Made by a program: the position numbers and the translations under genes. This document shows positions 1-44,501 of a DNA stretch of 44,501 nt, piece by piece. This stretch comes from a virus. The stretch lies in IMG/VR virus record IMGVR_UViG_3300020159_002519, positions 1 through 44,501 of that record; one strand, 5' to 3'. The notes under the pieces were generated by a model. It was not told the DNA's origin, ran no database searches, and saw only the letters and a list, made by a program, of their open reading frames with translations. Numbering within the stretch: the stretch's first letter is position 1; the number at the start of each line of letters is the position of its first letter.

Positions 1-2
1 TC

Positions 3-605
3 AGCACGAACGCCAAGTTGCTTTGGTCTATCGTGCACATCCTCAGCAATGAGCGCGGTTGCTTCGCATCCCGCGCCACGCTGGGTGCGTATCTGCATTG
101 CACCGACCGGAACATCCAGATGCTCATCCATGAGCTTGTGGCGGCCGGCCTGATCCGTCGCGACCCTACGGGTGTGCTATGGGATATCGTCACTATCGCC
201 CTTGAGAGGGGTGAAGAAAACTTCGTGCCCCCGGTGAAAAATCCTTCACCCAACCCCCGAAAGGAACTTCACCCTATAGATACAAGGGATACAAATGATA
301 AGAAACAGATACAGGCGGGCGAGCTAGAGGCCATGGTTAAGGCTTGGCCTAAGGACCTCTGGAATGCTTGGTCTGATTACGTTGGCCTACGCCAGCAGCG
401 CAAGTGGACCACCAGCCTGAGCTGGCAGCTCAAGCAGGCCAAATACCTATCTGGCTTCGATCCTAAGGCTGCTTTGGCCGCCATTGAGATATCTACCCGC
501 AACGAGTGGCAATCCATCCACGTCAAGGCCACCACATGGCCGGCGTGGGTGACTAAGGCCGGCAAACCTGCCCACACCGACGAGGACCACGCCAAGGGCT
601 TCTGA
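3..605 (+). CDS. Winged-HTH replisome-organizer-like protein, 5' truncated
   Basis: The reading frame is already open at base 3 and reads S-T-N-A-K before the first possible start (TTG at 18), so the true N-terminus probably lies left of the window. The N-terminal half reads like the winged helix of phage replication initiators and DnaD-like organizers: a NAKLLW helix, an ASRATLGAYL helix, a recognition helix around CTDRNIQMLIHEL, then AAGLIRRD as the wing. A polar linker near residues 70-100 leads to a Trp-rich C-terminal part (WPKDLWNAW, WQSIHVKATTWPAW) that could contact a partner. The DnaC-like loader two genes downstream supports a role in origin recognition and helicase recruitment; that role is inferred from family and context. 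It ends 3 nt before the next ATG. Confidence 0.7.
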   Translation, partial: STNAKLLWSIVHILSNERGCFASRATLGAYLHCTDRNIQMLIHELVAAGLIRRDPTGVLWDIVTIALERGEENFVPPVKNPSPNPRKELHPIDTRDTNDKKQIQAGELEAMVKAWPKDLWNAWSDYVGLRQQRKWTTSLSWQLKQAKYLSGFDPKAALAAIEISTRNEWQSIHVKATTWPAWVTKAGKPAHTDEDHAKGF

Positions 606-608
606 TCC

Positions 609-779
609 ATGAAACAAATCGAACAGACCAAATACTACGTCCTCCCGGATGGCTCGGTGGTCAGGCCTCTCAAGCCTAGGCTCAAGGGCAACATCAGGTA
701 TTGGAACTTGCTCATCAATGGCAGGCTCAAGGCATTCAGCCAGAAGACGCTGGTTAAGCTCTACGACGAAAAGAAATGA
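609..779 (+). CDS. Small basic protein, 56 aa
   Basis: An ATG at 609 lies 3 nt after the upstream stop, and the stop overlaps the next gene (ATG at 776 inside ATGA), so it sits in a translationally coupled chain. The product has a compact pattern: YYVLPDGSVVRPL, then RYWNLLINGRL, then a helix TLVKLYDEKK. This weakly resembles the small beta-alpha DNA-binding folds (NUMOD4-like) found next to HNH endonucleases, but no nuclease motif is present. Its position between the organizer-like gene and the helicase loader suggests a replication accessory. I do not recognise the family; function is unassigned. Confidence 0.6.
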   Translation: MKQIEQTKYYVLPDGSVVRPLKPRLKGNIRYWNLLINGRLKAFSQKTLVKLYDEKK

Positions 780-1486
780 GCGACCACTTCTGCCTGCATT
801 GCGGTGGCCCCATCAAGCTCTACTCCATGGAGCTTGCCGGCCGCACCATCCACATGCCACCGGCCAAGTATTGCATCAAGGACGCATGCGTTGCCGTGGC
901 TGAGGCTGAGCGCGCGAAAGAGTTCCACGTCCATGTGCCGTCTAATACGGATGGCTGTCCGGAGTTGTTCAAGGATACTGATCCGAACCGCCTGCCACCT
1001 GTGCTGTCCGCGCTCGCGCTGACGTGGCATCCGGAGGCCCAGAAGAAATCCCTTCTGATCCACGGCGTGACCCGCAAGGGCAAGACCCGGTGCATGTGGT
1101 ATATCCGCAACAGGCTCAAGGGCGCTGGCGTGAACATGAAGGTCATGAGCATGTTCGAGCTAGAGGCCGACATGGCCGCAGCTTGGGGCAAGGACAGATG
1201 GGACAAGACCATGCATGGCCTCATGGAGGCCGAGGTGCTTGGCCTTGATGACCTAGGCAAGGAGAAGATGACCGAGCGCATGGCGTCCGTGCTATTCGCC
1301 ATCATCGACCAGCGGGCCCAGCATAAGCGACCCACAGTCATTACAACTAACCACACCGGCGTCAGCTTGGCTGAACGCTTCCACGACAAGGAGGTGGGCA
1401 ACGCCCTGCTCGCGCGCCTGAAGGATAAGGACCTGTTCAACGTCGTCGGCGTCGCACCCGGCAACGACACGCCCGAGATGCTATGA
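776..1486 (+). CDS. DnaC-like helicase loader, AAA+ ATPase
   Basis: This 236-aa protein has the layout of phage DnaC/IstB-type loaders. It begins with a putative zinc-binding region (Cys6, Cys9, Cys33, Cys38), a linker, then a P-loop ATPase. Walker A is at 97-104 (GVTRKGKT), Walker B at 154-161 (VLGLDDLG), and a sensor-1-like VITTNHTG follows. A C-terminal arginine in the LLARLKDKD stretch could act as arginine finger. Family members load the replicative helicase onto DNA melted by an initiator. Its ATG overlaps the preceding stop, and its own stop overlaps the next ATG at 1483. No helicase gene is inside the window; it may lie to either side or be supplied by the host. Confidence 0.88.
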   Translation: MSDHFCLHCGGPIKLYSMELAGRTIHMPPAKYCIKDACVAVAEAERAKEFHVHVPSNTDGCPELFKDTDPNRLPPVLSALALTWHPEAQKKSLLIHGVTRKGKTRCMWYIRNRLKGAGVNMKVMSMFELEADMAAAWGKDRWDKTMHGLMEAEVLGLDDLGKEKMTERMASVLFAIIDQRAQHKRPTVITTNHTGVSLAERFHDKEVGNALLARLKDKDLFNVVGVAPGNDTPEML

Positions 1487-1677
1487 GCATCGAAGAACTA
1501 CAGGCCGAGAACGCCCGCCTCAAGGCCGAGGTCGAGCGTCTCCGTGCCTCGTCCTTCGTGACCGCTGTTCCTGTCGAGGACTACGAGAAACTCAAGGCCG
1601 AGTTCGAGCGGCTGAAGGAAGAGAACGAAGTGCTCCAGAACAGGTGTGACTTCCTCGAAGGGAGGAACAAGGAATGA
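1483..1677 (+). CDS. Small coiled-coil protein, 64 aa
   Basis: Starts at an ATGA overlap with the stop of the DnaC-like gene. Nearly the whole product is a charged heptad-like helix with Leu at regular spacing (EELQAENARLKAEVERL, then KLKAEFERLKEENEVL), predicting a parallel coiled coil interrupted around residues 24-34. There is one Cys near the end and no signal peptide or membrane segment. Its coupling to the loader suggests a replication accessory or dimerising adaptor, but sequence alone gives no function. The gene following it also overlaps by 4 nt. Confidence 0.7.
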   Translation: MSIEELQAENARLKAEVERLRASSFVTAVPVEDYEKLKAEFERLKEENEVLQNRCDFLEGRNKE

Positions 1678-1826
1678 GAAAGCGGAGGCCAGAAATAATG
1701 AAGCCCGGACGCAAGCTGCTCACTCCATATGAGAGGAGCATACTATCCAAGACCAAGCGCAAGATAGCTGAGATGTGGGAATATCTGTTCTCGCCTGAAC
1801 GCAACAAGTGGAGAGCCATCAAATGA
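1674..1826 (+). CDS. Small basic protein, 50 aa
   Basis: An ATG at 1674 overlaps the stop of the coiled-coil gene. It has one of the clearest Shine-Dalgarno sites on this strand: GGGAGG followed by 8 nt and the ATG. The 50-residue product is strongly basic at the N-terminus (MRKRRPEIMKPGRK) and has a helical centre (PYERSILSKTKRKIAEMWEYL). Its stop overlaps the start of the next gene in ATGA. Such small basic phage proteins are often nucleic-acid binders or host-directed peptides, but I recognise no family. Confidence 0.6.
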   Translation: MRKRRPEIMKPGRKLLTPYERSILSKTKRKIAEMWEYLFSPERNKWRAIK

Positions 1827-2254
1827 GGTGGCTCTTCTTGTTTCTTGGCATCATTGCCAAGGCGGATCAGACGGAGTGGGTGCGCGAGCTCGAGACCGGC
1901 GGTGTCGCTGATCCTGATGCATGCCTGCACACATCGCGCGGCTTTGTCGTGGCTCGAGGTGCGTATGGACTTTCCAAGGACGCATGGGGCGAAGTGTCTG
2001 TCATGCCTTGGACTGACGCCCATTATCCGGAGGTCGCGCGTCGCGCTTGCGCTCGGTATCTAGAACTTACATACATCAGGCTTCAGTCCAAGCTCGGCAG
2101 GAAGCTGACCTTCGCGGATGTGTATGCCGGATATCGCTTCGGAGTGACCGGATACCTCAAAATGGGCGGCCGGATCAGTCAAACTCCCCCTAATTTTCGT
2201 AAAAAGATGGAAAAGTATCACGTTCCATACCAACGACTTACGAACTTTCGGTGA
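1823..2254 (+). CDS. Lysozyme/transglycosylase-like protein, possible endolysin
   Basis: I choose the ATG at 1823 (143 aa) because it overlaps the preceding stop as ATGA and has GGAGAG about 7 nt upstream; an in-frame ATG at 1808 would add 5 residues. The N-terminus (MRWLFLFLGIIA) looks like a signal or signal-anchor sequence. The rest resembles lysozyme-fold transglycosylases: an acidic pair Glu22/Glu24 in RELETGG as candidate catalytic residue, AYGLS at 47-51 where lytic transglycosylases have a Gly-Leu motif, an Ala-rich helix to about 82, and YAGYRFGVTGYLKMGG at 101-116 where they have a Tyr-Asn-Gly-Gly segment. If correct it cleaves peptidoglycan and is the endolysin or an entry muramidase. 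Fold assignment is inference from pattern, not a database match. Confidence 0.5.
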   Translation: MRWLFLFLGIIAKADQTEWVRELETGGVADPDACLHTSRGFVVARGAYGLSKDAWGEVSVMPWTDAHYPEVARRACARYLELTYIRLQSKLGRKLTFADVYAGYRFGVTGYLKMGGRISQTPPNFRKKMEKYHVPYQRLTNFR

Positions 2255-2272
2255 GAAAGTGTTAAATTGGTG

Positions 2273-2302
2273 TTGCACATGGGTTAGCACGATACATGTT
2301 AC
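2273..2302 (+). promoter_or_regulatory. Possible promoter in the 2255-2359 intergenic gap
   Basis: The 105-nt gap after the lysozyme-like gene is the first break in the coupled gene chain, so a promoter is expected here. TTGCAC at 2273-2278 is a fair -35 element. The best -10 candidates 16-18 nt downstream (CATGTT, ATGTTA) are weak. The gap contains no gene. A similar TTGCAACGTGGG occurs at 2638 before the tRNA genes. Confidence 0.2.
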
Positions 2303-2359
2303 TTCTCATCGGCGCACACAGCACCGGTCTCGTTCATTAACAACAACCCAATAAGCACA

Positions 2360-2596
2360 ATGTCGTTTATCGACCACAAGGCCAAGACCTCCAAGGCCGA
2401 GATTGATGCGCTCCTCGCGGAGTTGGAAAATCCGAGCATCTCGCTTCTCAACAAGCGACTTCTCGAACTCGACCAAGTCAGCGATGCCAGCGATATCATC
2501 CGGATCCACAATGGTATCGTCAAGGCCGTCGAAGACCTTAATGCTCGCGTTTCTCGCATCGAGTCCCAACTCGGCCTGAACTCGATCAGCAAGTAA
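2360..2596 (+). CDS. Unknown helical protein, 78 aa
   Basis: Starts at the ATG at 2360. There is no Shine-Dalgarno sequence; the leader is A/C-rich (AACAACAACCCAATAAGCACA). The product is acidic and helical, with a first helix around KAEIDALLAELEN and a long second one ending LNARVSRIESQLGL, which looks like a short coiled coil. There is no membrane segment, no Cys and no recognisable catalytic motif. It stands alone between a likely promoter and a strong terminator, so it may be a separately expressed, possibly abundant early protein. Function unknown. Confidence 0.65.
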   Translation: MSFIDHKAKTSKAEIDALLAELENPSISLLNKRLLELDQVSDASDIIRIHNGIVKAVEDLNARVSRIESQLGLNSISK

Positions 2597-2605
2597 TCGA
2601 TCCTC

Positions 2606-2630
2606 GCCCCCGCAAGGGGGTTCTCTTTCC
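2606..2630 (+). terminator. Rho-independent terminator
   Basis: CCCCC (2607-2611), GCAA tetraloop, GGGGG (2616-2620), with a G-T closing pair, followed by TTCTCTTT. It lies 10 nt after the stop of the 78-aa gene. Confidence 0.75.
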
Positions 2631-2684
2631 GGCGCACTTGCAACGTGGGCCATGACGCAAAAGGCAATACGCCGAGTCTAAACA

Positions 2685-2707
2685 GCCCCTAGCGGGGCAT
2701 CCCTTTC
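2685..2707 (+). terminator. Second hairpin terminator before the tRNA genes
   Basis: GCCCC (2685-2689), TAGC loop, GGGGC (2694-2698), then ATCCCTTTCT. The tail is less T-rich than the hairpin 65 nt upstream. It could instead be a 5' structure trimmed during maturation of the tRNA beginning at 2712. Confidence 0.5.
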
Positions 2708-2711
2708 TAAA

Positions 2712-2786
2712 GCGCCCGTAACTCAATGGTAGAGTGCATCGTTGCCAACGATGATATTGCAGGTTCAAGTCCTGTCGCGCGCACCA
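2712..2786 (+). tRNA. tRNA-Gly (anticodon GCC), copy 1
   Basis: A full cloverleaf folds by eye: acceptor GCGCCCG with CGCGCGC (one C-C mismatch at 5:68), D stem ACTC/GAGT, anticodon stem CATCG/CGATG around TTGCCAA, T stem GCAGG/CCTGT around TTCAAGT, discriminator A and an encoded CCA. The anticodon GCC reads GGC and GGU. Confidence 0.92.
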
Positions 2787-2808
2787 CTTCAACAACACAA
2801 CAACAATC

Positions 2809-2883
2809 GCGTTCGTAGCTCAATGGTAGAGTCCCACCTTGCCAAGGTGGCTGTTGCCGGTTCAAATCCGGTCGAACGCTCCA
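2809..2883 (+). tRNA. tRNA-Gly (anticodon GCC), copy 2
   Basis: Perfect acceptor pairing GCGTTCG/CGAACGC, D stem GCTC/GAGT, anticodon stem CCACC/GGTGG around TTGCCAA, T stem GCCGG/CCGGT, discriminator T and encoded CCA. It has the same anticodon as the tRNA 22 nt upstream but different acceptor and anticodon stems, so it is not a recent exact duplication. Confidence 0.95.
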
Positions 2884-2903
2884 CTTTCACACACACCACA
2901 ACA

Positions 2904-3239
2904 ATGCAAGTATCCACCAAACTATACACAGCCCATGTCTATTGGACTGTCCTGAAGTCCAACCAGATCGAGAACTTCACCGACAAGGAATACCTCCTTA
3001 AGTTCGTCTCCTTCTTCGACAAGCACCCGCCGCTGTCCGACGGCCAGCCCATGTTCACCATGACTGTCTTCGAAAGCGACGTCCATTACTTCACCGCCGC
3101 CGAGCAATGGCATATTGCCAGCCCCAAGGAGATGGACATGAACCTTCTCCGCGAGCTCGCCGAGGCCGCCAAAAAGCCAGCCGTCGCAGTCACCGACGCC
3201 ACGCTCGAACTGAAGCCCGGCGAGGAAATCACCAAATGA
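2904..3239 (+). CDS. Unknown protein, 111 aa
   Basis: I start it at the ATG at 2904, just 20 nt after the CCA end of the second tRNA-Gly; the frame is open further upstream only by running through the tRNAs. The leader CTTTCACACACACCACAACA has no Shine-Dalgarno site. The product appears to be a single alpha/beta domain: a strand around TKLYTAHVYWTVL, an acidic helix, FTMTVFESDVHYFTAA, then a helix MDMNLLRELAEAAKK and an acidic C-terminal tail. I recognise no motif. It is coupled by an ATGA overlap to the small RHH-like gene, and with Erf downstream may belong to a recombination cassette. Confidence 0.7.
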   Translation: MQVSTKLYTAHVYWTVLKSNQIENFTDKEYLLKFVSFFDKHPPLSDGQPMFTMTVFESDVHYFTAAEQWHIASPKEMDMNLLRELAEAAKKPAVAVTDATLELKPGEEITK

Positions 3240-3412
3240 GCCGACCTAAGCAATTCGCCATCAAGCGTCAGTTCGTGACCCTTCGCCTGTCTAAGCAGGA
3301 ATGGAAGGACTTCGTCAAGCTGACCAAGATCAACGAGACGAACCAAACGACCCTCGCCACCGCGATCATGCGTCGCACCATCAAGCAACTCATGGAGCAA
3401 CCCAGCCTCTAA
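3236..3412 (+). CDS. Ribbon-helix-helix-like small protein, 58 aa
   Basis: Starts at an ATGA overlap with the previous gene, with GAGGA 9 nt upstream of the ATG. After a basic N-terminus (MSRPKQFAIKR) there is a strand-like QFVTLRL, a helix SKQEWKDFVKLTKI, a turn around NETN, and a helix TTLATAIMRRTIKQLME. This strand-helix-helix order matches Arc/CopG-type ribbon-helix-helix DNA-binding proteins, which act as dimers on operator DNA. It is the same length class as phage Arc-like repressors. A regulator of the early region or of the adjacent erf gene is plausible but unproven. Confidence 0.6.
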   Translation: MSRPKQFAIKRQFVTLRLSKQEWKDFVKLTKINETNQTTLATAIMRRTIKQLMEQPSL

Positions 3413-3423
3413 TCTCTCCCACC

Positions 3424-4146
3424 ATGGAATACCAAGAACCCAACAACAAGCTCAGCGCCGTCGCTTCCACGGCTCTGGTCAAGGCTATCAGCGAAGTGCA
3501 GTCGCCAAAGTTCGACGCGAAGAACCCCCACTACGGCAACAAGTATGCTACCCTCGGTTCGCATATTGAGGCCATCAAGGGCACTTTCGCCAAGCATGGC
3601 TGGACCATCATCCAGCACCCGTCGTCTTACAGCGGTCAGGTCGGCATCAAGACCATCCTGCTTCACGTCACCGGCGACCAACTCGACTTCACGGCCCACA
3701 TCCCTGTGGACCCGGCCAAGATTGACGCCCAGAAGGCTGGCTCGATCTATAGCTACCTTCGTCGCTATGCCCTGTCGGCCATCGCAAATCTGGCCGCAGA
3801 GGACGACGATGGTCAGTCCGCCGTCGAAGCCCCGGTGAATACCTACGTCCCGGCTCCCAAGCCCGCCTATGAAGCTCCGGCTAAGCCCAAGCAGGCCCCG
3901 TCTGCTGTCGCTGGCGAGTGGCGCAACGTCGCCCTTCACTTCGGCAAGAACAAGGGCCAGACGCTCGGCTCCCTGCCAGCCAACAGCCTTGATTGGTATG
4001 CCAAGGAATGGCAGCCCAAGCCGTATGGCGACAAGGGCATCTCCGAGAACGACGTGAACCTTCGCAACGCCCTTGACGAATACCTCAAGGCCAAGAACTC
4101 GCCGGGCATCTCCAAGCCCGACACCAACGACGAAATCCCGTTCTGA
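3424..4146 (+). CDS. erf: Erf-family single-strand annealing recombinase
   Basis: The ATG at 3424 (240 aa) follows the upstream stop by 11 nt with a CTCTCCCACC leader and no Shine-Dalgarno site. The N-terminal domain has the hallmarks of Erf proteins: KNPHYGNKYATL at 33-44, GQVGIKTILLHVTGD at 71-85 and the QKAGSIYSYLRRYAL helix at 103-117. A Pro/Ala/Lys linker (about 135-165) leads to a small second domain with FGKNKGQTLGSL (173-184) and DWYAKEW (190-196). That domain resembles the C-terminal module of exodeoxyribonuclease X-like/DUF3820 proteins. The tail DEIPF resembles SSB C-terminal tips that recruit repair proteins. Erf proteins anneal complementary single strands, supporting genome circularisation and recombination. 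RusA is encoded at the other end of the window. Confidence 0.88.
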   Translation: MEYQEPNNKLSAVASTALVKAISEVQSPKFDAKNPHYGNKYATLGSHIEAIKGTFAKHGWTIIQHPSSYSGQVGIKTILLHVTGDQLDFTAHIPVDPAKIDAQKAGSIYSYLRRYALSAIANLAAEDDDGQSAVEAPVNTYVPAPKPAYEAPAKPKQAPSAVAGEWRNVALHFGKNKGQTLGSLPANSLDWYAKEWQPKPYGDKGISENDVNLRNALDEYLKAKNSPGISKPDTNDEIPF

Positions 4147-4153
4147 TCTATTT

Positions 4154-4225
4154 GGCCCTATCGTTCAACGGATAGGACAGGCGTTTCCTAAACGCTAAAT
4201 CTAGGTTCGACTCCTAGTAGGGCCA
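4154..4225 (+). tRNA. tRNA-Arg (anticodon CCU)
   Basis: Acceptor GGCCCTA/TAGGGCC, D stem GTTC/GGAC, anticodon stem GGCGT/ACGCT (one G-T pair) around TTCCTAA, and a T arm with loop TTCGACT. The anticodon CCT reads AGG. CCA is not encoded. It begins 7 nt after the erf stop. AGG recurs in the giant minus-strand gene, which gives this tRNA a likely purpose. Confidence 0.93.
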
Positions 4226-4228
4226 AAT

Positions 4229-4301
4229 GACGTAGTAGCTCAATTGGTAGAGTATCTGCCTTCCAAGCAGATTGTTGCAGGTTCGAGCCCTGTCTACGTC
4301 A
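4229..4301 (+). tRNA. tRNA-Gly (anticodon UCC)
   Basis: Acceptor GACGTAG/CTACGTC, D stem GCTC/GAGT, anticodon stem TCTGC/GCAGA around CTTCCAA, T stem GCAGG/CCTGT around TTCGAGC. The anticodon TCC reads GGA and GGG. CCA is not encoded. It lies 3 nt after tRNA-Arg, so the two are surely co-transcribed. Confidence 0.95.
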
Positions 4302-4322
4302 CACTATTTCCACCACACGCAC

Positions 4323-4772
4323 ATGCACAACATCAGCATCAACGACAACAACGGCTTCTCCATCAAGCAGGCCGGCAAGAGCAACCGCACCAAGCGGATC
4401 TCGGCCGTCCCGCAGAAGAAGCTCAACAGCCGCAAGGCCAACCTCGGCATGGGCTACGGCAAGTCCGTCCACGGCGTCCTCAGCGCCGCGGTGCCCGCCG
4501 AGCTCTACAAGCAGATCATCAACACGGCGCGCGACGAGAAGATCAACATCTCCGACCTCGTTCGCCGTGGCGTGATGCGGGAAATCGGCGCCATCCGGTT
4601 CTCGCGCGCCCTCGGCCTCGACCCCGCCGTTTATGGCGTGGCGTCGCACGTCGAGAAGCCCAAGCCCGTCGAGAAGCCCAAGGCTCAACCCAAGGTCGAC
4701 CGCCTGACGAAGGTGGAAGCCCGCAAAGCCATCCGGGACCTGCGTAAGGCCCTCAAGAAGCTCGCTAACTAA
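4323..4772 (+). CDS. Basic ribbon-helix-helix-like DNA-binding protein, 149 aa
   Basis: I use the ATG at 4323, 21 nt after the 3' end of tRNA-Gly(UCC); the longer frame from 4272 would start inside the tRNA. The leader is A/C/T-rich without a Shine-Dalgarno site. Residues 1-48 are basic and probably disordered. Residues 50-88 read as a strand (GVLSAAVP) followed by two helices (AELYKQIINTARDE, NISDLVRRGVMREI), matching ribbon-helix-helix proteins. A Pro/Lys-rich repeat (VEKPKPVEKPKAQPK) joins a basic C-terminal helix ending KALKKLAN. DNA binding is likely; partner and operator are unknown. It is the last gene before the convergent terminator. Confidence 0.7.
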   Translation: MHNISINDNNGFSIKQAGKSNRTKRISAVPQKKLNSRKANLGMGYGKSVHGVLSAAVPAELYKQIINTARDEKINISDLVRRGVMREIGAIRFSRALGLDPAVYGVASHVEKPKPVEKPKAQPKVDRLTKVEARKAIRDLRKALKKLAN

Positions 4773-4796
4773 CCCAGAGCACGACAGGTGGAAAAC

Positions 4797-4828
4797 AGAG
4801 ACCCGGAGCAATCCGGGTTTCTTCGTTT
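4797..4828. terminator. Bidirectional Rho-independent terminator between convergent units
   Basis: AGAGACCCGGA (4797-4807) pairs with TCCGGGTTTCT (4812-4822) across a GCAA tetraloop, with one G-T pair. The plus-strand tail continues TCGTTT. On the minus strand the hairpin is followed by GTTTTCC. It lies 25 nt after the plus-strand stop at 4772 and about 105 nt past the minus-strand stop at 4931, so it can end both units. Confidence 0.8.
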
Positions 4829-4837
4829 ACGGAAGGC

Positions 4838-4875
4838 GCCGGGTGAGTCCCGGCATTAAGTCCGTCAGCACGGAC
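4838..4875. other. Tandem hairpins in the convergent intergenic region
   Basis: Two compact hairpins follow the terminator: GCCGGG/CCCGGC with loop TGAGT (4838-4854) and GTCCGT/ACGGAC with loop CAGC (4860-4875), separated by ATTAA. Neither is followed by a T-run on the plus strand. They may act as 3'-end stabilisers or be part of a small structured RNA. I see nothing else in 4876-4930 except a doubtful 24-codon frame. Confidence 0.5.
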
Positions 4876-4930
4876 ACCCCACGCACACTAATGACAGGCC
4901 ACAACAACGAAGCCCGCCGACTCGCATGGT

Positions 4931-5968
4931 TTACTTGGCCTCTTGGTTGTCAAGGGTTGCCCTAGTCCTATCCCGAACCCAATCCCAAGCCAACCAGATG
5001 CCGAGCAAAGCGAAGCAACCCATCGTGCCGGCGACGATGTAGGTCGTGTAAGGGCTGTCTATTATGAAGGGGAATGCACCAATGGCGGCACCACAGGCTA
5101 TCAGCGAGACGCCTGCCTTCGCCCTGCCCAGAGCCGTGGCGAGCGCTCCTAGGACTGCCGTCGCGACGCCGGCCATGGTCCATAGGTTAGCCGACGCTTC
5201 CTTCTTCACACGATCCAGCTCTGCCGACAGCTCAGATATGCGAGCATCCCTAGCTGTGATGGCTGCCTTGCTTGCGACCACCTGCTTCTCAAGGCCAGCC
5301 CATTCGGCCTCCAAAGCTTTCTGCTTCTCGGCGGCCTTCTTGCGCTGAGCTTCATACTCAGCTGGAGAAGCTTTCTCTGAACGCTGACGCGCGAACGCGA
5401 CGTCATTCTCTGCGGCCTTGGGCAGATAGGAAGAAGCTATGGACAGCTCTGACTCCACGACGGCAGGTTTGCCGGCGGTGTTTGCCTCACGGGCCACAGT
5501 CACGGCAGCCGCAACGCGAGAGTCTATCACGTCGAGGTCCTTGCCGACCTTGTCGAGCTCGGAGGTCTTAGGGGCTGGAGCTACCTCAGGAAGCTTATCT
5601 GACTTGGTGGAGCACCCGGCAAGCAGCACGGCCAATAATACGACAGGCAGCCTCATCGACCTAACGACGCGGGTTATCAGGCCTGACGCGACGATTACGC
5701 AAGCTATGGTCAGGGCGAGGGCTAGATCCCCGCTTGTTTCCAGAGCTCTTTGAGCGTCGTTCAGGTTTCTTTCCAGCTGCTTGTCGTCGCTGGCTATTCC
5801 GCCCGGAGTCAGGAGGACCACCATGGCATCCCTCGATTGAAGGGACTCCAATACCGACTGCACGACATAGCTTGTGTAGGCCGCGCAGGATGCTGCCATA
5901 GATAGGATAATAGTCGTTGCCCATAAAAGGTTACTTTCGTCGTTTCTTTTGTTTGGTTCGTGTCGCAT
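4931..5968 (-). CDS. Multi-segment membrane protein with internal lipobox, spanin-like
   Basis: The ATG at 5968 has AAGGA 8 nt upstream and overlaps the holin gene by 38 nt. The 345-aa frame has membrane segments at about 14-39 and 82-103. A second start-like sequence at Met105 begins MRLPVVLLAVLLAGC, a lipoprotein signal with lipobox Cys119. A 130-residue Ala/Lys/Glu-rich coiled coil (about 135-258) is followed by three hydrophobic segments (262-281, 285-303, 309-329). From Met105 (coordinate 5656, 241 aa) the order outer-membrane lipid anchor, periplasmic coiled coil, inner-membrane segment is that of unimolecular spanins such as T1 gp11, which fuse inner and outer membranes at lysis. The full frame may be one protein or may contain an internal start. 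It is the last gene of the late unit, next to the holin. Spanin function is inferred. Confidence 0.65.
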   Translation of the reverse strand: MRHEPNKRNDESNLLWATTIILSMAASCAAYTSYVVQSVLESLQSRDAMVVLLTPGGIASDDKQLERNLNDAQRALETSGDLALALTIACVIVASGLITRVVRSMRLPVVLLAVLLAGCSTKSDKLPEVAPAPKTSELDKVGKDLDVIDSRVAAAVTVAREANTAGKPAVVESELSIASSYLPKAAENDVAFARQRSEKASPAEYEAQRKKAAEKQKALEAEWAGLEKQVVASKAAITARDARISELSAELDRVKKEASANLWTMAGVATAVLGALATALGRAKAGVSLIACGAAIGAFPFIIDSPYTTYIVAGTMGCFALLGIWLAWDWVRDRTRATLDNQEAK

Positions 5969-6275
5969 GTTGGAGTTCCTTTTCGCCGCGAGCGCGGACG
6001 TAGCGTATGAGGTATTCCATTAGCTCGGGAGCGACTGCTCCGGCGGCACCAATGGACGCGTAGAGAGCGCCCTTGCTGTGTATATAGTCCTGAGCCACTA
6101 GGCCTACGATGGCTGCGGTTATCATGGCTGCGGCCGCCCTGCGTATTATCCACGCGAGCGACAGCGGTTCAGGACTGAGGAGAATGCGAGCCCCCATGGC
6201 GGCACCGCCTAGGATGCTGGAGATGACCGCGTCCTTGATGAACACGGCATCTGCTTTGTCGGGTGGGTTATCCAT
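5931..6275 (-). CDS. Holin-like membrane protein, 114 aa
   Basis: The ATG at 6275 lies 8 nt inside the end of the giant gene and has a good Shine-Dalgarno sequence (AAGGGG, 7 nt spacing). Three hydrophobic segments are visible at about 12-33, 46-66 and 68-90, followed by a basic tail ending TKQKKRRK. Size, three spans and a charged C-terminus fit holins, which open the inner membrane to start lysis. The next gene has spanin-like features, so the two make a plausible lysis cassette at the end of the late unit. No endolysin is adjacent; the best candidate is the lysozyme-like gene at 1823-2254. Confidence 0.68.
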   Translation of the reverse strand: MDNPPDKADAVFIKDAVISSILGGAAMGARILLSPEPLSLAWIIRRAAAAMITAAIVGLVAQDYIHSKGALYASIGAAGAVAPELMEYLIRYVRARGEKELQHATRTKQKKRRK

Positions 6276-9200
6276 TCATGTCCCCTTCTAGTTGTTCTCG
6301 TTTCATAAGCTTTGATTGATTGGGAGCTTCGCGGACTTGGGCTTCATGCGTCGGCGCGCTCAAGCTGTCGGAGGGAGAAGGCTCCACCTTGCCGGGCTTT
6401 TTTCTCGGCTTGTTTCCGCCTTGCTTGGGAACGGAGACGCCTTTGCTCTCAATGTATTCCCTTATTGGCTTCCACCCTCCATGCTTTCGCTTGGAGTCTG
6501 TAAGGTTAGATTTGCGGACTAGATCAGAGTATGAACCTCCAGCCGCAAGGCCTTCGGCTATCTTGTCCATGCGTTTAGTCACTTCTTCTTGAGTCAGCTT
6601 GTTGGGGGGGTTGGAATTGTCCCTCTTGGAAAGCGAGCCCTCAGGAAGAGGTGCTATTCCTTGTGCCGCCCTATGAAGGACCATGGACGTCCGGGACACG
6701 CCAAGGTGCTTGGCGATTTCCAAGTCAGAGTGGCCTTGCTTCATGAGTTCAGTCGCAACTTCCCTGTCCCACAGGCGAGCCCGCTTGTCGCTCGGGTCAA
6801 CCTCGGCCGGCTTTTCGGCCATAGGCAGTTCGGGTAGGGTCTTCCTGTCGACCATGAGATTGTCGGCGTAGGTTATCGGGGTGCTATCCCTTAGATCCCT
6901 ATAGCGAGTATCCGCCACCTGCCGGGAAGACCTGCGGGATGCGTTCATGCCGGCCGCCTGAACCTTGTCGGCGAGCTGGGCTAGAGCCGATATGAGCTCA
7001 GGGCTCACCGGCTTTCCGGGCTCAGCCCTCTGGCCGCTGGCCATGAGCAGATTGACACCCGTGGATATCTTGTTCCTGAACGCAACCTCATGCTCCCTAG
7101 TCCTCATCTCCGGCGTGTGCACGAAGGTGGCGACGATAGGATTCCTTATCCTGAGTATGGTGTGGGCCATGGCCTCAGGGGTGGCTGTGCCCTTGCCCAT
7201 TACGAGCGCGTATACATAGGGGTTAACCAAGCCATACCTGAAGAACGACTGAGCTGAAGGCATAGCCTTCGGGTCGTCTGCCTGCTGGACGGGATTGCCA
7301 GAGAGGTCTCCGGCCAGAACTCCAAGCGCATCGATGCTTTCCCTGCTGACGATGGCTCTTCCGGCGTCAGGGTTGTCTGCGTGAGCACCGGCTCGCGTAA
7401 GAATGGACCTGATATCTTCCGCGCGAATATTAGGAGTTCCGCCGAACGGATCGGTCTGATTGAACCCCATCGGGCTGAGCTTCCCTTCGGCGGTAGCTGC
7501 TAAAATCGCGTCAGCCATAGGATCTCCCCTTCTGGCGGTGCCGGCCAGCTCAGCCATCGCGCCCATGCCGGCGGCGGTGTTGAGAGAGTATCCGGACGAA
7601 GCCTCCCTATAGCCGGGAAGGTCCGCAAGCGTGGTCATGTCGATGTATCCGCCAGCAGCGCCCCACTCTTTCATAAAGGCGTTGATAGCCCAATTGCCGC
7701 CCTTGTATTTGCTGGCCTGTAAATACTTCTCGCGGAATATGCGCATGCCCTGTTCGGAGCTAACGTCGACAGTCGCAAGTTCCCTGCCCGTCTTCGGGTC
7801 AAGGAGGACCATGTTACTGCCCCTGACCTCAAACTGAGGCCTTTCAAAGGCGTCGAGAGAATACAGGTTCTTGAATGCTTGGCCGGCGCCGACCATCATC
7901 ATGTCTACCTTCCATCCCGGCATGCCGTAGTTGGTGACATAACCCCATCCCGCGCTTCCATGTGCGTTCTGTGGGATCATGGTCATGCCCGACTCCTTCA
8001 TCGCGTTGGCGTTGAACTTAAAGGCGCTGTCGTTCCAATTTTCGTTAGGGGCTTTCTTGCCGCCGGTGAAAGAGGCTACTTTGGCCGAGCCCCTTGACTT
8101 TGCTTCCTTAGACCTGCTATCGATATGCCTGACAAGCGTCCTCATGTAGTCGCCGCCAAGCTCAAAGGTGGTCGCATGCCTGCCGTAGGACTTGAGTAGC
8201 TCGCCACGCATGCCTTCCGGCATCCTCTCAAAGAGGTCCTTGAACACCAAGGCTATGTGCGTTCCGATGCTTCCGGACACGCCATTATGATCCAGCGGAA
8301 CGCCGAGCATCATAGGCGCGACTTCGCCGTCCGACATGTTGTTCAGCCTTTCGATGAACGCGGCGTGAGGTCCGCTTGGTCCGTTTATATCACCGCCGCC
8401 CAGCTTTTCGTGGGCATACATCAAGCCCTGTAAGATGGTATAGCTTTCGTCGATCCCAAGCGCCGGCCATACGAACCTATTGGCCTTGCCGGCAGCCAAG
8501 AACAACGTGGGGGTCTTGTTCAGGCCGTGTCCGCGCTCAAGCTGGAACGTGGCGTCATACATGCCTATGGCCCGCATTCCATGGTTCATCGAATCGATGA
8601 CAGCCATGGACAAGTGCCCGGACTTGTATCCGTTGATATCGACGAACGGAAGGGCATTAGGCATGACCGCTTCACCACCACGTCTTGCGCCCTCGAATGA
8701 ACCCGTCTCCGGGACGCCCTTGGACATGGTCGCTATGTCCAAGTTGAGCCTGTCGATCTCCGGCTGGATGTTCTGCTTACTTATCATGGCCTTGAACAGC
8801 TCGCCGATGGATCGCGCGAAGCTGCCGGCCTGAGTTCCGGAATACCTGTCGTAGTCGGAGAATATGAAGTGACCCAGCGCGCGCCCTTCCTTCTTAGCCC
8901 TGAGTATCTCAAGGAATATCCTGTTCGCCATGGTCAGGCCAGACGCTCCATCGGCCCTCATGGTGATGTAGGTGCGCTGAGGGCCTTGGTCAGCCGGTCC
9001 GGGCCCACGCTCTATGAAGACGGCCTTATTAGTGACGTCTCCGGCTGAGTCTAGCTGCCAAGCAAGGTCGTTGATGGCTGACTCGTATAAGTGCCTGCTC
9101 AACCCTAGCAACGGAAGCAATTCTTCCAGAGGGATGGCTTCTATGTTGGCCAGCTGCTCGGCGGTCATGCCGTCGCTTTGGATCACCCTATTGGCAAAGT

Positions 9201-12200
9201 CATCAAATCCGAGGTCCACTCCATTGGAGAACCCGTTCGCGAACGTGGCAGTAGGCTTAGGCTCGGCAGCTTGCTGGAGCATGACCTCAAGGGAAGTCAT
9301 GATAGTCTTTCCATTGAAGCTCTTGGTGTCGGCAAACTTGGCGCGAATCGTCTCAAGGGCGCGACGGGCTACGTTCTCGTAGTCTATCTTCATTCCCGTC
9401 TGCACGGACTGAGACGCCTCTAGGACGAACTTCTCATCCAGCAACATGATGGCCGCAAGCTGGGTAGCCAGAAGGCCCTTGCTGTCCGAACCGGACCTTT
9501 CGATGTGCTCAAGGTGTGAGTGGAGTCCCTTAAGCAGCTCCTTGAGGTCTCCCTCAGGGGCGTTCTCAAGGGAAGGCATGACCCTCGACAGGTAATTGTC
9601 GCTCATCATGTCCACGTTAGCCTTGTGTATGAGCTGCTGGATGCTCTGGTAGGAGTTTACGGCAGCCCTGCGCGGGTCGTTGTTTATCAGCTCGGTGATA
9701 TTGCCTATGTTCATGCCGCGACCCGAAAACAGTTCATGGACTTCCGCGGCGCTCCTCATATTGGCAAGCATCCTCTGTTTCACCATTCTTTGCGCCACGG
9801 ACGTAAGGTTTGAGCCGCCGTTGCTCATCATCACCAACTTGATCAGCTCGACGTCGGGCTCGGTGACAGGCATCCTGTCAGGCAGATCAAAGCCGGCCTG
9901 AGCTTTTATCGAGCGCTTCAGGCTGTCGGGGGTGTTCACGAATCGTCCCGTTCCCTTGAAGAAGCCCGGAGCCGAAGCCGTGATGAACATCTTGTTCATC
10001 AAGTCTAGGTTGTTGAGCTGAAGCCTGATGGTCAGGTCCGTGAATGACATGTCGCCCGTGACCTTGAACAGGTTTTCGAGCATGTGTTTGGTCGCGTTAT
10101 CCCTGATAGACTCGAGCTGCCCGACCCTTTCCTTGAGCTCCTTAATCTTGGGGACGTTGGCCATCATGGTAGACTCGCCTGCCGTGGCAGGCAGGAAGGC
10201 GTCGACGTCATCTATCATGCCCGTGCCGGCAAACTTCTGGAACAAGTCAGACTGAAACTCCTCCATCATCATGACAGGGAATCCGAGCCTCTCCAACCTG
10301 ACTGCATTAGGAAGGCCGGCCATGTCCGGGCCTATCAGCAGGGCATCCGGCTTGTCGAATATCGGAAGAGACAGACCGGCCAAAGAGAGGTTGAGAGAAT
10401 ACCTGTAATGGCCTATCTCATACTCTCCCTTGTAAGGTTCGACAGTCCTGCTCGGGAGGTAGTCGCCGAAGTGAGCTCCGATGCCAGCTTTGAGCTCGGA
10501 CATTGCAGCTCTCACAGTCGCAACACGCTCTGCCGCGGCGAGAAGCGCGCGGGCCGCTTTGTGCTTTTCGTTGTCGCCGGCGTTTAGCGCGGCGGCGGCG
10601 GCGGCCTGAAGGTCCTCGATGTATTGGTTTATCTCATCTTGCTTGGCCGCGTCGTAGAACTGAACGACAGTATTTGTTCCCATCTGCTGCCTTCCGGTGC
10701 TGTAGCTATCCCATCCTTCGGACCTATTGCCAAGCACCTGACCGGTGGACTCAGCGTAAGCTCCTCCGAAGCCATACACCTTAGAAGATGCCGCCCTAGA
10801 CACGTTGCTCATGGACACCAGACCAAGTTCGGGCTTCGTCGCGCCGATCCAGCCATGCGTCATAAGCCTAAGGGGAGCGTATATTTCAGGGGCGACGCCT
10901 TCGAGGGCCGCGAGCATCTCTTGGTCTTTGAGAAGCTTGGCGACCTCGTCGTTATACTTTTGCCTGACAGATTCTATGTCTTGGAAGTCTATGTCGGCGG
11001 CAAGCCTCGCGATAGAGCTGCTGGTAGAGGTTTCAACGCCCTCTTCCCCGAGCCTAGACCGGAGCTTTTCATCCGCGAGCCTGAGTATGGTCGAGACGCT
11101 GGCTCCTTCCAAGAATCCGTTATCCATGCCCAAACGCTCTGCCGTAGCCGTGGCGGACTGCCTTATCACGTCAAGGGCGGCGGTAAGCTTGGTCACAGTA
11201 GCCGCGTCTCCCTTGGCGTTGGCTTCCGAGAGCTTTATCTCAAGAGCTTCTATGGGGCCGCGAACGGCGTCTATGCTCATCTTCATGTTCGCGACAGTCT
11301 GAATGGCCGCGTTCTGGATGTATGGTATGTGCCATCCGGACTTTTGTATGAACGCCGGCAGGTTGGAGCCGGGGTTCTGAGGTATGCCCATGGTCATGGC
11401 TTCGATGGCCCTCTGCTGGGGGCTGAACCTGAAATCGTTCTTCACGAGATTAGGCATCATCGCCGCGAAGAACTCAGCGACGTCCATCCTCGTAAGAGGG
11501 GTGTCCATCGAGGTGGAGAACAGCTGGCCAAGTCCTGACTGACGAAGCTCTTCACCGGACACTCCGTTGATCTTCATGAAGGCGAACCAATCGGCGCCGT
11601 TCATGGATTCCTTATATCGCTTGTGCTGGTCGACGCCCCTAGCTATGGCGTTCATCGCCCTAGACTTCAGGGATATCGGGCCCTTGGGCAGGCCGAAGTT
11701 AAGCTTAGACCTGACTAATGCTTCGAGCTCCGTGACCTTAGCGCCGGCACCACTTACCATGAGCAGGGTGTCGTTCGCCTTGAAGCGGATGTGTTTCCTA
11801 GAATCGAGGGCCTTCGCGACCCTTTGCGCGGTCTTCTGGTCCATGACCATGTCGAGGTCTCCCACGACAAAGCCATTGGCCGATTCCCCTAGCCCGGCCT
11901 CGGTGAATACTCCCTGCCTCCTAGGAGTCAGTTCGCCTATGAAGGCGTCCTTTGACTTGGAAAGGTCCGACCTGTCCACGACTTCGAGGTCTCCGTCTGC
12001 GAGGGCTTTTACCATTTCGGCGCCACTCATCATCTTGGACATTCGGTTGGCGTATTGCTCGGCTTCGGCTGCCGACTTGAACGCGACAGCGGTCTTGGAT
12101 ATGAGAAGACCTCCCTCTGGAGTGATCGAAACAGGCGAGTCGAACTGAACGACATGCGCCCTGAAGTTGGCGTCACCCTTGGGGCCCGTGCGCTTCCATA

Positions 12201-15200
12201 CCTTGATGCCATGCATGGCCTTGGCGTCCCAAGAATACTTGAGCAGGTCTTCACGTCCCGGGAAAAGGGTGGCTATGGCCATGCCCGTGTCTCCATCTAG
12301 AGACAGCTTACGTTCTGCGTCCGGAAGGAAATAGCCCTGTTCTCCGCCCATTATCCTAGCAACCAAGAGCTCAATGTCGTCTATCAGGTGCGGGTCAGCC
12401 GCCTGACGGGCCTTGGTGAGTTCATTGACTAGAACCTCCGGCAACGTGCCAACGTCTATGACGTTATTTCCAGCCCCCCTAAGCTTGTGTTTCAGGGCGG
12501 TGGAATAACTACCGGTAGCTTCTCCGTAATTTCCGAAGAGCTGATTATTGACCACGCTCAATACAGTTCCCTCGAACCTTCCCTTGGAGCCGAGTATTCC
12601 GTAATTAGGAGTTATCGCCGGGTCCAGATGCGCGGTGAGAAGCATCTGCTTCACAGTCTCCATGCTCGCGTTCGCAGGTATCCTTATCGTGATGTAACCT
12701 GCCGACTGACCAAACGAAAGCCTTTGCGCGGCGCCGACATGCCGGGCTAGGTCGGGCTCTTGTCCGATTAGCATCATGGCGCCCCTGACTGATGCTGCGT
12801 TTTCCTTCAGGTCGGTCGGGGTCACGGCGTCAGTCCTAGACCTATGAATCCTTCCGCCCAGAATCTCGTCAGCCCTCATGTAAGCGGAGGCCATCGAAGA
12901 CGAGTTGGGGTCATAGGCATCCAGCATGAAGTGTCCATAGCTGGACATTATCTGATGCAGGCCTGCCTGAACCTGAGCTTTGGCCGGTATGAACGCCTTG
13001 CTGTTCGGATCATATCCGACGCCCTCGGCTATCGAGAACCCGAAGCCGACGCGCCTTCCAAACGCCCTTCCGTCCATTTTGTATCCGAGGTGGTCTCCGG
13101 ATATGTTCACCAATATGTCTCCATTGGCGGCCCTAGACCAAGAGAATCCACGGCTAGGCGTGGACTCAGCGAAGCCCGTCAGGGGGCCGAACATCCTGTC
13201 CACTAAAGCGTTGTCGCTTCCTGCCGTGATGTAGTTGCCCTTCTGGGCTTCACCCATCTTGTATTGGATGCCCTTGTCGATGGCCCTTATGCCTGTTGCA
13301 TGCCAATCCTTGACGGCATCCCTTACTGTGTCCGCACCCCTGATGCCCATCAGGTGCGCCGCGGAGGGCGCCCTATAGGTCAGGGACATGCTCGCCGGCT
13401 GGATCTCAATGACGTCCGAGCCGGCCGCCTGAAGCCTTTTGGCTATCGTCTTTCTTAGGTGGGTCCTGACCAAGTCCTTCGTCAGCTTCCTGTCCTTGCC
13501 CGGGTTAAAGGTAGTCTGGATGCCTTTGCCGCGCGCCTTAACTCCGGTCATGTATTCAGCGGAGGACGGGTGCTGAAGCAGGGCTGCGGCTATTCCTCCA
13601 AGCTCAGGAGGAATTACCTCTCCCGTGGTAAACTTAGAGCCCGGTCCATATATGGTGGCGCCGGTCGCCGGCTGGAATCCGGAGCTTCCTTCGGAGTATA
13701 TCTCATTTGATACGACTTCATCATACGGAAGGCTTCGGCTGGAAGCGTCTGCGTTATCCGAATAGGCGGCGAAGTTCACCTTGTATCCGTCGTCCGTGTA
13801 GATGGCCGAGGGGGAGTGCTTGACGCCTTCTGTCGCAGAAAGCTCGAGCAACAGCCTAAGGAGCATCTCAGTCCCGGCTCCGTAGTCCGAATGACCTAAG
13901 ATGTCTCCATGAATCTCCTGCAAGAACTTCACCATGGACTGAGCTTCACGCTGGTCGGGCGCGCGATTTATGAACGACCCGTCTTGGGCATTCCGCATCT
14001 CGGCCGTCACTCGATGGGTCAAGCTATCCGCGGAAGAGGCGTTGAAGTGGATCGCCTCATAAGCCTCGGACCTGCCCTTGGTCATGGCAAGCTGCTGGAT
14101 GTAAGACTCCCTTATCTGGTTTATCTCGGCCTTGTTGAACCTCTTGGCTAGCTCCGGTGCTATCGACGAATCAAAGACATACAACCCGGCGACCCTAGCC
14201 ATACCTTGCCAATCGGCGTCGGCATATCTGACGCCAATATATTGAGATAGCCTTCGTATGCCTATGCCGGTAGAACCGCTGAACAGCTCTGATCCGCGCC
14301 GGACAAACTCGTCGGGCCTTATTTGGTCAGGCCTGATCGAACGAAGCTTAGAGAACTCGCCTACGAGCTCAAGTATGGGGGCTTTTGCCTCATAGAGCGA
14401 GTCATGCTCAGATATCCTCTTCAAGAGGGGCACCATCGATCCAATGAGCAACCCAGCGGACAGGTTGTTCTTGTATTGAGGATGGGACTCCGGGTCGAAA
14501 CCCTTCAGCGCCTCGCCAAGCGCCCTAGTAGCCGGGTCGCTGGACATGGCCATGTTCTCGGCCGCGTAGTAAAGGCCAAGGCCTCCGCCAGCCATGTGCA
14601 TCATACTGCGCATGGTCCGGTTGTGCTTATACGACTGAGAGTGTTCCCCGCCCACCTTTCGCATCACCCTTTCGATTGTGTCGGCGAAATGGATCGACGG
14701 CATGTCTCGCGAAATCTTGGCGATGATGGGGCCAAGGCGGGCAAGAGCAGATCCTATCGGCTCTCCCGGCCTGTCTCCGAAGAGGTTCGCCGAGAGATTA
14801 TAATCCATCGCGGCATACTTGCCTGAAGCAAACGCCGGAGAGCTTGAGCTGGTGCTCTCAAGTCCGGACAGGATTGCAACATCCTTAGCGGTAGCCGTGT
14901 TCGTAAGGGCTTCGTGCGCGGAGGTTATGACGAGTCGCCTGTCGCCCGTGCCCGGAATGTAAGACCTGAGCGTGGTGGCATGAGGCATCAGCCTGAATGC
15001 GTAAGCGTCGGTCTGGTTGTCGTAATCCCCATTGAAGCCCTCGGTGATAAGGGTTCCGAACGGATTCATTACGCCCGGGTCTTCCTCTATGGCCCTCATT
15101 AGGTCAAGGAGAGCCATGGCCTTTTGCCTTTGCTCGCCGATGTGGGCCTGAGCAAGCTCAAGCCCGACGTGGTCGTCGGCGACCAAGCGCGCAAGCCTCT

Positions 15201-18200
15201 TCCGGGAAGTGTCGGACAGGTATGTGTCCGTAGGAGAGCTGATCAGCCTGCTAGGAGTCAGGACATTGCCGATGCCCATGTATCCCGCCTGAGCGTCGAT
15301 GGCAGAAAGTATCCCAGACGCCACCTGCTTGAGCCTCCTGTGAGACCTGAGCGCGTTGGTGATATGCTCTGAGTATGCCTTGACTGTATCCTTCCTGTCG
15401 CCGGTAAGATTGTTGGATATCCTTTCGGCAAGAAGGGAAGCTGCCGCCAAGTCTCCCGCGTCGGCTATTATGTCAAGGGAGGTCTCCATGTCATAGTCCT
15501 CCACGGCGTTGCCCATGTCCCTTTCGCGGATGAACCTGCGGAAGAAGGTGTCACCCTCGGTCTGCATGCTGATCAGGTTGCGTTGACGCCCGGACGTCGG
15601 TCCGAAAGAGTAATCGCCCTGCATCGCTATGCCGGCCATGCCTACATACGAGCTGTCTATCCTAGCGAACTCGCGCATCGCGTGTGCCGCGCCGCCAAAC
15701 ACGCCGAAGAACGGAACGACGCCAGACATTCTGCTGGATTGGTATCCACCCATGGTCCTTTCCGTGACCTTCCTGATCACGGATTGCTCCTTGTTTCCGA
15801 TTCCGTATGTGCGGTTGGAAAGCGACGCAGCCGAGCCTACTGTGGCCGCGTATTGGACAGTCCGGGAAGACTCCAAGCCTTCCTCGGCGCTCATGGTCAG
15901 CCTAGTGGCTTCCTTGATGGAGTCATCAATGACCTTTCCGTAGATGTGTTCGAGCGCGTCGATGACCCTGCTGCGCTCGGGCTCGTTCTTCATCAGCTGG
16001 ATCACTCGTTCAGCCACCGGCGTGAGCGCCATCAGGTGCTTGAACACCCTATTCCTGAACCTATTCAGGGCTTCATTGGCAAGGTTGTCCGGGTTGACCG
16101 AGCCCGGGAATATGCGGGTCTCCTTGTTGAAAAGGATATGATGGTCGTTTCTGTCCGGGAATACTTCAGCAAGGTTGGGCCTCCTGCTCCTGAGCCTTCG
16201 CACAAGCTCATCAGCTACGCTCTTGCTACCCGTCAATCCGTAGAGACCCTCAAGGATATTCCATTGCTCCTTGATGACAGTCGTCACGACGCTTTGAAGC
16301 CTTAGCACTCCAGAGCCGTATGTGGACTTGGTGAGGGAATCAAAGACACCCTTCATGGGTATCTCCGAGCTGAATCCTGCGGAGTTATTTATCAGGCCAT
16401 GAACTGTGGCCCTCATGGCAACCCCGTAGTCTCCGGACTCAAAGTAAGCCGCGCGTATCTTTTGAGCCGCGTCAGCGTCGCCCGTGAAAGCGGCCTGCCT
16501 TAACAGGTCTCGATTGGTGGCTGCCCCAACGGAATCAAAGAACGGAACGTCGTGCATTATGGCCATCAGGTCCGCGATCTCGGCCTTGGTGACCTTCTTG
16601 CCGGCAAAAGCTTCGGCTATCTTCTGGGCTTTGGAAGAGCTTATGTCGCCCTCATCGACGCCCGCGATACGAAGAGCATCCACTATGCGGTCGGCCTCTA
16701 TCAGGTCAGGGAAGTATCTGCCCATGACCGCGTCTAGGGCCGGACTTCCCATCGTCATCTGAGACTCTACGTCCAGCGTAGCTCCGATGGCTTCGGCCAA
16801 ATCTTCGATGGTGACGGACACTCCGTCCTTGGTCAGGCCGGCGGCGAAGAGGACATTATTATCTCCATTGGTGGAAGTGTCCCTCAGGAAGCTGGAGCTA
16901 GTGACCTTCTCATGGCCTCTAGCTATCCCGGAGAGCAACCCTAGGTCAGGAGGGGTGTTGATATCCATGTCGGGGATACCGGTAAGCTGGCCAAGCTGAA
17001 CGGCCTTGTCCGCCTTGAGTTGCTCTGCGTAGGTATTGTCAGCCTCACGCGCACCCGGCGTAAGCGGGTTGTCCCTGCGTGGCATGCCTATCGTGCTTTC
17101 AAGCATGTTCTGCATGGTGTATGCGACCTCCGAGGCCTCCGCCCCGGGTCGGTTAAGGCGCATCGTTCCCTCAGAGATGACGTAGACGGCACGTCCGTTC
17201 TCATCGATCTTCCATCCACGGCTTTCGTAAGCCAGCTCATTGACCCTCCTGAGAATCCTGTCGGGCTTTATGTGGTGAGTAAGTAAAGACGCCCTAGCGA
17301 GATGCCTGAGGCCAAGCTCGAACACGCGGGAGTCCTTGGTAAGGACCTCAGACGACAGCTTGGAGCTGCCCTTAGACCCACCTATCATGAGCAGGGTGTC
17401 GTTCTTGAAATCATTGAACGTGCCCGGGCTTATGTTCATTCCGAACTCGGCTCCGACCATCTCGCGGGTGAACAGTCCTACCCTGAGCGCTTCAGGAAGC
17501 TTGACCACTTCGGCAAAGGTCTTCCTCGGGGCCTTAGCCATTTCTTCGATGGTCATGCTCGTCCTCATCTCCGTCTCGCGAGCCATGACTTCCATCGGGT
17601 CCTGCATATACAGGTTCTTCATCAGGCCATGGACCACCTCGGCTATCCTGAGGTTAGCCTGCTGCGCGGAGAGAGTGCTGGCGTTATTGCCGGCGGCGAA
17701 TGCGAGCTTATTCAGCGCCCTGCGAAGCGGAGCCGTCGCGAAGTCCTGCATGTGCTCGACGTAATCGATGTTTCCTACGATATCCCTAGCCAAGACAGAC
17801 ATGGACGGGTCGGTTATCGTGACATGCGGGAGGAACTGCTGAACGACTCCGGACAATGCCGAAGCCTCCATGAGGGGATCAGAGCCCTGCTTGACCCTTT
17901 CCATGGAAGCTATGGCCGTAGACTTTATCTTCCTGTTGGACTCCCTACTGATCCGAATCCTTTCCTTGATGCTAGTCATGCCTTCGGCATCGAACTCAGA
18001 CGCCCTCTTGGACAGGGCGAGCTCCATGAGGTCCATGATAGTTTCAAACCTTTCGGAATGCCTTACGATGGAAGGTATCTCGTCGGCCATCAGGACCTTA
18101 GCCATAGGGGCTTCGACGATGGCGTTTATGGCCCTCATGACGTCGTCCGTGCTGGCGTAATCTATCGCCTCCCTGATGCCGGCAGCTCCGGTATCCCTAG

Positions 18201-21200
18201 TGATGACATTCGCCAGCTTCTCATGCTCGGCGAAATACTTCTTGAGCATCTTGACCACATCAGAGGTGACGCTGTTGTCTCCCTCGAACGGACCCATGAT
18301 GCCTATGTTCTGATCAGACCCGAGGGCCTTGGCTGCGCCCACATACATCGGAGTCAGGTATCCTTCCGGATTCATGGCTTCCGTGAACTTGGGGTCATCT
18401 AGTCCCGGCGCGGAAGCATACCTGCCTACGGAAGCGTTGAAGGCTGCGTCCCTCCAATCCTCAGCGTTCTGTATGGAATGCTGTATCTCATGGAGGACAA
18501 CATCCCTGAAGTTGGATTCATAGTCAGGGAACTGCCCGTGCCCTTCGTAAGCCATCGACTCACCGGCGCGGGGAGCTTTCGAGGTCATGTCGATGTTGGC
18601 GGCATACTCCTGCCTCAGGAAGTTATCCACGCCGATGACGAAGCCCTTGGAGCCGGTCGGGTCAAACGCGCAGCTCATGCCTTCGATGCAAGTCACATCA
18701 AGCTTTGCTAACTCTGGGTAGAGGGAGAAGAGCTCGTCATGGACTATGATATCCTTGAGCTTCAGGCCCCTCCTGTTGAAATTGTCGATCAGGGAGTCGA
18801 GGTCCGCCCTGTTCTGCTGGCCAATCCTAGACAAGACGGCGCCCTCTATGGCGAGCGCGGCGTCAGGAAGACCTTCGACAAGCGGGCTGACTAGTCCGGC
18901 CGTGAAGGTAGCCGTGTTTAGAGACGCGCGCGCGTCGGATATCTCGAAATAGGTATGCTCCCTGCCGGAGGCATCGCGCAGTTTCCCGACCAGACCAAGG
19001 GAGGTGAGTATGTCCTTCCTCTCCTTTGACAGGTAGGCTTCAGCCCTCCTGCCGACAAGCATGTATGCGGTGCTGGTCTCGATGTTGCCACCGGCAGTCC
19101 GGGACTTGAGCTCAACGTGCCCCTCCTTCCTGTATGTCTTTATCATCGCCCCGTAAGCCCCAAGCTGGGACTTAGACGCGCCATTGGCCATCATCCCGGT
19201 GGACTTGAGCTCGTTGCTCTGAAGCACCGCGTCAGACATTGCGGCGAGGTTCGACAGGACCATAGGTCCGTTGGGATAGCCTTCAGCAATGGACTCGGCT
19301 ATTTTGAAGCGAGCCATTATCATTCGTTCAGCAAACATGGCCTGCTCATGTCCGACCCCGTTATCTGTGAGCAGCTTCGTGACGTCGGCCATCAGCCTTG
19401 ACTCAGCTTCACCTCTTCCCGCCGGGTCTATCACGGAAAGCTCGGTCGCCATTTTCTGCATGATACTATCGATGAACCCCTTTGATCCTTGGCCAAGGTT
19501 GGAATGAACCTGCATCCAAGTGACCAAATCTTTTTCAGACCTGTTTATCTGCCTAGAGAAATCGAAGTTACCCGAGGCATCCATCGAGCCCATGGCTATG
19601 GCCAAAGCGGCGGGACTGACGGCGGACTCAGAAAGGTCCATGGCCGTGCCGCGGGCCCTGAGGTTGTCGGCGCCAAGAGAGTCCGGCGCCATCGTCTGAA
19701 GGCCAAGTTTACCATCCCTACTGCTGGACCCTTGGACAAGCGAAGAGCCATTATCTATAGCCATGCTTATCGAGCCCGTCGCGCTCCTTGTAGTGACGAC
19801 GACAGGGGCAAGGTCAGACCCGATCACCGAATTGGCTTTGGCCGCAGCCCTGTATCTGGAAGGGTTGGCGGTGTTGACGGACGACTGAACATATAGGTCG
19901 ACCATGTTATCGCCCTTAGATCCGGCGGTAATGTAGGCCCTAGCCGCAGGGAGGTCGTAAACAGACGCCGGCTTCCTCACAATCTGCCTGACGCCAGAGA
20001 TGGAACCGACGCCTCCACCCCTTCGGTATTCCTTGGCGGACTCAAACACGCTCCTATTCATGTGTTCGAGGGGGCCTCCCAATCCGAGATCCCTTTCCCA
20101 TGCCGGCTTGATGAGGTGGAAGAAGGGGCTTTCGCTCGAAGTAAGGCGGGCTATCGTTCCATACAGTATGGCCGCATCCTGAAGCGCGGACTTATCTCCT
20201 TCGGAGTGCCTCTTGATGGCGTCCTCTATTCCTTCGTAAATGGATTTATGCGTGAGGACATTGTCCACATCCGGGTCGTCTACCTTGGACATTTGCATCC
20301 AAGCAAAGCCCTTCTTCTTTCCAGATTTGCCGCGCTGAAGCCTGCCATCAGTTCCGAAGGACCCGATGACAGTCTTTTCATAGACGCCACCGGCGTCAGC
20401 CACACGATTGGCCGCGTCATGCCATGCGTCGAGGAACGATTGAGCCTTTGCGCTCGCCTTGACCTTGCGCCTGCTCGGGTCGCTTAGAATTACGTCTGAG
20501 ACGGCGTCGCCGAGCCCCGGGATAAGTTCGCTCAGGTTATTGATCCAATTGGTCCTGACAGCAAACGGGTCCCAAGGTCCAAGTATTCCGATGGCAGGGT
20601 CATTTGAAGCGCTCGCCTTGGCGTTCTCCAAGAACTTTTTGTGATGCGCCTCTATTTCCCTTACTATCCCAATCCTGTCTACGTCATACTTCTGAGTGCC
20701 CTTGAACGTCTTACTCAGATCGACCATGGCGTCTTGGAACATGGCAACCTTGTCCGGATTGTCGTGCCTATTGAACCTCCACATCCTCATGCCGACAGCG
20801 TGTTCGTTCTGTTCCGTTCCGTAGATCCTGTGGGCCGTCCTGAACGCGCTTTCAAAGTCTATCTTATCAGCCCTTATGCTTTCGCCGTCACTTCCATAGA
20901 CTGTGGCGAGTATGGTCCTAGCGATGGTTATCTCGGCTTCACTTACGTTAACTCCGCTTTCATACGCTTGAACCTTCTTCTTGGCCCAATCAAGAGTCCC
21001 GAAGGTAGTCCTTATGGACAAAACGGAGCTTCGGAAGGTCGTATTCATCGTTTCGTGTCCTTCCCTGTTCAGCGCGGAGGATGATCCCTTCTTCGCTCCT
21101 GCGGCCAGATTACGAAGCATGTCATTCTGGCCGGATTTGACGAAGGCATCGACCTTCTGTTCGTGGTAATTGGTAGGCTCGCCCAAGGCGGTCACTTCAC

Positions 21201-24200
21201 TCCTGTCCGCCATAAGTCGGGAAAGCTCCATTGCTCCCTTCGCCGACTCCATGTTGCCTGACGACGGGAAAGGTATCTCACCCTTCCTTACGGACGTGGA
21301 CAAAACTAACGCGGCGGCAGCTCTGGATGAAACGACGTCGGCCGCGAACTCCGGGCCATACTTCATCTGGATATCCTTCAGGTAGACAGGATTGAAAGAG
21401 AGCGCGACATTGACCAATCCTCCGCCTATGGCCGTGCTTGTCGTGAACCTGTCAGCCATCAGCAACGGGTCTTCCGACGGAACGTCCGGGTCGTCTATCG
21501 ACATGCGCTTGGTCCCGAACGCCTCGCTATACCTTATGAAAGACTTGGATTGAGCATTATGGGTAGTTCCGTCCGGCCTTACTATCTCGACTAGGCCGAC
21601 CCCCACCATTTCGGCTTCTTCAAAAACTCCCGGCTTCAACTCTCCTACCCTGCCGAAGTGCCCATACTTCGACCCAAGTTTTGCATGCTGGGCGATATGG
21701 TCGGCCGGAGCTAATCCGCTTGCGGAAACTCCCGACCTCAGCCTTTTCTGCAAAGCTTCGACCCTGCCCGATACCATGAACAGAGACGTCAGCTCTTCTG
21801 GCCCATTGGCGTCAGGTCCATGCGGGTTGTTGTCGTAGACTGCGTTATCAGGGATGGTGTCCGCCTCGTCGATTTCACCGGCATCCTTGGCCGCCTTCTT
21901 CATGGCCTTGGCCGCGGTCTTGAATACGCCGACCTTGATGCCGAACGGGTCGAACAGAGCGTAACCCTTCCTGCTCTCGAATATCTCGAAGCCCTGCCTG
22001 TTGCGGAACATCATTCCGCCATTAGCCAGAGGGCTTGCCGCAAATCCGGTAAGCTGGAAGTTCTTCGTCACCCCCTCGTAAGCTACATTGTGGATGTAGG
22101 GGAAGAATGGGACGCGAGAATAAGGATTCCACGCGGTAGGCTGAACCTGAATGTCAGCCATGGTGTCGAACCGCATCGTGAAGAACGGGCGGTTAGGGTC
22201 ATCCGCGCCACCCTTGTATCCGTTAGCCGGCTCGTTGATCCATGACGAGTCCTTGGTCTTACGACCTCCGAAGGCCTCATACATGATATCGCGCACACGC
22301 TCGGCCTCAGAGCCGAACATGGGCCTGAAAAGCTCAGCGGTCGGGACGCGGGCGCCATTAAGGCCGGACTGATTTATGACGTAGGAGTTGAAGACCTTGA
22401 CGAACTCCTCGAAGTTTCCGCTGAACAGCTGCTGAACGTCCGCGCGCTTGAATATTTTCTGAAGGCGGCGGTTCTCGGCGGCCACATCAAGCGAATGGAT
22501 AAGGACTCCGCCCTTCGGGCTGCGAAGCGGGTTGCCTTGAGCGTCGTGCGTCTTGACGTAAATCTCAACGCTGAGAGGGACGAAGGACCTGTAGGTGACA
22601 GGAACATCCTTGCCGGTGAGCCTGATGACGCTAGCGCCCTTCCTGACCTGCATGGTATGGGCGAGCAGGGTGGCGTTGAGCACATTATGGGTCATCGCTC
22701 CCTGTCTGTTACGCTGGACGATGTTAATCATGCCCATCATGGCGTCCCATTCCTGCTTAGTGAAAGCTCCGGACTGCTTTATGGCATCGAGGGCATCCGC
22801 GCTTATGGACTCCAGCTTTATCTTGGTAGCCCCGTCCTGATCGACTTCTACGAGAGGGCGAACATCTTCCGGGACGCTGCCAGCCGCACCAAGTATCTTC
22901 TGCGCCTGCTGGGTAGAGATATCGTCGAGCTCGTTCTTCGGCTTGAGTCGCATGCCTCCGCCGGCAACGGAATTGAAAAGGTGCGTCTTCCCGGCTGACT
23001 TGGCCAAAGCCTCCTGACGGAACTGATCCATCGTGGAGGTAAGCACCTCTCCCTTCGAGTAGGCCTGCCGCATGACCATGTCTATCCAAGCATCCATGCC
23101 CGGGGTGCGGAGCATCTTTCCGTCATCAAACAGGAAGGAATCAAACACGGGGACAGGGGCGCCCGTCGCGTCCTTCTGGTCGCTAAACAACCTAGGCGTT
23201 CCGTCCGGATTGGTGAGCCTAGCCTTAATCTCAACGCCGGCCATCTCAAGGTCGGCCATGATGAGGCTGTTCTTTCTGGCAGCCCTATTCTCGGCCCACG
23301 CGCGAAGCATGTTCCTAGCGGCCGGGTCCTTCGTGTATTGATCGACAGGAAGGACGTTGGTCAGGCCTCCATGGTAATAAGCAAAAGCTTCTTCCATCGC
23401 TGTGGATATGGAAGCCACAAGCTTCACCACTTCCGGGTCTTGCAGTTTAAGCTGATTTTTCGAGTATAAGTCCCTAAAAGTCTCTACGGCGTTGGCGTAG
23501 GTCATGCCAACTTGCCTTGCGGTAGCCTCATCTATCCCGTTGTAATCGTTCCAAATCTTAAGGGCCGTGTATGATTGGACCATGGCGTTCAACGCCTTGT
23601 CAGGCATGATGCCCATGTCCTTGGTGGCGCCCAACAGGTTTAGCAGGTAATTAGGACGGAATATCTTGTATGACACTTCGCTTTGGGAAGCAGGGTCATA
23701 CCCCCTGATGTATTCCATGTCCCCGTTCGCCTCAGCGACAGACCTCAGGAGAAGGTGGGCTACTTCATGCCTTCCGGTCGTAGGCCTATAGCGCTCGCTG
23801 TTGAGAACCAGAACCTTTTTACTGCCCCCGAGGGCGTCTTTAAAGTCGATCATCGCACCGGCAGCCTGAGAGACTTGGGCGACATTCGCCTGTATGTCGC
23901 TCGGCTTCATCTTCATGTCGACGAGTATCTGGGCCAGCTCGTTCGGGTTCTTGGCGACGTCTCCAAAGTAGAAGTTCACGTTGCCTACGCCCATGAGTCC
24001 GCCTTCGTGCGCTATCAGCGTCTGAAGGTGAGCCATCTCTATGGCTGAAGTCCTAAGGTCTCCGTAGCCCTGTATGTGCTCGCTGAACCTCTTGGCGCTT
24101 TCGTAGCCGGTCGGTCCAAGAACTCGCCTGAACGCCTCGACTCCATATGACTTGAAGTTGTCGACGACGAGCTGGTCTTGGTGCTGGAAGCGAGTGTATG

Positions 24201-25629
24201 CCCCCATGTGTCGGACAGTTCCGGACAATCCACCCCAAGCCACGCCCATGCCGACGCCAGCTCCAGCGCCTTCTTCGCGAGAATTGACCCAACCGATGCC
24301 AGCTCCGATGACGCCGTCTCGGAACATGGCCTTAAGGGCGGACCCAGACATGCTGGTGGCCCATCCGACAGTCGCGTTGACTCCTACCGCAAGAAGCTGG
24401 GCCTCGCGTGACATTACGTCTGCCCCGCGGGCGGTCCCAGACGAAAGACGTTCAAGCGTGGTCATGCCTATTGCGTCAGGCTTAACCATCGCCTTGCCGA
24501 GCGCGCGGTCGACTATGTCTGCTCCTGCGGTCTGGGCCAGCTCACCAAGAGCTTCAAGTCCGATGCTACGCATGAAGCCCATCGCGGGATGCCTCATGGT
24601 GGTTCCGACTACTTCCGCGCCCATTTCTACTGCGGCGGCGGTCGTCGCGTTACGGACGGCGTTGCCGGCGTAGTCACCAGCCAGCTGCATGGCAGCAGCC
24701 TCAGCTCCATAGATCGCTTTAAAGGGGGCCCTGATAATGGCACCAGCCGCTTCGAGCGTCTTGCCGGCCGCGACGTCCATTCCCTTGCCGATGATGTTAG
24801 TTCCAAACCCGCCAAGTCGTTCGACGGCTCGGGCGGCCCAAGTCGCCCTAGCACTTTTGGCCGAAGCATTCGCAGCCAGCTTGAGCGCCGTGGCCGGCGT
24901 GGATGCTCCCGCTGAAAAGAACCATTCGGGTATATCCAGAACGGCGTAAGAAAGCGCCGTCGCAAACTTCGGGTCTACGAGACCCTCATAGGTGGATTTC
25001 CATCCGTCAGGCAGGTAGTCCCCGAGGATAGTTCCCTTGCCTTCCATGTGCTCGTAGGACCTGTTGTTGAAATCCCGGGCTTCATGGAACTGACGAATCT
25101 GGGAGTCCGTGTCGCCGTCATCTTTGCCGGCCAGACGCATGAAGTAGCTCTTAAGTTTGAATCCCCAGCTTCCCGGGTCTTCCGAGTGAGCAAAGATTCC
25201 CCACATGTCCATGGCGCCCTTGGCGGCGCCCTCGGCCGTGCTAGCTGCAAACTTGGCGGGGTTAAGCGGAGCGTCGGCGAGGCCACCAAGCTCCTCGATC
25301 ATCTGATTGACGGCGTTTTCTGCGGATCCAATGAAGTCGGTCTTCTTGGTGTCCATGTAGTCCATCATCATCTTGAAGGACTTACGGCCAACCTCGTCGT
25401 TAGAGAACCGCGCCTTGCGGTTCATCTGCATGTATTCGTAGATATCCTTACCCGTAAGAAGCGACGGGTCAGCTTGGGCGGCGACGTCTGGCGTCGCTTC
25501 CTCAAAATCAAAAGCGGGGGCAGGCCTTACCTGCATCCCTCCGGCTTGGAGCCCCGCGATGATATCGCGCTTTATCTGGGCGTCCCTGTCTTCCGGCTTT
25601 TCAGGTTGGGTAGATTCGATGGGGTCCAT
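6268..25629 (-). CDS. Giant large-polyvalent-type protein, 6453 aa
   Basis: One uninterrupted frame of 19,362 nt. The start codon at 25629 overlaps the upstream stop (TAATG); no close Shine-Dalgarno site is visible. Residues 1-100 are polar. Roughly 200-480 is Ala/Gly-rich and partly hydrophobic. An HEVAHLLL zinc-protease motif is at 621-628. A second, HEIQHSIQN at 2380-2388, is preceded by HDELFSLYPEL at 2297; this combination resembles polyvalent-protein domain LPD23. Short related segments GVFKTAAKAMKKA (about 1236) and AFKSAAEAEQYA (about 4516) suggest recurring small modules. A DWFAFMKINGVSGEEL segment near 4680 and EEFQSD at 5123-5128 match the EIQSD-type module of phage large polyvalent proteins. 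Residues 6296-6322 form a helix-turn-helix, followed by a Lys/Pro-rich tail. I see no Walker ATPase, DNA methylase or RNA polymerase motif. Such proteins are often packaged and ejected with phage DNA; here that is inferred from position after the internal-protein genes and before lysis. Confidence 0.9.
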   Translation of the reverse strand: MDPIESTQPEKPEDRDAQIKRDIIAGLQAGGMQVRPAPAFDFEEATPDVAAQADPSLLTGKDIYEYMQMNRKARFSNDEVGRKSFKMMMDYMDTKKTDFIGSAENAVNQMIEELGGLADAPLNPAKFAASTAEGAAKGAMDMWGIFAHSEDPGSWGFKLKSYFMRLAGKDDGDTDSQIRQFHEARDFNNRSYEHMEGKGTILGDYLPDGWKSTYEGLVDPKFATALSYAVLDIPEWFFSAGASTPATALKLAANASAKSARATWAARAVERLGGFGTNIIGKGMDVAAGKTLEAAGAIIRAPFKAIYGAEAAAMQLAGDYAGNAVRNATTAAAVEMGAEVVGTTMRHPAMGFMRSIGLEALGELAQTAGADIVDRALGKAMVKPDAIGMTTLERLSSGTARGADVMSREAQLLAVGVNATVGWATSMSGSALKAMFRDGVIGAGIGWVNSREEGAGAGVGMGVAWGGLSGTVRHMGAYTRFQHQDQLVVDNFKSYGVEAFRRVLGPTGYESAKRFSEHIQGYGDLRTSAIEMAHLQTLIAHEGGLMGVGNVNFYFGDVAKNPNELAQILVDMKMKPSDIQANVAQVSQAAGAMIDFKDALGGSKKVLVLNSERYRPTTGRHEVAHLLLRSVAEANGDMEYIRGYDPASQSEVSYKIFRPNYLLNLLGATKDMGIMPDKALNAMVQSYTALKIWNDYNGIDEATARQVGMTYANAVETFRDLYSKNQLKLQDPEVVKLVASISTAMEEAFAYYHGGLTNVLPVDQYTKDPAARNMLRAWAENRAARKNSLIMADLEMAGVEIKARLTNPDGTPRLFSDQKDATGAPVPVFDSFLFDDGKMLRTPGMDAWIDMVMRQAYSKGEVLTSTMDQFRQEALAKSAGKTHLFNSVAGGGMRLKPKNELDDISTQQAQKILGAAGSVPEDVRPLVEVDQDGATKIKLESISADALDAIKQSGAFTKQEWDAMMGMINIVQRNRQGAMTHNVLNATLLAHTMQVRKGASVIRLTGKDVPVTYRSFVPLSVEIYVKTHDAQGNPLRSPKGGVLIHSLDVAAENRRLQKIFKRADVQQLFSGNFEEFVKVFNSYVINQSGLNGARVPTAELFRPMFGSEAERVRDIMYEAFGGRKTKDSSWINEPANGYKGGADDPNRPFFTMRFDTMADIQVQPTAWNPYSRVPFFPYIHNVAYEGVTKNFQLTGFAASPLANGGMMFRNRQGFEIFESRKGYALFDPFGIKVGVFKTAAKAMKKAAKDAGEIDEADTIPDNAVYDNNPHGPDANGPEELTSLFMVSGRVEALQKRLRSGVSASGLAPADHIAQHAKLGSKYGHFGRVGELKPGVFEEAEMVGVGLVEIVRPDGTTHNAQSKSFIRYSEAFGTKRMSIDDPDVPSEDPLLMADRFTTSTAIGGGLVNVALSFNPVYLKDIQMKYGPEFAADVVSSRAAAALVLSTSVRKGEIPFPSSGNMESAKGAMELSRLMADRSEVTALGEPTNYHEQKVDAFVKSGQNDMLRNLAAGAKKGSSSALNREGHETMNTTFRSSVLSIRTTFGTLDWAKKKVQAYESGVNVSEAEITIARTILATVYGSDGESIRADKIDFESAFRTAHRIYGTEQNEHAVGMRMWRFNRHDNPDKVAMFQDAMVDLSKTFKGTQKYDVDRIGIVREIEAHHKKFLENAKASASNDPAIGILGPWDPFAVRTNWINNLSELIPGLGDAVSDVILSDPSRRKVKASAKAQSFLDAWHDAANRVADAGGVYEKTVIGSFGTDGRLQRGKSGKKKGFAWMQMSKVDDPDVDNVLTHKSIYEGIEDAIKRHSEGDKSALQDAAILYGTIARLTSSESPFFHLIKPAWERDLGLGGPLEHMNRSVFESAKEYRRGGGVGSISGVRQIVRKPASVYDLPAARAYITAGSKGDNMVDLYVQSSVNTANPSRYRAAAKANSVIGSDLAPVVVTTRSATGSISMAIDNGSSLVQGSSSRDGKLGLQTMAPDSLGADNLRARGTAMDLSESAVSPAALAIAMGSMDASGNFDFSRQINRSEKDLVTWMQVHSNLGQGSKGFIDSIMQKMATELSVIDPAGRGEAESRLMADVTKLLTDNGVGHEQAMFAERMIMARFKIAESIAEGYPNGPMVLSNLAAMSDAVLQSNELKSTGMMANGASKSQLGAYGAMIKTYRKEGHVELKSRTAGGNIETSTAYMLVGRRAEAYLSKERKDILTSLGLVGKLRDASGREHTYFEISDARASLNTATFTAGLVSPLVEGLPDAALAIEGAVLSRIGQQNRADLDSLIDNFNRRGLKLKDIIVHDELFSLYPELAKLDVTCIEGMSCAFDPTGSKGFVIGVDNFLRQEYAANIDMTSKAPRAGESMAYEGHGQFPDYESNFRDVVLHEIQHSIQNAEDWRDAAFNASVGRYASAPGLDDPKFTEAMNPEGYLTPMYVGAAKALGSDQNIGIMGPFEGDNSVTSDVVKMLKKYFAEHEKLANVITRDTGAAGIREAIDYASTDDVMRAINAIVEAPMAKVLMADEIPSIVRHSERFETIMDLMELALSKRASEFDAEGMTSIKERIRISRESNRKIKSTAIASMERVKQGSDPLMEASALSGVVQQFLPHVTITDPSMSVLARDIVGNIDYVEHMQDFATAPLRRALNKLAFAAGNNASTLSAQQANLRIAEVVHGLMKNLYMQDPMEVMARETEMRTSMTIEEMAKAPRKTFAEVVKLPEALRVGLFTREMVGAEFGMNISPGTFNDFKNDTLLMIGGSKGSSKLSSEVLTKDSRVFELGLRHLARASLLTHHIKPDRILRRVNELAYESRGWKIDENGRAVYVISEGTMRLNRPGAEASEVAYTMQNMLESTIGMPRRDNPLTPGAREADNTYAEQLKADKAVQLGQLTGIPDMDINTPPDLGLLSGIARGHEKVTSSSFLRDTSTNGDNNVLFAAGLTKDGVSVTIEDLAEAIGATLDVESQMTMGSPALDAVMGRYFPDLIEADRIVDALRIAGVDEGDISSSKAQKIAEAFAGKKVTKAEIADLMAIMHDVPFFDSVGAATNRDLLRQAAFTGDADAAQKIRAAYFESGDYGVAMRATVHGLINNSAGFSSEIPMKGVFDSLTKSTYGSGVLRLQSVVTTVIKEQWNILEGLYGLTGSKSVADELVRRLRSRRPNLAEVFPDRNDHHILFNKETRIFPGSVNPDNLANEALNRFRNRVFKHLMALTPVAERVIQLMKNEPERSRVIDALEHIYGKVIDDSIKEATRLTMSAEEGLESSRTVQYAATVGSAASLSNRTYGIGNKEQSVIRKVTERTMGGYQSSRMSGVVPFFGVFGGAAHAMREFARIDSSYVGMAGIAMQGDYSFGPTSGRQRNLISMQTEGDTFFRRFIRERDMGNAVEDYDMETSLDIIADAGDLAAASLLAERISNNLTGDRKDTVKAYSEHITNALRSHRRLKQVASGILSAIDAQAGYMGIGNVLTPSRLISSPTDTYLSDTSRKRLARLVADDHVGLELAQAHIGEQRQKAMALLDLMRAIEEDPGVMNPFGTLITEGFNGDYDNQTDAYAFRLMPHATTLRSYIPGTGDRRLVITSAHEALTNTATAKDVAILSGLESTSSSSPAFASGKYAAMDYNLSANLFGDRPGEPIGSALARLGPIIAKISRDMPSIHFADTIERVMRKVGGEHSQSYKHNRTMRSMMHMAGGGLGLYYAAENMAMSSDPATRALGEALKGFDPESHPQYKNNLSAGLLIGSMVPLLKRISEHDSLYEAKAPILELVGEFSKLRSIRPDQIRPDEFVRRGSELFSGSTGIGIRRLSQYIGVRYADADWQGMARVAGLYVFDSSIAPELAKRFNKAEINQIRESYIQQLAMTKGRSEAYEAIHFNASSADSLTHRVTAEMRNAQDGSFINRAPDQREAQSMVKFLQEIHGDILGHSDYGAGTEMLLRLLLELSATEGVKHSPSAIYTDDGYKVNFAAYSDNADASSRSLPYDEVVSNEIYSEGSSGFQPATGATIYGPGSKFTTGEVIPPELGGIAAALLQHPSSAEYMTGVKARGKGIQTTFNPGKDRKLTKDLVRTHLRKTIAKRLQAAGSDVIEIQPASMSLTYRAPSAAHLMGIRGADTVRDAVKDWHATGIRAIDKGIQYKMGEAQKGNYITAGSDNALVDRMFGPLTGFAESTPSRGFSWSRAANGDILVNISGDHLGYKMDGRAFGRRVGFGFSIAEGVGYDPNSKAFIPAKAQVQAGLHQIMSSYGHFMLDAYDPNSSSMASAYMRADEILGGRIHRSRTDAVTPTDLKENAASVRGAMMLIGQEPDLARHVGAAQRLSFGQSAGYITIRIPANASMETVKQMLLTAHLDPAITPNYGILGSKGRFEGTVLSVVNNQLFGNYGEATGSYSTALKHKLRGAGNNVIDVGTLPEVLVNELTKARQAADPHLIDDIELLVARIMGGEQGYFLPDAERKLSLDGDTGMAIATLFPGREDLLKYSWDAKAMHGIKVWKRTGPKGDANFRAHVVQFDSPVSITPEGGLLISKTAVAFKSAAEAEQYANRMSKMMSGAEMVKALADGDLEVVDRSDLSKSKDAFIGELTPRRQGVFTEAGLGESANGFVVGDLDMVMDQKTAQRVAKALDSRKHIRFKANDTLLMVSGAGAKVTELEALVRSKLNFGLPKGPISLKSRAMNAIARGVDQHKRYKESMNGADWFAFMKINGVSGEELRQSGLGQLFSTSMDTPLTRMDVAEFFAAMMPNLVKNDFRFSPQQRAIEAMTMGIPQNPGSNLPAFIQKSGWHIPYIQNAAIQTVANMKMSIDAVRGPIEALEIKLSEANAKGDAATVTKLTAALDVIRQSATATAERLGMDNGFLEGASVSTILRLADEKLRSRLGEEGVETSTSSSIARLAADIDFQDIESVRQKYNDEVAKLLKDQEMLAALEGVAPEIYAPLRLMTHGWIGATKPELGLVSMSNVSRAASSKVYGFGGAYAESTGQVLGNRSEGWDSYSTGRQQMGTNTVVQFYDAAKQDEINQYIEDLQAAAAAALNAGDNEKHKAARALLAAAERVATVRAAMSELKAGIGAHFGDYLPSRTVEPYKGEYEIGHYRYSLNLSLAGLSLPIFDKPDALLIGPDMAGLPNAVRLERLGFPVMMMEEFQSDLFQKFAGTGMIDDVDAFLPATAGESTMMANVPKIKELKERVGQLESIRDNATKHMLENLFKVTGDMSFTDLTIRLQLNNLDLMNKMFITASAPGFFKGTGRFVNTPDSLKRSIKAQAGFDLPDRMPVTEPDVELIKLVMMSNGGSNLTSVAQRMVKQRMLANMRSAAEVHELFSGRGMNIGNITELINNDPRRAAVNSYQSIQQLIHKANVDMMSDNYLSRVMPSLENAPEGDLKELLKGLHSHLEHIERSGSDSKGLLATQLAAIMLLDEKFVLEASQSVQTGMKIDYENVARRALETIRAKFADTKSFNGKTIMTSLEVMLQQAAEPKPTATFANGFSNGVDLGFDDFANRVIQSDGMTAEQLANIEAIPLEELLPLLGLSRHLYESAINDLAWQLDSAGDVTNKAVFIERGPGPADQGPQRTYITMRADGASGLTMANRIFLEILRAKKEGRALGHFIFSDYDRYSGTQAGSFARSIGELFKAMISKQNIQPEIDRLNLDIATMSKGVPETGSFEGARRGGEAVMPNALPFVDINGYKSGHLSMAVIDSMNHGMRAIGMYDATFQLERGHGLNKTPTLFLAAGKANRFVWPALGIDESYTILQGLMYAHEKLGGGDINGPSGPHAAFIERLNNMSDGEVAPMMLGVPLDHNGVSGSIGTHIALVFKDLFERMPEGMRGELLKSYGRHATTFELGGDYMRTLVRHIDSRSKEAKSRGSAKVASFTGGKKAPNENWNDSAFKFNANAMKESGMTMIPQNAHGSAGWGYVTNYGMPGWKVDMMMVGAGQAFKNLYSLDAFERPQFEVRGSNMVLLDPKTGRELATVDVSSEQGMRIFREKYLQASKYKGGNWAINAFMKEWGAAGGYIDMTTLADLPGYREASSGYSLNTAAGMGAMAELAGTARRGDPMADAILAATAEGKLSPMGFNQTDPFGGTPNIRAEDIRSILTRAGAHADNPDAGRAIVSRESIDALGVLAGDLSGNPVQQADDPKAMPSAQSFFRYGLVNPYVYALVMGKGTATPEAMAHTILRIRNPIVATFVHTPEMRTREHEVAFRNKISTGVNLLMASGQRAEPGKPVSPELISALAQLADKVQAAGMNASRRSSRQVADTRYRDLRDSTPITYADNLMVDRKTLPELPMAEKPAEVDPSDKRARLWDREVATELMKQGHSDLEIAKHLGVSRTSMVLHRAAQGIAPLPEGSLSKRDNSNPPNKLTQEEVTKRMDKIAEGLAAGGSYSDLVRKSNLTDSKRKHGGWKPIREYIESKGVSVPKQGGNKPRKKPGKVEPSPSDSLSAPTHEAQVREAPNQSKLMKREQLEGDMNG

Positions 25630-26534
25630 TATTCAGGTATGACTCCGGGTATGGCGGTCGCTGAAGACCTCCCTCCGGCGCCAGCAGGTTGGCTCTTCTT
25701 CGGGATTAATTCAATACCATTGAGCTTAGATGCCCGATAAACCACACCCTGAATCTCTGACCTGAGTTTCTGAAGCTTAAGAAGTTCGTTGGACCGACGA
25801 CCCCACATCATGCTGCTGGCCGCCCTAGGGACTCCACTCTGGATCATCTCCAGCTCCTTTTCTGAGACGCCGGCTAGGCTTTTAGTGCCAGAGAGCGTCT
25901 GAAGAACCACCGGAGTTAGCATTGACTCGATTTGAACCGCCTTAGCCGCACGGGCGGTCGGCGACATGGATCCTATGTATCCGCTGTCATTATACAGGTC
26001 CTCCAGCTCATCAAGCATGCCGAATATACGCTGACTGTTCTGTATGCTAGTCCTGTAGGCGTCGGCGTTCTCGTCGCCTCCCCCAAAGGGCAGGACATTA
26101 ACCCCTTGCTGGGCAGCCATCATGTAGGACGGAATCCTGACAGAGCGTCCGTCGGGAGTCGTTATGTCCATATTCCCTTCTGGAGCCATCATGAAGGTCC
26201 CGGCGCGCCCCATGTCTATTTCCGTGCCCATCTTGAATAGGGCGGATCCCTTGGACTTTCCGATCTGAAGAGCTCCAGCCATGTTGCCAGAGCTCATGTA
26301 AAACTGCTGGGCTCGGTAGTTTGGGTCTCGGAGCTTTTTCTGTTCTTCTACATACTTCTGCTTGCTCTCCTGAAACCCCGTCCCCTGTTGCATGATGGCT
26401 CCCATGGCCCTTAACTCATTGCCACCATACATCTGCTTGGCTATCTCATAGTCCTCAAGCATGTTGCCCCCTTGAGCCGTAGCCTGACGCTGCGGGGTTT
26501 GATTGATAAGGGCTGCTATTTCGTCTGGGTCCAT
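25629..26534 (-). CDS. Probable internal virion protein, 301 aa
   Basis: The frame can begin with GTG at 26561, but I choose the ATG at 26534, 2 nt beyond the stop of the preceding gene, giving MDPDEIAALINQ. The product is rich in Met, Gln and Gly and mostly helical, with a central beta-like part (MDITTPDGRSVRIPSYMM). A helical stretch from about 160 to 285 contains DELEDLYNDSGYIG and GVSEKELEMIQSGVP, the latter resembling C-terminal segments of phage internal proteins that list Leu-Ser-Asp/Glu-like motifs. It has no signal peptide. Its stop overlaps the giant gene start (TAATG), so the two are translationally coupled and probably made in related amounts. A structural or ejection role is inferred from position only. 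Confidence 0.72.
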   Translation of the reverse strand: MDPDEIAALINQTPQRQATAQGGNMLEDYEIAKQMYGGNELRAMGAIMQQGTGFQESKQKYVEEQKKLRDPNYRAQQFYMSSGNMAGALQIGKSKGSALFKMGTEIDMGRAGTFMMAPEGNMDITTPDGRSVRIPSYMMAAQQGVNVLPFGGGDENADAYRTSIQNSQRIFGMLDELEDLYNDSGYIGSMSPTARAAKAVQIESMLTPVVLQTLSGTKSLAGVSEKELEMIQSGVPRAASSMMWGRRSNELLKLQKLRSEIQGVVYRASKLNGIELIPKKSQPAGAGGRSSATAIPGVIPE

Positions 26535-26536
26535 TG

Positions 26537-28243
26537 TCAGGGGGCAGGGGTCCACTTCCACTTAGGCCTCTTGTCAGCCGGAGTAGTCGCCTTGTCCCGA
26601 TCCGCCTGCGCCGCGGTAAGCGCTTCAGAAGCTCCGGGAAGCTTTTTGTATTCTTCTATCGTAAAGCCGCTACCTAGTCCGGCGGCGCTGGGCAAGGATT
26701 CCGGCGCGCGAGACGTGTCGTATGGGGTTCCGAACCTACCCTCCCTCACGGGTATCATCATTATCCTATACCCCTGTCCGTCTTCGTTGGGTATCAAAAT
26801 GGCCGCACCCTTGGAAGCAAGGTCGGCAGACTTTTCGCGATTAAAGCCTCCTATTATCACGGGGGTCCTAGACTTGAATCCCATCGACGCGAGTTTGGTG
26901 TTTAGATTCGCGTTAATATTTTTTGCCGTCTTGAAGCCTTCTTCATCGCCCCTTTCGTAAGCGTCGGCCGCCTGCAAGGCCATGTCCATGACGTCTTTAT
27001 CTCCACTAATGCCGGCAACCTTCAAGCCACCGGGCACTCCATCCTTATAGTTAGGCCTAATCCCTTCCGCAACCTGATCAACGCTGCGCATGGAGTAATC
27101 TTTGATGCTGGTTCCCATTATGGGCCAAAGCGCGCTGCTTATCACTTCTTGCGATTTTTTTTGCTTCTTCTCGAAATCCTTTATCGGGATCTCCTGACTC
27201 TTAAGTCGCTTATTCTCAACTTCATTCCTGACCCAGCTGCGGGCTTCGTCGTCAAACGGAGCCTCGCCAGAGTATTCGGGCTCTCCACCCCTGTTCAACA
27301 AGTAGGCCCCCAGCCCTATACCGCCTTGAATTACGGGTGACAGGACTTGCTTGAACGCAAGCCTCGTGCTGCCGGGGCCTCCTTTGTCTATAACATCGTA
27401 GGTAGAGTCTAGTCCGGCAGCCTGACGGCGCGCCTGCTCGGCTTGAGCTTTTTGTGCGACCATCTGGTCATAGTCAGCCTGAGCCGAAACTTTAGGGTCA
27501 GCTCCAGCCGCCGCGGCGGAGGGGATATCCGTAGGGGCCATTCCGGTTCTTTGGGCAAGCGTATCAACGTCGCCGGCAGCAATTAATGTAAGGTATTCCT
27601 TTGAGCTCAATCCTCCCGGGATCTGAAGCTTGCTCCCAAATCCAAGGTCCTGATCCAAAACGGCGCCCTCAAACCCAGCTGCGCCAAACCTTTCAAAGTT
27701 ATCCATTCCCCTAGCGTTGGCTTGAATGGCCGCATTTTTATCTCCGAACAGCCAAGCAAGGCCAAGCGGATTAACGGCATTAAAGGTGTTCCTCCAGCCG
27801 CTATACCCCTTGCCCGTATTGGAAGTTTCGATCAGTTGCCTCTGTTCTGGGGTGAGGCCGGCAAGTATGTCGAAGTCAGGCTTGCCGCCCCTGACGGCTT
27901 TACCCTCAAGCTCCGTGTCGTAGGACTTCTCGAAGTCAGTTTCGGCTTTTTTGGTTTTTTCCTCGGTTTCTTTTTTAGTCTTCTCGGCATCCCTGTCTGC
28001 TACCTGCTGAGCAACCTTGTTCCTTACAGTCGGCTCCCTGCTGATGAAGTCATCAAGATCAGTTACCTCCAAGCTGACTTCACTAAGTCGCTTTGAGTCA
28101 TATTTTTTCCCGGCAGTTTTTTCGGCTTCTAGCGACGCCTTTTCAGCCCTCAGAACGGCAACCCTGTTCTTGGCCCTAGCGAGGTTGTCGTTCAGGTCGT
28201 TGTCGTCTAGGATATTTTCTATTTTTGGAATAACGTATGCCAT
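26537..28243 (-). CDS. Probable internal virion protein with coiled coil, 568 aa
   Basis: Starts at 28243, 5 nt after the previous stop, with leader TTAAACATC and no Shine-Dalgarno site. Residues about 15-120 are a long, highly charged coiled coil (Glu/Lys-rich, for example KKETEEKTKKAETDFEKS). A Gly/Ala-rich middle follows with a hydrophobic segment around VIQGGIGLGAYLL, then a second charged helix (VENKRLKSQEIPIKDFEKKQKK) and a mixed C-terminal domain with AAILIPNEDGQGYRIMMIPV. Long helical proteins with a short hydrophobic patch, in this position between tail and lysis genes, are typical of ejection proteins that line or build the trans-envelope channel. No family is recognised. Confidence 0.72.
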   Translation of the reverse strand: MAYVIPKIENILDDNDLNDNLARAKNRVAVLRAEKASLEAEKTAGKKYDSKRLSEVSLEVTDLDDFISREPTVRNKVAQQVADRDAEKTKKETEEKTKKAETDFEKSYDTELEGKAVRGGKPDFDILAGLTPEQRQLIETSNTGKGYSGWRNTFNAVNPLGLAWLFGDKNAAIQANARGMDNFERFGAAGFEGAVLDQDLGFGSKLQIPGGLSSKEYLTLIAAGDVDTLAQRTGMAPTDIPSAAAAGADPKVSAQADYDQMVAQKAQAEQARRQAAGLDSTYDVIDKGGPGSTRLAFKQVLSPVIQGGIGLGAYLLNRGGEPEYSGEAPFDDEARSWVRNEVENKRLKSQEIPIKDFEKKQKKSQEVISSALWPIMGTSIKDYSMRSVDQVAEGIRPNYKDGVPGGLKVAGISGDKDVMDMALQAADAYERGDEEGFKTAKNINANLNTKLASMGFKSRTPVIIGGFNREKSADLASKGAAILIPNEDGQGYRIMMIPVREGRFGTPYDTSRAPESLPSAAGLGSGFTIEEYKKLPGASEALTAAQADRDKATTPADKRPKWKWTPAP

Positions 28244-28248
28244 GATGT

Positions 28249-29226
28249 TTAAGGTAGTTCTTTGGTTTTATCGAATCTGCTCCGAGGGTTTTCGGCAAAG
28301 TAAATATCGGACGACAGCTTCCTTATCGCGTTTTGCTGGGTTCTGTTGTCCCTTGAGTGTTGGAGGAAGTCATTGAATGCCGGGCCGCCGCGACCTTCGG
28401 TCATTTGCCTTATGGCGTAGTAAGCCTTCTGCATCCAATTTTGGTCAATCTGGGCGTCGTCGTAGTCGGCCAAAAGCTGTCCGTGCAGGTTGCGCTTATC
28501 CCTCATGGCCCACTCAGGGAGCTTTTCCCTTTTGGCGCCCATGTATCTTTCCTCAAAAGCGGCCTGCCTCCTAGCCATCTCTTGGTTGAGGCTAGAGGTT
28601 ACTATCTGAGAGAACATGTTTCGGTTCCAATCAGCGCTGTTATATCCTAAAAGCTGATCCTCCGTTGGATTCCCCGTCCATACAGGGCGATTCATGTTGG
28701 CCTGAGATATCATCTTTTCCCTGCTGGCTTGACCGCCGAACAGGGTCTGGGCACCAATCATGCCTACCGGTCCAAAATAGGCACCCGCCATCGCCGGGGC
28801 AGAATCTCCCACGTCATAGGCGGCCACGCTCATTGGGGCGTCCCCAAATCCGCCATAAGGGTCCACCCCGGAAGCGGTCGTAAATCCTCCCTGTATTAGG
28901 TTTACGCCCGTATTCACAAATGGGTTTGCTTTGGCGAGCTTAGTCGAAAGGTTTGCCGCCTTGCTGGCTTCTCCGGCAAATTGGGCGGCTATGTCCACTC
29001 CGCTTCCGAAGGTATTTAAGGCTAGGTCGGCAAGCTGGACTTTCCCGGCCGCGCTAACCGCGGAGTTCCTCCTATCGTTTTCAAATCGGATCTGCTCAGT
29101 ATCAGCGCCTCTTGCGATGGCATTCCTAATTCCGTGCGAAGTTATCCCCTCAATATCCTCCATGCCCTTCGGGGGGATATTTCCCTGAAGGGCCTTAGGA
29201 ACATATTGATAGAGGCTGCCCGGCAT
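28249..29226 (-). CDS. Probable internal virion protein, 325 aa
   Basis: Starts at 29226, 3 nt after the stop of its upstream neighbour. The N-terminal third is Ala-rich and helical. Residues about 130-170 are Gly/Ala-rich and partly hydrophobic (SAPAMAGAYFGPVGMIGAQ), which could insert into or cross a membrane. The C-terminal half is charged and helical, with an Arg/Gln-rich stretch (SSLNQEMARRQAAFEERY). The shape recalls gp14-like internal proteins of podoviruses, which are small, partly hydrophobic and ejected first, but no sequence motif proves it. It lies in a five-gene run of unrecognised proteins between the nozzle and the giant gene. Confidence 0.72.
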   Translation of the reverse strand: MPGSLYQYVPKALQGNIPPKGMEDIEGITSHGIRNAIARGADTEQIRFENDRRNSAVSAAGKVQLADLALNTFGSGVDIAAQFAGEASKAANLSTKLAKANPFVNTGVNLIQGGFTTASGVDPYGGFGDAPMSVAAYDVGDSAPAMAGAYFGPVGMIGAQTLFGGQASREKMISQANMNRPVWTGNPTEDQLLGYNSADWNRNMFSQIVTSSLNQEMARRQAAFEERYMGAKREKLPEWAMRDKRNLHGQLLADYDDAQIDQNWMQKAYYAIRQMTEGRGGPAFNDFLQHSRDNRTQQNAIRKLSSDIYFAENPRSRFDKTKELP

Positions 29227-29229
29227 GAA

Positions 29230-29934
29230 TCAGTCTAAGGTGTTCCCTGATGCTGCGGGCTTTGCGCCGGTTATGCCGAACAGGGGATTGAACATCGGGG
29301 AAGCTTTGAATGCCTTGAGATACCTTCGATGGTCTGCCTTGCCCTTCCACCCCCCAATTACTTTTATCCAATCTTGCATAGCCTTCCTGTCGGCGGCCTT
29401 TTGTGGATTTGTTTCACCCTCTGGAATCTGGTCTAGCATTCGCTGAAGCTGGGTGGTGTATATGTCCCATTCAGCCAACGCGTCGGCGTCTAGATCTTGC
29501 TCCGTCCTGATCCTGTTTTTATTGGGCTGGAGGGCTAGTATTCGCTGCGTCTCTGCATTCTTTGCCAATATATCTTGGTTGGCCTTATTGTTAGCGTTGG
29601 TCTGATTGAATGTAGCGACGTCCTTTTGCTGGCCGAACAGCTGGCCGCCCATTTCCATTCCAAGCCTTCCCTCTGAGGTAGCGGCGTTTCTATCGTTGAT
29701 GAGGTAATTCAGGTTGGTAGTCCTCATCTGCTCCTTGAGCCTATTGCGCTCTATGCCTTCTTGGGAGGCAAGCTGCATGGCCGTCCTGTTGGTAGCGTTG
29801 GCCAAGGACATGCCGGTCATGGCCATGTCTCCGGTAAACTTGTTAAGATGGGCCTGAGGGGCGTATTGCATCCCCATGATATTGGACAGGCTGTCGCTTT
29901 GATCGCCTCGGTATAGTGAGTTAAGCTGTTGCAT
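29230..29934 (-). CDS. Asn/Gln-rich probable internal virion protein, 234 aa
   Basis: I choose the ATG at 29934 (MQQLNSLYRGDQ), which sits one base after the upstream stop (TAACATG), rather than 30009, which would overlap the neighbour by 74 nt. The product is rich in Asn, Gln, Met and Ala, low in aromatic residues and largely helical, with runs such as NQTNANNKANQDILAKNAETQ. The C-terminal third is more folded in appearance (WIKVIGGWKGKADHRRYLKAF). There is no signal peptide, membrane segment or catalytic motif. Composition and position fit an elongated internal or tail-associated virion protein. Confidence 0.68.
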   Translation of the reverse strand: MQQLNSLYRGDQSDSLSNIMGMQYAPQAHLNKFTGDMAMTGMSLANATNRTAMQLASQEGIERNRLKEQMRTTNLNYLINDRNAATSEGRLGMEMGGQLFGQQKDVATFNQTNANNKANQDILAKNAETQRILALQPNKNRIRTEQDLDADALAEWDIYTTQLQRMLDQIPEGETNPQKAADRKAMQDWIKVIGGWKGKADHRRYLKAFKASPMFNPLFGITGAKPAASGNTLD

Positions 29935-29935
29935 G

Positions 29936-30910
29936 TTAGTAAGTGACGGCGGCCTTGTATTGGGACCTGATTCCGGTAAGGCCGATGAGAAGTTCAGACG
30001 TGAAGCCATTCCCGTTGTTATTGGTGGATATCCAAGTCTGGGTCATGTTATAGACGCTATCCATTGCCTTGGCGCCATTGAACGTCTGCCTTATCTGCTG
30101 GTCGCGCATCTGGCCGGTATTCTTCAGGTCCTGCCAATTGGAGAATATGTCTCCCGCAAGCTGGGACTCGAACGGAACCACAGTAGGTATGGTAGCACCC
30201 GTGGCCAAGCCGGTCTGGTTTGCGTTCATGCCAAGCTGAGTGGCTGTTGCCGTGTAGGTCTTGTAGTAAACGTCAAGGGCCTGTGCGTAGGTGGCGTATG
30301 CCAATTGCTTGGCCTGTAGCTTCTGCTCGAAGGTTATGTTGTCCTTTATGGCCGTAGCCGCATTATGGCCTCCACCCATGGCCGCGCTGAGTCCGGCCGC
30401 ATATTGGGCGTTCTGGGTCGGATCTATCTCGTTGTCTTCAAGGAGGCTTTTAGCTGCGGCGGCGAGCTCGGTAAGCTTGTCTCGCTGGTCTTGCTTTATC
30501 GGGACGTTATTGACGTAAGATGCGGTCGCAGGAACCCCTTCAGGGGACATGCCGAAAAGCATGGAGTTCCTGAATCCGTTCCCAAACACGATGACGTCGT
30601 TCGCCATGTGGGTCTTAGCCAGCACATTGGCGTCCTTCCAGCCCTCCATCGCCTGCGAGTAGGCATCAATTCCGGTGATCATCTCATTCACCAGACACCG
30701 GCCATACAGGACATACCCTACATTAGTTGCGTATCCTTGTCCGTCGACGGATATGTTCGACGGAGTAAGGGAGTGCGCGGTAGGAAAATTGAACGGAAAG
30801 CACTCGCTGTTCGATACCACGGGAGCTCCCGTAGTCGTGGTTCCTCCGCCTGTTCCCGGAAGCTGAAAGACACCTCCTGTTCCGTCTAGGTTGTATGGAA
30901 GGCTGGTCAT
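29936..30910 (-). CDS. Unknown virion-region protein, 324 aa
   Basis: The ATG at 30910 overlaps the stop of the nozzle gene (TAATG). The N-terminal 100 residues are Gly/Thr/Pro-rich and contain two Cys (SECFPFNF, YGRCLVNEM). The rest is helical and Ala-rich: a helix QDQRDKLTELAAAAKSLLEDNE, then KLQAKQLAYATYAQALDVYYKTYTA-like heptads with Tyr and Ala. The C-terminus is Thr/Asn-rich. It could be a tail-completion or internal core protein. I recognise no family and place it with the adjacent putative ejection proteins on position alone. Confidence 0.7.
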   Translation of the reverse strand: MTSLPYNLDGTGGVFQLPGTGGGTTTTGAPVVSNSECFPFNFPTAHSLTPSNISVDGQGYATNVGYVLYGRCLVNEMITGIDAYSQAMEGWKDANVLAKTHMANDVIVFGNGFRNSMLFGMSPEGVPATASYVNNVPIKQDQRDKLTELAAAAKSLLEDNEIDPTQNAQYAAGLSAAMGGGHNAATAIKDNITFEQKLQAKQLAYATYAQALDVYYKTYTATATQLGMNANQTGLATGATIPTVVPFESQLAGDIFSNWQDLKNTGQMRDQQIRQTFNGAKAMDSVYNMTQTWISTNNNGNGFTSELLIGLTGIRSQYKAAVTY

Positions 30911-32298
30911 TAGTAGATGCTAAATAGGGATCTTCCGGCAATGGAGGCGTCCACGCCACAGGCAAGGATGCGGGCCGAGCCTCCTGAGACAATAACCTTG
31001 AGCTTAACGCCCATGGCACGCTTGTTGATCAAACCGCGCCTAATCGTGTTGCCTTTTGCAGACGAGAACTTGTCGATGGTCTGCTCGGAATCCGGATTAA
31101 TGGTTATCACCTTGATCTGGACGCTGGAATCGTCGGCATTGTCCATGTGGACGTAAAAGGCGTCATATTTCTTATCGGCCATCGTCCTGAACATGTAGTT
31201 ACGCGTCCTGATTTCCGAATTAATCGTCTCGAACGCCGTATTTCCGGAATCGTGCTGTCCTTCCTCAAGCAGGTAAATCCGCTTGTTCGACGAATCGAAG
31301 GCAAAAAGGCGTGGCCGGTCGGCTTTTCGCGCTACCAGCAGCGTGGAAGGATTGAACGGATACTCGTCCAGCGATTCAAACATGCCTTTCAGCTGTGGAT
31401 TAAGGACGAGGACCTTCCATCGAGGTTGGTTAGATTCGATAAACGGCAAGGAAATGTAAAATCGGCCACAATAGGCGACAATGCACACCTTGTCATATGC
31501 CGCAGGGTTCACCTTATCGACTATATCTTGGATCGTCGTGCTGAGAGGCTCCGCGCCCTCCGAGAACTTGTCGCCGGCTAGGACTTTTATGCCCGGGCGG
31601 CGGTTGGCGTCGAAGAAAACAGTCACTCCGCCGGAAGTTGCCACCGAGTCAGGCCCCGTGGCTCCGTCGGAAGAGCTTATTTTCTGCACCTGATGAAGTG
31701 CGTCCTGCTTCTTCTGAGCCGCGAGGTAGCCAGCTCCAGCTTTAACCATGTAGATGCTTCGTTTACCGAAGGCCAAGACGCTGTTATGAGCCGTAGATAT
31801 GGCCTGTATCCTGTCATACGTCCCCTGAACTAGGCTAAGCGTATCAGCAGGGACGGGCTTGACCCCATTGTAAGCGGTGAATCGAAGCTGGTCGTCTTTT
31901 GCTGTAACCAGCCGTTCGGTTATATTGCCTCCGGCGACGTAATCTAGGTCGGTAGATTCCGCGCAGATAGACTGAGCGTAGCCCTGACCCCTAACCCTAG
32001 GGTATCCAGCTATCTGCGGGATGACCTGCGAGGCGTTATCGTCGATCAGATACTCCTGATTGGAGCCGAATATCTTGATATGGTCGCCCGTTTTGCCGTG
32101 AGAGGCGACGGCGTAATTGGCGTCAGGGCCGGCGATGAACGCTAGCTTTGACCCCTTACGCGGGGAGATCACTCCGTCCGTTATCCTGACGTTGCTGGCG
32201 TATTCCAGAAACGAGCTAGGCTCAAAGGTCGCGCTATTGGGATAGCTGGCGAAACCCTCGAACCTCAGGTCGGCATCGGCTGTGACCTCTCTGGCCAT
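30910..32298 (-). CDS. Tail nozzle / hub-like beta protein, 462 aa
   Basis: The ATG at 32298 overlaps the stop of the 35-aa gene (TAATG). The product is almost entirely short beta strands, with repeating blocks like those of beta-propeller tail-nozzle proteins of P22-like and related podoviruses. Near the N-terminus SNVRITDGVISPRKGSK (about 36-52) corresponds to the N-terminal strand signature of such proteins. Later blocks include SVLAFGKRSIYMVKAG, GVTVFFDANRRPGIKVL and RFYISLPFIES. Two Cys occur in VCIVAYC. It probably sits at the distal end of the short tail, gating DNA exit. The family call rests on pattern and on its position after adaptor and fibre genes. Confidence 0.65.
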   Translation of the reverse strand: MAREVTADADLRFEGFASYPNSATFEPSSFLEYASNVRITDGVISPRKGSKLAFIAGPDANYAVASHGKTGDHIKIFGSNQEYLIDDNASQVIPQIAGYPRVRGQGYAQSICAESTDLDYVAGGNITERLVTAKDDQLRFTAYNGVKPVPADTLSLVQGTYDRIQAISTAHNSVLAFGKRSIYMVKAGAGYLAAQKKQDALHQVQKISSSDGATGPDSVATSGGVTVFFDANRRPGIKVLAGDKFSEGAEPLSTTIQDIVDKVNPAAYDKVCIVAYCGRFYISLPFIESNQPRWKVLVLNPQLKGMFESLDEYPFNPSTLLVARKADRPRLFAFDSSNKRIYLLEEGQHDSGNTAFETINSEIRTRNYMFRTMADKKYDAFYVHMDNADDSSVQIKVITINPDSEQTIDKFSSAKGNTIRRGLINKRAMGVKLKVIVSGGSARILACGVDASIAGRSLFSIY

Positions 32299-32405
32299 TA
32301 CTTACCGGTGATGGAGTGATAGACTTCCCGGAGCTTTTCAGCCCAGCGGGCGCCGACGTAGACGCCGCCGAGGAAGGTGATGGATGCGAGGATGATGGTG
32401 ATCAT
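32298..32405 (-). CDS. Single-span membrane peptide, 35 aa
   Basis: The ATG at 32405 follows the fibre gene stop by 4 nt (TAATCCCATG) and its own stop overlaps the nozzle start (TAATG). The N-terminus MITIILASITFLGGVYVGA is one hydrophobic helix of membrane-spanning length, followed by an amphipathic, charged tail (RWAEKLREVYHSITGK). Tight packing at both ends argues that it is a real gene. It could be a small accessory membrane or lysis peptide, or a hydrophobic virion peptide. No homology is recognised. Confidence 0.65.
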   Translation of the reverse strand: MITIILASITFLGGVYVGARWAEKLREVYHSITGK

Positions 32406-32409
32406 GGGA

Positions 32410-33498
32410 TTAAACTTGGACGACGTCGTAAACGCCGCCGCCGCCGTCGGCTCTGATGTTAAACATAGAGCCTCCAGACGTAAAAAAGCTTCCGACTACA
32501 TCATATAGTGCCGGGTAAATTGGGCTAGAAGTGGTTTGCGAAAAAACCATGCTGATGGAGTTCCAAGCCACGTCGTAAGTATATGTGTAGCTAAGGTAGT
32601 CTACGTATATATCTCCGCCCATTCCTCCATTTAACGTGCTGTCGTAGTAGGTATATTGAGCATACACCGAGCCGGAGCCTCCGTATACTGCCGATCCGCT
32701 AAAGATGGTGTTAATGACCGCTTGCGTGATGGCGCTTTGAAAACCGGCCACGGAAGTGAGAACGCTATTGTCGCTAAACTTAATGCCGCCATTATCCACC
32801 TTCAGCGCGGCGTAAACATCCGGGGCGACGCCGATGCCGACTCTGCCAAATTGGTTAATTACGAAAGGGCTGTTTTCTGGGTTTTCATCTTCGACGCGAA
32901 AAGCGTCTCCAGATCCAAGCTGCTTCACCAGCAAAGCTGGGCTTGCCGACGTGACATTGACAGTCTGAACAGCGCTAAAGACGTTGCCGTTCTGCAACGA
33001 AGCCAGAACTTTCCATGCGCCCGTGCCGTCACGGAAGTTAAGATTCGCCCCGCCGGTCGTGATCCAGAGGTCGCCAGCCGTAGTAGAGGCCGCGCTGGTT
33101 CCGCCGATGCCGACGTTGAGGCCCGCCACGCCCGAGGTCGGGGTAAAATTGGCTTTGCCTGTAAAGGTAGCTCCGGACAGCTGGGCGTAGCCCGTCAGAT
33201 CGGAAGCAGAGAGCTTAGTCCAAGCGGCCGGATGGGTGATAGGTCCATAGCCGGCGGCGCCTATGAAGGCATTGAACCGGTAGAAGTCGTTGGACGCCAA
33301 GACGACGTCTCCAGCCGCATAGACCTTGAAGTTATCGTAGTCGCTAAAGCCGGCTCCGTCGGCCTCGCTGGCTGTGACAAATGGGTTAGTCCCAGACGGA
33401 GATACGGCGGCGTTGATGGCGTCGATGGCGGCCTGAGACAGCTCATCGCCTACGTTGACGACGTTCTGCTCCGAAGGGGGCAGATACGACGATCCCAT
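32410..33498 (-). CDS. Tail fibre/spike-like protein, 362 aa
   Basis: Starts at 33498, overlapping the previous stop (TAATG). Residues 56-96 (YAAGDVVLASNDFYR to AAWTKL) have the spacing of small carbohydrate-binding modules of the CBM5/12 type. Then comes a fibre-type repeat at 103-120 (GYAQLSGATFTGKANFTP), common in phage tail fibres. A Ser/Thr/Gly-rich beta shaft follows, containing NQFGRVGIGVAPD and ALKVDNGGIKF. The C-terminal 110 residues are extremely rich in Tyr, Gly and Ser and could be the receptor-binding tip. It likely mediates host attachment. No intramolecular chaperone or obvious enzyme active site is visible. Confidence 0.8.
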   Translation of the reverse strand: MGSSYLPPSEQNVVNVGDELSQAAIDAINAAVSPSGTNPFVTASEADGAGFSDYDNFKVYAAGDVVLASNDFYRFNAFIGAAGYGPITHPAAWTKLSASDLTGYAQLSGATFTGKANFTPTSGVAGLNVGIGGTSAASTTAGDLWITTGGANLNFRDGTGAWKVLASLQNGNVFSAVQTVNVTSASPALLVKQLGSGDAFRVEDENPENSPFVINQFGRVGIGVAPDVYAALKVDNGGIKFSDNSVLTSVAGFQSAITQAVINTIFSGSAVYGGSGSVYAQYTYYDSTLNGGMGGDIYVDYLSYTYTYDVAWNSISMVFSQTTSSPIYPALYDVVGSFFTSGGSMFNIRADGGGGVYDVVQV

Positions 33499-33773
33499 TA
33501 GATGACGCCCTCGTAGACGACTACAGTTCCGTTACCGGTGATGAACAGGGGGCCCTGATAGCCTTCGATGATGTAGATGCCTCCGTTCGCGATTTGCAGC
33601 CCGGTCGTATCACCCTCGTTGAAGGTGACGTGACAATGGTTAGTCTGAGGCTGGATATGGAGCTGGATGCGCTGTTCGCCCAGCTCGACGGGGTTGATCT
33701 TGGTGGCGGTCGAAGAAGCCGTGAAGGTCTTCGTTTTGAACCGCTTAATAAGCGGGGTGGTCTTGTTGAACAT
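33498..33773 (-). CDS. Small beta-rich virion protein, 91 aa
   Basis: The ATG at 33773 lies one base after the adaptor gene stop (TAACATG). After a basic N-terminus (LIKRFKTKTF) the product is nearly all strands: RIQLHIQPQTNHCHVTF, then GGIYIIEGYQGPLFITGNGTVVVYEG. Proteins of this size and beta pattern near the fibre gene are often small decoration or fibre-base proteins. No specific family is recognised. Its stop overlaps the fibre gene start, which suggests the two products are used together. Confidence 0.7.
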   Translation of the reverse strand: MFNKTTPLIKRFKTKTFTASSTATKINPVELGEQRIQLHIQPQTNHCHVTFNEGDTTGLQIANGGIYIIEGYQGPLFITGNGTVVVYEGVI

Positions 33774-33774
33774 G

Positions 33775-34554
33775 TTAGTAGCTTCGGAAATTGATCTTTC
33801 GGGTCATACCCTGCTGGCGGAGAACTTGGTCGAGGGCATGGTCTTTTGCCTCTTCGGCGCGATTCTCGATGAAGCCGAGCGTATTGACGTCGGCGTTGCC
33901 TTGCGCGCGGCTGTAGTCAGAGAAAGCACCCTGAGAGATGTAGTCGGAAAAGAGCCTCGGGATGACCACCTTAGTCCAATTAGGAGCAATGTCGGGAGGG
34001 GTCCCCGGGGCTGAAGGAGTCGTGCCGGTGTAGTTCCAGAAGTTTCCCTTGGTCGGGTATCCGTTGACCGGGATGATGGCAGAAGCTCCGTCTATGATGC
34101 CGGCAAGGCCGGGGCCCTCGTCGTAATAGACCTGAGCTCCCGTGCGGTAAGAGGTGTCAGCCTTCCAAGGGTCTCCAAATAGAACAGGAGCGTCCGGGCG
34201 ATGCTCGACCCAGACCTCGGAATCATTGTCGTTGGCTAGATAGAACCCATCATTAATGCCCTCAAAGTCCTTCTGAATGCCATGCGACGAGGCAAGTGGG
34301 TCCTTGGACCACACGCAGATAAGCTGACCAACGTCAGCAGGAGTGACTATCCTGCGACGCTCGGTCTCCACGACGACCGAACAGCGAGTGTATCGCTTAA
34401 GGTCGGGCCAATCATTGGATTCCCATATCTTCTGGATGCGCCTGCTGGCAAAATCCCGGATCATGGCGAACCTGTCCAGCGTCGTGAGATTCCTATCCAG
34501 CCCGCAAAATTGCAGGGCCGAATGGAGTATTTCGCTGAAGTTCGCAGACCGCAT
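33775..34554 (-). CDS. Head-tail adaptor-like protein with carbohydrate-binding-like insert, 259 aa
   Basis: Starts at 34554, overlapping the previous stop (TAATG). Residues 1-120 look like the adaptor proteins of podoviruses (P22 gp4 / T7 gp11 class): helices FSEILHSALQFCGLD and FASRRIQKIWESNDWPDL, then strands. The C-terminal helices (RAEEAKDHALDQVLRQQ) complete the fold. Between them, residues 128-197 (DPWKADTSYRTGAQVYYDEG to NFWNYTG and NWTKV) resemble a CBM5/12-like sugar-binding module. Its position two genes after the capsid gene block and before the fibre fits a connector ring protein. The module could decorate the neck and bind surface glycans. Confidence 0.65.
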   Translation of the reverse strand: MRSANFSEILHSALQFCGLDRNLTTLDRFAMIRDFASRRIQKIWESNDWPDLKRYTRCSVVVETERRRIVTPADVGQLICVWSKDPLASSHGIQKDFEGINDGFYLANDNDSEVWVEHRPDAPVLFGDPWKADTSYRTGAQVYYDEGPGLAGIIDGASAIIPVNGYPTKGNFWNYTGTTPSAPGTPPDIAPNWTKVVIPRLFSDYISQGAFSDYSRAQGNADVNTLGFIENRAEEAKDHALDQVLRQQGMTRKINFRSY

Positions 34555-35171
34555 TAGAATATCGAGTCGGTGCCGTCACCTCGGAATGCTCCACCCTTGG
34601 ATAGCATCATATACATTTCCTGAATCTCTTCGGGGGTCATGTCCGCGAAGCCCCTCCCTCTTGGCACTCCGCCCTGCATAGGAGGATACGGATATTCGGA
34701 CGCGCCTCCGAATGGAATCTGCGGGAGCATGCGCTGCCTAGGAGGCATCTGAGGCGTCATTGAAAAAGGCCTCTTGCGCATATCCCTGTTCAGCATGCCA
34801 TTTTCGTCAGGATACATTTGCTCAAGCTGCTGGCTCATCATGTGCTGCTCGCTGCCAAAGTCAGGGTAGTAATGGAACGGGGTCTGCACTTGATTCTGGG
34901 CCTGCGGATTGAGGCCCTGCATGCCTTGCCTAGGGAGTTGAGGCATTTGCGGCGCGAAGTTGCCGGCGGAATACTGAGTCATATCACGACCGCCCATGCC
35001 ACGGAGCTGATTCCTTTGGGCGTTTTCAGCGTTCCTTCGCGCGACTATGTCGGAGGCGCTTTCGTAGGCGTTCGGATTAATAGTCCGAGGATGATTGAGC
35101 TGGGCAGGGGGAGTCGGAGGAGTAGCGGGTGCGTTGCGCCTAGGCATCCTGCCTTCGTTGAATTGTTCCAT
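34554..35171 (-). CDS. Pro/Gln/Met-rich disordered protein, 205 aa
   Basis: Starts at 35171, 5 nt after the upstream stop, with CCACA before the ATG. The composition is strongly biased to Pro, Gln, Met, Asn and Arg (PAPATPPTPPAQ-like N-terminus; FAPQMPQLPRQGMQGLNPQ in the middle; MPPRQRMLPQIPFGG later), with aromatic residues scattered among prolines. Only one helix is likely, near the C-terminus (TPEEIQEMYMMLSKGG). It is probably intrinsically disordered. Position between a small capsid-adjacent gene and the adaptor suggests a virion or assembly component. No family is recognised and the function is unknown. Confidence 0.68.
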   Translation of the reverse strand: MEQFNEGRMPRRNAPATPPTPPAQLNHPRTINPNAYESASDIVARRNAENAQRNQLRGMGGRDMTQYSAGNFAPQMPQLPRQGMQGLNPQAQNQVQTPFHYYPDFGSEQHMMSQQLEQMYPDENGMLNRDMRKRPFSMTPQMPPRQRMLPQIPFGGASEYPYPPMQGGVPRGRGFADMTPEEIQEMYMMLSKGGAFRGDGTDSIF

Positions 35172-35176
35172 TGTGG

Positions 35177-35515
35177 TTAGAAAGGGAGGCCCGGAGCGAC
35201 GATCTGCGTCTTGGAGGCGACAGTCGGCTTAAACTCCGGGTTTTCTTGTAGGACGCGGTTCAAGAACTTCTTGTCGTTCCATATGTCCCGGCCGAACATA
35301 AACTTCATGTGCTGATAAAAGTCGATAGGGATACGGGCCTTCAGCTGGCCCAGACCCTCGGTAAAGTGGTGCTCATTTTTGTTGGTCTCGGCGATGAGCG
35401 TCCGAGCTGCCTCTGCTTGGACCTTACGGAGGTTCCACCCCGAGCGAAACTCCTCAAGCATCGGCTTAAGGAGGTCGCCCGGGATGGCTTCATGGATGGG
35501 CGGCAGCTCAGCCAT
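35177..35515 (-). CDS. Unknown small protein next to the capsid gene, 112 aa
   Basis: Starts at 35515, 12 nt after the MCP stop; a GAGG lies just 2 nt before the ATG, too close to be a good ribosome site. The product is helical and basic-acidic mixed, with an amphipathic helix LRKVQAEAARTLIAETNKNEHH, then RIPIDFYQHMKFMFGRDIWNDKKFLNRVLQ-like aromatic/basic residues. That second part resembles short DNA- or capsid-binding helices. The C-terminus (IVAPGLPF) is extended. Its location suggests a head completion or minor capsid role. No family is recognised. Confidence 0.68.
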   Translation of the reverse strand: MAELPPIHEAIPGDLLKPMLEEFRSGWNLRKVQAEAARTLIAETNKNEHHFTEGLGQLKARIPIDFYQHMKFMFGRDIWNDKKFLNRVLQENPEFKPTVASKTQIVAPGLPF

Positions 35516-35527
35516 GACCTCGTATGA

Positions 35528-36877
35528 TTAGGCGTCGTTAGCCTTGTAGTCGAACATGCCGAAGCACAGCGGGCTCTGGACGACCAGAGCAGCCATGGCT
35601 TCCATCATGCGACGGGGGCCGCCACCGTTTTCGGTGAGCTCGCGAACCTGAGCGATGTTTCCGCCGTAGCGGATTTCGAGGTATTCCCACGGGATGATGA
35701 ATCCCTTGGTCTTCGCGTTCTGCGCGTGGAGGTTGACGTGCCTCTTAGCGAGAGCTTCGGTAGCGTATTTGGCGCTGTTAGCTCCCGGGGTGACAGTCGG
35801 GACGTCGCCGACCCAAGTGACCTTGTTATCGACGAGGTTGGCAGCGATGCTGGTGTCGCCGTCATACACATGCCATTCGCCGTCGACGTCGCCGGAGACG
35901 AACTTGATGGTGTAGGGATTGACGCCGGCATGCAGGAACTGCGACGGGATCAGGGACAGGCGACCGAAGTCACCCTCGAAGACGTCGACGGAAGCCTTGA
36001 TGGTGTCCGCGTTGGCGTCGCGATTGGCCGTGATGTTGCCCGCGGCAGGAGCGCGCTGGGTGTAGACGAGGTTCGTGAACTGCCTCTTGAGGGAGGTGCC
36101 GACGACGGCCTCATGCGAACGGAACTGACCGGTCTGTTCGTAGACCGAGGTCATGACGTCCTGAACGTCGTTCTCAGAGAGATTATCGACAGTCAGGTTG
36201 GTTCCGACGATGGAGGTGGACGGGGTCAGGAAGTTCTCGTTGATGGAACGGATTTCCTGCCTGTAGTTGCCAGCGGAGCTGTTGGAGGCCTGAATGCCAT
36301 ACTTCAGCTGCGTATTGACAGTAGCGGAAGCGAGCTCGGGCTTGATCCACGCCGTGAGGCATCGGGTGCGATAGGGCAGGGTGCCGTTATCGAGAACCGG
36401 AAGGATATCAGACGTGAAGGTGAGCTCCATGGAGCGCTTCAGGTCAATGGTAGCCTTCGAGAGCTGACGAGAGAGCTCGTCCTTCACGCCCGCGATGTTA
36501 AGAACGTCCTGCGTCAGGTTGGAGACGTGGACAGCCCTGCGGAACATGTGGATGTTGTTCTCAACTTCAGTCCTGAAGCCGACAGTATACTGCTTGAACT
36601 CGCCGCCACCGAGGCCGGCGTTAGCACCGGTCAGGTTGTTCGGATCGACGTCCTTGCCGTCCACGATGCCGAGTTCCACGGAGGGCTCGGGATTGCGGTC
36701 GACCTGCCAGCGGAAGGTCGTGTTGCCGGGCTTAGAGCCACGCTTGGCCATCGAGGTGATGGGCGTGTCCTTGGCGTCGACGTTGAGGATGAGGTCGCTC
36801 AGTTCCTCGCGGATACCGATGCGAGCGCCGGGGAGGGGGCGCTGATTCTGAAAGTCCCTTTCGTAGAGATTGGCCAT
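35528..36877 (-). CDS. Major capsid protein, DUF5309/SU10-like HK97 fold
   Basis: The 449-aa product starts at 36877 after a 12-nt gap (CGACCAAACATC) without a Shine-Dalgarno site. The N-terminal region REELSDLILNVDAKDTPITS (about 24-43), then NTTFRWQVDR (53-62) and a long E-loop-like stretch with EFKQYTVGFRTEVENN, is the signature order of the DUF5309/SU10-type capsid family. The centre contains the backbone helix KDELSRQLSKATIDLKRSME, and later strands make the A-domain. Codons are mostly ATC, CGC and CGT, consistent with high expression. It follows a scaffold-like gene and precedes small head genes. It should build the icosahedral shell. Confidence 0.85.
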   Translation of the reverse strand: MANLYERDFQNQRPLPGARIGIREELSDLILNVDAKDTPITSMAKRGSKPGNTTFRWQVDRNPEPSVELGIVDGKDVDPNNLTGANAGLGGGEFKQYTVGFRTEVENNIHMFRRAVHVSNLTQDVLNIAGVKDELSRQLSKATIDLKRSMELTFTSDILPVLDNGTLPYRTRCLTAWIKPELASATVNTQLKYGIQASNSSAGNYRQEIRSINENFLTPSTSIVGTNLTVDNLSENDVQDVMTSVYEQTGQFRSHEAVVGTSLKRQFTNLVYTQRAPAAGNITANRDANADTIKASVDVFEGDFGRLSLIPSQFLHAGVNPYTIKFVSGDVDGEWHVYDGDTSIAANLVDNKVTWVGDVPTVTPGANSAKYATEALAKRHVNLHAQNAKTKGFIIPWEYLEIRYGGNIAQVRELTENGGGPRRMMEAMAALVVQSPLCFGMFDYKANDA

Positions 36878-36889
36878 GATGTTTGGTCG

Positions 36890-37843
36890 TTAGATGAACT
36901 TGTTCTTGAACACATCTGCCAGATCGTCGATCGACCCGCTTTTGCGGTAGCGCGACATGCTTGAGGCATACTCGACCGGGTCGCTTTTCTGCGGACGCGG
37001 CGAGGGCATGCTGCTCATGCTTGGTTGCACCGGAACTCTCTTTTGGGCGCTCTGGGCCATGGACTTCTGAGCCTTGTAGCTCGTCATTCCATTGACCATG
37101 TGGGCGGCGTATATTTCGTAGTCGGGGAACCTTTTGATCTCAGGGACTGCGTCGATAAAGGCTTTAACCTTGTTCGTCCGTTCATCCTTGTGGTCTGTGA
37201 GCCAGCTGAACTCGCTTCGGGCGAATTGCATGGCCTTGTTCTTCTCTTCTACATACGCCAGCTGCCTAGGAAGGTCTTCCTCTATCGCTTGGAGGGCCCT
37301 GACTTTCGCCTTGGCCATGTTCTCCTTTGACACAGGTTCTCCTTCTCCCTCTGGGTAGTATCCGTCCGGGTAGCGCTCGCAGAATAGTCGGATTTTTCGC
37401 TGCCTCTCAAACTCGGCCTGTATATCGGTAATGCTTTCAAGTTGCGCGAAATGATTTGGCAACTGAGCTTTCTCGACGGCCTTGGATCGCTTGAGTTCTG
37501 CGACTTCCTGTTCTAGCCTGCTAGCCTTTTCCTCGGCTTCCCGCCTTAGGGCCGTAAGTTTGGCGAGTCGCTTTTGAACGCCTTTGGTGGAGCGATCTTG
37601 GCTATCGTCATACTGTTGTTCGGCTTCTTCGGCTTCCGTGGTTGCCTCCGACATTTCTGCCTCGGGCGCTTCCGGCGATTCCACGCCGGTGGTTTGTTCT
37701 ATCTGGCCGCCAGACAGGACCCGGGAGAAGAAATCTTCCGGGCGTTCATTTTTGCTAGGTTCGGCTTGCCCAGCATTGGTCATGGGGGGATTAATCTCGT
37801 TCCCAAGTTCGAGATCAGCTTGTGGCTGTTGGTCGTTTTCCAT
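36890..37843 (-). CDS. Scaffolding-like protein, 317 aa
   Basis: Starts at 37843 after a 76-nt gap. Residues 1-85 are acidic and Pro/Glu/Gln-rich, about 88-122 form a coiled coil (KRLAKLTALRREAEEKASRL, EQEVAELKRS), then a middle domain follows with FCERYPDGYYP and an Ala/Lys helix. The C-terminal 30 residues are basic and helical (SRYRKSGSIDDLADVFKNKF), the arrangement used by phage scaffolds to grip the capsid protein. It lies immediately upstream of the MCP in the standard portal-scaffold-capsid order. No protease motif is visible in it. Confidence 0.78.
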   Translation of the reverse strand: MENDQQPQADLELGNEINPPMTNAGQAEPSKNERPEDFFSRVLSGGQIEQTTGVESPEAPEAEMSEATTEAEEAEQQYDDSQDRSTKGVQKRLAKLTALRREAEEKASRLEQEVAELKRSKAVEKAQLPNHFAQLESITDIQAEFERQRKIRLFCERYPDGYYPEGEGEPVSKENMAKAKVRALQAIEEDLPRQLAYVEEKNKAMQFARSEFSWLTDHKDERTNKVKAFIDAVPEIKRFPDYEIYAAHMVNGMTSYKAQKSMAQSAQKRVPVQPSMSSMPSPRPQKSDPVEYASSMSRYRKSGSIDDLADVFKNKFI

Positions 37844-37919
37844 ATAGATGGAGATCAGCGTTTAATGTCCGCAGAGACGTGAGGATTGATGGCCGGTGTA
37901 AGCGTCAAAGCAATACGCT
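37844..37919 (-). promoter_or_regulatory. Intergenic gap before the scaffold gene, possible promoter
   Basis: This 76-nt gap is the longest in the 39-kb late unit, where most junctions are under 15 nt. On the minus strand TTGACG (complement of 37903-37908) is a fair -35 element, but the sequence 17 nt further (TCCTCA) is a poor -10. It may hold an extra promoter for the head genes. No ORF is visible. Confidence 0.2.
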
Positions 37920-38186
37920 CTATTGCTGTCCGCTGGTTTGACCCGTTTTCGGCTTAAGCGCAGCGTCCCTTCTGTCCTGAAGGTGGACAAGCATCTCATT
38001 GAGAGCGTCCAGCCTTCCGGCCGAGTGAGTCCTAGCTTCTCCTGTGGTCGAAGGGGCCATCACTTTGGCCATTTCTATCTGGAGGGCGTAATCAATCACT
38101 ATCAGGACGGCCTTGAAGAGCTCGGTGGCGTTGGGGTCTGTGGCCCCGAAGGACTTGTGGACGTAGTTGTTTGATTCGGGGGTCAT
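37920..38186 (-). CDS. Unknown small protein between portal and scaffold, 88 aa
   Basis: Starts at 38186, three bases after the portal stop (TAACCCATG). It is helical, with a hydrophobic centre (TELFKAVLIVIDYALQIEMAKVM) flanked by acidic and Gly/Ser-rich ends, and a second helix LDALNEMLVHLQDRRDAALK. There is no signal peptide. In podovirus head clusters this position sometimes carries a small scaffold or head-assembly factor. I recognise no family. The following gap may contain a promoter. Confidence 0.7.
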   Translation of the reverse strand: MTPESNNYVHKSFGATDPNATELFKAVLIVIDYALQIEMAKVMAPSTTGEARTHSAGRLDALNEMLVHLQDRRDAALKPKTGQTSGQQ

Positions 38187-38189
38187 GGG

Positions 38190-40442
38190 TTAAATGCTCA
38201 TCTGGATGTTCGGCTGCTGGGTTTGAACTTGTGGAGCCGGCGCCTGACCTTGGGCGGCCGCGGCGGCCTCCTCCTCCTTGGCGGCGGCGAACTCTTCCTG
38301 AATCTTTTCAGAGGCAGGCGACACTCCCATCCTTCCGATCTGCTTGTTCTTCTCTTGATCGACGGAAAACTGAAGCTGCTTCATGTAGTTCTCCAGCAGT
38401 ATCTGGAATATCTTGTCGCCCTGAGCCGCTTGCTGGGCCTTCGGGTTCTTCGACAGGATTTCCTGCGCAAACTGAAGCTTGGAGCCGGCCTGCGGGTCGT
38501 TTTCGACATACATGGCTTCGTTTCCGAGCATCATGAGCGCGATATCGCTGGTGACGTCCTTGTAGAGCTTCTGAGAGGCGGTCGCCTTGTCGATGACGAG
38601 CTCGCGGGCCGCGTCCGGGCTTATGGACTCGATGACGAGCTTTACGAGCTTGTCGCGGTCGATGACGCCAGAGACGTCCAGAGGAACGACAGTTTCGACG
38701 ATGGACTTAAGCTTCTCCCTGACGAAGTCCGGGTCAGCGTCCCTGACGTCAAACCTAACATTCAGGTCATACTGTGAGTGAATATCTGACAACCCTTGTT
38801 TTAAGGGAGAGCCGGTTATCCTGACGACTTCCTCTTCTTCCATGTATTGGAGGCACAGAGAGAACATCTGGCTGAAGCAGCGCGTCCAGAACATGAGCCA
38901 ATTGTCGACCTGAAGTTGCTTCATCATCTGTATCTTGACGGGGTCGATGGGCTTTTCCCCGACTTGGAAGCCGAAGTAATTGCCGAGGTTCTTCTCGACC
39001 TGTTCGATGACTTGGAAGGCATACTCGGCCCTGCCGGCCGGGGGCTCGAGCCAAGTGTAGTCGTCCTTGTTCGTCACGGGCAGGACCTGTCCGGGCGCGA
39101 TCCTGTTAAGAGCTCCAATACGCTTGACCACCTTTACGGGAGGCAGCACTTCGATAGCCGTCCTGTCCCTTATTGCGTCATGCTGAGCTTTGACTTCCTC
39201 CTGTTCGGTCTTGCATATCTCAGGTATGCCGCGGGATTCCGTCACCTGTCGGCGAGAAGTCTCCATGCGGAGCTCGACGAACGGGTATTGGTTATGGGCG
39301 TAATTAAGAAGCTCCTGCTTCGCGTATAGCTCGCTGCCTACCTGAGGGCAAAATACAGTATAGTAGATCGCCGGGATGTTATCCTTGTCCAGCTGCCTGT
39401 AATAAGCCCACACAAGCTCGACCAGATTATCGCCTCGCTGGATGTTCGTATTGAGCATCGTCGTGGTCGGAACGAGGTTAGGGTCGTTGAAGTAGTAATG
39501 GTTGCCCATGGTCCGGCTTGCGCTCTCCACGAACTCCTTGCTCCAGCCTCCGACCTCAGCCATCGAGCGAAGCTCGACTTCGGTGACATACTGACGTCGG
39601 AATATCACGCGCGCCTTCTGAAGGTCGCTGGTTTCTGGCGGGAAGCACACCTCGTCGTAGGGCTTTAAGGCCGACACGATCGGGAGGTTTCTAGCAACAT
39701 AGGGCTCGTCGATGTATCCCTCGCCGGTCTCACGCATGGACTTTATGCACTTCCTGAGGTCAGGTTCGTTGACGTTAGGCAGCAGCGCGGTCATCAGCTG
39801 GACGGCGTAATCATCTTTTCCGGACTGAATCGCGGCCACAAGGTTGGCTATCATCGAGTCGCCGGCGTTCTGCATGCGGGCCTGCTCGGCGGCCATTGCG
39901 AGCTCCTCCAAGCTCACAGTCTGGGTTCGCTTGCCCATTTGCCTGTCCCAAGTGACCTGAACGACAGACCAGCCGTATTGGAGCATGTAGTCGGCGTGGA
40001 GCTCGGCTTCCTTGTGGAGCTCTAGCTTCATCTTGGTCTCGATGAGCCATCGCATAAGGTTAGTGGCGGAAGCTGCGGCCATCGTGTCGCCTATCTCGGT
40101 TCCTCCGACTTTGAGGGTGCAGGCCTTGAACGAGTGCATGAGCAGGGCCTTCTGCTCGCGAATCAGTCGATCCACCAGCCTGATTCGGACGTCAGATGCT
40201 CCCTCGAAAGGAAAAGCAGGGTCGCCATCCGGGCGGGCCCAGCTGTGCTTTTTCCCGTCGTCTGTTTGTCCCGGCCAGCGCGCAAGTCGGATATCGTCTG
40301 CATAATTCATCTTCGACACCATGGTGCCGTGGAAAGCCGAGCGCTGATACTCATTCAACAGGAACTGAATGTCAGGCACCCTGCTGTGGTAGGCGAGCTG
40401 GTCTCGCTGATTAGGGTGATTCTTGTATTTGATCGAGGCCAT
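38190..40442 (-). CDS. Portal protein, 750 aa
   Basis: Starts at 40442, overlapping the end of the HTH gene by 32 nt. Size and order (TerL, HTH, portal, scaffold, capsid) fit a podovirus portal. The N-terminus has PFEGASDVRIRLVDRLIREQ (about 78-97), a motif seen in portal proteins of this class. The stem/clip region is mixed alpha-beta with many aromatic residues; the crown-like C-terminus is long and helical, with an Ala/Gln/Glu-rich end (AKEEEAAAAAQGQAPAPQVQ). It forms the dodecameric DNA channel and docks TerL. The family call rests on length, motif and context, not on a search. Confidence 0.78.
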   Translation of the reverse strand: MASIKYKNHPNQRDQLAYHSRVPDIQFLLNEYQRSAFHGTMVSKMNYADDIRLARWPGQTDDGKKHSWARPDGDPAFPFEGASDVRIRLVDRLIREQKALLMHSFKACTLKVGGTEIGDTMAAASATNLMRWLIETKMKLELHKEAELHADYMLQYGWSVVQVTWDRQMGKRTQTVSLEELAMAAEQARMQNAGDSMIANLVAAIQSGKDDYAVQLMTALLPNVNEPDLRKCIKSMRETGEGYIDEPYVARNLPIVSALKPYDEVCFPPETSDLQKARVIFRRQYVTEVELRSMAEVGGWSKEFVESASRTMGNHYYFNDPNLVPTTTMLNTNIQRGDNLVELVWAYYRQLDKDNIPAIYYTVFCPQVGSELYAKQELLNYAHNQYPFVELRMETSRRQVTESRGIPEICKTEQEEVKAQHDAIRDRTAIEVLPPVKVVKRIGALNRIAPGQVLPVTNKDDYTWLEPPAGRAEYAFQVIEQVEKNLGNYFGFQVGEKPIDPVKIQMMKQLQVDNWLMFWTRCFSQMFSLCLQYMEEEEVVRITGSPLKQGLSDIHSQYDLNVRFDVRDADPDFVREKLKSIVETVVPLDVSGVIDRDKLVKLVIESISPDAARELVIDKATASQKLYKDVTSDIALMMLGNEAMYVENDPQAGSKLQFAQEILSKNPKAQQAAQGDKIFQILLENYMKQLQFSVDQEKNKQIGRMGVSPASEKIQEEFAAAKEEEAAAAAQGQAPAPQVQTQQPNIQMSI

Positions 40443-40629
40443 TGGTATTCTTGGTTATGTAATCGATAAGGTCGTCGCGGTAGAACATGAACTGACCGCC
40501 GTCGGTCTTGTAGGTTCGTATTGCATTGCGCCTCCTTAGGCGGAGGAGCGTGGATTTGCTGAGGTTGAAGACGTTGGACGCTTCAGCGAGACGGAGCAAA
40601 GGAGGGGTGTTGGCTGGTAGGTTGAGCAT
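40411..40629 (-). CDS. MerR/excisionase-like HTH protein, 72 aa
   Basis: Starts at 40629, four bases after the TerL stop (TAATCCCATG). Residues about 11-34 (LLRLAEASNVFNLSKSTLLRLRRR) form a winged-type helix-turn-helix of the MerR/excisionase (Xis, DUF helix_turn_helix_17) kind. The wing-like GGQFMFYRDDLIDYI follows. There is no integrase in the window, so a lysogeny role is not supported. Sitting inside the packaging cluster, it may regulate late genes or recognise packaging DNA. The stop lies 32 nt inside the portal gene. Confidence 0.75.
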   Translation of the reverse strand: MLNLPANTPPLLRLAEASNVFNLSKSTLLRLRRRNAIRTYKTDGGQFMFYRDDLIDYITKNTNGLDQIQESP

Positions 40630-40633
40630 GGGA

Positions 40634-42274
40634 TTAATAGCTTCCTCCGCCGACGGCCTTGAACGTCTTGTCGTCCGCGTATCCGGGTTGCATGACGGCG
40701 AGATACCTCATGCAGTCGACAGGGTCCTTGCTTGCGCCCTTCTCTCCATCTAGGCCGGTCCATTCACGAATGCACCAGATGGTGTTTATGCAGTCTTCGG
40801 AGATGTAAAGTTTAGGCTGGTTGACTGTGCTTATCGGGCTGTTCTGGTCGTAGGAGAACCAATCGTTCAGGATGCCTACGCCTTCTTCCAGCCTAAGCCC
40901 GGCCGCCGGCGTGAACCACATCGGGTTCGGCTCATCTTCCAAAAGCTGGATCAGCGTCACGCCGCCCTCCTTGTTGATGGCGGTAGAGTTTCCGGCGCGC
41001 GGGTCGATGTAGCGTTCAAAGAGTTCCTCATCCTTCTCAAGGGAACGGATGTGCTCCTTGATTTCTATCACACCCATGCCCGCCCCTTGCCTCTGGGCTG
41101 GTCCGGGCTTCCCGTCGGGCTTCTCGCCATTCAGCGCCCATTCGCCCATGCTTATGTCGGGCCACTCGCGATAGACGTATCGGTTGCCATCCTTGTCGAC
41201 CCGCATCCAGCACATGAACCAATTTCTAGCTCCGGCAGGATCGACGGCCATGTAGTTAGTCCCCTCCTTTGGTATCTTGTCGGCCGGTATTATGTTCGGC
41301 TCTCCGAATCGCGGGAACTGTGAGCCAGATAGGGACTCAGCCCACCCGTAAGCTCGTATCTTGACCTCGTAAGGTCCGCGCCCACGAAGGGCCAGCTTGA
41401 TCTGCTCGAACGGAGAGTAGCTATTGAGTATTGAGTGAAACCAGATGACACTTGCCGACCCCTTCAAGCATGACGCCGTGTAAGGCATGTGGCCTTTGGG
41501 TATGTTTGGGACGTTTTGAGTGTCCGGGAGCAAGTCCGCCTTCAGGGTCTTTTTGAAGCGGCAGCCGGAAACATACTCTTTTACGACCGGGGTGTATCCG
41601 GTGATAGGAGTGAAGGTGAGCAGCATTTTGCCAGACCTAGTCACCAAGCGATATCGCAGGGTTTCGACCCAATCAGGCGGAACAAGCTCGTCGCACCAAA
41701 TCATGTCAGGTTCGCCACCTTCGATGACCTTCTTCTCCTGACCATAGTTCATGAAGAAGCATTGCGACCGGTTTGGCAGAACGAACGTCGCGTCGGTAAA
41801 TCCATTCTTTTGTGAGTATTGGATATTCGTGACCTTGGTCTTCTTGGCGTTCTTGAACTCCGGAGGCATGTATTTCCAGATGACCGCTTGTTGCATCTGG
41901 ATCGAGGTCTGGGACGTCGTGTGCAGGCACCATATTCGCGAGTTCGGCCGACTGCATAGCAGCTGCATTATTCGCTTGGCCGCATACTCAGTTTTTCCAG
42001 CTCGATTTCCGCCCATGATGAGCAGCTCATTGCCGCCCATCAGCAGGCCATCTGCTTCGCGCCAATGGTCGGGCTCAAATCCGTGCCTGTAAGGGTCGGC
42101 AACCTCGGCCTTTATTTTTTCCTCACGGCGGCGGAGGACTTCAACGACTCCATCCGGGCCTATTTCGCGCGCTAGGTCTATCAGGTCATCCTTGGACGGG
42201 GTGTGGATGATGGGGTGCTTCGTCACCATCAGCGGGGCTTCCCGCGTCCCTATATTGACCTGATCGAAACTCAT
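40634..42274 (-). CDS. terL: Terminase large subunit
   Basis: The 546-aa product starts at 42274 inside an ATGA overlap. Walker A is GGNRAGKT at 88-95 and Walker B is MIWCDE at 191-196 with catalytic Glu196. The coupling motif is LLTFTPITG at 218-226. The C-terminal RNase H-like nuclease shows YMAVDPAG at 341-348 (Asp345), RYIDPRAG at 421-428 (Asp424) and DPVDCMRYL near 517-525 (Asp520), the usual acidic triad. It is the ATP-driven motor and nuclease that packages DNA into the prohead through the portal. No small subunit is adjacent; the candidate is the divergent gene at 44107. Confidence 0.95.
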   Translation of the reverse strand: MSFDQVNIGTREAPLMVTKHPIIHTPSKDDLIDLAREIGPDGVVEVLRRREEKIKAEVADPYRHGFEPDHWREADGLLMGGNELLIMGGNRAGKTEYAAKRIMQLLCSRPNSRIWCLHTTSQTSIQMQQAVIWKYMPPEFKNAKKTKVTNIQYSQKNGFTDATFVLPNRSQCFFMNYGQEKKVIEGGEPDMIWCDELVPPDWVETLRYRLVTRSGKMLLTFTPITGYTPVVKEYVSGCRFKKTLKADLLPDTQNVPNIPKGHMPYTASCLKGSASVIWFHSILNSYSPFEQIKLALRGRGPYEVKIRAYGWAESLSGSQFPRFGEPNIIPADKIPKEGTNYMAVDPAGARNWFMCWMRVDKDGNRYVYREWPDISMGEWALNGEKPDGKPGPAQRQGAGMGVIEIKEHIRSLEKDEELFERYIDPRAGNSTAINKEGGVTLIQLLEDEPNPMWFTPAAGLRLEEGVGILNDWFSYDQNSPISTVNQPKLYISEDCINTIWCIREWTGLDGEKGASKDPVDCMRYLAVMQPGYADDKTFKAVGGGSY

Positions 42275-43086
42275 TGGCTGAGAATGTAGCTTCTCCAGAA
42301 CCTTCCGTATTGCTGAATAGTCCTATCTGTCGCCGTGCTCCCGTCGTTTCTCCCTTTAGGGATTCCGTCTTGCCCGGCGGAAAACGTATGCACAGTCGGA
42401 CGGGCCCCATCGAATGTCATCGTCTGGAACGTAATCCCGCCCACAGGCATCATCGGCAAAGTAGGAAAGGACGTCGGAACGGAATAGTTCTGTCTGGCGG
42501 CCGTCAGGCCGCCATCGTTTTTCTTTTTTTCCCGTTCCTTGCGTTCATAAGCTCGGGCGAGAGTCCGATATCTTTGCATGCCAGCTCCCCACCTGACGGC
42601 ATTGAGCTGATCCCTGAATGTGGAATTGATCCCTAGCTCGATGCCCCTTTTTGGTCCGCCAGCGGCGACGATGCCGGCGGCACCGGAGCCAAGGGAGGTG
42701 TATCCCCCTTTTCTTTCGCCACCGGCGGCGATAATTCCGGCCGCGCCGTCGCCAAGTCGTTGGACTGAGCCGGTCTGGACTCCGCCTCGGTCTATTATGC
42801 CTTGGGACGACATGCCCTCGGACACCGACTCGAAATAATCTCGCTGGGACTTCACATAGGCCGCGCGGTTCTGCAAGGCCCTGTGATCATTCACCTCGAC
42901 CTCTCGTTCTCGGTCTTGCTTGGCGAAGTGCTTGTCCATCGCCTCAGCCGTGTCAGGACTGTCGGCCGGCTGGGCGGCGTTCTCCCTCTCGCGACGCGCT
43001 GTCGCGTCGTCGCTCTTGAGCTTGGCTTGATACGTCGCGTCTGCCTGACGCCTATCAAAGTCGTCTCGACTAGAGGATCCGGCCAT
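42271..43086 (-). CDS. Unknown protein with Gly/Ala repeat, 271 aa
   Basis: Starts at 43086, overlapping the 26-aa gene stop (TAATG), and overlaps TerL by ATGA. Residues 1-90 are highly charged and probably helical (DDATARRERENAAQ, KQDREREVEVNDHR). Two near-identical blocks, LGDGAAGIIAAGG at 111-123 and LGSGAAGIVAAGG at 132-144, are 21 residues apart. The C-terminal third is Gly/Ser/Thr/Pro-rich with TFPTLPMMPVGG and ends in a helix DRTIQQYGRFWRSYILSQ. Its slot is where a terminase small subunit is often found, but no helix-turn-helix is visible. It could be a virion protein. Function unassigned. Confidence 0.7.
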   Translation of the reverse strand: MAGSSSRDDFDRRQADATYQAKLKSDDATARRERENAAQPADSPDTAEAMDKHFAKQDREREVEVNDHRALQNRAAYVKSQRDYFESVSEGMSSQGIIDRGGVQTGSVQRLGDGAAGIIAAGGERKGGYTSLGSGAAGIVAAGGPKRGIELGINSTFRDQLNAVRWGAGMQRYRTLARAYERKEREKKKNDGGLTAARQNYSVPTSFPTLPMMPVGGITFQTMTFDGARPTVHTFSAGQDGIPKGRNDGSTATDRTIQQYGRFWRSYILSQ

Positions 43087-43166
43087 TACTTGCAGCCTTT
43101 ATAATCCTTCCACCCCTTCCCGCAGGAAGACTTGGAGGATTTGCTCTTGGAATTACATTTGCTCAT
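43086..43166 (-). CDS. Cys/Lys/Ser-rich peptide, 26 aa
   Basis: The ATG at 43166 lies inside the end of the preceding gene (14-nt overlap) and the stop overlaps the next ATG as TAATG. The peptide is built almost entirely from Lys, Ser, Cys and Gly: MSKCNSKSKS, then SSCGKGW and YKGCK, with Cys at 4, 15 and 25. Tight nesting on both sides argues for a translated gene despite its size, though it may be chance between coupled genes. A small zinc-binding or basic nucleic-acid-binding peptide is possible. Confidence 0.45.
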   Translation of the reverse strand: MSKCNSKSKSSKSSCGKGWKDYKGCK

Positions 43167-43590
43167 GTTTGCGCCGTATGGCTGTGAAAAGTTTGTGGGG
43201 GCTTGCCGGGCGTTGCGAGCATATGAGCTTGCTGCCCTTGCGGTCGACGAGGACCTCGGCGCCGGGATAGAACATCCGGGCGTCGCTGACTATGACGTTA
43301 TGGGACTTGCCGTCAATCAAGACAGTCATGATCCGGTTGTTCGGCCAATTGTTCCGCGAGACGATGGCCTGCTTCGGCCAAGACTCCTGCGGCTTGTCGG
43401 CGACGCCGAACTTATCGTAGACCTTCCTCTGGCCAGCTTCGGTGAAGACGACCGGGCACATGTGCTCGGGCTTATCGCCCTGCTTGAGCCGGTTCCAATC
43501 CTCTCCCTGCTTTAGGTGTTCGCGCCGGAAGCGGAGCATCTCGTCTCTTGGCAATCCGAAGCGGGCTATTATATCCTTCTCAGTCTGCAT
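43153..43590 (-). CDS. HTH-containing protein, 145 aa
   Basis: I start it at 43590 (MQTEKDIIARFG), overlapping the RusA stop by 11 nt; a longer frame to 43719 would run antiparallel into rusA and is unlikely. Residues 5-30 (KDIIARFGLPRDEMLRFRREHL) read like a MerR-type or phage regulatory HTH, followed by DWNRLKQGDKPEHMCPVVFTEAGQRKVYDKFG. The C-terminal half is beta-rich (NRIMTVLIDGKSHNVIVSD, AEVLVDRKGSKLICSQ). It may be a transcription or recombination regulator. No family name is secure. Confidence 0.7.
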   Translation of the reverse strand: MQTEKDIIARFGLPRDEMLRFRREHLKQGEDWNRLKQGDKPEHMCPVVFTEAGQRKVYDKFGVADKPQESWPKQAIVSRNNWPNNRIMTVLIDGKSHNVIVSDARMFYPGAEVLVDRKGSKLICSQRPASPHKLFTAIRRKHEQM

Positions 43591-44077
43591 GGTGTGAAGC
43601 GTAGAGGGCGTCGACGAAGGCCTCGTCGATCCAAGGAGCCGGGCAAACCCGGATGCCGACGAACGGCTTGTGGTGGCGGCACTTGACCACCTGACCGAAG
43701 ACCACCTGAGAGTCGTCATGCCAGAATCCTTCGCGCGTCATGATATCGCAGATGGTCTTAGGAAGGTTATCCCAATCCGGCTTTACCGGGTGGGGCAGGC
43801 TCTTGCGCTTATCTCCCTTGTTCAGCGGGAACGCAAAGGTCATCCTGAGCCAAAGCGGACCTTCGAGAGGCTTGTCCGGTCTATACGGCTTTATCTGCTT
43901 GGAGAACATCTCACCCCAGAGCTTGACCTTAGACTTGGAGGTCTTGCCGATGAATTGCCTCCCGTCCTTGGTTCGGAGGATGCGAAGGTCCGTCTGGTGG
44001 GTCGTCCGTATGGGTTCGACGTCCACAGTAAAATCGACGCGAAGGGGGTCGCGGTCGATGAGCTCCCTCGTTGACAT
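43580..44077 (-). CDS. rusA: RusA-like Holliday junction resolvase, 165 aa
   Basis: I choose the ATG at 44077 (MSTRELIDRD); the in-frame extension to 44176 would overlap the divergent gene. The C-terminal half is characteristic of RusA: KPDWDNLPK at 99-107 with the paired Asp101/Asp103 and Lys107, then FWHDDSQVVFGQ at 118-129 with Asp121/Asp122. The N-terminal strands carry FTVDVEPIR and WLRMTFAFP. RusA resolves branched DNA, which would suit a phage that uses Erf annealing and packages from branched concatemers. It is the first gene of the long minus-strand unit. Confidence 0.9.
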   Translation of the reverse strand: MSTRELIDRDPLRVDFTVDVEPIRTTHQTDLRILRTKDGRQFIGKTSKSKVKLWGEMFSKQIKPYRPDKPLEGPLWLRMTFAFPLNKGDKRKSLPHPVKPDWDNLPKTICDIMTREGFWHDDSQVVFGQVVKCRHHKPFVGIRVCPAPWIDEAFVDALYASHHAD

Positions 44078-44113
44078 GGGCGTAATAACGAAGACACTAC
44101 GAAACCATGTCAA
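44071..44113. promoter_or_regulatory. Divergent promoter region with 9-bp inverted repeat
   Basis: TTGACATGG at 44071-44079 and its exact complement CCATGTCAA at 44105-44113 flank a 25-nt centre. Each copy holds a perfect TTGACA -35 element pointing inward past the opposite gene and also contains the start codon of rusA (44077) or of the divergent gene (44107). With 17-nt spacing, the minus -10 would be CGTTAT and the plus -10 ACACTA, both weak. Either transcript would begin at or very near its ATG, so leaderless translation is possible. The repeat could also be an operator. Confidence 0.45.
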
Positions 44114-44501
44114 ACGATAATGGACGCTTGGATACGTCGCCGAGCTCGGACCACAACGCTTCGCGCGTCGACCCACAACGCCGGGCGGCGGTCGAAGAGC
44201 TGCTGAGGGTCGGCCGGCCGATCGACGAGATTGCCAAGCTCCAGCGCATGTCGCCGAACAACGTCATGGCCATCAAAAGGTCGATGCCGGAGGCAACCGG
44301 GCTAAATGACGAGTTCAAGGCCGCGACTGTCCGGAACCTCAAGAGCTTCGTCCAGCAGGCGAGCCAGAAGCTGGTCGACGAGCTCGACAGTCTGCACGTC
44401 TCGCAGATCCCAATCGCCATGGGCATCGCCATAGACAAGATTCAGGCCCTCCAAGACCAGCCTCAGGCGGTCGTCGAGCACAGGTTCACCATAGACCACA
44501 A
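44107..44501 (+). CDS. HTH protein, possible terminase small subunit, 3' truncated
   Basis: The frame is open from the ATG at 44107 to the window end (131 codons). A helix-turn-helix occupies about 37-58 (RPIDEIAKLQRMSPNNVMAIKR). A long helix follows (FKAATVRNLKSFVQQASQKL). Residues 101-117 (IPIAMGIAIDKIQALQD) match a motif seen repeatedly in phage HTH proteins that are either small terminases or regulators. Its place divergent to the packaging/late unit fits TerS, though it is not beside terL. The C-terminus is outside the window, so the oligomerisation part cannot be seen. Confidence 0.6.
   Translation, partial: MSNDNGRLDTSPSSDHNASRVDPQRRAAVEELLRVGRPIDEIAKLQRMSPNNVMAIKRSMPEATGLNDEFKAATVRNLKSFVQQASQKLVDELDSLHVSQIPIAMGIAIDKIQALQDQPQAVVEHRFTIDH

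Follow-up and report, generated by a model that had tools for sequence, protein, structure and literature searches.

The locus analysed here raises the question of what kind of protein can take up 19,362 of the 44,501 nt (43.5%) of a phage contig. The window, that is the whole stretch of DNA that was analysed, is the complete IMG/VR record IMGVR_UViG_3300020159_002519 (44,501 nt), and its metagenomic source contig is not closed. A previous reading made from the sequence alone (the sequence-only reading) had proposed a large polyvalent-type protein that is delivered at infection, and our analysis supported this as the best reading, with delivery itself remaining an inference.

An intact giant gene and its relatives

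The ORF list and the translation bore out the claim of one intact 19.4-kb frame of 6453 residues filling about 43% of the window: there are 6,453 codons and a single stop, which is terminal. The computed pI of the product is 6.3.

6268..25629, minus strand: giant protein gene (6,453 aa, ~701 kDa, 2 Cys)

In the closest relative (G001), a 123-base terminal overlap closes a 48.6-kb unit of which the giant takes 39.9%, so the giant occupies about 40% of the full genome, and the window record is probably a nearly complete genome, about 4 kb short. Within the phage group, 36-40% of the genome is spent on this protein. It is longer than N4 gp50 (3,500 aa) and H66 gp60 (3,787 aa), and no data were found to support a status as the longest of all phage proteins.

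Relatives were located by running patterns from the window protein on viral contigs, and 29 giants were gathered from independent IMG/VR contigs, 21 of them complete (5,649-6,459 aa), whose amino-acid identity to the window giant is 66% at most and falls to about 20% or less. None of the 29 was interrupted, and some were truncated by contig ends only, which meant that the frame is not an artefact. Across the 500-codon windows that allowed a calculation, dN/dS was 0.05-0.23 throughout in four close pairs (a single window, inside the hypervariable cassette described below, was saturated). The gene is thus under strong purifying selection, as the sequence-only reading had supposed from its retention. 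A scan with the terminase gave 131 matching stretches, and the best 80 contigs were listed. Ten longer contigs were tested: all eight with terminase identity of at least 77% carried giant head or C-terminal sequence, while the two with terminase identity of 60-62% had no match to the giant. Every sufficiently long contig of the same group that was tested had an intact or contig-cut giant without decay, so the possibility that related phages carry only degraded copies was not borne out.

Two 3,000-aa pieces (jointly covering residues 1-6000), the head and the EExQSD domain were used as tblastn queries against 50,697 named phages without a match, and scans of bacterial genomes gave no relative. 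Pfam, PHROGs, NCBIfam, PADLOC and PDB sequence profiles gave nothing above threshold on pieces of the giant, including the Pfam LPD/MPTase models, and neither did Pfam and PDB profiles on six relatives. No ATPase, methylase, RNAP, kinase or Fic motif was conserved in the giant, and the earlier statement that it has no ATPase, methylase or polymerase motif holds by both motif and profile. The giant belongs to none of the families in the libraries used; we class it by kind as a polyvalent/ejected protein. Matches to a coiled coil (geminin) and to ribosomal proteins (E near 0.04-0.5) were judged to be chance, and an RNAP-C-like HDS at residue 3742 was rejected as not conserved.

Position in a late structural module

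The gene order of the window is terminase, portal, scaffold, capsid, tail genes, four proteins of 259-568 aa, giant and holin, so the giant was indeed placed after a run of probable internal proteins (25629-30009) and before the holin (5931-6275), as the sequence-only reading had it. The genes that matter here are the following.

40634..42274, minus strand: large terminase, the marker defining the phage group
35528..36877, minus strand: major capsid protein (phrog_1328, LUZ24/phiM5-like)
29230..30009, minus strand: probable internal/ejection protein (259 aa, 0 Cys)
28249..29226, minus strand: probable internal/ejection protein (325 aa, 0 Cys)
26537..28243, minus strand: probable internal/ejection protein (568 aa, 0 Cys)
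25629..26561, minus strand: probable internal/ejection protein (310 aa, 1 Cys)
5931..6275, minus strand: holin (phrog_6384, E 3.6e-4)

The start of the giant abuts the end of the preceding gene (25629..26561), and the start of the holin overlaps the end of the giant by 8 nt. Location in a late structural module beside tail and internal genes, as is characteristic of ejection proteins, is therefore met. The closest named relative of the terminase is that of Phage C75C1 (34%), and the window phage is probably an uncultured short-tailed phage.

The window also carries four tRNA genes (2712-4302, plus strand; Gly-gcc twice, Arg-cct and Gly-tcc) in a phage genome of ~48 kb, and an IstB/DnaC-like helicase loader and an ERF recombinase (776-1486 and 3301-4146, plus strand). 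The window proteins that were scanned included no recognisable DNA or RNA polymerase, which suggests that the phage depends on the host replisome.

Cysteine depletion

The giant contains 2 Cys, when 58 would be expected from the rate in twelve other window proteins (P 8e-23); translating the same strand in its other frames would yield about 170. The rate across the 29 giants was 0.058%, and the four proteins preceding the giant have 1 Cys in 1,462 residues. As controls, N4 gp50, gp51 and gp52 and T7 gp15 and gp16 have 0 Cys and T7 gp14 has 1; the majority of the remaining head and tail proteins of these phages contain some. The giant thus shares the Cys-free composition of N4 gp50-52 and T7 gp15/16, which is a correlate of ejection and no formal definition. 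Because the capsid-type proteins N4 MCP, N4 gp57 and T7 gp9 are exceptions that are also depleted, we regard Cys depletion as a suggestive but not specific sign of ejection. The absence of Cys from N4-like vRNAPs and its rationale in tail passage have been published (PMC3915230), and the argument is therefore a known idea applied here.

A constant head, a hypervariable cassette and two zincin signatures

Conservation among the giants divided the protein into the parts below.

21880..25341, minus strand: constant N-terminal head, residues ~97-1250 (conservation, sister homology, fold match)
24190..24345, minus strand: Gly/Ala-rich segment, residues ~429-480, GAGIGWVNSREEGAGAGVGMGVAWGGL (function inferred)
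23230..24012, minus strand: zincin domain 1, residues ~540-800 (HEVAH 621-625, predicted third ligand E747)
18991..21783, minus strand: hypervariable cassette, residues ~1283-2213 (block replacement between close relatives)
18430..19062, minus strand: zincin domain 2, residues ~2190-2400 (HEIQH 2380-2384; conserved H2297, E2229, D2232)
11500..12432, minus strand: highly conserved undescribed domain, residues ~4400-4710 (motif GYFLPDxER ... WD)
9910..10662, minus strand: undescribed domain with invariant EExQSD (EEFQSD, 5123-5128) (conservation)
7600..8952, minus strand: conserved undescribed C-terminal domain, residues ~5560-6010 (conservation)

The head was the best conserved part of the giant. 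The sequence-only reading had found nothing recognisable in about residues 630-2290; its boundary could not be kept, since the part before 630 and residues 630-1250 form one conserved head. The head profile aligned with the first ~1,200 aa of the giants of two sister phages, G037 and G038 (P 98.9%, E 3e-17, 955 columns). A structure model of the head, which is weak (mean pLDDT 53), matched predicted proteins of uncultured phages (E 1e-23 to 1e-10) that are annotated as large polyvalent, LPD, ART-PolyVal-like or GNAT-containing. Because the TM-scores were low, this predicted likeness is a match of sequence plus local structure and no proof of the same overall fold. The head model had no match in PDB, and no homology was detected between the head and the N terminus of H66 gp60. 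The Gly/Ala-rich segment is possibly a membrane-interacting hairpin, a function that we infer.

In zincin 1, H621, E622, H625 and E747 were invariant in 21 of 21 complete copies, so the definition of a zincin as HExxH plus a conserved third ligand is met, and in one clade the HExxH is replaced by the HExxxH form. The model of this domain has strands followed by the HExxH helix (pLDDT ~70-80), without a match in PDB. At the position of HEVAH the sister giants read EETFH (G037) and EELFH (G038); judging from these EExxH residues in place of HExxH, the inferred catalysis of zincin 1 would not be required everywhere.

Directly behind the head we found a hypervariable cassette. DNA identity between G009 and G010 was 0.94 outside and 0.60 inside residues 1283-2213 (LLR 936), and between G013 and G014 it was 0.90 outside and 0.75 inside residues 1314-2163 (LLR 154), which meant that two independent close pairs gave similar bounds. 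G000 and G001 had their identity minimum over the same stretch without a clean segment, and the other two close pairs showed no such block. Synonymous sites inside the cassette were saturated or strongly raised, as expected from replacement by a diverged allele, and the alleles of G009 and G010 were still alignable (about 48-64% amino-acid identity). From these comparisons the cassette appears to be swapped as a block, but local fast evolution instead of exchange is not fully excluded.

Behind the cassette lies zincin 2, with an 'HxELYxxYP' motif. H2297, H2380, E2381 and H2384 were invariant in all 21 complete copies, which provides the HExxH and H2297 in 21/21; the third ligand was not identified. 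The invariance of the zincin residues persists though overall identity drops to about 20% or less. The domain was homologous to part of H66 gp60 (P 97%, E 1e-11 by hhalign) and also to a phage protein that stands alone, in the contig L044 (P 98%, E 7e-14). The claim that residues 630-2290 and 2400-4660 are unrecognisable thus fails for 2200-2400, which falls partly inside them and is a recognisable zincin domain. The L044 protein (4410-5510, 366 aa) is located between terminase and portal genes and has a zincin-2-like, metallopeptidase-like domain, with weak Pfam matches to DUF6782/M78.

Farther downstream, in addition to the three domains listed, residues 4161-4210 form a further undescribed conserved block. 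Besides its two different zincin signatures the giant therefore has at least three other conserved blocks, and activities beyond zincin could not be identified. The presence of a catalogued polyvalent domain, such as a zincin MPTase, was met through the homology of zincin 2 to gp60, the zincin 1 signature and the fold match of the head. A structure model of residues 4032-5230 was too weak to interpret (mean pLDDT 50). The C-terminal tail was variable and poorly conserved in other clades, and at its extreme end there was a weak HTH match (window 6688-6822, minus strand, E 0.011).

Comparison with known systems

A positional counterpart was gp60 of Pseudomonas phage H66, which, with its F116 counterpart (Hollowayvirus), is named 'PLxRFG domain-containing protein' and has 3,787 aa. 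The H66 order is Cys-free gp57-59, gp60 (1 Cys), holin, endolysin and Rz, and mass spectrometry is said to have verified gp60 in virions (by a note in the H66 record only). Common to gp60 and the giant are position, Cys depletion, the zincin 2 domain (HPQLFAAYPDL ... LHELQHAIQ in gp60), two HExxH motifs and Gly/Ala-rich N-terminal segments. However, gp60 is 2,700 aa shorter and shares only a single ~200-aa domain with the giant, which lacks both the PLxRFG motif and the methylase-like NPPF region of gp60.

Polyvalent proteins with MPTase/LPD/ART domains (PMC5512222) resemble the giant in being very long and multi-domain, with zincin MPTases between domains, in their phage structural locus and in their predicted co-injection. 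Zincin MPTases, including the HEXXXH form, are common in such phage proteins, and processing has been proposed for them (Iyer et al. 2017, PMC5512222); a zincin-type domain has also been reported for N4 gp50 (PMC5512222). The difference is that no catalogued effector domain was recognised in the giant, whose other domains are undescribed. Like the N4 virion RNA polymerase gp50 with gp51/gp52, the giant is a very large member of what is probably a Cys-free ejection block, but it lacks a polymerase motif and any family or PDB profile match to a polymerase, and the single-subunit RNAP motifs that would define an N4-like vRNAP were not met. T7 gp14-16 are likewise Cys-poor internal core proteins beside tail genes, but gp16 (1,318 aa) is about five-fold smaller, and no lysozyme/transglycosylase domain was found in the giant.

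The sister phages G037 and G038 (TerL 60-62%) have Cys-free giants of 3,599 and 3,467 aa in the same slot. Their C-terminal 2,200 aa are unrelated to the second half of the window giant (P 0.2%) and gave no match to Pfam (G037, L243-L245; G038, L246-L248). In the same slot Phage C75C1 (L009) has Cys-free proteins of about 2,694 and 1,343 aa, plus a third of 375 aa. The larger two, which are annotated as hypothetical, are likely ejection proteins; no homology of the giant to them was detected.

Discussion

We consider it likely, though by no means settled, that the giant is an ejected internal virion protein of the polyvalent kind, because of its position, its Cys depletion, the domain and gene order shared with gp60, the zincins and the fold match of the head. 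The frame, the family and its conservation, the zincin signatures, the split into head and cargo, the replacement of the cassette and the Cys depletion are demonstrated; location in the virion, ejection, proteolysis and a function as effector rest on inference, and no virion proteomics for this phage group was found in the material searched. That the giant holds several undescribed activities, as the sequence-only reading suggested, is plausible but unproven.

Other readings were weighed against the same observations. The giant could be a purely mechanical ejection protein, an enlarged T7 gp16 / N4 gp50 framework that forms a channel for DNA entry, with structural length, no effector cargo and zincins that are remnants or assembly trimmers. 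The head is the most conserved part, downstream conservation is spread along the whole chain, no effector domain was found and the zincin 1 signature is lost in the sister giants, all of which would suit such a framework. But neither zincin signature varies in the 21 complete copies of the clade. The sequence behind the head has no relation to that of the sister giants, and one block is exchanged among close relatives, which fits cargo better than a channel, and we think this reading rather unlikely. A virion RNA polymerase that works like N4 gp50 and has diverged past recognition would explain the same kind of slot, the size class and the strongly conserved undescribed blocks (4400-4710, 4161-4210); with no conserved single-subunit or double-barrel RNAP motif and no profile or PDB match, there is very little to recommend it.

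A large intracellular protein that stays out of the virion, such as an early factor for counter-defence or replication, is similarly improbable: direct virion data are absent and the weak HTH signal at the extreme C terminus would be compatible with it, but the late structural/lysis operon, the holin overlap, the extreme Cys depletion and the positional counterpart in H66 that is verified in virions all speak against it. As for an artefact of assembly or annotation, or a decaying gene, which the unusual length and the unclosed metagenomic contig might have invited, the 29 independent contigs, the 21 complete homologous frames and the dN/dS of 0.05-0.23 have already refuted it.

If the giant is an ejected polyvalent protein, it would be made late, together with the head and tail genes, and a few copies would be packaged inside the capsid of the short-tailed phage. 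It would then be threaded through the tail into the cell, probably one domain after another, either along with the DNA or before it; for N4 gp50, exit through the tail as a chain of domains has been proposed (PMC12633501). The head (~97-1250), with the Gly/Ala-rich segment and zincin 1, may serve packaging, ejection and membrane passage, and the remaining ~5,200 residues (the cassette, zincin 2 and the chain of conserved undescribed domains) would be the cargo. Cleavage of the polypeptide, either inside the particle or once the protein is in the cell, would most likely be the work of the two zincins, and it would free the cassette and the downstream domains for early action on host targets or defences. 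All steps after synthesis from the late operon are unproven inference, and no known effector domain was recognised in the giant. As a more specific hypothesis, which we hold only tentatively and would sooner doubt than assert, the giant could be a self-processing delivery polyprotein, with a constant ejection head and a chain of cargo that is cut by two zincins after tail passage, and with a ~900-residue effector cassette between the head and the second protease, a cassette reshuffled between phages in step with changing hosts or defences.

For phage biology, this means that an uncultured lineage that occurs in many metagenomes devotes more than a third of its ~48-kb genome to one protein, nearly twice as long as the N4 virion RNA polymerase and with domains unknown to all libraries searched. 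Cys depletion offers a simple pointer, from the genome only, to candidate ejected proteins in unknown phages. The head, the two zincins and the exchanged cassette give the vague idea of a 'polyvalent protein' testable parts, so that one can ask which segment drives ejection, whether the giant is cleaved and what role the cassette plays inside the cell.
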